From assembly GCA_903813345.2 (NCBI GenBank), contig CAIIXF020000008.1:27946822-28010821 (forward strand): 64,000 bases of DNA, given 5' to 3'. Shown piece after piece: positions 1 through 64,000 of the stretch. The translations under genes and the position numbers were made by a program. The stretch is from Owenia fusiformis (lineage: Eukaryota > Annelida > Polychaeta > Sabellida > Oweniidae). The notes beneath the pieces were generated by a model, which saw nothing but the letters and a program-made list of their open reading frames with translations, had not been told where the DNA came from and searched no databases. Every line of letters starts with the position of its first letter. Position 1 is the first letter of the stretch.

Positions 1-249
1 TGATTTTCTAAAAGGGTCATTTGAGGTTAAAGTCCATCTTAAATTTTGTTTTACCTCTTCAAAATCCAAAACTGGAAAAATAACTCAAATGAGCAAAACA
101 TTTTTTAGTTCATTGGCTTTCAAGAATTGCCTAATAGTTGCATGCAACTAATGAGAAAATAGTAAGTGAATTGACCAAACTGGCTTACTGACTGTATATT
201 GTTGACTTTATTCAAAACCAACATTCATTTTTGTATCTATCATTGACAG

Positions 250-3200
250 GGGGATGCAATGCTGTATACAAAAGATGGATACCAAATACTGATTTCAACA
301 ATCCATCCAATTGGGATTTAGGCAGAGTGCCATGTAAGAACAATCGCATTGTATTCCCAGAAAGCGCCCCACTTGTTTACATGCAGAGTAACACCACACT
401 CATGAATATTGTAAGTACAGTATAGAAGGAAAACCGTGATTTGTGTTTTTATAGCTTTTTTTCTCAATGAAAATCCCCCCATTTTCTGTGTACCAAGGAA
501 ATATTAAAGAGTTGGTGGGGGGGTCATTTTTCTTTCTGTCAGTTCTACCATCTGTTCCTATTCCAAATAAAAGATTTCAGATCAAGATCATTCAAAAGCA
601 GATAAGCCCAATTACTAACATTCATTTAGTTTTGTAAGCTGCAGTTGCAAGAATAATTGTACTTTGATTTCAATAAAACTCCAGGAGAATGTGTGAACTC
701 ATGAATTGTATTTACTTATTCTTCAACCTGACTGATATATCCTGGTTTATGGTATGGTTTATGGTTGTGATTTATAAGCTTGTTTGCTACTGAAACATAC
801 ATAAGTCAGGGGCCTAACCAGAATTTCAAATCAGCAAGACATATTAAATTGGCGAGACATGTAATATTTGAGTAAAATGGGGTATAATGCTATTATCATC
901 ATTTTTTTATCAACTTTTTTGTGGATTGTGGTTGGCGGTCAGTTGTTGGCATATGGATTGGTCGCCGTTTGTTAAAAATGGCAGGTGGTGACATTTTGCA
1001 TGTTATATGCCTTGTTTGTCAGACGTTGTTTCATATGTGAACAAAGAATCTGATTATATTTTTCTGTGAAATTTCAATGAGATGGTCGCCATGCCTGACT
1101 CATACCTGGCTTCACCCTGAAAGTCATAAAAGTAGAATATCATGTGAACTCTTTCATGTTAACCCTCCACAAGTTCTAAGTATATTTTGGTATGCCACCA
1201 CTTCGACATACCACCAGAAGTGGTGACATATTGTTTGTTATAAGTCAACAACTTTTTTGTGGATGGTGTTCGGCAGTTGGTGTTTGGCAGTCAGCGTTTG
1301 ATTTCTGTAAACAAATGGCAGGTAGTGACATTTTGCATGTTAATGCCTTGTCTCTGAATTTGCTTCTTCATTAACGGATGGCAGCGAGTGTTTTGGCAAT
1401 GACTTAGAAATCCTCCTGAGATGTCCCCTCTTAAGTACACAAATCAGGGTCATGTACTCTATTAACAAGTGATATACATGGTATATATATAATTTACAAT
1501 ATAATTAACTCATTAAAATGTCAAATACAGTTCTTAAATATTTCTTAAATAAAGAAACAAATGTGTTCATGCCTATGTCTGATGAGTTGAATATCAATAG
1601 ACTCGTCTTGTTTTCAAGTCATAAAATGAATTCCATGAGAGTATACAAAAAAAATTAAAATGTTAAATTAGATTCAGCCAAAATGAAAATGTGCAACCCT
1701 GTTTTTGTCATGTTATGCCACTCCGATGTCAGAATATTTAAAGGGGATCCCACAGTAATAGCTTTTTAAAAATTCGCTAACCACTTTTGAGGCAAGCACC
1801 TCATATTCTCTGACCATGGGACCAAAAATGAAAAAGTCTCTTGTTTCAACTGATTTTAGAGAGTGGGATCCAAGAGGTTTAATAATAATTTCATATGCTC
1901 AGATGTTCTTATGGACCTTGTATATTTGTCTGAATTATTTAATTTAATTAATTATATGCAGGTATTACCCTCAAATGGTGAGATAGTCCTTGGAGATTAT
2001 GTCACACTTGGATTCTCTGACAAGATAGACACTAGTGCCACATGTAGGGGAGGAGGTAAGATATAACCATAATGCATTTATAGAGGAGGTAAATAGTCAA
2101 GATTTATGTATGTGTAGGAGAGGTAAGATATAACCATAATGCATGTGTAGAGAAGCTAAAAGAGCCACAATGTATGTATGTGTAGGAGAGGTAAGATATA
2201 ACCATAATTCATTTATAGAGGAGGTAAAATAGCCAAGATGTATGTATGTGTAGGAGAGGTAAGATATAACCATAATTCATTTGCAGAGGAGGTTAATAGT
2301 CAAAATGTATGTTTGTGTAGAAGAGGTAAGATATAACCATAATGCATGTGCAGAGGAGGTATTATAGCTAAATTGCTGGTGATTATACATGGCATGAATA
2401 GGTTAATCAGCTTAACTTCTGCCTAAAGTTATATATTTTAACATTTTTTAATAAAAATTACAAATGTTACATTGAAATTGATCTCATAGTTTTGCTCAAG
2501 GAGTTGATGGTCAAAATAAAAAATAAAATCCTGAAGAGCTTTTGTAATTCAGATATTTCAGTTTCCATAGTTTTTTTGTATTAAAGCCCCGAACTCTTAC
2601 TTATTATGCAATTATGTTTGATATTGTGTAGTATGTCCAAATAAAAGCTGCTATTCAAAATAAATGATAAATGAAAATGATTGATAAAAACTACTGTTTT
2701 TTGTCATTGCTTGAATAAAAGTATTTTTTCTTAAATATGGCTGAAATGGACAGGGTCTTCTCAATTTTGAAAAAGATAGAAAAAAATATTTGAAGGCGGT
2801 AACTATTTGGTTGGGGAATGATACCATTTTTATGGTAAAAATTCATTTTATTGATATACAATTCAATTTAATAATATACAATTAATCATCAATCATATGA
2901 ACTTTACTCTAGCACAATTTCAAATTATATGAGTTTTGAATTTGTCTTTGTGGTAACAATAGCTAAAATGGCTAAAATAGAATGAGAGTTTCAATATTTT
3001 TTCACAAATATGTCACACTGACCTACTGTACATGTATATTAATCAAATAATTCATTTTTACAATTTGAATTACGAACATTGTTACAGAACCTAGATTCTG
3101 AGTCAAGATCACATCTGAGTTAACAATGAATTTATCTAAATATAACTTTCTCTCTGATACAGATCAGTATTTGATTGACAGTTCTATTTTTGCACTTTCC

Positions 3201-6200
3201 ATATTTGGGAGTGAAATTGATGGCCTATGTTAAAATTCCAAGGTCAAACTGATCTGGTCACTCTCTAAGACAATTTAAAAACAGGATTTTGGTTAAAATG
3301 TATTGATTCTATCTTTGTTTTTCTCAGTTAAAACATATTTACAGATAAAATTACCTTTCAAATTATTTTTATCCATTAAATATCAGTTTATTTGGGAGGT
3401 TTTAATCATTAACTTTTTTATTTGAAAGGAGATTTTTGCAGTTTTTATAGGGGTGTTTTGTCAAAGAATTTCAGTTGAATCAACAATTTCACAAGCTTCA
3501 CAAGTTCAGGGTTTTCATTCGAATTTTATTGTCATTGGAATAAACAGTTAGAAAGTTTGTTGCTTTCTCTGTCAAAATTTGAGCAAAAAATCATTGAATA
3601 AATGTATTTGACAATTGTTTATTAAATATTTATCGATATACTATATTTAGTTATGGTTTAATTTACACAGGAAATCATTTTTATGATAATATTGAATATT
3701 TTTATAGCACCTTGGAGATTTGTAATCAGTTTGTTCAAATAGTTTTCATCACCTTTGTCGTTATTTAATACTAGAGTAATTTCAATTTTTTCAATTTTTA
3801 AACTGTAAAAATGTATAAAACTTCAGATGCGAACTTCAATCGTACATCTGCCGTCCAATGGGTGGATACAAACAACTGGTGTGTCACTGCTCACCCTGAT
3901 GACCCATGCCCCTCTACCCCAGCACCCCCCATGCTTGATACAGAGAAGGTGCCCTGCAAATATGATGACGTTACTTTTCCAAAGGGGTCAGCATTTTATG
4001 TCAATTTGGCATCAAAATTATTGTTGAACATGAAATCTTTGACATTGAATGGGCAGGTTTGTTTGTTTGTTATATATTTTCTGCAACTTTCTTTGAAAAC
4101 TTTTACAAATGTGTATAAACATGTCTAAAATATGTAAACTAATATTGTCATGATTTTGAACAATTGAAGGCCCTGTGCAAAGCTTGAAAAGCGGTTTAAA
4201 AGTTTATATGGGGCATTTAAATATAATTCATGTTAAAGAAAATGAAATTGGAATAAAATGAAAAAAACATAATCTCAATTTTCAATTCATAGGTTTCCTT
4301 GATATTCTAATTTCTCTATCTAGAATAAGGTTTCACATTTAAATACAAGCCTTGATGTTTTGAATTACAGGGTTTTTCCACAAATACGTTCTCTGCATAT
4401 TTGACATCCAACATGGGGAAGAAACAGTTTGTCCAAAACCAAGGTTCCAGTCCAACACGCATCAACATCAACGGGGATTCGTGTTATGATGTCACTGGTT
4501 GTGCGTGTGGCAATGATCAAGGAAATGTAAGTTTGGGTGAATGTGCAATGACCCTCGATGGCAATTTGATACTACATACAGTAAGCTTTTCTGGCTTATA
4601 CATGTAAACTGAAAGCATAAACTCCAAAGCATCAGGCAACGAATCTAAGGGTTCGAGGTTTGATTCCCACACGGGGCATTGAATTTAGCACAATTCTTTC
4701 ATTCCTATCTGTTTCTGGTTTGTTTACACTATGATCTGCATTTTGTCATTCTTCAGATGGACCCTTGAGTCATTACAAATGTTTTGGTTCGGATGACCAA
4801 GGTACGTCAATCTGGGGGTCTTTGAGAGGAAAATTATTTTGAGATATGAATTTGGTGATTTTACTCATTATATTTCCATGGCAACTCCATAAACACCCTC
4901 AAATCTTGTTGATAAAACAAAGTACAACATTAGAGGATTGATTATCTGGACATTTTACACTTGGAAAAATTCATAATTTTAAAGTCAGAAATAATATAGT
5001 CTCAAAGCTGGAATCTTACAAGTACAGTTCCTACATGTAGATGATGCATTCTAGTAGAAAGAACATACTATTAGATAACAGTGTCTAATAGAATTCTATT
5101 TGCATAGGTGCTAGCTGCTGTGTGTGCTGTACAGTCCAGTAGATGTACATCACCAATGTGTAGATCAGCACTCACACCAACGGGTCACTGTTGTCCAATA
5201 TGTGGTAAGTGGCTTCATTCAATGCCCTTCTACTTAGCACAGAGCAAATTCAAACAAATATTGGGTCCACAAATTTTGTAGGGCCTCTTTGGGCATAACT
5301 TCGCCTTTGTGGACCTTTTTAGGACAAATTATCTAAAAATGGGCCTTAAATTTTCAAAATTTTTCCCTTTTCAGCTTCTGGATCCACCAGTGAATAACAT
5401 AGAATGGAACCCTCCAGCCCACAAAAAAGCAAAAAGCAAAATTTGTCTTAAAATATAATGTTTGAAATGTTTAGAATGCACCATGTACAATGTCAATTTT
5501 GAAAATTTTCTGGGGTTGAACCCCTATCCCCTTTTTGGGGCTCGCTTCGTTTGCACTGGTACATAGCCAAAAACAAATCCCCTTGACAATACCTGGCTAC
5601 GCCCCTGAATAATATAGAACATATTCATTCAATGTCCATATGCATAGAACACACATACATACGTTGTTGATATTATTTGAACTTTTAGGTGCTGTGATAG
5701 AGCTTGACTATGGGGCAGGGTTCAGACTTGAGCGTATCAAGAACATGATATCTGAAGACATAGCCTCAAAGGTATAGTTTCACTTCACTACTATATAGGG
5801 ATTTCATTTCTGAGTTAAAGATTGAATGGACATCAAAGAAAATTATGTAGTTTCTAGATATGTCACCAACACAAGTGATGACATATTGTTATGGTCTCCA
5901 ACGTTTTTGTTGAGGATGGTGTTTGGCATTTGGTGTTTGGTGTATGATGGTCAGTGTTCATCATCTATAACAAATAGCAGGTGGTGACATTTTGCATATG
6001 CCTTGTTTCTGCTATTTTCAGAAGGATTTCAACAGCAGTTCAGTTCAGATGATGCTGTCAAAGTTGAGTTCTGGTAAAATCCAAGTGGTTCTATTGGACG
6101 ATCACGATGGCATGATGGCTGTAGATGTGGGCCGTACGGTCACTAGGAAGATTGAATCTGGTAATTATAGTACTTAATAACATTTTGGAACCTGTGTTCA

Positions 6201-9200
6201 ACATGATACAGGATTTGCAATTCAGAGTCACCATGACCGGAGTTAACCTATACGCCAAGGTTATATGGGTCAACCTGACACAGATTATGCAATACCATGT
6301 CATTTCAACCCAATTAGGTTAACCTATATATGCTATATAGGTTATGTAGGTCAACCTAACACAGGTTATGAAATCAGAGGTCATCTTAACCCAAGTCAAG
6401 GCCATGTAGAGCATTGCAACCTGCAATTCCGAATCTCAACCCAAGTTAACATTTGCATCAAGGTCATGCAGGTCAACATGACACAGGTCATGCAATTCCA
6501 TGTCATCTCAATCAAAGTTAACCTTTACATCAATGTTATGCATGTCAACCTGAAAATGGCTATGCATTTCCAGGTCATCTCAATGCAAGTTAACCTTTAC
6601 ATCATCAAGATTATGTGGATCAACCTAACACAGGTTATGCAATTCTAGGTCATCATAACCCAAGTTAACCTGTATAACAAGATTATGCTGTCAATTTATA
6701 CAAGTTATGCAGGTCAACCTGACACAGGTTATGTAATTCTAGGTCATCATAACCCAAGTTCACCTATATAACAAGATTATGCTGTCAATTTATACAAAAT
6801 ATGCAGGTCAACCTGACACAGGTTTAATCAAGCCTTTGTATATTATATTCTCATTTTCAAGTGTATTTTCAAATGTTCTCCACCTTTGTACTTGCACATT
6901 ACTTCATGATTGTTTTCTCCAGATATCAAAGGTTCTCGTATCTATGCAGTCACCACAGTAAAGATGCAGGTTTCTGAATCCATGAATACACCCAGCCCCC
7001 AGACAGGTTTGTGCTATTATACTACAATCTAGTAGTACATCTTCAAAAAATCTTTACTTCATAATACATGAATACATAATATTGGTACTAGGATCCCAAT
7101 ATCATCAAAATAATTGGATCATTTAATGCGTGTAACATATCTTCACACATATCAACAAAAACATTTTTATACCTGAGATACTTTGGTCATTTTGATATTC
7201 CAGTGTAGCAACATACTGCAACAATAAAGGTAGAGAACCTTAGCAGTTTAGCTTGCATTCTGATATCAGTGTCTTCAAATCAAAAGTCATCATGTTGTAC
7301 TTTATCATGCAGGTGGCAATGATGTTGGACTCTCTAGTGGAACACTGGCAGGGATCATCATAGCTATAACTGTCTGTATATGTTGTACTTTATCATGTAG
7401 GTGGCAATGATGTTGGACTCTCTAGTGGAACACTGGCAGGGATCATCATAGATATAACTGTCTGTATATGTTGTACTTTATCATGTAGGTGGCAATGATG
7501 TTGGACTCTCTAGTGGAACACTGGCAGGGATCATCATAGCTATAACTGTCTGTATATGTTGTACTTTATCATGTAGGTGGCAATGATGTTGGACTCTCTA
7601 GTGGAACACTGGCAGGGATCATCATAGATATAACTGTCTGTATATGTTGTACTTTATCATGTAGGTGGCAATGATGTTGGACTCTCTAGTGGAACACTGG
7701 CAGGGATCATCATAGATATAACTGTCTGTATATGTTGTACTTTATCATGTAGGTGGCAATGATGTTGAACCCTCTAGTGGAACACTGGCAGGGATCATCA
7801 TAGCTATTACTGCCTTTATATGTTGTACTTTATCATCCAGGTGACAATGATGTTGGACTCTCTTGTGGAACACTGGCAGGGATCATCTTAGCTATAACTG
7901 CCTGTATAATTATGTTATACTTTATCATGCAGGTGGCAATGATGTTGGACTCTCTATTGGAACACTGGCAGGGATCATCATAGCTATAACTGTCTGTATA
8001 TGTTGTATTTTATCATGCAGGTGGCAATGATGTTGGACTGTCTAGTGGAACACTGGCAGGGATTACATAGCTATAACTGTCTGTATATGTTGTACTTTAT
8101 CATGCAGGTGGCAATGATGTTGGACTCTCTAGTGGAACACTGGCAGGGATCATCATAGCTATAACTGTCTGTATATGTTGTACTTTATCATGTAGGTGGC
8201 AATGATGTTGGACTCTCTAGTGGAACACTGGCAGGGATCATCATAGCTATAACTGTCTGTATATGTTGTACTTTATCATGCAGGTGGCAATGATGTTGGA
8301 CTCTCTAGTGGAACACTGGCAGGGATCATCATAGCTATAACTGTCTGTATATGTTGTACTTTATCATGCAGGTGGCAATGATGTTGTACGCTCTAGTGGA
8401 ACACTGGCAGGGATCATCATAGCTATAACTGTCTGTATATGTTGTACTTTATCATGTAGGTGGCAATGATATTGGACTCTCTAGTGGAACACTGGCAGGG
8501 ATCATCATAGATAAAACTGTCTGTATATGTTGTACTTTATCATGTAGGTGGCAATGATGTTGGACTCTCTAGTGGAACACTGGCAGGGATCATCATAGAT
8601 ATAACTGTCTGTATATGTTGTACTTTATAATGCAGGTGGCAATGATGTTGGACTCTCTAGTGGAACACTGGCAGGGATCATCATAGCTATAACTGTCTGT
8701 ATATGTTGTACTTTATCATGTAGGTGGCAATGATGTTGGACTCTCTAGTGGAACACTGGCAGGGATCATCATAGCTATAACTGTCTGTATATGTTGTACT
8801 TTATCGTGCAGGTGGCAATGATGTTGGACTCTCTAGTGGAACACTGGCAGGGATCATCATAGCTATAACTGTCTGTATTCTGCTGATTGCGGTTGTGGGA
8901 TTTATTCTCATGAGAAGGTCAGTTTGCTATTTGACTTAGACTTCAGTTTATGTTCTCTCTTTCTTTGTTTTAAATGAAAGCGATTCAATGTTAGTTTATG
9001 TAATATGCTTATATGGTGTAGAATCTTGAGACAAAAGTTATGGAGATCAACTCCGCTGATGAAATAATATTTTATAATCAGTCATTTCGACTAGATTTAA
9101 ATTTCTGTGTTTTCTATCAATTATTTTTTTCTCAACAGAAAACTAGGAGATGATTTTTACAAATTCAGACGATTTGGTAGCAAGAAAGGCTTCACTATGG

Positions 9201-10000
9201 AAATGGGTGCAACAAGTGGATTTGAGAACCCAATTTATGGCACTACGGGTCCTATCACTGATATGTATGGTCCTAAAGAGATTAAACTGAACTTGAACAT
9301 TACCAAGGAGCAGAATGGGAATGAAAGTTCATTAAGAGGATTTGATAACCCAATGTATGAAAGCAAGGGTGCCAAGGTAGGTCGCCTTGAAATATGTATG
9401 CGTGTTATCCCATCATGCCTTACAATACCTACTTAACCATCTAATAGTATCCCAACATGTCCATGAAATGCTACCATGTTTACACAATATCTTATGTCTA
9501 TTGCAGGCACGTAGCCAGGGGGGTTCGGGCGAACTCCCCCTCTTGCCAAAATTTCTTTCAAAATCATGCAGTTTCTCACCATTCTGACTGTTTTTTGAGC
9601 GATTTTTGGCCAAATTTGCCAAAGTGAACCCACCTCGAATTTTTTGGAAAAGTGAACCACCCTTTGGAAAATTCTGGCTACGGGCCTAATCTCACCATTG
9701 TCTAGTCTGTCTACACAACTTACCATATTTTCAAGATAAAAATGTAAACATAATATCATGCTTGTGCTGCATCCATGTAATAATATACATGTCTGAAGAA
9801 ATTGAAATATTAAGGAAATTGCTGGACTAGCTTATTGATGTTTATATGAGAGAATAAAGATTTATTTGAAGACAAGGCTGAATTTCCATTTTGAATTTAT
9901 TTTTCAGGATTTCTTTTCTGATCCAACCAAAACAGATCCAAGTGTAAGATTCAACCCAATCTATAGTACAGAGGGGATAGAAGATGACAGCAAGATGTAA
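250..10000 (+). CDS. AMN: amnionless-like endocytic membrane protein (5' end outside window)
   Basis: Eleven exons join in phase: 250-410, 1962-2055, 3827-4056, 4371-4526, 5108-5204, 5689-5771, 6022-6160, 6923-7006, 8812-8917, 9139-9376 and 9908-10000 (TAA stop), about 492 residues. The signal-peptide exon lies upstream, because exon 250 starts in the middle of a codon. Seen: an N-terminal region with VYKRWIPNTDFNNPSNW and VPCK..FP motifs; a second, similar W..NNW..VPCKYDDVTFP block; a Cys-rich VWC-like stretch ending GHCCPICG; one membrane helix (LAGIIIAITVCILLIAVVGF) in exon 8812-8917; and a tail of about 110 residues. The tail carries FENPIY, FDNPMY and FNPIY. Family knowledge: vertebrate amnionless pairs with cubilin, brings it to the apical surface and drives endocytosis through FxNPxF tail signals. 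Similarity runs along the whole length. Tandem arrays sit in introns 2, 7 and 8. Confidence 0.93.
807..1119 (+). mobile_element. Short terminal-inverted-repeat element in amnionless intron
   Basis: The left end CAGGGGCCTAACCAG and the right end CCTGGCTTCACCCTG are imperfect inverted repeats of the CAGG..GTAGCCAGG family seen elsewhere in this window. Flanks are taagt and aaagt, a possible 5-bp target duplication with one mismatch. It encloses a partial TGTCACC-family copy. Confidence 0.5.
920..1018 (+). repeat. TGTCACC-family repeat, partial copy
   Basis: The 3' half of the dispersed family (AAATGGCAGGTGGTGACATT followed by TTGCATG and GCCTTGTTT) lies in an amnionless intron, in sense orientation with the gene. 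Confidence 0.7.
1192..1372 (+). repeat. TGTCACC-family repeat
   Basis: Near-complete copy in an amnionless intron, sense orientation: palindromic head (CCAGAAGTGGTGACATATTG), GTTGGTGTT-rich middle, and GTGACATTTTGCATGTTAAT near the end. The 60-codon open frame here is repeat sequence, not a gene. Confidence 0.8.
2056..2365 (+). repeat. 68-bp tandem array built on an exon donor site
   Basis: The sequence around the exon 1962-2055 donor (GAGGTAAGATATAACCAT) recurs at 2123, 2191, 2259 and 2326, a period of 67-68 bp. Each copy keeps a strong GAG|GTAAG donor. The first copy is the donor that keeps the reading phase into exon 3827; later donors would add stops (TAA follows within 10 bases). The remaining intron to 3826 is AT-rich with nothing recognised. 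Confidence 0.9.
4635..4695 (+). other. Possible tRNA-derived (SINE-like) B-box remnant
   Basis: GGTTCGAGGTTTGATTCCCA resembles the T-arm/B box of a tRNA gene, but no acceptor stem or clear A box surrounds it. At most it is a degraded tRNA-derived repeat in an amnionless intron. Confidence 0.25.
5857..6008 (+). repeat. TGTCACC-family repeat ending at amnionless exon 7 acceptor
   Basis: A full copy in sense orientation whose last bases (GCATATGCCTTGTTT) stop about 14 bases before exon 6022. The pyrimidine tract of this 3' splice site therefore lies at or inside the end of the repeat. Confidence 0.8.
6190..6830 (+). repeat. Degenerate ~75-bp array rich in AGGTCA in amnionless intron 7
   Basis: Units such as GGTCAACCTGACACAGGTTA and CAGGTCATCTCAA recur about eight times, beginning roughly 30 bases after the exon 6022-6160 donor. 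Many units contain AGGTCA, and AGGTCA-ACC-TGACA forms an imperfect inverted half-site pair. The open frame at 6265-6648 is a by-product of the repeat. Confidence 0.8.
7297..8880 (+). repeat. 88-bp array of the transmembrane exon acceptor and 5' half (18 copies)
   Basis: Copies of the exon start GTGGCAATGATGTTGGACTC, each preceded by a CAG or TAG acceptor, lie at 7313, 7401, 7489, 7577, 7665, 7753, 7841, 7933, 8021, 8108, 8196, 8284, 8372, 8460, 8548, 8636, 8724 and 8812. Only the last copy runs on into the membrane-helix coding sequence and a normal donor (8918). The other 17 diverge after ACTGTCTGTAT. Eighty-eight bases is not a multiple of three, so reading through the array would break the frame; correct mRNA needs the last acceptor. 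Copies are about 95% or more identical by eye, so expansion looks recent. Confidence 0.95.
9504..9688 (+). mobile_element. CAGGCACGTAGCCAGG inverted-repeat element
   Basis: The left end CAGGCACGTAGCCAGG pairs with the right end CTGGCTACGGGCCTA. The core (TTTCAAAATCATGCAGTTTC, GTGAACC) recurs at 47840-47994, 49985-50121 and 60760-60945. No convincing target duplication is visible in this copy. Confidence 0.65.
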
Positions 10001-10021
10001 ATGATGTATCTTTTACAATCT

Positions 10022-10565
10022 ACAGCTAGACTTCACAGTATATACAATGTATACACATTATCCAGCTCTATAGGTCCGTATACAGCTGAACTTTTCACTA
10101 TGGACACAATCATCCAGCTTTATAGCTCAATCTACAGCTGAACTTTACACTATGTACACATTCTCTACAGCTCAATCTACAGCTGAACTTTTCACTATGG
10201 ACACATTCATCCAGCTTTATAGCTAAATCTACAGCTGAACTTTTCACTATGGACACATTCATCCAGCTTTATAGCTCAATCTACAGCTGAACTTTACACT
10301 ATGTACACATTCTCTACAGCTCAATCTACAGCTGAACTTTTCACTATGGACACATTCATCCAGCTTTATAGCTCAATCTACAACTGAACTTTACACTATG
10401 TACACATTCTCTACAGCTCAATCTACAGCTGAACATTTCACTATGGACACATTCATCCAGCTTTATAGCTCAATCTACAGCTGAACTTTTCACTATGGCC
10501 ACATTCATCCAGTCTTATATTATAGCTCGATCTACAGCTGAACTTTACACTATGGACACACAATC
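10022..10565 (+). repeat. Minisatellite just after the amnionless stop codon
   Basis: Alternating units built on CTACAGCTGAACTTTTCACT, ATGGACACATTCATCCAGCT and TATAGCTCAATC recur about ten times, starting some 20 bases after the TAA. It is probably 3' UTR. No clear AATAAA follows closely; one lies at about 11288. Confidence 0.85.
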
Positions 10566-12039
10566 ATCAGGCGTTTTATTATACATTATGAAATGTTTGT
10601 CGAGAATATCTAAGAATTAGAGTGATGTATCACTTTCACTTCAAACTCCAGGAGCACTGGTACCATGAATCTTACTTATATAACGAAATTCAGTGATAAA
10701 AAGTCACCCATTTTTAGAGGAACTTTTTAGCTCATTATACTTTTGCAGTGTTACTGTAGAAATTCTGTAAAATCCATGAAAGTGAAATAAGCACAAATAA
10801 CACAAGGAGTTTCAGAACGATATTCAAAAAAATGAGAAAATAATTAATTTAATATGGTTATCCCCATTGAATATCATGTTTTTGAAAATTCATGTTTATG
10901 GTTCATTAATTAGTACTCCTCAGTTTCATGTATTGTCTGTTTCAATCGACCTCAGAGCCACCCAAGCCTCACTTGCATTTGTTACTTTGGTTCTTATTTC
11001 ACTATCTTTAAATGATGGGAAAGCAAAAACTGCTGTGCATGTTTTTGTGGAAAAAGGATTTTGATAATTGTTCTTTGAATATCAGATGACATGCACTGAT
11101 ATATCGTCATAACAGTAACTTTTATGCATTCATTGTATCAACTCAGCAGACTAACAACATCAATGGTTACAGTGCATTCTGATTGGTGAAAGTGATATAC
11201 CATATGCGAAAAGTGTGTTTAAGAACGAACAAGTCAAGTGCCTTTTAATTATACCATTTATTGTGATCACAAAGTATTTTTTATAACAAATAAATATTAA
11301 TTTCTTCAAATTGGATTTTTCAATTAATATTTCTCTTTCAAATGTAATTTGTCTTGATATCAAAAGTACATCTGCATTCAAGACAAGATTTTTCCAGGGC
11401 CTCCAAATGTTTTCTTTAAAAGAAAAAAGAAAAAATTATCTCGTGAAAGGGCCATATTACTATAATAATCAAAAGGCCAGGAAAAGTAATTCCCGTTTCA
11501 GTCACCTGAGTCACTTTGGCAGTCTCTTTGGTAAATATGATTTCTGTTTTCCAGTTCCTTTATTTTGCTCCAAATATAGTGGTGGTTTTTGAAACCATTT
11601 TATTGCCATCTGATGATAAGAGATGGGTTGATATTGCTGAGCTATCCTCCTTACATCCATCATTCTTTCAAAGCATGTTCTTAGATTTCTACTGTTGTCA
11701 ACGTTTCACCAAACTTGTAGAGGCTCTGAAATAAACAGTAAAATATTCATTATTTCTTGAAGACTAACAGGTACTTGTACATGGTCAAACAGGGCTTTAA
11801 TAGATGATTCCTTGCAATGTAATACTGGGATGACATCTATTTGTGTAATCTATAGCTAGCGGAGACCTTCATTGAAAAAATTACACATGTCATGTGGTTT
11901 ATTAAAAGGAGTTAATCTGTTTTGTGTTATGCAATGGATAGGACTAATCCAGTTGGTTTCAAATAACCTGATTAGACAGGTTTAGGGTCTTCCTGTCATC
12001 CCTGAGCAGTATGATGTATTGGGTGTCCAAAAAGTCTGA
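10566..12039. other. Convergent intergenic region between amnionless and SART1
   Basis: AT-rich sequence between two genes that point at each other. Apart from a possible polyadenylation hexamer near 11288 and TTTATT (AATAAA on the minus strand) near 11570 and 11597, I see no feature. Short open frames on both strands show no recognisable domain. Confidence 0.5.
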
Positions 12040-12041
12040 AA

Positions 12042-12845
12042 CTACAACAAAAACTCTGTAAAGTATAAAGAGACTTTATGGACACCATGTATATACCTAC
12101 GAAGTGAGGGTCTTTCTGCCACCACTAAGTAGTATACTTTACAGGGTGTACCTTTGCAATTACAATACAAACTTTTTATAAAGTGTAAAGAGACTTCTTG
12201 GACACCCTGTATATACTTACGAAGTGAGGGTCTTTCTGCCACCACTGAGAAGTATGCTTTACAGGGTGTATCTTTGCAATTGTAAAACAAACTTTTTATG
12301 AAGTGTAAAGAGACTTCTTGGACACCCTGTATATACTTACGAAGTGAGAGTCTTTCTGCCACCACTGAGTAGTATGCTTTACAGGGTGTATCTTTGCAAT
12401 TGTAAAACAAACTTTTTATGAAGTGTAAAGAGACTTCTTGGACACCCTGTATATACTTACGAAGTGAGGGTCTTTCTGCCACCACTGAGTAGTATGCTTT
12501 ACAGGGTGTATCTTTGCAATTACAATACAAACTTTTTATGAAGTGTAAAGAGACTTCTTTGACACTCTGTATATACTTACGAAGTGAGGGTCTCTCTGCC
12601 ACCACTGAGTAGTATGCTTTACAGGGTGTACCTTTGCAATTACAATACAAACTTTTTATGAAGTGTAAAGAGACTTCTTGGACACTCTGTATATACTTAC
12701 GAAGTGAGGGTCTCTCTGCCACCACTGAGTAGTATGCTTTACAGGGTGTACCTTTGCAATTACAATACAAACTTTTTATGAAGTGTAAAGAGACTTCTTG
12801 GACACTCTGTATATACTTACGAAGTGAGAGTCTTGCTGCCACCAC
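12042..12845 (-). repeat. 120-bp tandem array made from the SART1 coding end and 3' UTR
   Basis: Seven landmarks (GAAGTGAG at 12101, 12221, 12341, 12461, 12581, 12701 and 12821) are exactly 120 bases apart. The uppermost copy is the real end of SART1, including its stop. The others repeat the last ~30 coding bases plus ~90 bases of downstream sequence. Because 120 is divisible by three, a 267-codon frame stays open on the minus strand in 40-residue repeats, but it is not the SART1 frame. Each unit carries GTAAGTATATACAG (GTAGGT in the lowest), which resembles a donor followed by an acceptor. Confidence 0.92.
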
Positions 12846-15800
12846 TGAGTACTAGGAAGGGAGTCTTCTCAGAGTTCAACTTTTCCTTTAGTCTGGCAAC
12901 TGTATTAAGGGGCGTGTCTGTAGAACTCATTTGTTTCATAAGCTGTAAATAAAGCAACAATGAGGCATCAACATGCAAATGTCACTACCTGCCATTTGTT
13001 CAGACGCCGAATACCAATCGCCAAATGCTGAACACCACCCACAAAATAGTTGGAGACTGCCAGCCATCATTTCTTCTCAATATTAACAATACTGTTCCTT
13101 TACTTTTCAAGTGACAGCAAAAACCTCTAACAGTAGAATCTAATCTGTCAGCTGGTATTTGAGTTATCAAAGATTAAATTTTCATGAAATATGGTGGCCA
13201 TTTTGAAAGCGCTTTCATGTCCATAAGGCACAGTCTATAAAAGTATAAATTTGACGACCAGTTTTTGAGTTATCATCCAAACAGGCAATCGGATACTAGT
13301 AAACAGTTGAAGAGATGGACAGACAGACAGCTTCTTTGTATCCTCTTCTTGAACTTTGGTGACCTCAAAGTACTGTGAAAAGGGCAGGAGAAATCAAGAA
13401 TAAGAGTTAAACATGTAAAGTGGAACACCTCTGTTAATAGAACACTTTTCAGATTCTGAAGACTGACTGACAATGTTAAATGAACCTCTGTAAGTGAAAC
13501 ACTTTTTAGAACCAAAGGTGTTCCACTTAGACAGGTTTTACTGTATTTCAAACCATCACCCACCTCTTCCTCTTCGATTTTCTTTTCTCGTTTTTCTGTT
13601 TTCTTCTTTCCAGATCCTTTTCCATGAAATCTATGAGACAGAACCCGAAAGGCCTCTTTTTGGTTCATAAATCGTCCATTATCATCGACATATTCAAGTT
13701 GAACTATTGGTTTATAACCTGCTTTCTCTTTGAAGTCCATGGTTATACCACTGAATCGATCTCTTGTCTTGTTTTTATATTTTTCATCAATATCGCTGGA
13801 AATAGAATATTATAGGTTATTAAACAAGTAATGTATTACAAAATTGAGAAGATGTGTCAATATGTGGACATTAAAAGTACATCTTTAAACCATATATGGT
13901 CACATTACATTGGATCAAATATCCTGATATCAATTTTTCCTATTCCTATCTTCTCCGATACACGTCTTGTACCTCAATCTAATTTTGCTACCACATGTAT
14001 GTAAGTTGGGTCTTATTTTTGGTATTGATGGATTCCGTAAAATATTGACTTTGTTTACTTTTGATTCTACTCTATAGATTTAGCTAGTTCGTTCAAATTT
14101 TATGATAACTGCCAAATTATCTCATTATGATGACATCTATTTGGGTAATTATTCATTGGGTTGAAGGTTTTCTCCCATTTCACAGGGGAATGAGGGGGCC
14201 CATAACAACTTCATCTCACTCCAGTTGAGTGTTATTTTCATGGGTGTTATTTTTCTCCCACACACAGTCTAGGGGTTCTAACACTCTGCATGTTCATGAT
14301 CAGCACACAAAGTTATTAATATCAGCTATTTTGGAACATAATATGAAACCCAATGCAGTGATATTTCCACACAGAGCCATGAATTTACTCATGAAGACAG
14401 GAAATAATTTCTTTTGTATCCAACAAAAAACTGTTATAAAAGTACTATATTTAGTTTTGACATTTTGATCAACAAAAGAGAATTATCAGCCTACATGTTT
14501 TTCAGACACATATTGATTGAGCGTGAAGAATGAGCTTGAAAGCTCAGAATGTCAAAAATGTGCGGATGTAATATACAGGGTGACACTAAATATATTGTCT
14601 CCTATAATTTTGAATTTGAATTTTCAATTATATTAGAATCTCCATACCTCTACAAAAAACAAGATAATGCTTTGTAAGTACACCAATGTCATATCAATAT
14701 CAGTCCTGATCCCAAATATGTGATTAATCACTTGTTATTATATACCTTTTAATGCTCTGACCATGGTCTTAGAATCTCATTTGGCATATATTTGCCACCA
14801 ATGCAGTTGACACTTTATAGCCTATGTACTAAAAAAAATCATGATGATTCCATCATTGAGAAAGCTACCCCAAAATTCTTTGTCACTCTGTACAAAGACA
14901 AACAAAAGCTGTTGAAGCATGGGTTGCAACGGATATGGTAAGAATGGTTGATTGGAGTATATAAGGTGATATCGAGTAGGACATATTTGTCTCACATTGA
15001 AAGGATGATGCGAAGGAAACTCATCATTGGATTGCTGGGCTTGGTACTTGTGCAAGTTGCACTTGCAAAACAAGGTATAATTCAATTAAATTTTGCATTT
15101 AATGTTAAAGTTAAATTAAGTTCAGATCAAATGAAAGTTTTTCCTAATGTAATCAAATTGTTAAAATTCTTTATTGGTTCTTAGCAGCCCTTTTGTTAAG
15201 ATTTGAGAATCTTAAATATTAAGAAACAAATATAAAATGCAATCATAATGATTTGATGTGAGTGTTTTCTTTTGGCAGCTTTGGAATCAAAAATTAGACA
15301 ATGAATAGGTATACGTATTAGGATTTATTTGAAAACGTGATACAACCAAAAGGAAAACTCTCCCTTTAAAAGACCCAATGGCATTCAGCTTTCAAATAAG
15401 TGCCAAATGAGATTCTAAGACCATGGTCAGAGCATTAAAAGGTATATAATTAGTGATTAATCACATATTTGGGATCAGGACTGATATTGAGATGATAGTG
15501 GAATTAGTTTAGCGGAATGATATCAAGTTGGGAAGATATCAAGACATCTATATCATCCTACTAATTCTGATATCATCCTGGATATTCCTGTATTCCCAGG
15601 AAAATCCATTCATCATTGAATGTAGTACTCTAAAAGAAAAAGGAACAATGACTCACAAAAGGACTTCCTGTGCTTTAAGCCTTTAATGTTATTACTAGTC
15701 ATAATTTCTAATGTTTAGAAAAAATATATTAAACATACATGTATATGCCACTAACAGTGGAATCCAGAGTTAAACCTGTCAATTATTTCACAGAATCAAT

Positions 15801-18800
15801 CATATGATATTCCATTGCATTCTGTTATTCCAAATGTATTGAGATATATATGCCTGATGCCATTTTGAGAATTAAGGGAATGTGTTTAGTAAAGGCACTC
15901 CCAATAAAAAATATTTGGTACTAATAATTTTTGTATAATTTGGTTTCGATATTTGGGGAATGGATACATGTTGTTTTCTTAAATCAATGATATTTAAAAA
16001 ACAATCATTCAGGATAACAAAGTATTTATACTCATGTCTTTTGTCCTCTATGCACCAATTGCTGTCTTCCTCAATAACCCCCTTAGCCTTAGTTGCTCCA
16101 ACCTTTTTAACAACTTCTTTCTCAAGATACCCTACAAAGAATGTAATAATTATAACAAGGCTTTAACATGCAAAATGCCATTTGTTACAGACGCTAAACG
16201 CCGAACACCAACCACCCAATGCTGAACAATCAACAAAAATATTGAAGACTACAACAATATGTAAAACAAGGCATTATCATGCAAAATGTCACCGTTTGCC
16301 ATTTGTTACAGACACTGAACGCTGAGCACCAATCTCCCAATGCTGAAAACTGTCCACAAAAAGTAGGAGACTACAACAATATGTATATAATAACAATATG
16401 TCACCACTTCTGCTGGTGACAAAACTAGAGGACACAAGTTGCAAGCAAATTATAAAGACTACTTTTATTGAAATGTATGTCCATGTGGTGAGTGATAATA
16501 ATCACCACTGTTACAAAATTCCTCTTCCACTTTTCACAAAAGTAACCTATACCTATATATGTGCTAACATTATCTGTGGTTAGTACTTTTCAAAAAATAC
16601 ACCCAAGAATCGTTCTACACAATGTACTTACATTTTGGAAACTGAAACACAGAGTGGCACAAAGAGTAGTTTTGGAATTTTTCAGTTTTGAATGAATCTT
16701 TTTGATTTTTTGTGAAATTAAAGTGTTCAATGATTGAAAGTGCATTCTAGAGGAAAAATTGTTTCTGTCTAAGCATGGTCTGAAATCTAAACATTCATGA
16801 ATATTCCATCAGAGCTGAGATGATTGTGAGGTTCTTTAAACGTTCATCGAATAATAATATATTTTATCTCATCTGAGGAGCTTATTTGAGGAATCAAAAT
16901 ACTACAGCCACCATGCTGAAAATTCCTTGAGAGCAGAGGTCCTGTTCCCATAGGATTAAATCATGCCTACCTTTACTCATGGCCAATGCAAGGGCAGCGC
17001 CCATACCCTCTGCAGCAGAAGGCTCCTCTATTATAACTGCTTCATCTTTGTCATTATCTAGATCAACTGGCTGCTCATCTATCTCAACTCTTGCCCAACC
17101 AGTTGGGTTGGCCTCCTCTTCTTCCTTTCTGCGCCTTTCCTCTTGTAGCTCACGTTCAAAGTCCTAGAAAATTTGACAACTCTAAGCTTTTGCTTAAATA
17201 CAAACACAAAGCAACTAATACTGTACCATTCTATTTAATCACTCATTAGACATGAAAGAGTTAACAAAAACTATTTAACCATTCCTTGAACATGAAAGAG
17301 TTAACACCAACTATTTAACCATTCCTTGGACACAATAGTTAACAGTTATTTAAGCATTCCTTTAGACATAAAGAATTAACAATATCAATTTAACCAACCA
17401 ATAACTCCTGTTGGTCTTCAGTTCTATTACCAGACTGCCCATAAGTTGGTATATCTCCAAGAGTACGACAGAATTCAGCTACAGAGTTCAACATAATGTT
17501 CTTCTGCCTCGTGTCCAGTTCCATGTCATCGGGATCAGGCTCAGAATCAGATGGCTCTTCTTTTATTGTCTGGACAACATTCTCTGCAACCTGAAACATT
17601 CAAGAGAACCAATGTATACACATAGAGGACCAGGTACCAATAAACACAAGAACATCAATTGATTTCATTTTTTCATTTTTAAACTTTTAGCCATCTGTTT
17701 TTTTGTTAATGTGTTATCATTGTCTATTTTTGTTTTGGGACATAAATTGGTGGAAGCGATTTGGTCAAAAACTGTATATGCACTGTACATTTCAATTTAT
17801 GAAATAAACATATTGAATAAAACATAGTAATGAGTTGTGTCATGAAATTATGAGATGTTTTTTCTTAGGACAACATCTGCTTGAAAACACAGAACAGACA
17901 ATTGGATGGACACGCAGATAGATGGTTTCCTTATATCCTTTCTAAATCAAATGCATTATTTCTTAACTAATAAATAGGCTATCAAGCATTTATACACTCA
18001 CCATAGTAGGAACTGATGTTTGCTCTTTTTTATGTTTGAGTTTTCTAGCCTTTCTGAGTGCTAATTCTAATTCCAAAGCTCCGTCATCCTCATCAACAGT
18101 CACACCAGTCAAGTCTTCATCGGGTCCCTGAATCTCAGCTGCAAAAACATGAGTCAGAAACTAGTGTTAAAGCATTATAAACGTACACAGGGCATTAACA
18201 TTCAAAAGTTCGCAATTTACCATTTACAGACACTGGACACCAACCACCATCCACAAAAAGTTGGAGACTATAACTTTACAATATGTCACCATTTCCGGTA
18301 ATAACGTAGTATCTAAATACATTGCATAACGAGATAAGACAGCAATGCAGAAAATCCCATCAAATCTTTTGTGAAGCCTTGGACAAAGATCAGCCAAAAT
18401 ATAACTAGATCTTAAAAACAAGGTAGGTGTGTTTGAAAGATTGTTGGAGAGAAATAAAGTGAACTGAACTTTCAAGGGCACTGAAGGTCAAATCAAGGTG
18501 AAGAAAATCGAAAAGGGAGGGCAAAAATCTAGATTAAAATTTCTCAAGAACTGATATGTTTTTAAATTATTACTCATGCACACATCCTCTCAATTTTATC
18601 ATTATCTTTATATCAATTACATTAAGTTCGATAATTGACTACCATAATATTGCATTTTTTAATTTCAAATTTTCACAGGATGACAAATAAAACCACATTA
18701 TTAATACTGAATTGCATTGAAATTTAATTGGATGTTACTCGTGTTGTTAATGCTTACAGTCATCCATTGGGTCTGGCTTATCAACTTCCATCATGTCTTG

Positions 18801-21800
18801 TTCTTCTTTAATCTGTCCCTCTTCAATGGCTCTTCCACTTGCTGCCATCTCATGTGGCCAAAGCATCTCACCATCAGCATCCACTTCTTGCTTGACACCA
18901 GATCTGGAAAATTTCATTCAAAGAGATAAATAAAAATGCTGTTTATTAGGAAGCAATATTTGAAATCAATTTTTCCGATTATTTCTATGACTAAAATCAT
19001 GTAACAAGCAGAGTAAAATCTAAAACTTTAAAACTGGCACAAATAATATTCATTACAGTTGGTACTCACAGTATATGTACATATAATATGCGCAAAGTTC
19101 TTTTTTCCATTGCTTAGTGAAAAGGAATGAATAGAGAATTTCTAAAATGTCCAGAAACAATAATTGTAGATGGTGTATATCTACATGTCTATACCTAGAG
19201 CCATGATTCCTGCTTTCGGATTCTAGGGGTATGAGATCATCTGCCTTTACTGCTGTCTTCTTACGAATCTTCCTCACTTTCTTCTTTACTTTCTTAAACC
19301 CTTTCTACAACATAAAATTGTAAGAGTTAGCAACAGGTTAAAAACACTCCAGGGGGTCCAGGGGGTGGGGGGGGGGGCATCTGTAAATGTGGTTTCACAG
19401 CAATAAAATAACATTTTCATTCAAGCAATGTGAACAATTTCAAGCCATACTTGAAACTGACACGCATTTAAGAATGTGGACTAGTCACTTACCATTTCTT
19501 GTTCAGTATAGTATTCACTTGCTATATTTGGAGCACTAAGTTGAAGGGATTGGGCCTGATTCTTTAACTGATTGCGTATCATTGCCATTTGCCTTTCTGA
19601 ATCTGCATTGTAGCTACCTTCCATTCCTGTAAAGTAAAACATTGGAGGTTTAATAAAAAATACCTCAACCCCAAAAGTTTTTGAAATCTATTCTCCTTAA
19701 TTCCCAGTTTTCATTATAAAAAACAAAAATGCCATACTTCCATAAACATATATGCTTTTGGTTTATATACAACATTTATCATTAAAGCTGTTCTGGTATT
19801 TACCTAATGCAAAAGATTTTTTCCGTTCTCCAGCAATTTCTTCGTCGTACTTGCTAAGCACTTCTTTAACCTTAACCTAAAACAAATAAACAATATCAAT
19901 AAAAGCTTCTTCCCAATTTAGCTTAAAACAGAGCAAATATTTTTTGCATCGGAAGATCAAAACTGTTATGTCTTATCAGAAGTGGTTTATCTTGATGTTT
20001 TAAAATCTAATACATCCAAACATAAAAATAGCAAACACAATTAATGAGACACATTTTCATCAATGGCATGAACAAAAATAACACCCTACCATTCCATATT
20101 CATCTTCCTCTTCATTATCCCATGGTTGGTAATCAGGTTTCTTTTTCTTATTTTCAATATTCTTCTTAGCAGCCTCGACATCTTTAATGTTGACATTCAT
20201 CAGCACATCACCATCATCATCCAGAATACCTGCAAATGTATGTACAATGTTTCACACCAGAGATTATAGAGAGAATGCTCCAGTTATGTCATAAAAGTTC
20301 TCAGACAGCAGCGACTGGATACAACAAGGCACAGACGTGAACAATATCGTACCTAAAACACAACAGTGTGACAGTGAAGAATTTAGGACGGAAAATCCAA
20401 AATGGCCACCTTAAAATTTACCCAGAATGCCCAAAAACTAATCAGTTCTTAACTTTGATACGTAGAAACATCCCTGAAAATTTCAGATGAATCCATCAAA
20501 TGGTTTGACTGGAAACCTGTAGACAAGTCTTGAAAGTGAAGATTTTAGGACGGAAAATCCAAAATGGCCACCTTAAAATTAACCCAGAATGCCCAAAAAC
20601 TAATCAGTTGTTAACTTTGATATGTAGAAACATCCCTGTAAATTTCAAATGAATCCGTCAAATGGTTTGGCTGGAAACCTGTAGACAAGTCTTGAAAGTG
20701 AAGATTTTAGGACGGAAAATCCAAAATGGCCACCTTAAATTTTGCCCAGAATGCCAAAAAACTAATCAGTTCTTAACTTTGATACGTAGAAACATCCCTG
20801 AAAATTTCAGATGAATCCGTCAAATGGTTTGGCTGGAAACCTGTAAACAAGTCTTGAAAGTGAAGATTTTAGGACGGAAAATCGAAAATGGCCACCTTAA
20901 AATTTACCCAGAATGCCCAAAAACTAATCAGTTGTTAAATTTGATATGTAGAAACATCCCTGTAAATTTCAAATGAATCCGTCAAATGGTTTGGCTGGAA
21001 ACCTGTAGACAAGTCTTGAAAGTGAAGATTTTAGGGACGGAAAATCCAAAATGGCCACCTTAAATTTTACCCAGAATGCCAAAAAACTAATCAGTTCTTA
21101 ACTTTGATAGGTAGAAATATCCTTGAAAATTTCAGATGAATCCGTCAAATGGTTTGGCTGGAAACCTGTAGACAAGTCTTGAAAGTGAAGATTTTAGGAC
21201 GGAAAATCCAAAATGGCCACCTTAAAATTAACCCAGAATGCCCAAAAACTAATCAGTTGTTAACTTTGATATGTAGAAACATCCCTGTAAATTTCAAATG
21301 AATCCGTCAAATGGTTTGGCTGGAAACCTGTAGACAAGTCTTGAAAGTGAAGATTTTAGGACGGAAAATCCAAAATGGCCACCTTAAATTTTGCCCAGAA
21401 TGCCAAAAAACTAATCAGTTCTTAACTTTGATACGTAGAAACATCCCTGAAAATTTCAGATGAATCCGTCAAATGGTTTGGCTGGAAACCTGTAAACAAG
21501 TCTTGAAAGTGAAGATTTTAGGACGGAAAATCCAAAATGGCCACCTTAAAATTTACCCAGAATGCCCAAAAACTAATCAGTTGTTAACTTTGATATGTAG
21601 AAACATCCCTGTAAATTTCAAATGAATCCATCAAATGGTTTGGCTGGAAACCTGTAGACAAGTCTTGAAAGTGAAGATTTTAGGACGGAAAATCCAAAAT
21701 GGCCACCTTAAAATTAACCCAGAATGCCCAAAAACTAATCAGTTGTTAACTTTGATATGTAGAAACATCCCTGTAAATTTCAAATGAATCCGTCAAATGG

Positions 21801-24800
21801 TTTGGCTGGAAACCTGTAGACAAGTCTTGAAAGTGAAGATTTTAGGACGGAAAATCCAAAATGGCCACCTTAAATTTTGCCCAGAATGCCAAAAAACTAA
21901 TCAGTTCTTAACTTTGATACGTAGAAACATCCCTGAAAATTTCAGATGAATCCGTCAAATGGTTTGGCTGGAAACCTGTAAACAAGTCTTGAAAGTGAAG
22001 ATTTTAGGACGGAAAATCGAAAATGGCCACCTTAAAATTTACCCAGAATGCCCAAAAACTAATCAGTTGTTAAATTTGATATGTAGAAACATCCCTGTAA
22101 ATTTCAAATGAATCCGTCAAATGGTTTGGCTGGAAACCTGTAGACAAGTCTTGAAAGTGAAGATTTTAGGGACGGAAAATCCAAAATGGCCACCTTAAAT
22201 TTTACCCAGAATGCCAAAAAACTAATCAGTTCTTAACTTTGATAGGTAGAAATATCCTTGAAAATTTCAGATGAATCCGTCAAATGGTTTGGCTGGAAAC
22301 CTGTAGACAAGTCTTGAAAGTGAAGATTTTAGGACGGAAAATCCAAAATGGCCACCTTAAAATTAACCCAGAATGCCCAAAAACTAATCAGTTGTTAACT
22401 TTGATATGTAGAAACATCCCTGTAAATTTCAAATGAATCCGTCAAATGGTTTGGCTGGAAACCTGTAGACAAGTCTTGAAAGTGAAGATTTTAGGACGGA
22501 AAATCCAAAATGGCCACCTTAAATTTTGCCCAGAATGCCAAAAAACTAATCAGTTCTTAACTTTGATACGTAGAAACATCCCTGAAAATTTCAGATGAAT
22601 CCGTAAAATGGTTTGGCTGGAAACCTGTAAACAAGTCTTGAAAGTGAAGATTTTAGGACGGAAAATCCAAAATGGCCACCTTAAAATTTACCCAGAATGC
22701 CCAAAAACTAATCAGTTGTTAACTTTGATATGTAGAAACATCCCTGTAAATTTCAAATGAATCCGTCAAATGGTTTGGCTGGAAACCTGTAGACAAGTCT
22801 TGAAAGTGAAGATTTTAGGGACGGAAAATCCAAAATGGCCACCTTAAATTTTACCCAGAATGCCAAAAAACTAATCAGTTCTTAACTTTGATAGGTAGAA
22901 ATATCCTTGAAAATTTCAGATGAATCCGTCAAATGGTTTGGCTGGAAACCTGTAGACAAGTCTTGAAAGTGAAGATTTTAGGACGGAAAATCCAAAATGG
23001 CCACCTTAAAATTAACCCAGAATGCCCAAAAACTAATCAGTTGTTAACTTTGATATGTAGAAACATCCCTGTAAATTTCAAATGAATCCGTCAAATGGTT
23101 TGGCTGGAAACCTGTAGACAAGTCTTGAAAGTGAAGATTTTAGGACGGAAAATCCAAAATGGCCACCTTAAATTTTGCCCAGAATGCCAAAAAACTAATC
23201 AGTTCTTAACTTTGATACGTAAAAACATTCCTGAAAATTTCAGATGAATCTGTCAAATGGTTTGGCTGGAAACCTGTAGACAAGCTGAAAAGTGAGACAC
23301 CGCCCGCCCGCCACCCGTCAAGCTGACGACAATATCGTACCTTTATTAGGTATACGATAAAAACTAGAGATATATAAGTTGTCACAATGCAGCAAATGGG
23401 TACAAAATCTTGAGAAATATATTTTCTCAGACAGCAGTAAATGGACACAAAACCTCCAGGATATAATGGGTGGACCAAAAAGTAGGTTTACAGTTATTCA
23501 ACAATTTCTTTCTGTAAACCTAATTTTGGGCTACCCTGTAAAAAGGAATATTTCTGTGACTACTGTGAAGCTGCATTTATCCTTATTCATATTTCACACA
23601 ATATATTTTCTATTGTCAATTCATGAGCTGGCTAAGTTGCATGTTATAATTTATGCATGTATAGCATAGACTTGAATTTTGCATATATGAGCTGGCTTAG
23701 TTACTCATAATAATATATGCAGGATGTACAGCATAACATAGATTTGAATGTTGCACATACGTTTGTCCTCGAGAGTGAGTATAACTGTTTTCCCCTCAGA
23801 GAATTCTTCTTGGTCATGTTGAACTTTGATGCCCCTCAGATCTCTGGAAGTGTACTCCTGAAATATTAAACAGAGTCAGTGCATGTATAGGGGTTATGCA
23901 CTGGGAGGTTTTAGATAAAGGGAATATCCCGAGGGATCCAGAGGGACCGAAGGGACCAAGGGAATATGTATTGTATATCCCAAGGGATATTTCCTGTATC
24001 CAAACCGACCGTGCATAACTGTTGTATTCCATACCTGATGAGGTTTGAAATAATAAGCATGTATCCCATATGCTCTGGTGTGTTTACTTGCAAAATATGT
24101 TATCATTTTCAAAAAAAAAATTTCAAATTTTATTTTCAAAATTTTTTCCCGAATTTATTTTTACATTTTTTTTAACGATTTTTTCAAAAAAATTTTTTAA
24201 GCGGGACATTCAATTTTTATGTCCCGGATCTATACGAAAAATATTTGCCCGGATATGGAATATATTCCCGGTTGATATGTCCCTGAAACCTCATCAGGTA
24301 TGGAATACAATGTATTAAATAATGCAAACAATGTGTGTATCCATTACAGTTGCCTTCCTACTTTAACTTTGTTTCAACTTCCCTTAAACAAACAAAACAT
24401 GAAAAAACATTAAAATCATCAAAACTTATGGATAAGTGAGTGCTTTATCTGAAATAAACACACTCATAACATGTACATGTAATCTAAATAATTCAAACAC
24501 TTGTTTACCTAGATTTTAAACATATTTTTCAGCACACGAACTAGAGAAAACTTCACCAAAATCAACAAAACAATTGCATACATTTTGGATGAACTGTTGG
24601 CATAATGTATGAATAAAACGAATATCTAAACCAATTTGCTGATTACCTTTTTCTTGGTCGTCCCAAACTCCTCATCTACGATATTCCCAATACCAAACTC
24701 ATTGTCCATCTCCTCTAACAGTTTAGCCTAGAAGTAAATAGCACAGAGAGAACTTTTAATTAGCCTATAATACAAAATAAGCAATGTTCAGTTCTGAGTT

Positions 24801-27800
24801 CAATTTTATGATTTTTATGATAAAAGAATACCATAGTATGGTACACATGGTGAGGTGTTTTCAATAAAGGTGACAGCCATTTTGAGTTTGCAAAAAATCT
24901 TTCAGAAATGATTAAGATAACATAGCAAACCTTTAAACTTAAAGGTGGCAAAAAATTTAGAGCAAATGACAGCCGCAAATGACCAAGTACTTATGCTTAA
25001 ACTTCAAGATATTATTGTTCACCTATTAACTGATTTACCTGTAAATTACAAGCAATTCTGTGGAATAAACTAATGAGAGTTATGATCTACAGACAGAACT
25101 CGCCAAGTAAAATGGCCTTTAGTATAAAATAAAAAAAAATATTTTTGTACCCTTTTCTCTGCTAGAGCCTTTTCTTTTTGTTGTTTTCTGGACTTTTTGA
25201 TCCAAGCAAGGGCACCTTCTTCCTCATCTGAATCACTCTCACCTAAAGTTTTCACTTTTCTAAAAAATAGAATCAAAATGAAAAAGTTGTACGTAATCTG
25301 AAAAAACATATAGTAAACTCTACTTAAGGTGTATTTATTTTGCTTAATGAAGTATATTTTTAAATTTGTTTGATTCAGTATAATTTCAATATTTCATGTG
25401 TAAAAAAAGTTTTAAGACAACTATGGCATGAAGCACAGGTATAAGATGCATATTGAAATATTTGCCTTTTACATCATTTTTCACAAACTACAGTAAATGA
25501 GCCCATTTAGCAGCAATTATAGGAGAGCATATTTAAAGTGCAATGAATATATACCTCAAAATTTCAGATCTCTCATTCAAGAATGGATTATATTACAAAC
25601 TAAGTGGATATTCACCCTAATTTTTTGTTGATTAATCTTTTACTGCGAATGGCCGCTAGCTTTTCCTGTATCTCAGCCTGGCGTCTTTTCTCTGCTTGAT
25701 TTACGGCAGGCACGTGGACATCTTCTTTAATTTTGGGTTTACTGTCATCTAAAACAATGAACAAAGAAGTGAAGTTAAACTTACCAAAACCATAGCAGAG
25801 TAAAACAAGGCATTAACTTGCAAAATGTCACTACCTGCCATTTGTTACATGCTGACCACTATTTATTACAAATGATGTTATGCACGGCATACATCAACTG
25901 CCAAACACCATCCACAAAAAAGTTAGACATAATAAAAACCAACAATACATTTAAAAGTGATATAACACTAATATTTTACATAAAATTGTGTTATAAAAGA
26001 TATCTGACCTTTTCAGAATCAGTTGTCTCAAGTATGAAGTGTAAACTTTAATTAAAGAACTTTTTATAGCATGAAGGATCTGTGGCTATCTACCTGTTTG
26101 GCTGTTGTCTCCATCCATTTTGAGAGGAGGAAGTCCCAACTTAGCTCGCAACTTACTGAAATAAGAATACATGTAATATTACTATGGAGACAGCAGTATT
26201 TTTTTCATTTTAAGGCATGTTAATTTTTTTGTCAATTTCAAAAGGTACCAGAGAAAAAAATCCTAATATTTTAGGCTGTGTCACAATATATGAAAAATGG
26301 CACCATTCAGTGGACTCACATTTTGACTACAAAAAGCAGATTTCTTCAAAAAGAGACAAAAGTAAGAGCTGGGATTAATGGTATAGACACCCATAAAATG
26401 GATACGAGCTAAAGTTATGACAATAGGTAGTTTCCATTCATAAGAAAACTATTGTTGGATGAGTTGGCAGTGGGTTATCACATGATAGGCTGACTAAAAG
26501 GTATCATGGGCAGTGATCTCCCCAGTATTTTTTCTCAGATTGGTGCAAATTTCTAATTTTCACAATTTAGACCAAAATTGGTCAAAATATGCCAATTTTT
26601 CATGATTTTTCTCATTTTCAAGTGGGTGAAAATGGATTTTCAGATGGGTGCAAGCCTATTTTCAAAATCTCAGGTGGGTGCTGCGCCCACTTGCTTTAAT
26701 GTTTGGGAAATCACTGATGGGTATTAGGCTCAGTCAAAAGATATTTCGACTGAGGACTGGAAGTATTATCATGCATCTCACTTTTGACAGTGACAGTCTG
26801 CAATTCTGTGCATTTTGCCAGAATGTCATTTCTAATGATGTTTCACTTACTTTGTTTCATCCATTGAGAGCGAGATGTCTCCCCCAGCCCCTCCACTTGA
26901 CTTAGGCGGAGTTGAACCCACTTCCCCTGAAAACATGGCTAAAATATTACATGTTCTAAAGTCTTAAGTCAAAGATGCACAAAATCATTGTGTTGTATGT
27001 TAAACATTAGAAAAATGTCTTACTCATGCTGCTGTCATAAATTATATAATATTCTTATTTTATTGAGAACCATTCAAAAATACAATTACCATGATCAAAT
27101 GTTATGACATACATGTTGTTGATCTTTTAATGGTTTGTACAGATGTAGAAAATGAACCAATCAATTTTCTCTGTATGTGTATAGGTTTAATCTGATGTGA
27201 AAAGTAGCATTACCTTGGTCAGGTGCTGATTGGCCATGTCCATAGTCATACACTGCTATTTCCCCTTCCTCACTGGCACTCCTCTCTTTATGACTGCTCT
27301 TACTCTTCTTGTGCTTTTTGCGTTCACTACGCTCTCTAGAAAACACATAAGAGTCAGCTTTACAGTATTTAGAATCCCTTTTATATGCCATATTCAAACA
27401 TGACCGTGTTCTAATTAAATTTCTCAACTAATCAGAATGCTTAGTGCGACATTCTGTTCAATTCGTGCTGAATTTCACCATATTGTTGAATGGTCTATCA
27501 TTATTTATTCCTTCAATAACACTACGGCTAAAAGATATGTCACAACATTGTAAATGATTCACTTTTGTCAAGTCATTTTGAGTTGACATATTTGGACTGA
27601 CAAATCCAGCCTTTTCTATCTTCCAATTAAAATAAATATTATATCCTTGCTGATATTAATTAGCGATTTAATTTTCTAATAACAAAATTTTAATATACAA
27701 ATGGAGTCTTGGAGGTGAAGATCATATGTATGCTGCATTGTTATCATGTGACATGTGTCATTCAACAAAAGGACCCAAAATGGCAGTGCCTCATGTGATT

Positions 27801-30508
27801 TTGTTCATACTTTGAATATTTTGATGAACTACACATGAAATTGAAGGCAATCCTTCCTCAGCAATTTGAAAAAAGCTGGCCGGCGTGTCATAAATTTATA
27901 AAATATTTAAAAAATAGCCAGATAAATAAATCATTAATTAAAATGGAACCGGCTGGGCTCCTTGATGAGATATTGCATGATTTCGTAAGGATTTCGTCTA
28001 AAATTAAAACAAATGGCTCCAAGAAAAATGGCGATATTCGGAAACTGGATGGAATGTCGTTAATGTCTGACATTAGTAACTGGCTGTAAATTCTAAGTTA
28101 GCGATCCAGAAGATGTGAACTAATACATTGATCACTATGTGTTTTGGAATTTTTGGTGAGGTAATAAGACCAAAACTCACAATTAAAATTGTGATGTGGA
28201 AAATGGCGGACATTTGATTTCAAATTTTAAGATTACGACATGACCTGTTATACATGCAGGGATTTATCTTTGGACGAAGGCCACGATACAGTGGCCTTAG
28301 AAGAAGGTAACTCCCTACAATAATAGGACCGGGAGGCAATGTCATCCATGTAGGTAATTGTCGGACAAAGAAAGGCCTGGATTGACTGTCCGTTTTCAGA
28401 AAGATGGACGACATTGCCTCCATTAGTCATATAAATCCGACCGTTGTATGCTGTTCTTCAATATTCCTTGTTCTTATTTGGATATTTATTTTTTATCATT
28501 TTCTCCAAATCAGAAAAAATAACAAGAAATAACATCATACGAGGGTCAGATTTATATGACTATGCCTCCATGTACTCTAGCGGAGAAGTAGCATATAGGT
28601 ATTAGCAAGGAAATTCGGTTCACAGAGCTGTCAAGTGTCCCGCAAATGGCGGGATTATCCCGCGAATTCGATCAAAATAAGGCTAATTCGTGTGTCCCGC
28701 AATATCCCGCGAAGTCCCGCAAATGTGGCTTTCGACCTCAGCGAATTTTCGAAATTGTTGCAATCCCCTATATGGTGATTATCTTATCTTATATAAGAAG
28801 CTAAGTTTTTGCACTTTTGAGGAGTAAAGTTTACCTAATTTTAAGTACCTAGCATGCTGTTGTTTGGTATCAAAATAAAGAGGAAGGGTTCAACTTTCAT
28901 TTTAAATACGACAATAGAGATGTAGGTCACAAATAGTTCCAACGTTGGCCTTTTTACTATCCGTGTGGCCTTCATCTCAGAACTGAGCAAATGTTAGCAA
29001 ACGCGAGTTACAATAAATGGACGCTGATATCTAGAAAGGGTTTGTAGAAAAAACCGGGTACCGGGTAGTAAATCCTCCATGCTGGGTTCAAACTTGGTAC
29101 CCGGTACCCGGTCAAAAAACGGGTACCCAAAAAATGAAAAATACGAATATACGAGTATAACATAATTAGATTATCAGAAAACGTGTAAGATTTGTTTTGA
29201 ATTTACAAAAATGTATGTAACATCCTTCAAAATTGAGCTAGAAGCTTCAAATAAAAAGCGTATTTTAAGGCTCTTTTCTTCCTCTATCGTCATCACCATA
29301 TTTTCATTGGATATGTTCACGTACCAACATACGAACTCATTGAAAATAGAGTAAAATTGATTTGTCTTGTTATTCAAATTGTCTTACAATGTCATTGGTG
29401 TAGCCAGGAGAGGGTGTGATGGTGCGATCGCACCCCCTCCCCCTTCATTACCAATGGTAATATGACCATGATGATAGAGGAAGAAAAGAGGCTTAAAATG
29501 CTTTTTATTTGAAGCTTCTAGCTCAATTTTGAAGGAAGTTACATTTTTGTAAATTCAAAACAAATCTTACACGTTTTCTAATGATCTAATTATGTTGTAT
29601 ATTCGTATATTTCGTTTTTGGGTACCCGGTTTTTCGACCGGGTACCAAGTTTGAACCCAGCATGGAGGATTTACTACCCGGTACCCGGTTTTTTCTACAA
29701 ACCCTATCTAGAAAAGTAACCTCATTCCCTATAATTTGATGTAGATTAATCGAACCCCTATATCATGGGCTTTCAATTGAAAGCCCATGCCGACAGCAGG
29801 CCTGTCAACTTGGGAACACCTAACATGAGTGACTTGGAAATGTTGAACACCTCCCCTCAAAATGTGGACACCTTGGTCCAAATCTGGACACCTTGATCCA
29901 AATTTTGAACACCTTGGTTTAAATTTTATTACATCTTGCCAAATTTTGAACACCTCAAATTTTTCGCGCTCGCTACCTTGAATGTCCCGGGACATCCTGC
30001 AAATTTAGGTGGATGTCCCGCGAAATCCCGCAAATTTAGGGCACTTTTTCTAGAAAATCTGTCCCTCTATGAAGTTTTTGCTGGTAAACCTGTTAACTGT
30101 CCCGCAATTAGGGTGTTTGTCCCTCGAATGGTCCCGCGAAATCCCGCGAATTTGATAAAAAATTGGCCTATGAGCGCAATCACGCAAATCCCTTAAATGT
30201 CCCGCGAAATCCCGCGAATTTAGTAGATGTTCCGCAAAATCCCGCGAATTTTGGGCACTGGGTCTAAAAAATCTGTCCCGCGAGAAAATCTTTGGGGGTT
30301 GACAGTACTGGGTTCAGTATGAAACAAAGTTCCAAAATTTTATTTCAAACCTCAAATATTTTAACAAATGACAAATTCAGAGTCCTTGTGAGGGACATGG
30401 AGTACATTGTGCTTACCGTGATCTGCTCCGAGAACGTGACCGATGCTTTCGCTTCTTTTTATGGTCTCTTTCCCTGTCCTTTTCCTTATGTTTCTTAGAC
30501 GATCCCAT
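12817..30508 (-). CDS. SART1: SART1, U4/U6.U5 tri-snRNP-associated protein 1
   Basis: Nineteen exons, read downward: 30508-30417, 27335-27214, 26926-26851, 26155-26094, 25748-25616, 25259-25151, 24727-24647, 23857-23761, 20229-20090, 19876-19804, 19626-19493, 19304-19195, 18903-18758, 18138-18002, 17590-17399, 17163-16971, 16131-16032, 13795-13564 and 12942-12817. They total 2355 bases, 784 codons plus TAA; human SART1 is about 800. Seen: MGSSKKHK start with an Arg/Ser- and Lys-rich N-terminus; a Hub1-interaction (HIND-like) motif [14 protein letters not shown] near residues 93-107; [33 protein letters not shown] near 545-557; [21 protein letters not shown]; and an end with STDTPLNTV and TPFLVLSGG. 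Role (family knowledge): yeast Snu66 homologue, nuclear, needed to bring the tri-snRNP into the spliceosome. Weak donors (GTTGGT at 17398, GTATAA at 16031) were kept because they hold phase. Confidence 0.96.
12963..13080 (-). repeat. TGTCACC-family repeat ending near the last SART1 acceptor
   Basis: Reverse copy, so sense to SART1. Its 3' end (GCATGTTGATGCCT on the minus strand) stops about 20 bases before the final exon (12942). Confidence 0.75.
13400..13550 (-). repeat. Dispersed ACAGTAAAACCTG-type repeat
   Basis: Sequence around GGTGTTCCACTTAGACAGGT and TTTACTGTAT resembles stretches at 50228-50555, 53660-53735 and 62630-62805. In the second region, ACAGCAAAACTTGT and ACAAGTTTTACTGT form opposite ends. 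It is in SART1 intron 18. Confidence 0.5.
14958..14998 (+). promoter_or_regulatory. Candidate TATA core promoter
   Basis: TATATAAG at 14958-14965 is followed about 30 bases on by TCACATT, an initiator-like sequence near 14992, then an ATG at 15005. It lies antisense inside SART1 intron 17. Confidence 0.4.
15005..15074 (+). CDS. Candidate orphan first exon encoding a signal peptide
   Basis: Starting ATG ATG, the frame reads two basic residues and a hydrophobic core ([17 protein letters not shown]), a typical secretion signal, then KQ and a GTATAA donor in phase 1. A TATA box and initiator-like site stand at the right distance upstream. No second exon was recognised downstream. It lies on the opposite strand to SART1, between the arms of an inverted repeat, so it may be a captured or relic gene start. 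Without the rest no product can be named. Confidence 0.35.
16158..16260 (-). repeat. TGTCACC-family repeat next to SART1 exon 17 acceptor
   Basis: Reverse copy, sense to SART1. Its 3' end (GCATGTTAAAGCCTTGTT on the minus strand) stops about 27 bases before exon 16131. A second copy lies directly behind it. Confidence 0.8.
16265..16422 (-). repeat. TGTCACC-family repeat, second tandem copy
   Basis: A longer reverse copy that keeps the palindromic head (TGTCACCACTTCTGCTGGTG at 16398). It is sense to SART1. Confidence 0.8.
17215..17398 (-). repeat. Four-to-five-copy array starting at the SART1 exon 15 donor
   Basis: On the minus strand, units like GGTTAAATAGTTGGTGTTAA followed by CTCTTTCATG and CAAGGAAT, 35-45 bases each, begin within the donor GTTGGTTAAA and run four to five times down to about 17215. 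Confidence 0.8.
18189..18305 (-). repeat. TGTCACC-family repeat upstream of SART1 exon 14 acceptor
   Basis: Reverse copy, sense to SART1. Its 3' end (GAATGTTAATGCCCTG on the minus strand) is about 51 bases before exon 18138. Confidence 0.75.
20360..23290. repeat. 162-bp satellite with higher-order structure in SART1 intron 8
   Basis: About 18 head-to-tail units start with AGGACGGAAAATCCAAAATG every 162-163 bases. Four unit types can be told apart: TTAAAATTAACCC/GTTGTTAACTTTGATATG; TTAAATTTTGCCC/GATACG with GTAAAC; TTAAAATTTACCC/GATATG; and AGGGACGG/GATAGG with AATATCC. They follow the order 2-3-4-5. Units 2-8 (from 20548) recur as units 9-15 (from 21683), an offset of 1135 bases, with matching private variants. 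ACAATATCGTACCT flanks both ends (near 20341 and 23330). Confidence 0.93.
23612..23760 (-). repeat. Two-copy duplication at the SART1 exon 8 donor
   Basis: Read on the minus strand from the donor GTATGTGCAACATTCAAATC, a related block (ATATGCAAAATTCAAGTCTA) starts about 75 bases later. Both blocks end in TTAGCCAGCTCAT-like sequence. Confidence 0.7.
25806..25930 (-). repeat. TGTCACC-family repeat upstream of SART1 exon 5 acceptor
   Basis: Reverse copy, sense to SART1. Its 3' end (GCAAGTTAATGCCTTGTTTT on the minus strand) is about 59 bases before exon 25748. Confidence 0.8.
26511..26716. mobile_element. 206-bp CAGTGATCTCC element with 5-bp target duplication
   Basis: The ends CAGTGATCTCC and GGGAAATCACTG are inverted and flanked on both sides by ATGGG (26506-26510 and 26717-26721). 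A second copy lies in opposite orientation at 43612-43816. It is too short to encode a transposase. Confidence 0.8.
27835..28089 (+). other. 84-codon open frame antisense in SART1 intron 1, function unknown
   Basis: The frame is open from ATG to TAA with ordinary amino-acid composition (for example [14 protein letters not shown]). No domain, splice signal or promoter was recognised. It is probably a chance frame or an old gene fragment. Confidence 0.15.
28330..28562. repeat. Two adjacent inverted repeats in SART1 intron 1
   Basis: GGGAGGCAATGTCATCCAT (28330) pairs with ATGGACGACATTGCCTCC (28403). AGTCATATAAATCCGACC (28424) pairs with GGTCAGATTTATATGACT (28544). Both can form hairpins; they may be nested short elements. 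Confidence 0.6.
29038..29704. mobile_element. 667-bp foldback element with 10-bp target duplication
   Basis: Arms of about 240-260 bases run from GGGTTTGTAGAAAAAACCGG on the left to its inverse, ending TTTTCTACAAACCC, on the right, with several GGTACC-rich palindromes. The flanks are the same 10 bases, TATCTAGAAA (29028-29037 and 29705-29714). Duplication length and long arms resemble Mutator-type foldback elements; no transposase is encoded. It lies in SART1 intron 1. Confidence 0.88.
29764..29789. repeat. Perfect 26-base palindrome
   Basis: CATGGGCTTTCAA reads into its own reverse complement TTGAAAGCCCATG with no loop. A looser version occurs near 43358-43406. Confidence 0.8.
29797..30310 (-). 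mobile_element. CAGGCCTGTCAACT-ended element
   Basis: Starts CAGGCCTGTCAACTTGGG and ends GTTGACAGTACTG, inverted relative to the copies at 38445 and 56289. Inside are subrepeats on TTGAACACCTTGG and TCCCGCGAAATCCCGC. A partial relative lies at 28620-28760. No clear target duplication here. Confidence 0.7.
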
Positions 30509-30724
30509 GCTTCAAGAGTGGATCTAATTATATCAACAATGATCAATGCATTTGTTAATGTATTTATCGTTAAATTCTCAAATATTGAATTATTTCTGAA
30601 AGTTTGTTTTCGAAAAAAATCGTCAAAGATGGCGGATTTCACTTATAGACCAATAAAATCGCAGAAAATCTTAAACCCGTAACACTTTGTACCGTAAAGC
30701 AGTGTGTTCCTATTGTCGTTAAAA
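30509..30724. promoter_or_regulatory. Bidirectional SART1/SLIRP promoter
   Basis: Only 216 bases separate the SART1 ATG (30508, minus) and the SLIRP ATG (30725, plus). CAAAGATGGCGG at 30624-30635 matches the YY1 motif common in housekeeping promoters. ACCAATAAAATC at 30649 is a CCAAT-type box. No TATA box is obvious. Shared control of the two RNA-binding proteins is an inference. Confidence 0.75.
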
Positions 30725-33700
30725 ATGTCTGGATCTCGAATGCTTCGATTGTTTGTGGGTAATTTACCATGGACTGTGGGCCAAAGTGAGTAATTGTGCA
30801 TATCTATCCTCTGCATGAAACATGAGATTAATTTTATCAAAAGAATGGATAGTTTGTGACAGCCGAATAGATAGAATTACAGTGCTGGTATATATTAATT
30901 GATTAGTCTAGTCGTTTTATTGCCATATTTTCTTGAATTTTAACATTTAATGTCCCAAACTCACACAAACTGCAGAAAAGTATACACCATAAATCATATA
31001 TACCAAAATGAGTGTCTCCAAGGCTTCATACCAGCGTATGCATAGTTCATTTGTCACGAGTTTGAGCTGAAATTTCGCCAAAATGAAGTAGGCTCAGGGT
31101 AGTCTCTGCCAGGTTTGTTTATTGTGGTAAGCTTGTAAGTGCTCAGAAGCAAATAATTCATGTGCGCAAAATAATCAAATAATCTGATTGGTTAAAACTT
31201 TGCTGCACATGCGCACAATGTATGCCATGTTTTTTCTAGTGATTTCGTTTCGTTTCATGGAGTTTGCGTTTCAGTGTAACTTCCGCAAAAATGGCGGACC
31301 ATGAACAGAATTAACAGGTAAAATCACTTCGTAATTTCAAGAGAACTTTTTACCTATAATAGCAAAACTTTTGTTTTATTTGTGCATTCTATCTATCAGA
31401 TAAGAGTCTCAGGGGTATGTAGGCAAATTTATTTTGGTAGGAGCACTCTGTTTAGTTTGAAAACGCACCCTTAATTATTATATATCAGCACTGTAGGGAT
31501 CAGTGAAAACTTCAAAAACGAATTAAGATTCAGAGTATGTCACTGACTTAGTCCAACAACATTAGACCTAGCCCGGGCCTCGTTTCTTATCTGACGTGTG
31601 TTATGGCCCGGCTAGGTCTAACCTCCATGACCATTTTGCCTTTGATGCGTTAATTTAATCGTTCAGCAGGTTTCGACAAGCGGAACAAATTAAACCCTGA
31701 AAACATGGCAATATTACATAAAGAATGTGATTCAAACATGCATACATACCTTATAAACACATACACCCCGTCCCGTATCCCCCTTAGACCCTATTGATGC
31801 ATAATTACGAAAATATTGGAGACAGGTTTGGAAATGACGAAAATGTCGGTCAGTTTCGGTAACATCGAAATTGCAAATCGTTTCAGGAATTAACCGTCAT
31901 CACGGCACTGGCATTAACGAACAGTGGGTTTGCAATTAATAACTATTTTGCGTGTATACACGCGCTATATAAATTAATCAAAGATACCTGTTATCCTCAA
32001 AATTGATCTTTTTATCCCGAGTAATCGCGATAATAATTATCAATCTATTTGACAACAATTTCGTTTCGCTGGTAGTTTAATTTTACGATCCGGGACACTC
32101 AGACGAACAGACAAAATGACGGACATGCGGAATGTCACTTTAGAGATTGGTAAGTGTAGCCTCATTTTACTCGTATAAATGAACATTTAACACAAAAATA
32201 TTGTGTTAAATCGCTTGATGTTATGTGTTTTTATATTACTGTCAAGTATCAGTTGCACGTTATCGCGGAAAAATGGTTTCGATGGATTCAGAACTTGCAT
32301 CAAAGGAAAGAATAGTAAGGAGGTTAAACTCAATAATGGCCCCAAGAAAATTCCTAATATTAAAGAACGCCGTTATTGAGTTTAACGACGTTGAACTATC
32401 ACTGACTGAGTCAGTATCTGAGTATTAGAATTCTAGTTATTTATCTATTTAGTTCCAAGACCATGTGTGAGTGCATTAATAGAAAATGCAGGCGCGTAAC
32501 CAGGCATACGCGAGGTTACGCAGTTGCCTACCCTATATAATGGAGCAAAAGAATGAATTGTTGTAGAAAGTGAAGCAATATATTTTGTTTCACGATCTTT
32601 CCTCGACTACTTCTCTTCAAGACACAGTTTGATATCGCTCAGAACGCACCATTTGAGGTCTAAAATCAAAATTTTTCGGACCCCCTAGTTTTGCCCGGCC
32701 TTCGGCCTCGCGTACATGCTATCAAAATCCTGGTTACGCCGCTGAAATGAACGATCCTGAGCCCACTGCTTTGCTTGAACTGACGATCAATTGATAGCGG
32801 TAACATATAGTTATGGTCTCCATTTTTGTGATGGTGATTGGTGTCCAGCATATGAAAATTTGCATATGTAACAAATGGAAGGTGGTGACATTTTGCATAT
32901 TCAGGCCTTTTTGTATTTTTATTGTTTTTGTATGCTATACATCAACTTAAGCTACCTTCCTCATTATCCAACTGAACAAAGTCGAAGAACTTGACACTTT
33001 CTTCAATCATCAAAACAATGCTGATATGGTTAAATCTTAAATGTAGGGGGCATACTAAATACCGTATGTAAGTGTCAGTTGTATTTATTGTCAGAATTTT
33101 ATTTTTTAGACTTGATTGACATGGATGAACAATCCAATGGAGTAAAACGTTCCATTGGGAGCATCAGTCGACATGGTTACAAAGCAATGAAATAACTCAT
33201 TCATTGAAGCAAGCTATTTTTATTTCACCACTTCTTTTATGTCACCACCATAAGTGGTGAAATATTGTTACAGTCCCTAACTTCTTGTGGATAGTGTAAG
33301 GCAGTTGTTGTTCAGCGGTTGGTGTCTGTAACAAATGGCATGTGGTGACATTGTGCATGCTGCCTTGTTCTAAGTGTTACCGCTTTCAAGCCACGATTGA
33401 CTGTTTATGAACAATAATACCTTGAAAAAATCATGTACATTTTAATCCATTGAATCACACTGTAGTCTACAGTACAGTAGATGTTTTGCCACAAAATGAT
33501 AGACATTTTGCTGAAAAACAGCTCGGTCCAGTTACTTGATTTTAACTGGTCATTTGCTATGATTTTCAGAACCTACCCTTGGACAATGAGTATTTTTTTC
33601 AAAATTACATTCAGTTTTGAACAAAATATTCATTGGCTGGGCACCTGTACTGGAAATCGAAGCAAATGTGACCATGGCAGAACCCGAGATAGGATAATAA

Positions 33701-35677
33701 ATGTCCAATGAAATTCAAAATGTTCTATTTCATTTATGTTCCAGGACAATTGGTAGAGTATTTCAACAAATTTGGGGTTGTGGCAAACACTAAAGTTATG
33801 TTTGTAAGTATATGGTTACATTGATAAAGTCTAATTTTTCGATTAAACTTATTTTAGTCACATATATTTTTAATGTTAGATTTTTAGATCAAACTTATTT
33901 TTGTTACATTCATATTTCTAATGTTTGATCTTTAGATCAAACTTATTTTTGTTACATTCGCAACCATATTTCTAATCTTATAGATATTTAGATTTTGTTA
34001 TATATACTTACTTCTAATCTTTAATCTTTAGATCAAACTTATTTTAGAATGTGTTAAAAACAGCTAGGAAGTGCTCCTATAAAATAAAGCCTATGATGGC
34101 TACATATATATTTCTAGAAAAAACTTCAGAAGTGATCAATATATAGAGTAAAGTAATACATTCACCTCTCCGTGTCAGTCAGACAGTCCATCCATTTTTC
34201 TGGAGAATAACTGAAATGGACTAATTTTTATCATTATTATTTGCTGGAGAGATGTAGTGGTTTGCACTAAAAATATTTCAGATCTATTGTCAGATCTATT
34301 TTCTAAAATTACCTTGGCCAAAGTCAATACTTTATTTGAGGAAAACTTTAATTCTGTCTAGAATTCAAATCTGGGTTACATGTATATAATGAAAAATGGT
34401 TGCATAGGCTAGAGGCTGACTCTTTTTGCTGCTTCGAATTGTAATACACAATTCTACTTTACAGAACAAAGAGACTGGCTTCAGCCGTGGGTATGGCTTT
34501 GTGGAATACAGAAATATGGAATCTTTAGAGTCTTGCATGACACAACCTGGACATGAGCTGGAAGGCCGCAAGGTAAAAATATCAGAAATTCATTCTTCAA
34601 AAATATGGCTCAATTACCCAAATGCGAGTAGGTAGTTACCAGTTTCACCACCAGGTGGCTGATTCGGGTCAATTAAAATGGCAGGTATATAAGAAAGTTC
34701 CCTTAAACTTGAATATTATCAATTTAAGTGGATCAATTTTCATATAACCCTTATGTGTCTGATACTTATACTAATGAAAATATGTCCAGTAAAGCAAAAT
34801 ATTATCTGTCCACTAAAAGAAAATATATTTCATTTTTTGTGATTTTATAGCATGGGGTCTATGGCGAAACTCCCCGAGCTAGAAGTCACATTTTCAAAGA
34901 AAATAAATTTTTCAAAGTTGATAAACACTTTTTAAAACCACATTTCTAGATGTAATTTTACATGTAGATTTCAAATATGATATTACTTTGACTGAATTTT
35001 GAATTTTTAATGACGTAAATCAAGATTATTTCCACTCGCATCTGGGTTATTCAAAATATCTGCCTTTTTGTTTAAAACATTGGACAATTTGCTTTAAAAC
35101 TTAGATATTTCAACAGATTTATGCATATTGTATATGAAGGTGCTCTACCCACAGCTTTTGTTGAAAAAAGCTGCTAAAATAAAAAAAGTCTGCAATTTCT
35201 CATTAAAATTTAATATCTTAGACTTTTACTTGAATATTACTTCCCAGTTTGGGTTACAGTGTATATCATATATGTCACGTCATAGATGTAGATTTTGCCA
35301 AAAGTGACAATATTTCTGCTAGGTCATTTATGTCATGAAATCTTCAAAATGAGGAGTGAATAGATATGTCTTGTTCACCAGCATTTCCTACTCTGGAGTC
35401 TGTTTTTGGAATTGTTGTAACTTGGTCACAAGTCATTGTTCGTCAAAAAGTAAGACAATGGTTTTCCCGGAATTGTAAGTTACGATCATACCAAAAACAA
35501 ACCCCCAAGGAGTTACTGCTCTTCTAGTTGAATTTTCGGAACACGAAATGAAAACATTCCATGTATATATGATTATTTTTAATGTTATTTCAGTTGGAAG
35601 TGTTGTCAGTTACAGAACAACAGGGACAGAGGAGAAACAGAGGGTTCCAACAAAATCAGGATCAATATGATTTATGA
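30725..35677 (+). CDS. SLIRP: SLIRP-like single-RRM RNA-binding protein
   Basis: Four exons in phase: 30725-30785, 33745-33803, 34465-34572 and 35594-35677 (TGA), 103 codons. Seen: one RRM with RNP2 LFVGNL (residues 9-14) and RNP1 RGYGFVEY (48-55). NKETGFSRGYGFVEY closely resembles the KETGF.RG block of vertebrate SLIRP, and length and architecture fit (human 109). The C-terminus is Gln/Arg-rich. Family role: SLIRP works with LRPPRC to stabilise mitochondrial mRNAs. The N-terminus is short, with only R and L residues before the RRM, so a targeting signal is not obvious. Another small RRM protein remains possible. Divergent partner of SART1. Confidence 0.82.
31563..31621. repeat. Short hairpin
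   Basis: TTAGACCTAGCCCGGGCC pairs with GGCCCGGCTAGGTCTAA across a loop of about 24 bases, in SLIRP intron 1. Its role is unknown. Confidence 0.7.
32116..32428 (+). CDS. Candidate nested two-exon small gene (71 codons)
   Basis: Exon 32116-32149 opens with AAAATGAC, reads MTDMRNVTLEI and ends in a perfect GTAAGT donor in phase 1. The exon at 32247-32428 follows a CAAG acceptor in matching phase, carries SELASKERIVRRLNS and NAVIEFNDVELSL, and ends TAG. It sits on the same strand inside SLIRP intron 1. No family recognised; the C-terminal half mixes basic and acidic segments without a membrane helix. Could be chance, since both exons are short, or an alternative upstream transcript. Confidence 0.4.
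32489..32744. mobile_element. CAGGCGCGTAACCAGG element with 5-bp target duplication
   Basis: The ends CAGGCGCGTAACCAGG and CCTGGTTACGCCGCTG are inverted and flanked by AAATG at 32484-32488 and 32745-32749. It belongs to the same group as 60760-60945. Confidence 0.8.
32808..32912 (+). repeat. TGTCACC-family repeat, degraded
   Basis: In SLIRP intron 1, sense. It retains GGTGGTGACATTTTGCATAT. Confidence 0.7.
33236..33370 (+). repeat. TGTCACC-family repeat
   Basis: In SLIRP intron 1, sense, with palindromic head TGTCACCACCATAAGTGGTG. Confidence 0.8.
33820..34050 (+). repeat. ~50-bp array just after the SLIRP exon 2 donor
   Basis: Units around AGATCAAACTTATTTTTGTT, ACATTCATATTTCTAATGTT and TGATCTTT recur four to five times, beginning about 15 bases after the GTAAGT donor at 33804. 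Confidence 0.75.
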
Positions 35678-37799
35678 CATGATAAAACATTAGGACAATT
35701 CAATTTTCAACAATTTAATGTAAATTATGTACAGTGTCTTAGCCAGAGGCAATAGTTGCCAAAATACATACTTTTAACCTACGATCAAAATGTATGTTGT
35801 CCTTTTTGAATTTCTTAAAACGCAATGTGGATGCCAACATAAAAAAACATGATATGAGACTGAGGCTTCTAATGGATCTCTATTTAAAGCAAACCAAAAT
35901 TTCAGAAGGCCCTCAGTAATCAACCTATATAATGGTTACCTCCATTTACTGCAAAGCTTGTCAGCCAGAGTATGTAATAATCCAGTGAAAATTGCCCCAC
36001 TTTAACAATTAGAATGTCCCTTGCAGAAATTCTTGATAAAATACGAAGATGCTCAAGCCTTATTACAAATGCTTTCAAATGTGCAGTTCTGTTAGTTCAT
36101 TTATCACTTAGGCCTCCTCAAATTAATCCAAAAATATAACAGATTTATTGTACTTGCCCCATCTCATCTATTATGTCATCATCATAGTGGTGACATATTG
36201 TTATAGGCTCCAACATTTTTGTGGATGGTGGTTGGTGTTCAGTGGTTGATGGTTGGCATTAAGTGTCTGCAACAAATGGCAGGTGGTGACATTTTGAATG
36301 TTAAAATATAATAGATTAATTGTACTTGCCCCATCTTATCTACTACAGATTGAGATGCTCTCAAATGACATGAGGACATCGGAATATTAAAAGTAATGGC
36401 TTTATTTCATATTGTGCGCCATTAAAAGGTTTGCATAAAACCCCACATGCGGGGAGGGTCAGGAATTTGATGCACAATACGATCCCAATTTGTGGAATTC
36501 TGACTTCATGCTCTTAGGAGATTTGAAATACATATCCTAATAAATGTGAAGAATGAGAAGACAACCATGATACCCTAGAACACAGAATATACAGATGCAA
36601 TAAAGTACAAACAATCTAGTGGAACAAAAGGAAAAATTGAAGAATGAACTGAAATTCAAACATAGTTACATGTAGGTCAGGTGTGTCCAATTCTAGCTAA
36701 CCAGCTAGAACATAGCATTGGATATAACTGCACTGCATTATATAACCAACAGCCCCATTCAAGGTCACTTTTCTTTTTGTTTTAGATTCTAGTAAAACTA
36801 ATGAAACTGATAAACTGATCAATTTCATAGTTGAGTAAAATCTATAAATAGTATCATAGGGAATAACAAGCTACGTGCTTATGTAGGTCATATGGAAGTA
36901 CGGTAAGTGTTGTATGGTTGTCAAGGTGACTTGATGTTTGGGGTAGTAACTATGCAACTGCTCTGAACACACTGTCAAAACTTCAAAAATCATTTTTGAG
37001 ATTATAAGCTATGAAAATAGGAGAGAACATTCATCTCCTTCATTTAAACAATTTAAAGTTTTGCCAATTGCAAGCATCTTCGAAAACTATACTTTGAGAA
37101 AACATTGGTCAAAATAAATGTATGTATATAAATGGTACAACAACCTGACAGTTTACCCTCAGCTTTTCAGGGACTATTAATAATCGCAACGACCAAATCA
37201 TAATTATTTTACAAGACAAAACAAAGAGCTGCATGCACATAATTTTAAAACTAATATTGGATTGTTTTCAATAAAAAATACAAAGACAAATTATTTGTAA
37301 TAATCTACCTTTGTATCTCAAAAATAGCCCTATTCTGAGTATTTTTAAATCAAGACTAAAAAAACTCCTTGATCAGCAAAATTCCAAATATTCATTAATT
37401 AAGAAGGGCATAGTACACATTGGTTTTATACCTCCTTTTTATGTAATTTCTTAGCAGATGTCATAAAGTTACACATTATACAATAACTCTAGTATCAGTT
37501 AAGGTATTCCCTTTGCTCCTGCTCCAAAAAATGCCCATATTTTCTTATAAATTGTATGGTACTTTTTCATATTCAAACATTTTTAATTGTAAACTCAATA
37601 TATACACATAAACATGTGTTTACTGCTAAAATCTTTATCATTATGTAATTGAAATAATTGGAGATAAAGAAATAAAAAATGCTGACTGACACAAACAGAA
37701 GACCCTTGCAAAAAGTTTCCTTGAAAATGTATTCTTTTAAAGTCCCCATGTAAGGTTTGTAAATATGTTTTATCATTCATTTACAATTTGCCATACCCT
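35678..37799. other. Intergenic region downstream of SLIRP
   Basis: AT-rich, with no gene recognised. AATAAA at about 36598 could serve SLIRP polyadenylation. One TGTCACC-family copy is annotated separately. Confidence 0.5.
36171..36305 (+). repeat. TGTCACC-family repeat (intergenic)
   Basis: The only copy outside a gene; plus orientation, downstream of SLIRP. Head ATGTCATCATCATAGTGGTG, end GGTGGTGACATTTTGAATGT. Confidence 0.8.
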
Positions 37800-37859
37800 G
37801 CGTGCAGAGTCTAGTTAAACTACACTCTGCCTAGTAGAGACCACATTACAGTTTAGTAG

Positions 37860-38080
37860 CCCCGCCCCCACGACGGGTACCGGTGACAGTTTGGGTAAAT
37901 CACTTTTGACCTACACGCTGACCTTCCACCAATCAGCGAGCTTGAAGAAACATACGCCAAATGCGTTCTAATTAAATATGCGCATGTCATTGGTCAATTC
38001 TGGACTCAACGATGACGTCAGAAGGAATGACCATATAAAGAACGTCGGTCAAATTTGGCCGACGAACATTGATTGGCGCG
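37860..38080 (+). promoter_or_regulatory. Candidate TATA/CRE/CCAAT promoter upstream of PPP4R4
   Basis: In order: GCCCCGCCC (37860), ACCAATCAGCG (37928), CATTGGTCAA (37988), TGACGTCA (38013-38020) and CCATATAAAG (38031), followed by several possible donors (GTGAGT at 38081, GTAAAT at 38162). This is a dense core-promoter signature on the plus strand, 1.3 kb before the PPP4R4 ATG. It may start a non-coding 5' exon. Confidence 0.5.
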
Positions 38081-38444
38081 GTGAGTTCACAGGTTTATTT
38101 TAGTTTGAAAGAGTGAAGACGAAGCTCTCTTTTAAGAAGTGAAGTCAAACGAATGCAAAGGGTAAATTTGCCATGGCTTTAAAAGTTATTTTAAGATTTT
38201 GAAAAAAATTGATTTCTCAGATTCCTGATTCCTAATTTCCAACCTACATGTAATTCTGGATAAAATATTACAAAAATATAATTATGTCAATCTATATTTC
38301 TAGCCTTTTAATGTGGAGTAGTATTTTGTGTTTGTTAATGTTAAGTAGTTTTCAATCAGATTGGATTATGCTAAAAAGGATTCACAAATATATGAATAGG
38401 CTCTAACATGTAATCAAATGGAAGAGTTACAGTTGCTAAACTTT

Positions 38445-38932
38445 TGGACTGTCCCGCAATTTGCGTATTTGTCACGCATTTGCTGAAGAATTTGAAGTCA
38501 CGCCAGTTTTTTTTGCGTGACAGAAAATGTCACGCAAAATACGCATTTTACCTGGTAATTGTCAAGCAAAAATATTTCTGTAGAAATTTTTTCGAAATAT
38601 GTTTACGATACGGTAAAAATACGAACGCCGGAAAAAAACGAACGCAATTTGTTCGGATTTGTCACGCGAATCCCGTATGTGTCACGCATGTTCATTGGAA
38701 ATTTTTCGTACCTACCCCCCCCCCCCCCGTTGACGACATCGCGAGCGTAGCGAGCGCGAAAAATTTGAGGTGTTCAAAGTTTGGCAAAGGTGCTCAAACT
38801 TTGGCCAAAGGTGTTTAAAAGTTGGCCAAAGGTGTTCAAAATTTGGACAAAAGTGTTCAGATTTGGACTTAGGTGTCCAACATTTTGAAGTCACTCATAT
38901 TAGGTGGTCCCAAGTTGACAGCCCTGTGGCTG
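38445..38932 (+). mobile_element. TGTCCCGCAATTTGCG ... GTTGACAGCCCTG element
   Basis: About 490 bases, nearly identical to 56289-56769 (shared TGTCACGCATTTGCTGAAGA, a poly-C run, and GCGAGCGTAGCGAGCGCG). The left terminus is missing or altered. Internal 20-bp subrepeats on TTGGCCAAAGGTGTTCAAAA. The open frames here are repeat sequence. Confidence 0.85.
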
Positions 38933-39120
38933 GAAGGATTATATGATGAAGTTTGTACATACACATTATAAATTTCAACAAGAAGTAGTACTATCAATTT
39001 TTGTGTGAGGTCAAATTATTTTTTCAGACATCTCAATATCAATAAAAATGAGTTTGTGCAATGATTTTCTTGTTGTGTGGAACCGCCTTAACTATTTCGT
39101 TTGACTTTATGTAAGAAGTT

Positions 39121-39160
39121 TTGCATTTACGTGACGTCACACCTGTTAATGGCGGCCTTG
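39121..39160 (+). promoter_or_regulatory. Second CRE-type site close to PPP4R4
   Basis: ACGTGACGTCACACCTG contains a full TGACGTCA palindrome about 200 bases before the PPP4R4 start codon. A 17-codon upstream frame opens at 39149 (AATGGCGGCC). Confidence 0.4.
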
Positions 39161-39336
39161 GTTGCCTGTAAATTTTTACTAAACGACCGTAATTTTGTGT
39201 GATTTATCATGTAATGAGGAGTTCAATATTATTTTAAGTGAAAGTGATCAAAACATGGTATTAATACTTTACAACCGACACACCAAATATAAATAAACAC
39301 TCTGAATTAACGGGAAAATCAGGTTATAGTCATAAC

Positions 39337-42300
39337 ATGGATTCTGATGATGCCTCCCTCTCCGAAGAATTTCAAGAACTTCAGCTCGAAAGGACCATAA
39401 CTAAAAGTTTGAAGGTAAGACATTGACATTTGAAGCTTTGAGTAGCAGATTCACTGATTCAAGTCATGCCATTTGTGGTTTGTAGTTGTATCAGCTCAAA
39501 ATAGAGTAGTCTCATTATGATTATTGGTCTAGTCTAAAAGAAAAAATAAGCGGTTGAAATGAAGGACCACTGCAAGTTTGCAACATTAGATCTAAGGCCT
39601 AGGCTATATGGAAAAAAAAACTTTTGTATATTTTGGTATGGTCTGGTTATCTCATAGGCTCGGGTTATCGCATCCTACGACCCCCACAACGTTTGTGGTT
39701 GTACGTGCGAATCATTGGTCAGTCAATGTTTTTACACTGGAGAAAAAACTACGCATTGCATACTAAATGACCTACCTCGACACATTCATGAGTATTTAAG
39801 AATCCTTTTTATGTAGTTGAACCGCCAATTGTATGGGTGTATCGGCAGAACGAAGAGATTCTCGTTTTTGAATCGGAAATATTAAGGTCAGGGTGCATGA
39901 TGGGAAATTTTCTGCATTCCTCAATTGAGTCACATGTTATTTTTCAAACAAGAATCACTCCTTCCCTTCATTGTCTATATCTTCCAGTTTTGCACAAAGA
40001 GTGCACTTATGTGCCTAGAAAAGACTTGTGAGAAGAATGTTTTGATAAAGTGTATAAAAAACAAGAAAATTCAGTGAAAAAAATCAGAAAATTTTCAAAA
40101 TTTTTTTTCACTGAATTTTCTAATTTTTTATACATTTTACAAAATAAACATTCTCACAAGGCTTTTCTAGGCACAGAAGTGCACTCTTTGTGAAAACTTG
40201 GAAGATGTAGACAATGTGGGGAAGGAGTTATTCATGTTTGAAAAATAACATGTGACTCAATTGAGGAATGCAGAAAATTTCCCAACATGCACCCTGTCCT
40301 TAAGCACTTTCCAAGATGGCTGAAGCTCGTCGGAGGGGGATTTGTCTTATGACTGGTGCATGCAGTGACCTGATATATTACTAAATGGAGGAATTTGACG
40401 GTTGAAATAAGTTAAATATTACATGCTACCTATTGCTATCAAAAATGAAAATCTCTTCATTCTGCCGATAAACCCATACAATTGGCGATTCAACAACATA
40501 AAAAGAATTCTAAAATACTAAGGAATGTATCGAGGTAGGTCATTTTAGTGTTCAATGTATAGTTCATTCTCCAACATTGTAGAAACATTGACTGACCAAT
40601 GGGTCCCATGTACGACCATAATATAATCTAAAGTGGTCATACTGTAGGATTCCATAAGGCTCGGGAACATGAAAAAAAAATCTTATGGTTGTCATCCAGT
40701 TACTGCTGTGGAGATCCGGGGGTGGTCATCACACTGTAGAAGTATTCTAGGCTCTAGGGTCGTCTTAGCTTTGTTGATAAGGTCATTCATACACAAGGTG
40801 TTTACTTTTTCATATTTTTCAAAATGCTCCATTCAAAAATCCTTCAAGAAATGGGTTAAAGTGGAGAATTAACATATTATCTTTTGAACAATCTGCTGCC
40901 GGAAAGCAGGCCATCTTGTTGCGTGAGCACAATATGTTGAGGTCCAGTGAAATTGTCACATAGATTTCTGAATTAGCTGCACAATCATCATTTTAATGTA
41001 ATGCATTGTCTATGTTGAGGAAAGGTTATATATCTACTGATTACAAACAGTCTGGGAGCAGATCGGGGACTGGGTTTATGAGAAGGCTGAACCCCCCCCA
41101 CACTGACTGGTTGGCGTTTTCTCAAGGTAGCCTCAAAACAGGGTTTGAAGAAATTTTGTAAAATACTTATCATATGTATAAAAGACAGACTTCCTGCCTT
41201 TCTTGTCTTGGTTATTGTAGTTGTCATATGCCAAGTATAATGTGTGTCCTCTGACAAACCAATTGACACAAACCATGAGCTTTCAAGAGAGTACTCTTGA
41301 AGCCCCTGGATCCACATGTGACCAATTGACTTGCACTATAGGAATTACGTTTTTTGGTGTTTACTCTATCTTTTGACAAAAGTAGAACTTTTATGTATCT
41401 AGGTAATTATGAGTTCACCTGTGAACTTTTGCTTAATAAATTGGAAGTTTAGCTTATAAATTTTTTTCTGAGTTTTTACCATATCACCACCATTAAAATG
41501 ACATGTTGAACAAATATTTAAACAAAATGTAGTCCAAAAAATAAATCCTTGGAACAAGCTATATCTCAGTTATTACCCGCATTAATGGGCTAATATTCTT
41601 ACAAAGTGTTACATTTCTTAAGTTTTTATGGGTACCATAAAGGTCACTAAGTCTGAAATCTTACAGGGTTCAGTTTTTTGGTGCACCCTGTTTTCTTAAA
41701 GAAAAATATATATAACTAACTAACTATATTTTTACATGTAAGGAAATTCTATTGCAGACTGCTGAGGAGATTGAACGGTTGACTGTTGATGTCTTACTGA
41801 GTGATATTGAAAGGGCAGTTTATCTGTTGAGGTATGTCATATGTTTTTATTCACATTTTAAAACTATAGTATTTATAAATCAATGAAATATCGCAAAAGT
41901 GCTTACGATACAGTATATTGGTTATGAGCCATAGAATTTTCTCTGATCTCCCCGGGAATTTTCTCAACAAGGTGTAAATTTTAGGCTCAAAATATGGTGC
42001 GGATACATTAGAAGGGGTTTCACTAGAATTTCTCACAACAGGCTAAAGAAATGAAAACAACAGGCAAGATTACTGGAAATCATTAGTTTAACATGGAAAA
42101 GTTGAAAAGTCCCTTAAAACAACAGGCGATTTTGTGAAAACAACTGGTGAAAATTGCCTGTTGCCTGCTGTTAATGAAACCCCTGTAATGCATTTAGAGA
42201 GATTTTGTAAGTTCACTGTTATAATTAGTTGCCTCTTTCATGATTTGGGGAATTCTATTTTTTGATAGGATTTAGGACTACAAAGAGTTATCAAATTAGT

Positions 42301-45300
42301 TGTTGTTTGGTTCCTTTGAGAGGCAAAAGCTAGGATGAAGTCAGAAAGGCAAAAGTCACTTTTTAAGCTGGTTTTGAACTATAAACTAAACTATAATATG
42401 ATGTTTAAATAACATCACTATCTCGATAAATATTTTCTCTCATATTTAATACGAAATGTCCATAGTAATATTCCTAAGGTTTCTCTACTAATAACCCAGG
42501 GAAACATACCCAAACGTCTGTTTGTTCGAATTCAAAGTCAATCTATTGTAATTGAATATTGAAATATTCATGTTTGGAAAAGTGCTTAAAAATCTTAAGC
42601 CCAAAATGCTCATATTACAGACCAGCCACTTTACAAGGAAACTTTAGTAGCTTGAACTGCCACAGAGCAGTCATTGTAAAAAAATAACAATTAATTGCAA
42701 ATATTGTACTTAAAACTTTGAATGGTACAATAAGAAATCACATAAAATTTAGTGCTAATTTGAAGAATGTGCAAGAGAATGAGGTAAAATTTCATTTTGC
42801 TGAGGAAAAATAGGGAAAAAGTAAGGCACTTTTTAGTCATAAAAACTTAATACCCTGCACAGTCTAATTTTCTAGTAGATATACAATGTACACGGACACA
42901 ATCTATGAGAAAAGAAAGAATGCATTTAATTATAGAGGGCATCATTGACTTATATATTCCATTATATCTGGAAATATATTAGGTTTTAGAACTGCAGTGA
43001 AAAGATAGATGTCATAGGAACATCAATTTTGAAATGCTGCAAGAGCTCGTTATCTTATCACATTGATTTTTTCAAGCTCCTCTCAAATATTGGGCAATTT
43101 GGATAGGACACATAATAAGTCAAATATCTTTGATATTACTATACTAGTATTTTGCTAAAGCTTCAAAAATATTATACAAAATAAAAATGGCACACGCTAT
43201 TAGGAATATTCCTAGTCAGTTTGGTCTCAGATTTAAGATTTACTAAAAAGAATCACTTTAGAGTAACAGCGTATGGCCAGTGATCCCAACACATCGAAGC
43301 AACTTGCATCTTGTAAATTTGGAGAACTCTGATAACATGAGATATGTTGGTACTTCCATGGGCTTTCAACATGATGGGACGAGGCTTTCTCTTTAAAGCC
43401 CATGGCACTTCAAGAGTCATTGAAACAATTCATGTGCCAAGTGTAGAAAGACACAAGTGATTTTTCCTTTAGTTCTATTGCGATATAATGTTGACTTGTC
43501 CATCATGCTATTATGTCACCACCAGAAGTGGTGACATATTGTTTTAGTCTTCAACTTTTTTGCGAACGGTGGTTGGTGTTCGGTCATCGGTGTCTTTTGC
43601 AAACGCCAGTTCAATGATCTCCCCAGCATTAAAGCAAGTGGGCGCTTCACCCATCTTAGATTTTAAAAATAGGCCTGCAGCCACTTGAAAATCCATTTGC
43701 ATCCACTTGAAATGAGAAAAATCATGAAAAATGGGAATATGTTGACCATTTTCGCTCTGGATTGTGAAAATCAGAATTTTGCACCCACTTGAGAAAAAAT
43801 TCTGTGGAGATCACTGCAGTTGGTGACATTTTGCATGTAAATGCCTTATAGAAACTCATTTCCTGATGAGTTTGAAAGATACAATCAGTATTAAGTTGCC
43901 TTTTTCCTAATGTTGCAATTTTTTCATTAGAGCGAAAATTATGATTTATCACAGTTAGAAAATTATGAGATAATAGCCTATAAAATCCAAGCGTCTCAAT
44001 TCAGATGACACCAAGGAAGGTCTGGTAGCACTACAATCCTTCATGATTAACCAATATATACTGTTTACGATTGGCTAATTGATAACATGGAATTCTGGGA
44101 CAATTCTCATATTGATTAGTTACTCTATTATCTCAGGGTAATAAGGACAATTTCCCAATCAGTGATGACTAATCCCTGGAACTGCTATTAAAATTATTGA
44201 AACCCAATGAATATTAACAGAGATGTCACATGGGGATGGAGGTCTTCCTGAATCCTGACTCTGTTTATGAAGTACACTTTTGACAAATCTTACCTAATTT
44301 ACCATTTTTACTTCAGAGCTTCATAGACATTCTTTGAATAAGATCTGATCTGAAAGATCAAAATTAGGTTGAAATTCAGCTAACTGCCATCTAAGTCACA
44401 TAATTACATACCTTCTTCAAAAAAGCAATTATTTTCTAATCAGACTTAACTTGAAAAGCTGACAGCAACTTTTGTGGTCATAATCCATTATACTCAGAGG
44501 GTAGTGGCACTACCTCTGGGCTTCAAGGTAAAAAGGGTAGAGTGACTTTTATGAAGGAATCTATAAACACCAATTCAGGAATGTTAAAATCTGTTGGTTA
44601 TCTTGTCAACTCAAATATGAAGAATCTAGTTTTTATACATTTTTATCACAATAATAAATATAGATATCACAAAAGCTGAAGACAAATAATCTAAAAGTGA
44701 AGAACCATTTTAAATTCGCAAGTTGAAATGTGTCATCATGTAGCAAAGGACAGTCCCTACATATACCAAGGGACTAATTTACCCTGGGTAATTTACCTTC
44801 TCTGGGGACTTTCATTAGAGCACATTCAGACATTGATAGTCTACTGAAGAAATTTTCAAGATTAATGCTGAATTCTAAATGGCCTCCATTTTCACATAAA
44901 TATGTATTTTTAATACCAGTGTTATTATCAGATACAGTAGCCCTAATTTTATGGACTAATGCATTAATATGGACGGACCTCTACTTGAGAAGGAATTTCT
45001 CATGTGCTACTGTGGGTATAGGTTTTGCTGCTTGTTTTTTCTATCATGTAATATCATAAAACAAGCTATGAAACAGTTTATTTTAACTAATACTTTAATT
45101 TTATTATGTCACCATAAGTGCTGACATATTGTTATATTCTCCCACTTATTTTGTTGATGATGTTCGGTGGTTGGTGATTGGTGGTCGGTGTTTGGTGTCT
45201 GTAACAAATGTTACATGGTGATATTTTGCATGCTAATGCCTTGTCGTAAATTGCAGGAAACCTTAATTGCTATTATTTTCTCGTGCCAAAAATCTATAAC

Positions 45301-48300
45301 AAATTAACATCCCTTTATCAGTTATGAGTAATTATGACAAGTTATATTTACAGAGCTGCTGTAATTGTATTATATTACCTCATCTTGGTTCCTGAATCAA
45401 TCACCACTTATACGTTCTTTAGTAGCACATATTTTTTGTTTTAGATATTTCGTTCTCCATTTCTATTATGCTGAGATATAGGCTTCTAAGGATGTGAACA
45501 AATTTATTTATTTGGTTATTGATTGAGGGTGTATGTAACAGTATACAAATAGTGACTGCCATTGAGGGCAATAGTGTTAATTACTTCCCCGAGGGAATAT
45601 CCTCTAAAATGTACTATTCCCGAAGCCGCAGGCTAAGGGTATAGCACATTATAGAGGATATTCCGATAGGGAAATCATATACACTATTGCTCGAAACTAG
45701 GCAGTCACTATTTGTTTTTATTATATACCCTATACTGACTCTTGTCCCGTTTCCTCCGCGAATGCCAGAAAGGTTTAGAAAGCCCCCTCCTTGGTCCATT
45801 GTTAGCATTATAAGCTGTGACATCATCATATGCTCAACAGAAAGTTTTCCTAAGAAATTTCTGAGACTCTCACTTGACAAATTCAATCGTGTTTAACACG
45901 AGAAATAGATAATCATAACACTTGAAATTCCACAGACGTATTGAGCTAGAGGAACTTTATCCACATTGCTTATATTGTATCGTTCACGCACGTCTGTCAT
46001 GGTGAATGGAGTTGATTTGTGTTTGTGCTCATCCTCCATTTTTCTTTTTTTTGTCTGCGCGGTGATGATGCGCAGATATTTCCAAGGGTAATAGAAGTTG
46101 CAATCGTGATGTCAGCGGGCAATAGTTCAAATGTATATTCCCTTTTCTTACATTTGAGGGAATATAACTTTCGAAGGGAAATAGTAAATCTATTTCGGAA
46201 CACGTGACTAGGTATTGACCAATCAGGATTAGTGTTACATATTGGGTATATAATAATAAAAAATATTGTCCAAATATTTCATATATGAGAATTGGAACTT
46301 TTAAAAATAAGAGGAAATTTGCTGATATCTCAGGCCTATTATTGATAAAACAAGCTATAGTATCATAGACAGCATGTTCTTGGCAGTGAATAATAGATAT
46401 GTGTGAAATAATCAATTTTGACTGCCTTAGGCATTTCGTATTCTGTATCAAGACACTAAGTAATCAAGATTAAAGTGTCTCTCTGTGAGTTGAACTTGGA
46501 AAACATTCCCTTGAGATTATGTTTTAGTTCCAATTTAGAGCAGCATTGTTTCGCAAGTCAATAAACGATGGTTGTTCAAATTGTTTTTTATTATCTAACG
46601 TTACATAAGTACCCGTGTCTGGTTCGGAATTGGACCGTTCTGCAAATCAATATATTAAGTAAGAACATTAGGGAGGATGACAACTAAAAACATGAAGTCA
46701 TTGCTTATATCAAGATCTGCCAAATGTTAAAGAAATTGCTTAAAGAATCTGCTTCAAGTATCTGGAAAATATATATTGTAATCTGGTGTATTATCAAATT
46801 CAATAAAGAACTAGTCATTGAAGCTTGAAAGAAATAACAATATTCAAATTTTGTTATAAATATATGAATTCTATTAATACAAATTGTAAATCTGTTTTGA
46901 AAGATAATTCTGAAGGGTGCAATATAGGAGGAAATAAAGCAGTTGCCATGGTAATTGAGATATTGCATAATCAAACCTAAGTGACAGTATCAGCCTAGAA
47001 TAAATGAATAATGAGAAAGTCAATTTTTCTGTTGATATATAGACCCCATTAGGAAATAATAACACTGATGGTATTTCACTTTATGATATTAAGTGATGTA
47101 CAGGATAAACATGTTTATTGCAAGATGGTTTCTTGAGTGAAAAAGTACGAGCACTGGAGTTTCATTAGCAGCAGGCAACAGGCGATTTCCACCGGTTGTT
47201 TCACAAAATCCCCTGTTGTTTTTAGGGACTTTTCAATTTATCCATGTTAAATTTATAATTTCCATTAATTTTGCCTGCTGTTTTCATTTATTCAGCCTGT
47301 TGTGAGAAATTCTAGTGAAACCCATATAGCAGCTATAGAAGATTTATGCAAATCTACATTATTTCCCATATATAAATCTGAGTAAATTGAAGTAATTGAA
47401 TCAACATCTTCTTAATAAACACTACACATAAAAGTCCTACAATGTCAATGCCTGGTAAATCTTTGTATATTGTAAGGTTTTACACTGCCACAGCCTGGTA
47501 AGGTTATATGCTACTCTGTACCAATCAATAGTTCGGCCTTACCATAGAATAGTCTCAGGCAAATATGTCCTAGCCAGATAAGACTTGAATGGCTGAATGC
47601 TCAATATCATTCTACGCTCATTCTATATTTTCTATATGATGGGAATAGGCTTTCTTTTTGCATATTTATTCATGATATCTCTCCTCAGCAATTTACAGAT
47701 AGAAATGTTTAATTCAGAATTCAGGATGATCTATTTTCCACTAAAATGAAAAGATGAGAATACTCTATGATATAATGTTTCATTGAAATAGATACTGATT
47801 TCGCTATTTTAATTAAAAAGCAATTTAAAAAGGTTTGTCTAACTAGATTCAAGTGAATTTTTCTCTCAAAATCATGCAGTTTTTCACCATTCTGAGCATT
47901 TTTCAGGTGATTTTGGGTCAAAGTTGTCAAGCGTGAACCCCCCTGGAATTTTTTGAAAAGTGAACCCCTTTGGCAAAAGCTGGCTATGGGCCTGAAAACA
48001 ACTATTATTTTCCCTTTGAACTATGTATGGAATTTTCTCACATTTTCAATATGTAAATAAAGATGAAACATAGTCATTGAGGTTTTCTCAAATGTTCATC
48101 AGGTTGTATAAAATATTGAAATGATCGACCTCCAGTCATTATAAGAGTGGGCAGATGGTGCATTGAAATCTCGATAATGTTACTCATCATCTCACTATAA
48201 CAGATATTGGTCTGATTCATGAAGTGTTATAAGATACTACTACACTGTACTCGGAATTGAGACCAGATTTACTTATTCATACATTCTTAGTACATAATTC

Positions 48301-51300
48301 GGAGGCATAAGGCACAATCTGGATTTATTTAGGATTATCAGAATCTCAGCTTTTAAAGGATTAGTGGATTTGGGATTATTAGATATACCCTACGTTTGTC
48401 TGATTATATTGACCTGATTAGTCTGGAAAGGAAAGGATCGTATTTTACTGATCTAATTTGGATTGAGTAGCTCTACACTAAAATGAACAGAGAATTATAT
48501 GTTGTATATTTGTACCTTCAAACTGTCTGGACAGAATGATTTGAAAATTACATGGATACTTTAACAGTTGTCATTTATTCTCCAGTAATGGTATGTTAAT
48601 GAGAGGTTTAATTGGTTTAGCCTAGAAATGAGAAAGCCAATAGTAAGAGCTTGTCCTGCTGTTGTTAATCTGAGAGACTGCTTCAGTGGATAGGAGTACA
48701 TTGGCATTGAAGTAGTATAGAGATGGGAAGCACACTCAGCACTTAGATTTATGGATCAATCAAACTGAACGAGGAAATTTTTTAGATGTCATTAGCCAAA
48801 TCCTAACATACAAAATTTTCGTGGATGAATCAATGAGTGTTTTATGGATTAATTCAAAGAAAGATATCAGCCTTATATGAGATTTATGTGATAGTATCAT
48901 CAGTTCGGATACTGAACTTTGGAATCCGACATATTGGGTGTAAACATTTATGAACAGTGTTTCATTTTCTCTAGAACAACAGGAAGGAAGTGACATTGAG
49001 TGTTTGATGGATACGTGATAGATGTTGGTGAGGTTATAAAAGTTCATAGGCCATGGATGTAAACATCTGATTGGGTTACTGTTTCTACTATATTGTTTAG
49101 TTGAATTCTGAGTCTGTAGTGGCCTGTAGTGTTTCTCAGGAAATTGAAAAGCAATTTGATCTAGATGTATATATGGTGTTAACCATTTAGTCAAACATAC
49201 TGAGTTTGAAACCTGGGACAAAGTTTAATTGAAAAATTACAGAATTATTGGAGGAGGAAAATATTTTAGTTTATCAATCTACATCTGGTTGATAGTGATT
49301 TCCTAATGGTATTATCAAAATGAAGGCTGAATCTTGCCAGGATGTACAATCAACAAGAAAACATGTACTATGAATAGAAGCTCCAACATACAGATTAGAT
49401 TATCAAAGACCTGAGTTATACTGACTGGATTATTTGTTCAACTGTAGGATGTTTACCATATAGGATAGATTAGATTAACAAATAGTATAATTTTTCATGT
49501 GAAATACATATGTCTTACTGAAAATAAGAATCGGTAACATGGAGTAAAAATCTCTTGATAATTTTATATATATTTGAACATTATTTGATTTGTAAAATGG
49601 AGGAACCTGCTGTTTTATGCCCAACTGAAACCAAACTTATCAATTTCATGTTAGAAAACGAGGATGCAATATTTGGCAGTACTCCATTTGAGGATAAAAT
49701 CCTCAGTATTGAAGATTTAGAGGATACAAAAATTCTCGATATTGAAGATGATCAATTTGTTCCCGATGTATCATTTGGACGAGCTGGAACTCCGTTATGT
49801 GAGGATAAATATGAAAATGATTTAATTGAGAGATTTGAAACAAATGGGAAAATTTATGATATTTCTGATCTTGAAGATCGTGTCATCAAAATTGCGAGTG
49901 ATGAGGATAACAATTATCTACATGCTGAGTAAGTACCTTCTCTTATCTACTGTTTTTATGGTAACCCCCACCCCAGAACCCAAATTCTTTCAAAATCATG
50001 CAGTTTTCACCATTCTAAGCACTTTCCAAGTGATTTTAGGCCAGAGTTGTTGAATGTGAACCCCCTGGAATTTTTTGAAAAGTGACCCCCCTCCCCTTGG
50101 CAAAAGCTGACTATGAGCCTGAATCCATCTATCATAATATACAGCCATCAAAGCAGTGCGTATACAAAGATTGTTGAACAAGAACCAAATCAAGAATCAC
50201 CATTGGAGTTGTTCCATGTTGCTACTGGAAATTAACATACAGCAAAACTTGTTTAATCCAAATGGTACTAAGACAAGCCAAAAGTGTTTGGATAAGCAAA
50301 TGTTTACATTTCAAAGTTATTATGTCACCAGCAGAAGCGGTGACATATAGTTATAGTTTCCAACTTTTTTATGGACAAGGTTTGGGGGTTTAGTTGTTGT
50401 TCAGCATTTAGTGTCTGTAACAAATGACAGGTGGTGACATTTTGCATGTTAATGCCTAGTTTAATTTGTGAGTCAATGGAGAATAACAAATGAAGAAAAA
50501 TGTTCACATGGAGAGTTGTTCAAATTAGACAGTTGTTCAGCTATACAAGTTTTACTGTATATGGAAGATGGATGCAATTGTTACAAAGTAGAATTGAATC
50601 TAAGCCAACCCGAGATGTCCCCTCCTTAGGGATGGTGTTCAATTATCAACAGTTATGGAATCACGAAGTTAGTTTTGTTAAGAGGAGGGGTAAATGTAAT
50701 GATGGTTTTGCTAGCAAATACTGTTGTTTTTATTAGCTCACATGGTGAGCTTTTGCAATCACTCACTTGTCCGTCTGTCTGTCTGTCCGTCTGTCTGTCT
50801 GTCCGTCAACAATAGTGGCACGTTTTAAAACCTCTGTCGATAGGATTCCTGTTTTAAGTTATTTCTGTTCAACATCAATACAGAAAACCCCCCTATGACT
50901 CCTGGTTCAAAAGCTCGCCTATTTTCAAAATGGCCGTCACTTTTGTCTCGCGAAATTCACTTTTAGCCCATTTCCTAGCTAACCTCTGTCGATAGGATTC
51001 CTGTTTTAAATTATTTCTGTTCAACATCAATACAGAAAACCCCCCTATGACTCCTGGTTCAAAAGCTCGCCTATTTTCAAAATGGCCGTCACTTTTGTCT
51101 CGCGAAATTCACTTTTGGCCCATTTCCTAGCTTTACAAATAATTTCAGGTGTCCTACATTGTAAAAATCCATGTCAATGTAAAGATTAGATATATGAAAT
51201 AATTTTGTTACAAAAAATCAGCGAAAAATTGTATCCATTTTTTTATTTTCAGCCATTTTAGTTAACATTGATTTGTCTATCTGACTCGCCAAATCCACTT

Positions 51301-54300
51301 TCTGTCAATAACAGTGGCACGTTTTAAAACCTCTGTCGATAGGATTCCTGTTTTAAGTTATTTCTGTTCAACATGAATTCAGAAAACTCCCCTATGACTC
51401 CTGGTTCAAAAGCTCGCCTATTTTCAATATGGCCACCATTTTTGTCTCGCGAAATTCACTTTTGACCCATTTCCTAGCTTTACAAATAATTTCAAGTGTC
51501 TTACATTGTAGAAATCCATTGCAAAGTAAAGAGTAGATGTATGAAATAATTTTGTTACGAAAAATCAGCGAAAAATTATATCCGTTTATTTATTTTCAGC
51601 CATTTTAGTTAACATTGATTTGTCCATCTGTCTCGCAAAATTCACTTTTGGACCATTTACCTTAAACCCTCTGTCGATAGGATTCCCATTTTAAGTTATT
51701 TTTGTTCAACATCAATACAAAAAACTCTCCTATGACTCTTGGTTCAAAAGCTCGGCTATTTTCAAAATGGCCGTCATTTTTGTCTCGCGAAATTCTTTTT
51801 TGACCCATTTCCTAGCTTTACAAATAATTTCAGGTGTCCTACATTGTAAAAATCCATGTCAATGTAAAGGGTAGATATATGAAATAATTTTGTTACAAAA
51901 AATCAGCGAAAAATTGTATCCATTTTTTTATTTTCAGCCATTTTAGTTAACATTGATTTGTCTATCTGACTCGCGGAATCCACTTTCTGTGGCACGTTTT
52001 AAAACCTCTGTCGATAGGATTCCTGTTTTAAGTTATTTCTGTTCAACATCAATTCAAAAAACTCCCCTATGACTCCTGGTTCAAAAGCTCGCCTATTTTC
52101 AAAATGGCCGCCATTTTTGTCTCGCGAAATTCACTTTTGACCCATTTCCTAGCTTTACAAATAATTTCAAGTGTCCTACATTGTAAAAATCCATGTCAAT
52201 GTAAAGAGTAGATGTATGAAATAATTTTGTTACGAAAAATCAGCGAAAAATTATATCCATTTATTTATTTTCAGCCATTTTAGTTAACATTGATTTGTCC
52301 ATCTGTCTCGCAAAATCCACTTTTGGACCATTTACCTTAAGCCCTCTGTCGATAGGATTCCCATTTTAAGTTAATTTTGTTCAACATCAATACAAAAAAC
52401 TCTCCTATGACTCTTGGTTCAAAAGCTCACCTATTTTCAAAATGGTTGCCATTCTTGTTTCGCGAAATTCACTTTTTGCCCATTTCCTAGCTTTACAAAT
52501 AATTTCAGCTGTCCTGCATTGTAAAAAGCCATGTCACTGTAAAAGGTAGTTGTATGAAATAATTTTGTTACAAAAAATCGGCAAAATATTATATCAGTTT
52601 TTTTATTTTCAGCCATTTTAGTTAACATTGATTTGTCCATCTGTCTCGCGAAATCCTCTTTTGGACCATTTGCTTAAAACCTCTGTCGATAGGATTCCAG
52701 TTTCAAGTTATTTTTGTTCAACATCAATACAAAAAACTCCCCTATGACTCCTGGTTCAAAAGCTTGCCTGATTTCAAAATGGTCGCCATTTTTGTCTTGC
52801 GAAATTCAATTTTGGCCCATTTCCTAGCTTTACAAATAATTTCAGGTGTCTTGCATTGCAAAAAGCTATGTCACTGTAAAGAGTAGTTGTATGAAATAAT
52901 TTTGTTACAAATTATTGGCAAAAAACTATATCCGGTTTTTTTCAGCCATTTTAATTGACTGAGAGACAGATGGCTTGAAATAATTTTGTAACAAAAATCA
53001 GCAAAAAATTATATCCGTTTTTTTCTGTCACCATGTGAGCCCAGTACCCACGGTACTAATTTTTTATTAAATATTTTTAATATGCAAATGAAAGACAAAT
53101 CAACATTTTCAAATTCCATTGGATGGGGGAGGGGGTGGTTAAAACATAATGAAATTAACTTCTTAATCTTTTTCCCACTTCTGTTGATAATTTGACACTG
53201 TCCCTTACTCCAGTTTATTAGCAGATGCCATCAGCCATTGTCATCTTTTATAGCATGTCTTAATTAGATAATGACAACTATCTTCCCAATAATTACTGTT
53301 TTAGAGCTAGCATTATCTCCCTATTAATGTCATCATGAAATATACACCCTTTATATGTATTTTTAGCACAGGAACTTTTATCACCAAATAACAAGATTTT
53401 TTCCTGGAAAAATAGTGAGTCTTAATTCTCTAGAGAATGAATGGTCGGGTGACAGGTTGTCACAGTTTTTCAAGGGGGGGGGGGGGTCACTGAAGATGTC
53501 AGGTGTTGGTACAAGTTCCAGTGTTTTTTTTGAGTTGATAGAATATGTTTTCTTGGAATACTTTCAATTTCTTTGGTCAATTTCAATTGTCAAGGTCACA
53601 TTTATAAAACCATATTGAAAATATTTATTTGTGAATCAATGAGAAATAATAAAATTAGGACCAAGAAAGATGTTCGCACTTCGAGGTATTCGGATTAGTG
53701 AGGTGTTTGAATATACAGGTTTTACTGTATGTATTTTGACATAGCTTGTGAAGTACATGTATTTTGACATAGCTTGTGAAGTACATGTATTTTGACATAG
53801 CTAGTGAAGTACATATATTTTGACATAGCTTATGAAGTACATGTATGTATTTTGACATAGCTTGTGAAGTACATGTATGTATTTTGACATAGCTTGTGAA
53901 GTACATGTATGTATTTTGACATAGCTTGTGAAGTACATGTATGTATTTTGACATAGCTTGTGGAGCACATGTATTTTGACATAGCTTGTGAAGTACATGT
54001 ATTTTGACATAGCTTGTGAAGTACATGTATTTTGACATAGCTTGTGAAGTACATGTATTTTGACATAACTTGTGAAGTACATGTAATTTTGCACATTGTG
54101 AAGTACATGTATTTTGACATAGCTTGTGAAGTACATGTATTTTGACATAGCTGGTGAAGTACATGTATTTTGACATAGCTTGTGAAGTACATGTATTTTG
54201 ACATAGCTTGTGAAGTACATGTATTTTGACATAGCTTGTGAAGTACATGTATTTTGACATAGCTTGTGAAGTACATGTATTTTGACATTATGCATAAACT

Positions 54301-57300
54301 TGTGAAGTCTGGTTTTATCATATTAGAGAGTGATTGTGGTTTCCAACCAATGTTACATCTACAGACCAAGGTCTGGTAAAGTTCCTGGTATCATAAAATC
54401 CCATCTATTTTTTACAATGGCGTGTGTGGTATGTTGTGTTGTAGACCATCCTGAAAATCTTGAGGTCACGCTGAGGGGTTTAGACAAGGAGGTTCCTGTA
54501 CATGTATCTTTTTTTTTTATCAAACTAAATATATAATCAAACATCATTTTCATATGCCTGGTGTATCCCAAAAATAGTAGTCTTAAATGGTATTTATTTT
54601 TAGCAAAAAGATAGATCAATGATCTCCGCATGTTTTTTTCAACCTAGCGCAGAATTTCTTTTGGCAGAAATTAAAAAAAATTAGTGCTTGTAGAATTGAT
54701 AACAACCATTAACATTCAAAATGTCACCATCTGCCATTTGTTACATACACCAACTATCAAGCCATGAATACCTACAAAAAAGTTGGAAACTTATTACAAT
54801 ATGTCTACTTGTGGGGGTGACATAATAAGAGGCTTATGAGATGCTGGTGTCACAGTATTTGACTTTTTAGTTATATTTAAGTAAATAAACTCTGGAATCT
54901 CCTCTTCTCATAGGTCGTAATTCAATTAGTCAAATTGCCTTTATGCTGCAAACTGGGATATTATCATAATGTTGCAATGAACTTCAATTTACTGTAGAAT
55001 TGGATATACACTTTGGAGCTGGGGACATTATTCATTCCCATCCAAAACTAATGAATAATTTAACATGGCATGATTCTGTCTCATAAAAATGAGCCTTGTG
55101 GACTTGAGTAAAATGAGTTGCCATTTCTTATTTCCCACCACTGTATAGGTATTTCATCAGTCTGGGAGTGCAAGACCCAATATTTTGTTTATGTTTATTT
55201 ATTTATTTCAAATACACACAAAAATATAATACATGAAATGGGTGACACTTAATAAAGTGTATATTCCCAAAATTGAGCTACAATACTACTTGTGTGTTGT
55301 CTCACCTATCAAATGCAAATATCAAATTTCAAATGCAATGGTACATGCACTCTGGATCCCTTCACTGGATTAAGCCGGCAAAATAGAAATAGTTAAAGGG
55401 AGAACAAATACAATAGAGAACATTATAGAATTGCATTACCTTTTCTGCTCTGTCAGATTGCTCTTTACGTTAGATATTGTATATGTGACAGCAAAAAAGT
55501 CAATAGCCTAAAGTATATTCCAAATCTTGTTAATTTGCGAGTTCTTTTTGACATGTATTTGGCCAGTATCATGTTGTTTGAAACTTTACTATCTTTGAAC
55601 AATTAAGGACCAGGATCGATGGGAATGACTCAATTGTAGTTGTTCTCCCTTTAAGGTGTATTTACAAGTTCATATAGTAGTGTGACACTCAATCACTCAA
55701 TACATAGTTCAAAGTTGAAATTATTATCAAGTCAATTTACAACTATACAAATTATGTATAAATGTCCCAAAATATTCCAAAACTTGAAAAGATGAGTAAA
55801 ATAACAATGTGGGAGTACTTTATATTAGAAAATTACTGCAATTGTTCGTAATATCACAAAAACAATTTCCAATATATTTTGTGGTGCCATTTGAAGGTTA
55901 TCACCCTTGTATCTATAGAATTGTGGTTTTGTATGTCCTTTTGAGAGTTCCGATGTTTAATCAATTTTTCAGTGACAAAATGTTATAATTGGAATGATAC
56001 GTAATACACAAAAGACTCCATTAATATCCATCTTTGGTTTTTAAGTAAGTCATCCCTTCTAATAATTTTCATATATAATGGTTCCTATTGCTTTAAAATA
56101 TTTGAATGAATTGAAGAGATAGTTAGAGATTCGACACCTTTTTAGACTGGAATCATAGCATCTTTTTGGTATGCCGCTTTAAGTGAATCTTATCTATGTA
56201 TGCCAATTGTTAAAGGGGAATGTGGGAATTGTGTAATTGTTATAAGGGATTCTGTCATTTCATCAATAATATCAACCTTTAGCATTAACAGGCCTGTCAA
56301 CTGTCCCGCAATTTGCGTATTTGTCACGCATTTGCTGAAGAATTTGAAGTCACGCCAGTTTTTTTTGCGTGACAGAAAATGTCACGCAAATACGCATTTT
56401 ACCAGGTAATTGTCACGCAAAAACATTTCTGCAGAAATTTTTTCGAAATATGTTTACGATACGGTAAAAATACGAACGTCGGAAAAAACCGAACGCAATT
56501 TGTCACGCGAATCCCGTATATGTCACGCATGTTCATTGGAAATTTTCGTACCTACCCCCCCCCCCCCCCCCGTTGACGATACCGCGAGCGTAGCGAGCGC
56601 GAAAAATTTGAGGTGATCAAAGTTTGGCAAAGGTGCTCAAACTTTGGCCAAAGGTGTTTAAAAGTTGGCCAAAGGTGTTCAAAACTTGGACAAAAGTGTT
56701 CAGATTTGGACTTAGGTGTCCAACATTTTGAAGTCACTCATATTAGGTGGTCCCAAGTTGACAGCCCTGCATTAATGCCATTTAGTTATATCCTATTGTA
56801 CATCTAGTCATACGATTGATTAGTCTCCCAAACTATCACTCTGTCCCTAAATGATTTAATATACCAAGAAATATGCATGCTATCCTAATTACATTAAATT
56901 CAACTATTTTCTCTGAAACGTGCATTTAAAGCTAAATTAAGCGTTCTTAATATATTTTCGATTTTAATGATACCAAATCACATTATGATTTAATATCAAC
57001 TTATAAGACAAGGTGAGGGGACATAAGAGGCTTTCAGATCAATTCCTCAAACATTCTTAGACAAAATATTTGCTATATAAGACATATCTCAGATTTTTTC
57101 ACCAGGATATGAATTTTGAAGTGGTTCAATGGGGTAATCAATATGCTTTGTTTCTTGAGTGTGTATGTTACTGACATGTACATAAAAAGTCACTTCGGAT
57201 TAGAACATATTTCTCAAAATATCAAGTACTGCATTGGTGAATAAGCTCGTATTTTCCTACTGAACTGTATATTTCTTAAAATGTCAATGCAAGTGTAATG

Positions 57301-60300
57301 GGCGTAACCAAGGGGGGGGGGGTGTCACAAAAAAGAGTTGTAAAAATTGTCGAAAAACATGAACAAGTTATAGTAAGAAAATAGAAATACTTACCATATA
57401 CAATGTGAATTTTTTAAAAATTTGGGACTTGCTTTACTTGCATTGATGCAAATCCAAAAAAACACCTTGACAATTGCTGGCTACACCCCTGAATATATGA
57501 TATATATCTCAAAAATCCCTCAAAATATCAATTACTCATGGATTGGTGAATTTAAGCTCACATGTTGTTTTTCCCACTTATACTGTATGCAGTTCTAGTT
57601 GAGAAAGTATACGAGAAAGTCTATCATCTGTCTGGGTGTCTGTCTGTGTATTGCATAATAACTCCACAACCAATAATGTCCGATCTTGGGATAAGACCAT
57701 TGTTTCTCACCAAGTCAAGCATTTTTCTGTACTATCTTGGGAATGGAACATTATTTCCCACTGTCTGGTTATTTCTAGCAACATGAAATGTTTAGAATGA
57801 AGGATAATTTGATAAAAAGATTAGAAGGATTTGTTATGCCATAGTTTCGGTGTTTTTCTAAAAAGCTATAAATAAAGTATGCCATTGGCATTCATTTCAT
57901 GTATCCTGAGATGTTCTTCAAAATCATGCATGCCTATTGAACATGTGGGCCAATTTTATAAAAATTCAAATTTTAGACCCTAAAAATTTCAGGCCCATAA
58001 TAAAATCATTATGTTATAATTTCCAATTTACGTATTTACTCCTTATTGGGCATTCTCTTGGATATTTGATGTTTTGCCATGTAATGTTGCATGACTTTAT
58101 TACTTTATCTGGTGATAATTTCCCTAGTGTTTCTCAACTGGAAACAATAGATATTAATAAATTATCTTCATATCCCTGCTGACAGTCGAATAGAAGCAAA
58201 TTAACTACAAAGTGATTTTTTCAATGTTTTATCTTTTTCATCCAGGTGGCTACCATAGGTAAGATAGCATGGGAGAGTATAGAGCTTTTAGAATGATAGA
58301 TGAGAAAGTGATGGTCATCTTTTTCAAAAATTAGTTTGACAGTTTCAAAAATATCTCGAGATGGGGTTTATAACAATGGTTTTATCTAAGGAGAGTTGGA
58401 TTGATTTCATTTTCCTGATCATTTTACTCAAGATATAATAGTACAATAACGTCATTTCTAAGGGCGATATAGTGAAATATGGGACCAAGGGCCGAAGGCC
58501 CAAGGTCCAATATTTATAGGATATCCTATGATTTTGAGGAATATCATTTTTATCTACGAGGTGATATTGATATCTGCATGAGAGAGCGAAGCGAACGAGT
58601 GCATATATCAATATCACCGAGTAGATTAAAATGATATTCTGAAAAAAATCATAGGATGTTCTTATTATCCTACACTTACAAGGAGTGTACTGAATGTATA
58701 ATATCAATGTAAAATGAATTTCATGCCAAATAGAGTCAATTTGGCGGGAAATCAACAAGCGGAGTATATCGTCACAATATCCTCCGCATATTGGGTTTTC
58801 CGGAGTATATCGTCACGATATCCTCCGCCCGGAGTATATCGTTACGATATCCTCCGGATATTCATTTTGCCAATAAATATCAAATTTATTTTTTCATGTT
58901 ATTATACATTTAGTACACTAAGTGTAGGATAATTCACTATATCGCTCGCAGAAATGACGTTATTATTAGTATTATTACCACCCTTAACGACCAGGACTGA
59001 AACAGCAAGAAAATCTTACGCATTGAACGATATCTAGTTTCCCGGGGAAAATTGCCGGTCCAGAATATATTCTAGACCGGTCCATATGGACCACCACTAT
59101 GACGTCACACATTTCTCAGGTCGATATAGTAAAATAAACGCCTTCTAAACTAGCGCTAAAACCCCTAGAACTGGCCCGGCAAGGTGGTAATAATATGTTA
59201 TGTTAATGAAAAAATATACGGTCACATTATATAGTCCTGGTCAAAGATACAACTGTTTTAAATCATTTGCCATACCAATCCTGCTGTTTTCATGAATTTT
59301 AAATGTTAATGTATTTATTTTTTTATATGTGAAATAAAAGTAAGATATAACCATTCCTTTTGAATTTTGAATCTTTGTCATAGACTGACATCATGATATC
59401 TGTATTATGGACTGTGTGTGTTGACTATACCGTATGTTGTCTATGGCATCATGTTTCTATATACAGAATGGGTATCCCCATCCTGTATCATACTGTGGGC
59501 AATAATCTGTGGTAGCACAGAAAGTGTCCAATTTCCTTTGTATATTCCCGGGATTATATTATAACAAATATTTCAGTTAATTCAGTATCATAAGTTATTA
59601 TATAAGGATTATCAAGTGTAAAAGTCTGAATATTTTGTTCATCTTGGTCGATTGACATGAAATACAAGGGATAGTGGTATATTGACATGAAATACAAGGG
59701 ATAGCGGTCTATTGACATGAAATACAAGGGATAGCGGTCTATTGACATGAAATACAAGGGATAGCGGTCTATTGACATGAAATACAAGGGATAGCGGTCT
59801 ATTGACATGAAATACAAGGGATAGCGGTCTATTGACATGAAATACAAGGGATAGCGGTCTATTGACATGAAATACAAGGGATAGCGGTCTATTGACATGA
59901 AATACAAGGGATAGCGGTCTATTGACATGAAATACAAGGGATAGTGGTCGGCTAATGTGTTCATTTCATCAAGCTGAGGAATTAAGGCTGCATCAGTCAT
60001 CGTTTGTTGTCATGACAACTGACAAGCTGACCTTTCCAGGGATAGAATCTATCTCCTAACATAAATATTACATCTCAGTGATAACACTCAGAATTCTAAA
60101 AAATCACTAAGGAATCAAATGAACAAATTTCCTGATTATATGCTTGCCTAAATAACTATAGGTGACCATGTAAAATTGTACAAACTTCAGTTATGAAGAA
60201 AAATCAGATTCCACGATTATAGTGGTGAAATATTTGTAGCGGCATAATCATGCAGTTAGTATCTGTTCTGACAGTTTTGTAGCCTCAGTGCGAATCGAAT

Positions 60301-62002
60301 TTTATAGTGCTGTAAGAGTACAAGTTTACCAGGGTAGTCAGTGATCACTATGAGAATGTATTTTGAAGCATGAACAATTCAGATTTTCCTAACATCCCTG
60401 ATGCTTACTTATCAGCTTATTGATCCCCTTCCCCGGGTCCCCTCCCCCGGGTCCCCTCCTTTGTCTTTTACATGTTATCATATATCTTTACAATCATGAT
60501 ACAAAGTTTGACAATGGGCCTACGCCTAGGCATTAGTGGCCTCAGGTCCATGCTACATTTATGATGTCATAGTGAAGGTGTGGGGAAAATATATGTAGTC
60601 TCACATACCAGTGTGATTTTTAATCAAGCAAAAAATTGAAAGTTAAAATGTTCCCTTTTTCAAATCAAATAAGTTTTGACATTTCTGCAATCCAATCCAT
60701 ACTCATTTACCCAGTTTGATTTCCAAAAGCTTCATACCTTTGTAATCCAACATGCATCTCAGGCTTGTAGCTAACCCCCCTGGCCAAAATTTCTTTCAAA
60801 ATCATGCAGTTTTTCACGATTTTGAGGACTTCTCAAGTGATTTTAGCCATATTTAGGCCAAAATTGTCAAATGTGAACCCCCTGGAAATTTTTGAAAACT
60901 GAACCCTATCCCCCCCCCCCTTGGCAAATCCTGGCTACGGGCCTGCATCTAATCTTGAATCTTTAAATCTTCAAATCTTCCATATTTGATTTAATTAGGA
61001 GTCTTTTCTGTTTTAAGATTATGAGGATTATAAGAGAAATGTCGGCATGTTTTTTAAAAATAAAATTCTATACGTTTTCACTGTCTCTTCTTTGCTGCTG
61101 CTTTAATTAATGAGTTTTCAAAAACTATCTATTAACTTTAGCAATTTTGTAATCTCGTTAATGCAAAATTGTGCGCCAAATATGGTAGAATTAATGTGCT
61201 TTTTGATCCCTACGAGGTTTATACCAAAAGCAGCGAATGACAGGTCATTAATTAATTACACGAAGGAGATTTATTAAAGGCATAAAAATATGAGACACAC
61301 AAAAGAAATTAACATAGAAACTGTGAGTCATGCATTCTGCTACACATGTGCAGCCATCCAGAAGTGATTAGAAAAAGTGATTAATCTAATATTCTGATTT
61401 ATGATCGCTTTGAATGTTCTGGAATGTTCTGAAAAATTGATGCATGTTTCTCACACTATTTGCAATAAAACTGTTTAATTTGATTATTCGCACTCGTAAA
61501 TGCTAAGGGCTAATTTGAAAAAGTCTGTTCACCCCAGTGGGGATCGAATCCACTAAACAAGATATATTGTAATGATCTTTTCCGTCTGTTCAACTTTCTG
61601 TTCGGCACCTCCAAACATCCGAACCCTTACATCTTTTTAACCAGGAGTAATATGGGGCAAAGTTGACCACATACAGACAATGCCAACCTGCTGGTTTTTT
61701 AGTCTCCAACTTTTTGTGGCAGGTTTTCGGCAGTTGGTGTTTGGTGGTTGGTAACTGGTGTTTGTAACTGCGTTTGACTGTCAGCATCTGTAACAAATGG
61801 CAGGTAGTGACATTTTGCATGTTAGCTTTTTACATTGTATTTTATCTTTAAGTTATTTGTTTATTTTTAAGTTAACCTTTTTTTACATTATGTTTGCAGT
61901 TCTGGTCAAGAGGTACAGAGAGTCAGTGTTATAACTAACCTACCAGATCTCCTACGTGACAACAATGCCGACTGTATGCGACGAGTCGTACCTAAAGTCA
62001 AG
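39337..62002 (+). CDS. PPP4R4: PPP4R4, protein phosphatase 4 regulatory subunit 4 (3' end outside window)
   Basis: Three coding exons in phase: 39337-39414, 41758-41831 and 61900-62002, together 85 codons. The gene continues past the window. Seen: a short acidic start MDSDDASLSEEFQEL, then SLKTAEEIERLTVD, LSDIERAVYLLSSGQEVQ, NLPDLLRDN and RRVVPKVK. These match the N-terminus of vertebrate PPP4R4 almost segment by segment. Family role: HEAT-repeat subunit that binds the PP4 catalytic subunit in the cytosol. Intron 1 (39415-41757) carries a 1-kb foldback; intron 2 (41832-61899, 20 kb) carries many repeats and a candidate alternative first exon. Confidence 0.92.
39665..40656. mobile_element. 992-bp foldback element with 9-bp target duplication
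   Basis: Two long arms (for example CACATGTTATTTTTCAAACA at 39931 and its inverse near 40236) meet at about 40095. The ends TTATCGCATCCTAC and GTAGGATTCCATAA are inverted. Both sides carry AGGCTCGGG (39656-39664 and 40657-40665). About 130 bases near 40310-40440 in the right arm have no partner. It lies in PPP4R4 intron 1; no transposase is encoded. Confidence 0.87.
42013..42185. mobile_element. GGGGTTTCACTAG element
   Basis: The ends GGGGTTTCACTAGAATTTC and AATGAAACCCCTG are inverted. Related copies are 63452-63620 (same orientation) and 47154-47324 (opposite). Confidence 0.75.
43508..43850 (+). repeat. TGTCACC-family repeat interrupted by another element
   Basis: Head TGTCACCACCAGAAGTGGTG at 43515; tail GGTGACATTTTGCATG after 43821. 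The 205-bp element 43612-43816 is inserted between them. In PPP4R4 intron 2, sense. Confidence 0.85.
43612..43816. mobile_element. 205-bp CAATGATCTCC element nested in a TGTCACC repeat
   Basis: The ends CAATGATCTCC and GGAGATCACTG are flanked by CAGTT on both sides (43607-43611 and 43817-43821). Removing the element and one CAGTT restores the host-repeat consensus, which confirms the 5-bp duplication. Inverted relative to 26511-26716. Confidence 0.88.
45103..45245 (+). repeat. TGTCACC-family repeat
   Basis: In PPP4R4 intron 2, sense. Head TTATGTCACCATAAGTGCTG, end TTTTGCATGCTAATGCCTTG. Confidence 0.8.
45546..46256. mobile_element. Cluster of two foldback elements
   Basis: AAATAGTGACTGCC (45546) pairs with GGCAGTCACTATTT (about 45701-45714), with an inner hairpin GAATATCCTCT/AGAGGATATTC. 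Directly after it, TTATTATATACCC (45718) pairs with GGGTATATAATAATA (46243). Both parts contain GGGAATAT-type segments, so the whole may be one complex element. Confidence 0.65.
47154..47324. mobile_element. GGGTTTCA-type element, reverse copy
   Basis: Inverse relative of 42013-42185: GAGTTTCATTAGCAGCAGGC on the left, TTCTAGTGAAACCC on the right. Confidence 0.75.
47840..47994. mobile_element. Truncated GTAGCCAGG-family element
   Basis: Core TCAAAATCATGCAGTTTTTC and GTGAACCCC, right end GCTGGCTATGGGCCTG. The left end is not recognisable. Confidence 0.6.
49597..49928 (+). CDS. Candidate alternative first coding exon of PPP4R4
   Basis: ATG at 49597 (AAAATGG) opens a 110-codon frame ending ..GCT GA|GTAAGT at 49928, phase 2. 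That matches the phase of the canonical exon 41758-41831, so it could splice onto exon 61900. The predicted segment is acidic, has no membrane helix, and contains two related blocks: KILSIEDLEDTKILDIEDD and KIYDISDLEDRVIKIASDED. If unspliced, the TAA inside the donor would end it after 111 codons. No family recognised. Alternatives: a separate small gene, or a chance frame. Its length and low stop content in AT-rich DNA favour real coding. Confidence 0.5.
49985..50121. mobile_element. Truncated GTAGCCAGG-family element
   Basis: TCAAAATCATGCAGTTTTC core, GTGAACCCCCTGGAATTTTT, right end CTGACTATGAGCCTG. Confidence 0.6.
50318..50460 (+). repeat. TGTCACC-family repeat
   Basis: In PPP4R4 intron 2, sense. 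It lies inside a larger repeat with ends ATACAGCAAAACTTGT (50228) and ATACAAGTTTTACTGT (50541). Confidence 0.8.
50733..53060. mobile_element. 2.3-kb element with internal ~337-bp satellite
   Basis: Begins TTAGCTCACATGGTGAGC and a GTCCGTCTGTCTG run; ends CACCATGTGAGCCCAGTACC. In between, CTCTGTCGATAGGATTCC recurs near 50833, 50984, 51332, 51670, 52007, 52344 and 52681. Two unit types alternate (GTGGCACGTTTTAAAACC before the motif, or GACCATTTACCTTAAACC), giving a dimer of about 675 bases. No coding sequence. Confidence 0.8.
53725..54300. repeat. 28-bp minisatellite, about 20 copies
   Basis: ACATGTATTTTGACATAGCT plus TGTGAAGT repeats, with some 32-base variants. The unit has no stop in any minus-strand frame, so three overlapping open frames appear; none is taken as a gene. 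Confidence 0.9.
54301..56280. other. PPP4R4 intron 2, no gene seen
   Basis: AT-rich intron. Apart from the TGTCACC copy at 54706 I recognise nothing. Confidence 0.5.
54706..54832 (-). repeat. TGTCACC-family repeat, antisense copy
   Basis: The only intronic copy lying antisense to its host gene (PPP4R4). ATGTCACCATCTGCCATTTG on the plus strand. Confidence 0.75.
56289..56769 (+). mobile_element. CAGGCCTGTCAACT element with 6-bp target duplication
   Basis: The ends CAGGCCTGTCAACTG and CAAGTTGACAGCCCTG are inverted; CATTAA flanks both sides (56283-56288 and 56770-56775). It contains a poly-C run and six TTGGCCAAAGGTGTT-like subrepeats. No transposase. Confidence 0.83.
56776..58440. other. PPP4R4 intron 2, one degraded element only
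   Basis: A degraded GTAACCAAGG...TGGCTACACCCCTG element lies at about 57300-57492. Otherwise AT-rich intron without recognised features. Confidence 0.5.
58446..58966. mobile_element. ~520-bp foldback element
   Basis: AATAACGTCATTTCT (58446) pairs with AGAAATGACGTTATT (about 58951-58965), followed inward by CGATATAGTGAA and its inverse. Inside, AGCGAAGCGAACGAG sits in a hairpin around 58590, and GGAGTATATCGT...ACGATATCCTCCG is repeated three times. The target duplication is unclear. Confidence 0.75.
58967..59640. other. PPP4R4 intron 2, nothing recognised
   Basis: A small inverted repeat (CCGGTCCAGAATATATTCTA next to GACCGG) lies near 59068. No gene or element boundaries seen. Confidence 0.4.
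59648..59947. repeat. 30-bp minisatellite, ten copies
   Basis: TTGACATGAAATACAAGGGA plus TAGCGGTCTA repeats with almost no variation. The 30-base period keeps a minus-strand frame open as a decapeptide (YPLYFMSIDR) repeat; there is no other sign of coding. Confidence 0.92.
60760..60945. mobile_element. CAGGCTTGTAGC element with 5-bp target duplication
   Basis: The ends CAGGCTTGTAGC and GGCTACGGGCCTG are inverted; CATCT flanks both sides (60755-60759 and 60946-60950). It shares the TCAAAATCATGCAGTTTTTC core with 9504, 47840 and 49985. Confidence 0.82.
60951..61690. other. PPP4R4 intron 2, nothing recognised
   Basis: AT-rich. CCCCAGTGGGGATCGAATCC at 61533 looks like an inverted tRNA T-arm, but no tRNA can be folded around it. 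Confidence 0.35.
61695..61828 (+). repeat. TGTCACC-family repeat upstream of PPP4R4 exon 3 acceptor
   Basis: Sense copy ending GACATTTTGCATGTTAGC about 70-80 bases before exon 61900. Confidence 0.75.
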
Positions 62003-62304
62003 GTAAGATGTCTAAATTATATTAGATCAATCTGATTGCAAAGAGAAGTACACCTCATGCCCAGGAAATCCAAGATGGATTAGAAGTGTTTAGTTATGTT
62101 CGTTGCGATTTTGCGATGTAACAGTTGATATTTTTTATCTATGTTTATCCTTCTTCATCATTCAGAATATTAAGTAACAGACCTCTAACAGATATGTTCA
62201 TAACAAATTTTTAATGGCCGCTGGATGATAATTTGATGTTTATGCCTCTCATCAGGCTGTCGAAATATAAACTAGAATCATCAAGATTCTGCTCAGCTGT
62301 CATG

Positions 62305-62355
62305 TCAAGGTCAAGGTCAGGTGTCATGTCAAGGTCAGCTGTCATGTCAAGGTCA
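62305..62355 (+). promoter_or_regulatory. Cluster of four TCAAGGTCA sites
   Basis: TCAAGGTCA at 62305, 62311 (overlapping), 62329 and 62347 matches the extended half-site bound by NR5A and ERR-type nuclear receptors. It is 300 bases after PPP4R4 exon 3. It may be an enhancer or just a small tandem repeat of TGTCATG units. Confidence 0.35.
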
Positions 62356-62629
62356 TGTTTTGAAATTCTAAATGCATTTCAATAATATGAGTGATGATTT
62401 ATGAAGACTTGAAGCATTGTGGTAAGCCACACATTCTACATCTCTGTCTCTCTGGACAAGATTCTACGATGCAATAGTACGATGCGATGTCAGAATGGAC
62501 TTGAAGATGATATGCCAATATGTAAAAATGGAATGTCAGACATTATGTGTGTATTGTTTAGAAACAATGGTCAATATGAGAAATATGACATTGGAATGAG
62601 AATTAAACTGTGAGGAGTGGACATTAGAA

Positions 62630-62805
62630 TTTTAAGTATAGTAAAGACCATGAAGAAGAACACCTCCATAAGAAGAACACTTCAGTCCTGTTTCTCATTA
62701 CCTAATGTAAAAATGTAAAATGAACCTCTGTAAGTAGAACACATCCTAAGTTGAACACTATTTTGAGATACAAAAGTTGTTTCACATACAGGTTTAACTG
62801 TATGT
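62630..62805. repeat. Dispersed AGAACAC repeat ending CAGGTTTAACTGTA
   Basis: Related to 13400-13550. The rest of PPP4R4 intron 3 to 63451 shows nothing recognised. Confidence 0.5.
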
Positions 62806-63451
62806 GCAGAGTGAGATTTTGTTGATGGTCTGGCATCTAGGTAACCGATTCATTTATCACCTCACCTTAAAACAACATCAGCAACAGATTTGCAAAAACA
62901 CAGGGGTGATACCATAGGCCAACACCTTCTAAGACATGTCATAACAATTGTGGTTGAATATGGGAGAAAACTGGAAAATATTAAGTTTTTGAAAATTTTG
63001 CATTCCATGGAGTAATCTGTGGAAAACTGCCAATATTAAAAGAAATGTTGCACTGTGGAATGATATGGCGGTAATAGGTGGTCGTAGATTTACAAAATAC
63101 ATTGCCTTAATATGTTTGTTTTTTGAGAGAGATTTGTGCCTTAATAATTTACACTTGATTAGTCAGTATCAACATATAGCAGTTAAAGGTGTTAGTTTTC
63201 CATATCTACAATACCACTGGGTTCATTGCAAATCACTATCTAAAGTAGTTTTATATACAAGACCCTTTAACAATCCCATCTGATAATTTTCCCATAGAAT
63301 TCTATTTGGTTGCAGCATAAAGCTTTCAAATAATTCACATTGATTGCATTCATTTGTTATAAAGATAGTGCAAGAAGCCTGAACTTGAACTGATAATAGG
63401 ATACATAAATGATGGGAACTGAACACGAATAATCACTTGAAGATCTGCATG

Positions 63452-63620
63452 CAGGGGTTTCACTAGAATTTCTCACAACAGGCTAAATAAATGAAAACAT
63501 CAGGCAAAATTATAATGGAAATTATCAATTTAACATGGGAAAGTTGAAAAGTCCCTAAAACAACAGGCGATTTTGTGATAACAACCGATCGCTTGTTGCC
63601 AACTGCTAATGAAACCCCTG
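63452..63620. mobile_element. 169-bp CAGGGGTTTCA element with 6-bp target duplication
   Basis: The ends CAGGGGTTTCACTAG and AATGAAACCCCTG are inverted; TGCATG flanks both sides (63446-63451 and 63621-63626). Related to 42013 and 47154. From 63627 to the window end nothing is recognised. Confidence 0.85.
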
Positions 63621-64000
63621 TGCATGTATAAATGTAAACTTGTATATCAGAATATATAAAATTATGTTGCCTTCCATCCACTCTTAAGCCTTTATCGAAA
63701 GAATAATGGAAATCTAATTTGGTTATATATGAACATAATTATGCATGATATAAGGCTTATTTACTTGGAGGTATAAGATACAGGGTTTATCCAGAGAGGA
63801 ATACACGTATCTCTGGAAGCGTTGCAGGTGCCCAGGAAGACACATATATTTCTAGAGCAGATTCCAATAGATTTTACATTTTGAAATAATCCCTGAAGAT
63901 GTTCCCTGTTGATGTATCAGCCATATGTTTTTTACATGGAAAAGTTACTACACATCTGTTTTGTGGCCCTTACAAATATTTCTATCTTTTATAAATTCAT

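Follow-up and report, generated by a model that had tools for sequence, protein, structure and literature searches.

An intronic repeat family built like a non-autonomous Helentron lies almost always in the direction of its host genes

Genes and repeat copies in the window

The window, by which we mean the whole 64-kb stretch of DNA that was analysed, carries AMN, SART1, a SLIRP-like gene with an RRM_1 Pfam match (the RRM gene) and a gene which we take, following the first-pass annotation, to be PPP4R4. The last gene holds the PPP4R4-like upstream exon 41743..41831 (+), which was called by the exon finder described below and bounds a 20-kb intron, and the exon 61900-62002; no Pfam match was obtained for the PPP4R4 assignment. 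Exon numbers (AMN 7; SART1 17, 19 and so on) are used as given in the first-pass annotation. A dispersed TGTCACC-family repeat had been described there with 16 copies in the window, and this was borne out by the copy map and by the 3' 19-mer of the family, for which 7 window matches were found at three or fewer mismatches against 0.05 expected from shuffling. The exact 19-mer occurs 787 times in the 498-Mb genome, with 386 and 401 matches on the two strands, and its reversed control gave zero exact matches genome-wide.

The copies in AMN introns are all on the plus strand and in sense. Those at 904..1017 (5' end approximate) and 1187..1353 share one intron, with the exon 944 and 608 nt downstream, and the copy at 5855..6008 ends 13 nt before the exon 6022-6160. 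The copies in SART1 introns are on the minus strand, again in sense. They lie at 12958..13059 (5' end approximate), about 20 nt from the exon starting at 12942; at 18185..18287, 48 nt from the exon starting at 18138; at 25803..25932, 54 nt from the exon starting at 25748; and as a head-to-tail pair within a single intron, where 16264..16427 is the first copy and 16153..16263 (5' border set at the end of the neighbouring copy) is the second, 21 nt from the exon starting at 16132. The first intron of the RRM gene holds two sense copies on the plus strand, 32797..32912 and 33234..33370, with the exon 832 and 375 nt downstream. The copy at 36168..36314 (+) lies between the RRM gene and PPP4R4 and was left out of the genic count. 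Sense copies in PPP4R4 introns were located on the plus strand at 43512..43847, 45101..45246, 50317..50462 and 61695..61831, the last being 68-75 nt from the exon 61900-62002, and the minus-strand copy at 54700..54828, also in a PPP4R4 intron, is the sole antisense genic copy of the window.

The copy at 43512..43847 is split, with its 5' part near 43512 and its 3' part at 43816-43847, by a repeat of another family, which served as the control in the comparisons below. This control family is present in the window at 26510-26717 and 43611-43817 and has 437 exact 17-mer copies genome-wide; one of its copies has apparently been inserted in the TGTCACC-family copy.

Two tandem arrays were also seen in SART1. 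At 11923-12942, 120-nt units reproduce both the final part of the last SART1 exon seen and its donor site (cttcgtaagtatatacag), giving a row of exon-end and donor copies. At 20381-23437, 162-nt units, 18 of them in register, fill most of a 3.5-kb intron.

Anatomy of the element

A sample of 100 copies, each with 500 nt of flank on either side, showed an element of about 140 bp whose anatomy is that of a HINE, a rolling-circle transposon of the non-autonomous Helentron kind. The 5' end is TTTTTATGTCACCACC and the 3' end is GGTGGTGACATTTTGCATGTTAATGCCTTGTTT; the sampling pattern includes the final TTT, and the exact 3' border, along with any insertion between T and T as in HINEs, is thus masked by the pattern. 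A start was located in 120 of 140 copies, and these have a median length of 142 bp. The 5' arm forms an 11-bp hairpin in the consensus, that is, a palindromic subterminal inverted repeat, and it recurs in inverted form 22 nt from the 3' end, with at least 9 of 11 bases retained in 32 of the 43 copies having an exact ATGTC start. A short 3' palindrome with a 4-bp stem, GCATgttaATGC, is found within the 19-mer, at 7 nt from the 3' end; RNA folding of the last 33 bases chose a pairing other than this palindrome. GGTGTTYGG-like units, in a variable run, make up the core. A string of T precedes the element (T 61-79% in the four positions before TATGTC), and the 3' flank is T-rich for about 10 nt, where T reaches at least 0.41 at 8 of positions 2-11; past about 12 nt, A and T are equal in the flanks. 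No clear target duplication was found, the best agreement of flanking 3-mers among 63 copies (best of 81 offset pairs) being 0.14 against 0.09 after shuffling.

According to the available parts of the report on HINEs of mite, mosquito and fly (PMC4067079), these elements likewise have palindromic subterminal inverted repeats, a short 3' palindrome, terminal T strings, T-rich insertion sites and an optional tandem core. They differ in that their 3' subterminal repeat lies 38-60 nt from the end instead of 22 nt, and in that the 3' stem of the mite HINEs is 5-10 bp long instead of 4 bp. Cg_HINE of the Pacific oyster, as far as its description could be consulted (PMC7492417), also has two modules with subterminal inverted repeats and an inner complementary repeat, a 3' palindrome, tandem repeats between the modules, T-rich sites and no target duplication; the likeness drawn here is one of anatomy. 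The same source reports Cg_HINE in both orientations along assembled sequences and, like the consulted text on the other HINEs, gives no orientation relative to genes. This genome seems to hold intact rolling-circle transposons, as Helitron_like_N gave 58 genome matches, 33 of them in open frames of more than 2,400 codons, many on small contigs (C13, C515, C505 and others). Two other classes were considered and rejected. Five loci gave no Rfam match up to E 1, which speaks against a known RNA gene, and ARAGORN with the bacterial code found no tRNA in the window, which speaks against a tRNA-derived SINE.

Position relative to splice sites

The first-pass annotation had noted that six copies stop shortly before an acceptor, and that every SART1 intron holding the family shows this. 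Both observations hold. The six distances are 13 nt (AMN), 20, 21, 48 and 54 nt (SART1) and 68-75 nt (PPP4R4), and all four SART1 introns concerned, one of them with two copies, have a copy less than 60 nt from the acceptor. Among the 14 sense genic copies of the window, 6 lie within 80 nt of an acceptor where uniform placement in the introns would give 1.2 (P 0.00016), a post hoc value, since the cluster itself prompted the test, and one for which the start of an AMN intron was estimated.

For the family at large a sample of 140 copies was assembled: 100 listed places of the 787 exact 19-mers (92 on contig C1 and 8 on C2), and 40 more from C1-C5 drawn from 100 listed of 147 matches to a 31-base pattern, two duplicates being skipped. 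The sample therefore consists of the first listed places on C1-C5 and is not a random draw. When only acceptor scores were used, no clear peak emerged; at one threshold the first 50 nt held 16 sense and 6 antisense candidates. For this reason an exon finder was written. It was trained on 1,063 codons of the window and used at thresholds 11 (strict), 9 and 7 (lenient); at threshold 10 its calls numbered 12 on the strand of SART1 and 1 on the opposite strand. In the 140 copies the sense acceptors were spread from 31 to 430 nt beyond the 3' end of the element (42 exons), and the donors lay 12-435 nt from its 5' end (24 exons), 12 of the 24 within 100 nt. Ending at acceptors is thus a property of the six window copies and did not stand as a trait of the family.

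A modest excess near exons was nevertheless seen. Sense acceptors at 25-100 nt versus 100-400 nt numbered 19 v 38, 16 v 31, 15 v 23, 11 v 20 and 8 v 15 under five scoring settings, which correspond to density ratios of 2.0, 2.1, 2.6, 2.2 and 2.1 (p 0.019, 0.026, 0.007, 0.04 and 0.11), and the exon finder gave 13 v 28 (ratio 1.9, p 0.08); these six counts come from the same loci and are not independent. In the two most lenient counts 27 and 20 antisense candidates stood beside 59 and 48 sense ones. With an excess of about two-fold and donors similarly close, the proposal that the repeat targets acceptors is weak, and acceptor targeting was discarded as the main property of the family. Proximity to exons is a modest effect, present on both sides of the element, and is in keeping with short introns. 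The median SART1 intron is 409 nt, and the host introns of the window range from 345 nt to 20 kb. A sense copy turns only its 3' end towards the acceptor and many introns are short, so the 3' end is often found near an exon. Mammalian intronic elements are, by contrast, under-represented near exons in the accessible text of PMC3088655, whereas around the present family the density of sense exons is higher, not lower, at 25-100 nt.

The consensus 3' end does hold TTAAT and pyrimidines, as first read. A branch point usually lies 18 nt or more before the acceptor. Since copies end 13-21 nt before AMN exon 7 and SART1 exons 17 and 19, a branch point at the usual distance would fall inside the element, and at these closest copies the repeat may possibly supply acceptor signals. 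The copy before SART1 exon 19 has TTGAT, which fits yUnAy, at the expected place; the copy before AMN exon 7 is without TTAAT. The same two features, the motif with its pyrimidines and the three window copies at 13-21 nt from an exon, could be taken to mean that the host introns arose by insertion into exons, with branch point and polypyrimidine tract contributed by the element. Introners are likewise dispersed, intronic and tied to the direction of splicing, but in the sections of PMC9860276 available they form the intron from end to end, whereas the present family is a part of longer introns with variable flanks. An element of about 140 bp does not span introns of 345 nt to 20 kb, the distances on the donor and acceptor sides are scattered, one SART1 intron holds a head-to-tail pair, the sense consensus contains no acceptor-like site above the score cut-off, and a target duplication is not clear. 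The introner-type reading was not upheld by these observations and is scarcely credible.

Direction relative to host genes

The strongest property of the family, unstated in the first-pass annotation, is its orientation. In the 140 sampled copies and in the window, genic copies sit in introns and almost always run in the direction of the host gene. The window has 14 sense genic copies and 1 antisense; leaving out those assigned to PPP4R4 (4 sense, 1 antisense), the count is 10 to 0, and some window copies are tandem neighbours and hence not independent. At threshold 11 the first 100 sampled copies gave 24 sense and 2 antisense exons, and the 40 further copies from C1-C5 gave 10 and 0. For all 140 copies, with exons counted within 500 nt on equal flanks, the ratios of sense to antisense were 32:2, 42:4 and 63:8 at thresholds 11, 9 and 7; the antisense calls among these may be genuine. 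The control repeat (40 copies), after removal of exons overlapping it by more than 30%, gave 8:6, 9:6 and 10:7, and the difference between family and control was significant at each threshold (Fisher p 0.005, 0.010 and 0.008).

Two features of this procedure could in principle produce the bias as an artefact: the finder was trained on exons of the window, and the copies were the first listed on C1-C5. Before filtering, moreover, the control itself gave 9:6, 13:6 and 32:7 at thresholds 11, 9 and 7, the lenient ratio being high because the finder matches inside the control repeat. An artefact of the finder or of the sampling is very improbable, as the same finder gave 8:6 on the filtered control and as the window copies show the same orientation. 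Two lines of evidence independent of the splice models or of any exon call point the same way. The first is a Pfam scan of the 150 best open reading frames by codon score (93 sense, 57 antisense), in which 15 of the 93 sense frames had matches, in 11 loci, while a separate scan of the 57 antisense frames at a laxer cut-off matched none (Fisher p 0.0006 by frame; 11 loci versus 0, p 0.001). In five loci the same Pfam family was matched on both flanks (carboxylesterase in L035, TRPM in L055, stathmin in L010, TRAUB in L098 and calpain in L187), so that the copy between them is very probably intronic, and all five of these copies are in sense. The second is the strand of neighbouring copies on C1: where less than 50 kb separates the two members of a pair, 8 of 9 pairs share it (p 0.02). 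Pairs more than 50 kb apart agreed at 0.46-0.68. Agreement confined to less than 50 kb indicates that the scale of the pattern is that of genes. Orientation by replication domain was rejected, as C1 neighbours agreed in only 48 of 91 cases (P 0.34).

In 62 of 100 copies neither strand had an exon nearby; 14 of these were drawn at random, and longer flanks were inspected for 12 of them. With 8 kb on each side and threshold 10, 9 sense exons were called in 5 loci and 4 antisense exons in 4 loci, and none in 4 loci; a strong antisense exon, in L112, lay 3.7 kb from the copy. Flanks of 8 kb admit neighbouring genes, and the bias, weaker at this range, is thus seen most clearly in the immediate surroundings of the element. 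Exons on both sides of a copy were called for 8 of 140 copies and for 0 of 40 controls, a difference that was not significant (p 0.20).

Mammalian intronic transposable elements are likewise strand-biased in introns, to judge from the part of PMC3088655 at hand. The bias of 16 to 1 found here (34 exons) looks stronger, on a general impression and not on a number-by-number comparison. In the literature listings searched, which cover few subscription journals, no report was found on how Helentrons or Helitrons are oriented with respect to their host genes in the manner described here.

How the direction may be set

Three causes of the one-way placement were weighed. The simplest would be the preference for T-rich targets alone, which might lead the element to land in sense near polypyrimidine tracts. 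The T-rich 3' flank described above agrees with this, and such a preference is reported for HINEs (available portion of PMC4067079). However, a model built from the 3' flank predicts a sense to antisense ratio of just 1.23:1 in SART1 introns, and gives the regions near acceptors a weight only 1.13 times that of intron bodies; the equality of A and T past about 12 nt in the flanks also argues against it. At 1.23:1, T-rich targeting cannot be the main cause of the orientation, and as the sole cause it is mostly refuted and must be considered highly unlikely.

The second candidate is selection. Insertion may have occurred on either strand at random, and antisense copies in introns may then have been purged for a cryptic acceptor or for other harmful signals. 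The antisense strand does carry an acceptor-like sequence, CCATTTGTTACAG/A, with a score of 2.7, by which antisense copies might be purged, and of 79 copies whose core is recognisable, 65 have AG at this place. The lone antisense genic copy of the window, at 54700..54828, reads CAT in place of CAG; yet at least two sense copies have likewise lost the CAG and read CAT. A precedent has been proposed in mammals, where Alus in antisense bring a cryptic acceptor with them and those near exons are mostly in sense (PMC3088655, in the text available). Against this stand the 40 sampled copies without the antisense CAG, which are as one-sided as the others, with 10:0 sense to antisense at the strict and 22:2 at the lenient threshold, although the CAG may have been lost from them after insertion. 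Purging through that single CAG is therefore not supported. Furthermore, purging alone should leave sense exons at the control's per-strand density, and they were instead 1.3, 1.6 and 2.1 times as dense at thresholds 11, 9 and 7 (p 0.45, 0.13 and 0.005). This excess, significant at one of the three thresholds only, leans towards insertion and is no proof of it. Purging by one harmful signal or another keeps a real, if less than even, probability.

The third candidate, slightly favoured over selection, is that the strand is chosen during insertion and that this choice is coupled to transcription. A rolling-circle transposon would join one strand into exposed, T-rich single-stranded DNA. Transcription would expose the non-template strand, in which case the element would land in sense, and transcription would also be a natural source of single-stranded DNA for a pattern on the scale of genes. 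That the orientation was set mostly at insertion we infer tentatively, at a little under an even chance; selection against antisense copies with a cryptic acceptor may add to this or, as a distinct possibility, may itself be the main cause. The explanation as a whole, a family of HINE anatomy that lies in sense in introns and whose orientation was probably set mostly at insertion, comes close to evenly balanced.

Strand choice by way of exposed single-stranded DNA has a precedent in bacteria, where the lagging-strand template is the target of HUH elements like IS608 (PMC6006769, parts available). By analogy, and with rather less than even confidence, a eukaryotic rolling-circle transposon might enter the displaced non-template strand, and the orientation of its copies might then be a fossil record of the direction of germline transcription. 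Such an orientation-recording transposon could, equally tentatively, be the counterpart of the IS608-type elements that enter the lagging-strand template.

If strand choice at insertion is the cause, the family would be a sign of a eukaryotic rolling-circle transposon that reads the direction of transcription, and would bear on the poorly known target choice of Helitrons and Helentrons. If selection is the cause, purging by so tiny an element would be unusually strong. With either cause, copy orientation could be of use where a genome lacks annotation, as a guide to the strand of genes and to their introns. The cause of the one-way placement is now open to testing, and the placement itself explains why the tail of the element so often points to the next exon. 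Behind the acceptor pattern noted in the first-pass annotation there is a real tie of the family to the direction of its host genes; its strong part is orientation and not position.

Other features of the window

An open frame starting at MEEPAVLCPTE (49598-49930, +) was noticed in the large PPP4R4 intron. It ends near a donor and has no Pfam match. A long inverted repeat occupies 29030-29712; its outer arms are 76 nt long and 99% complementary, further inner arms are present, and its structure is foldback-like.
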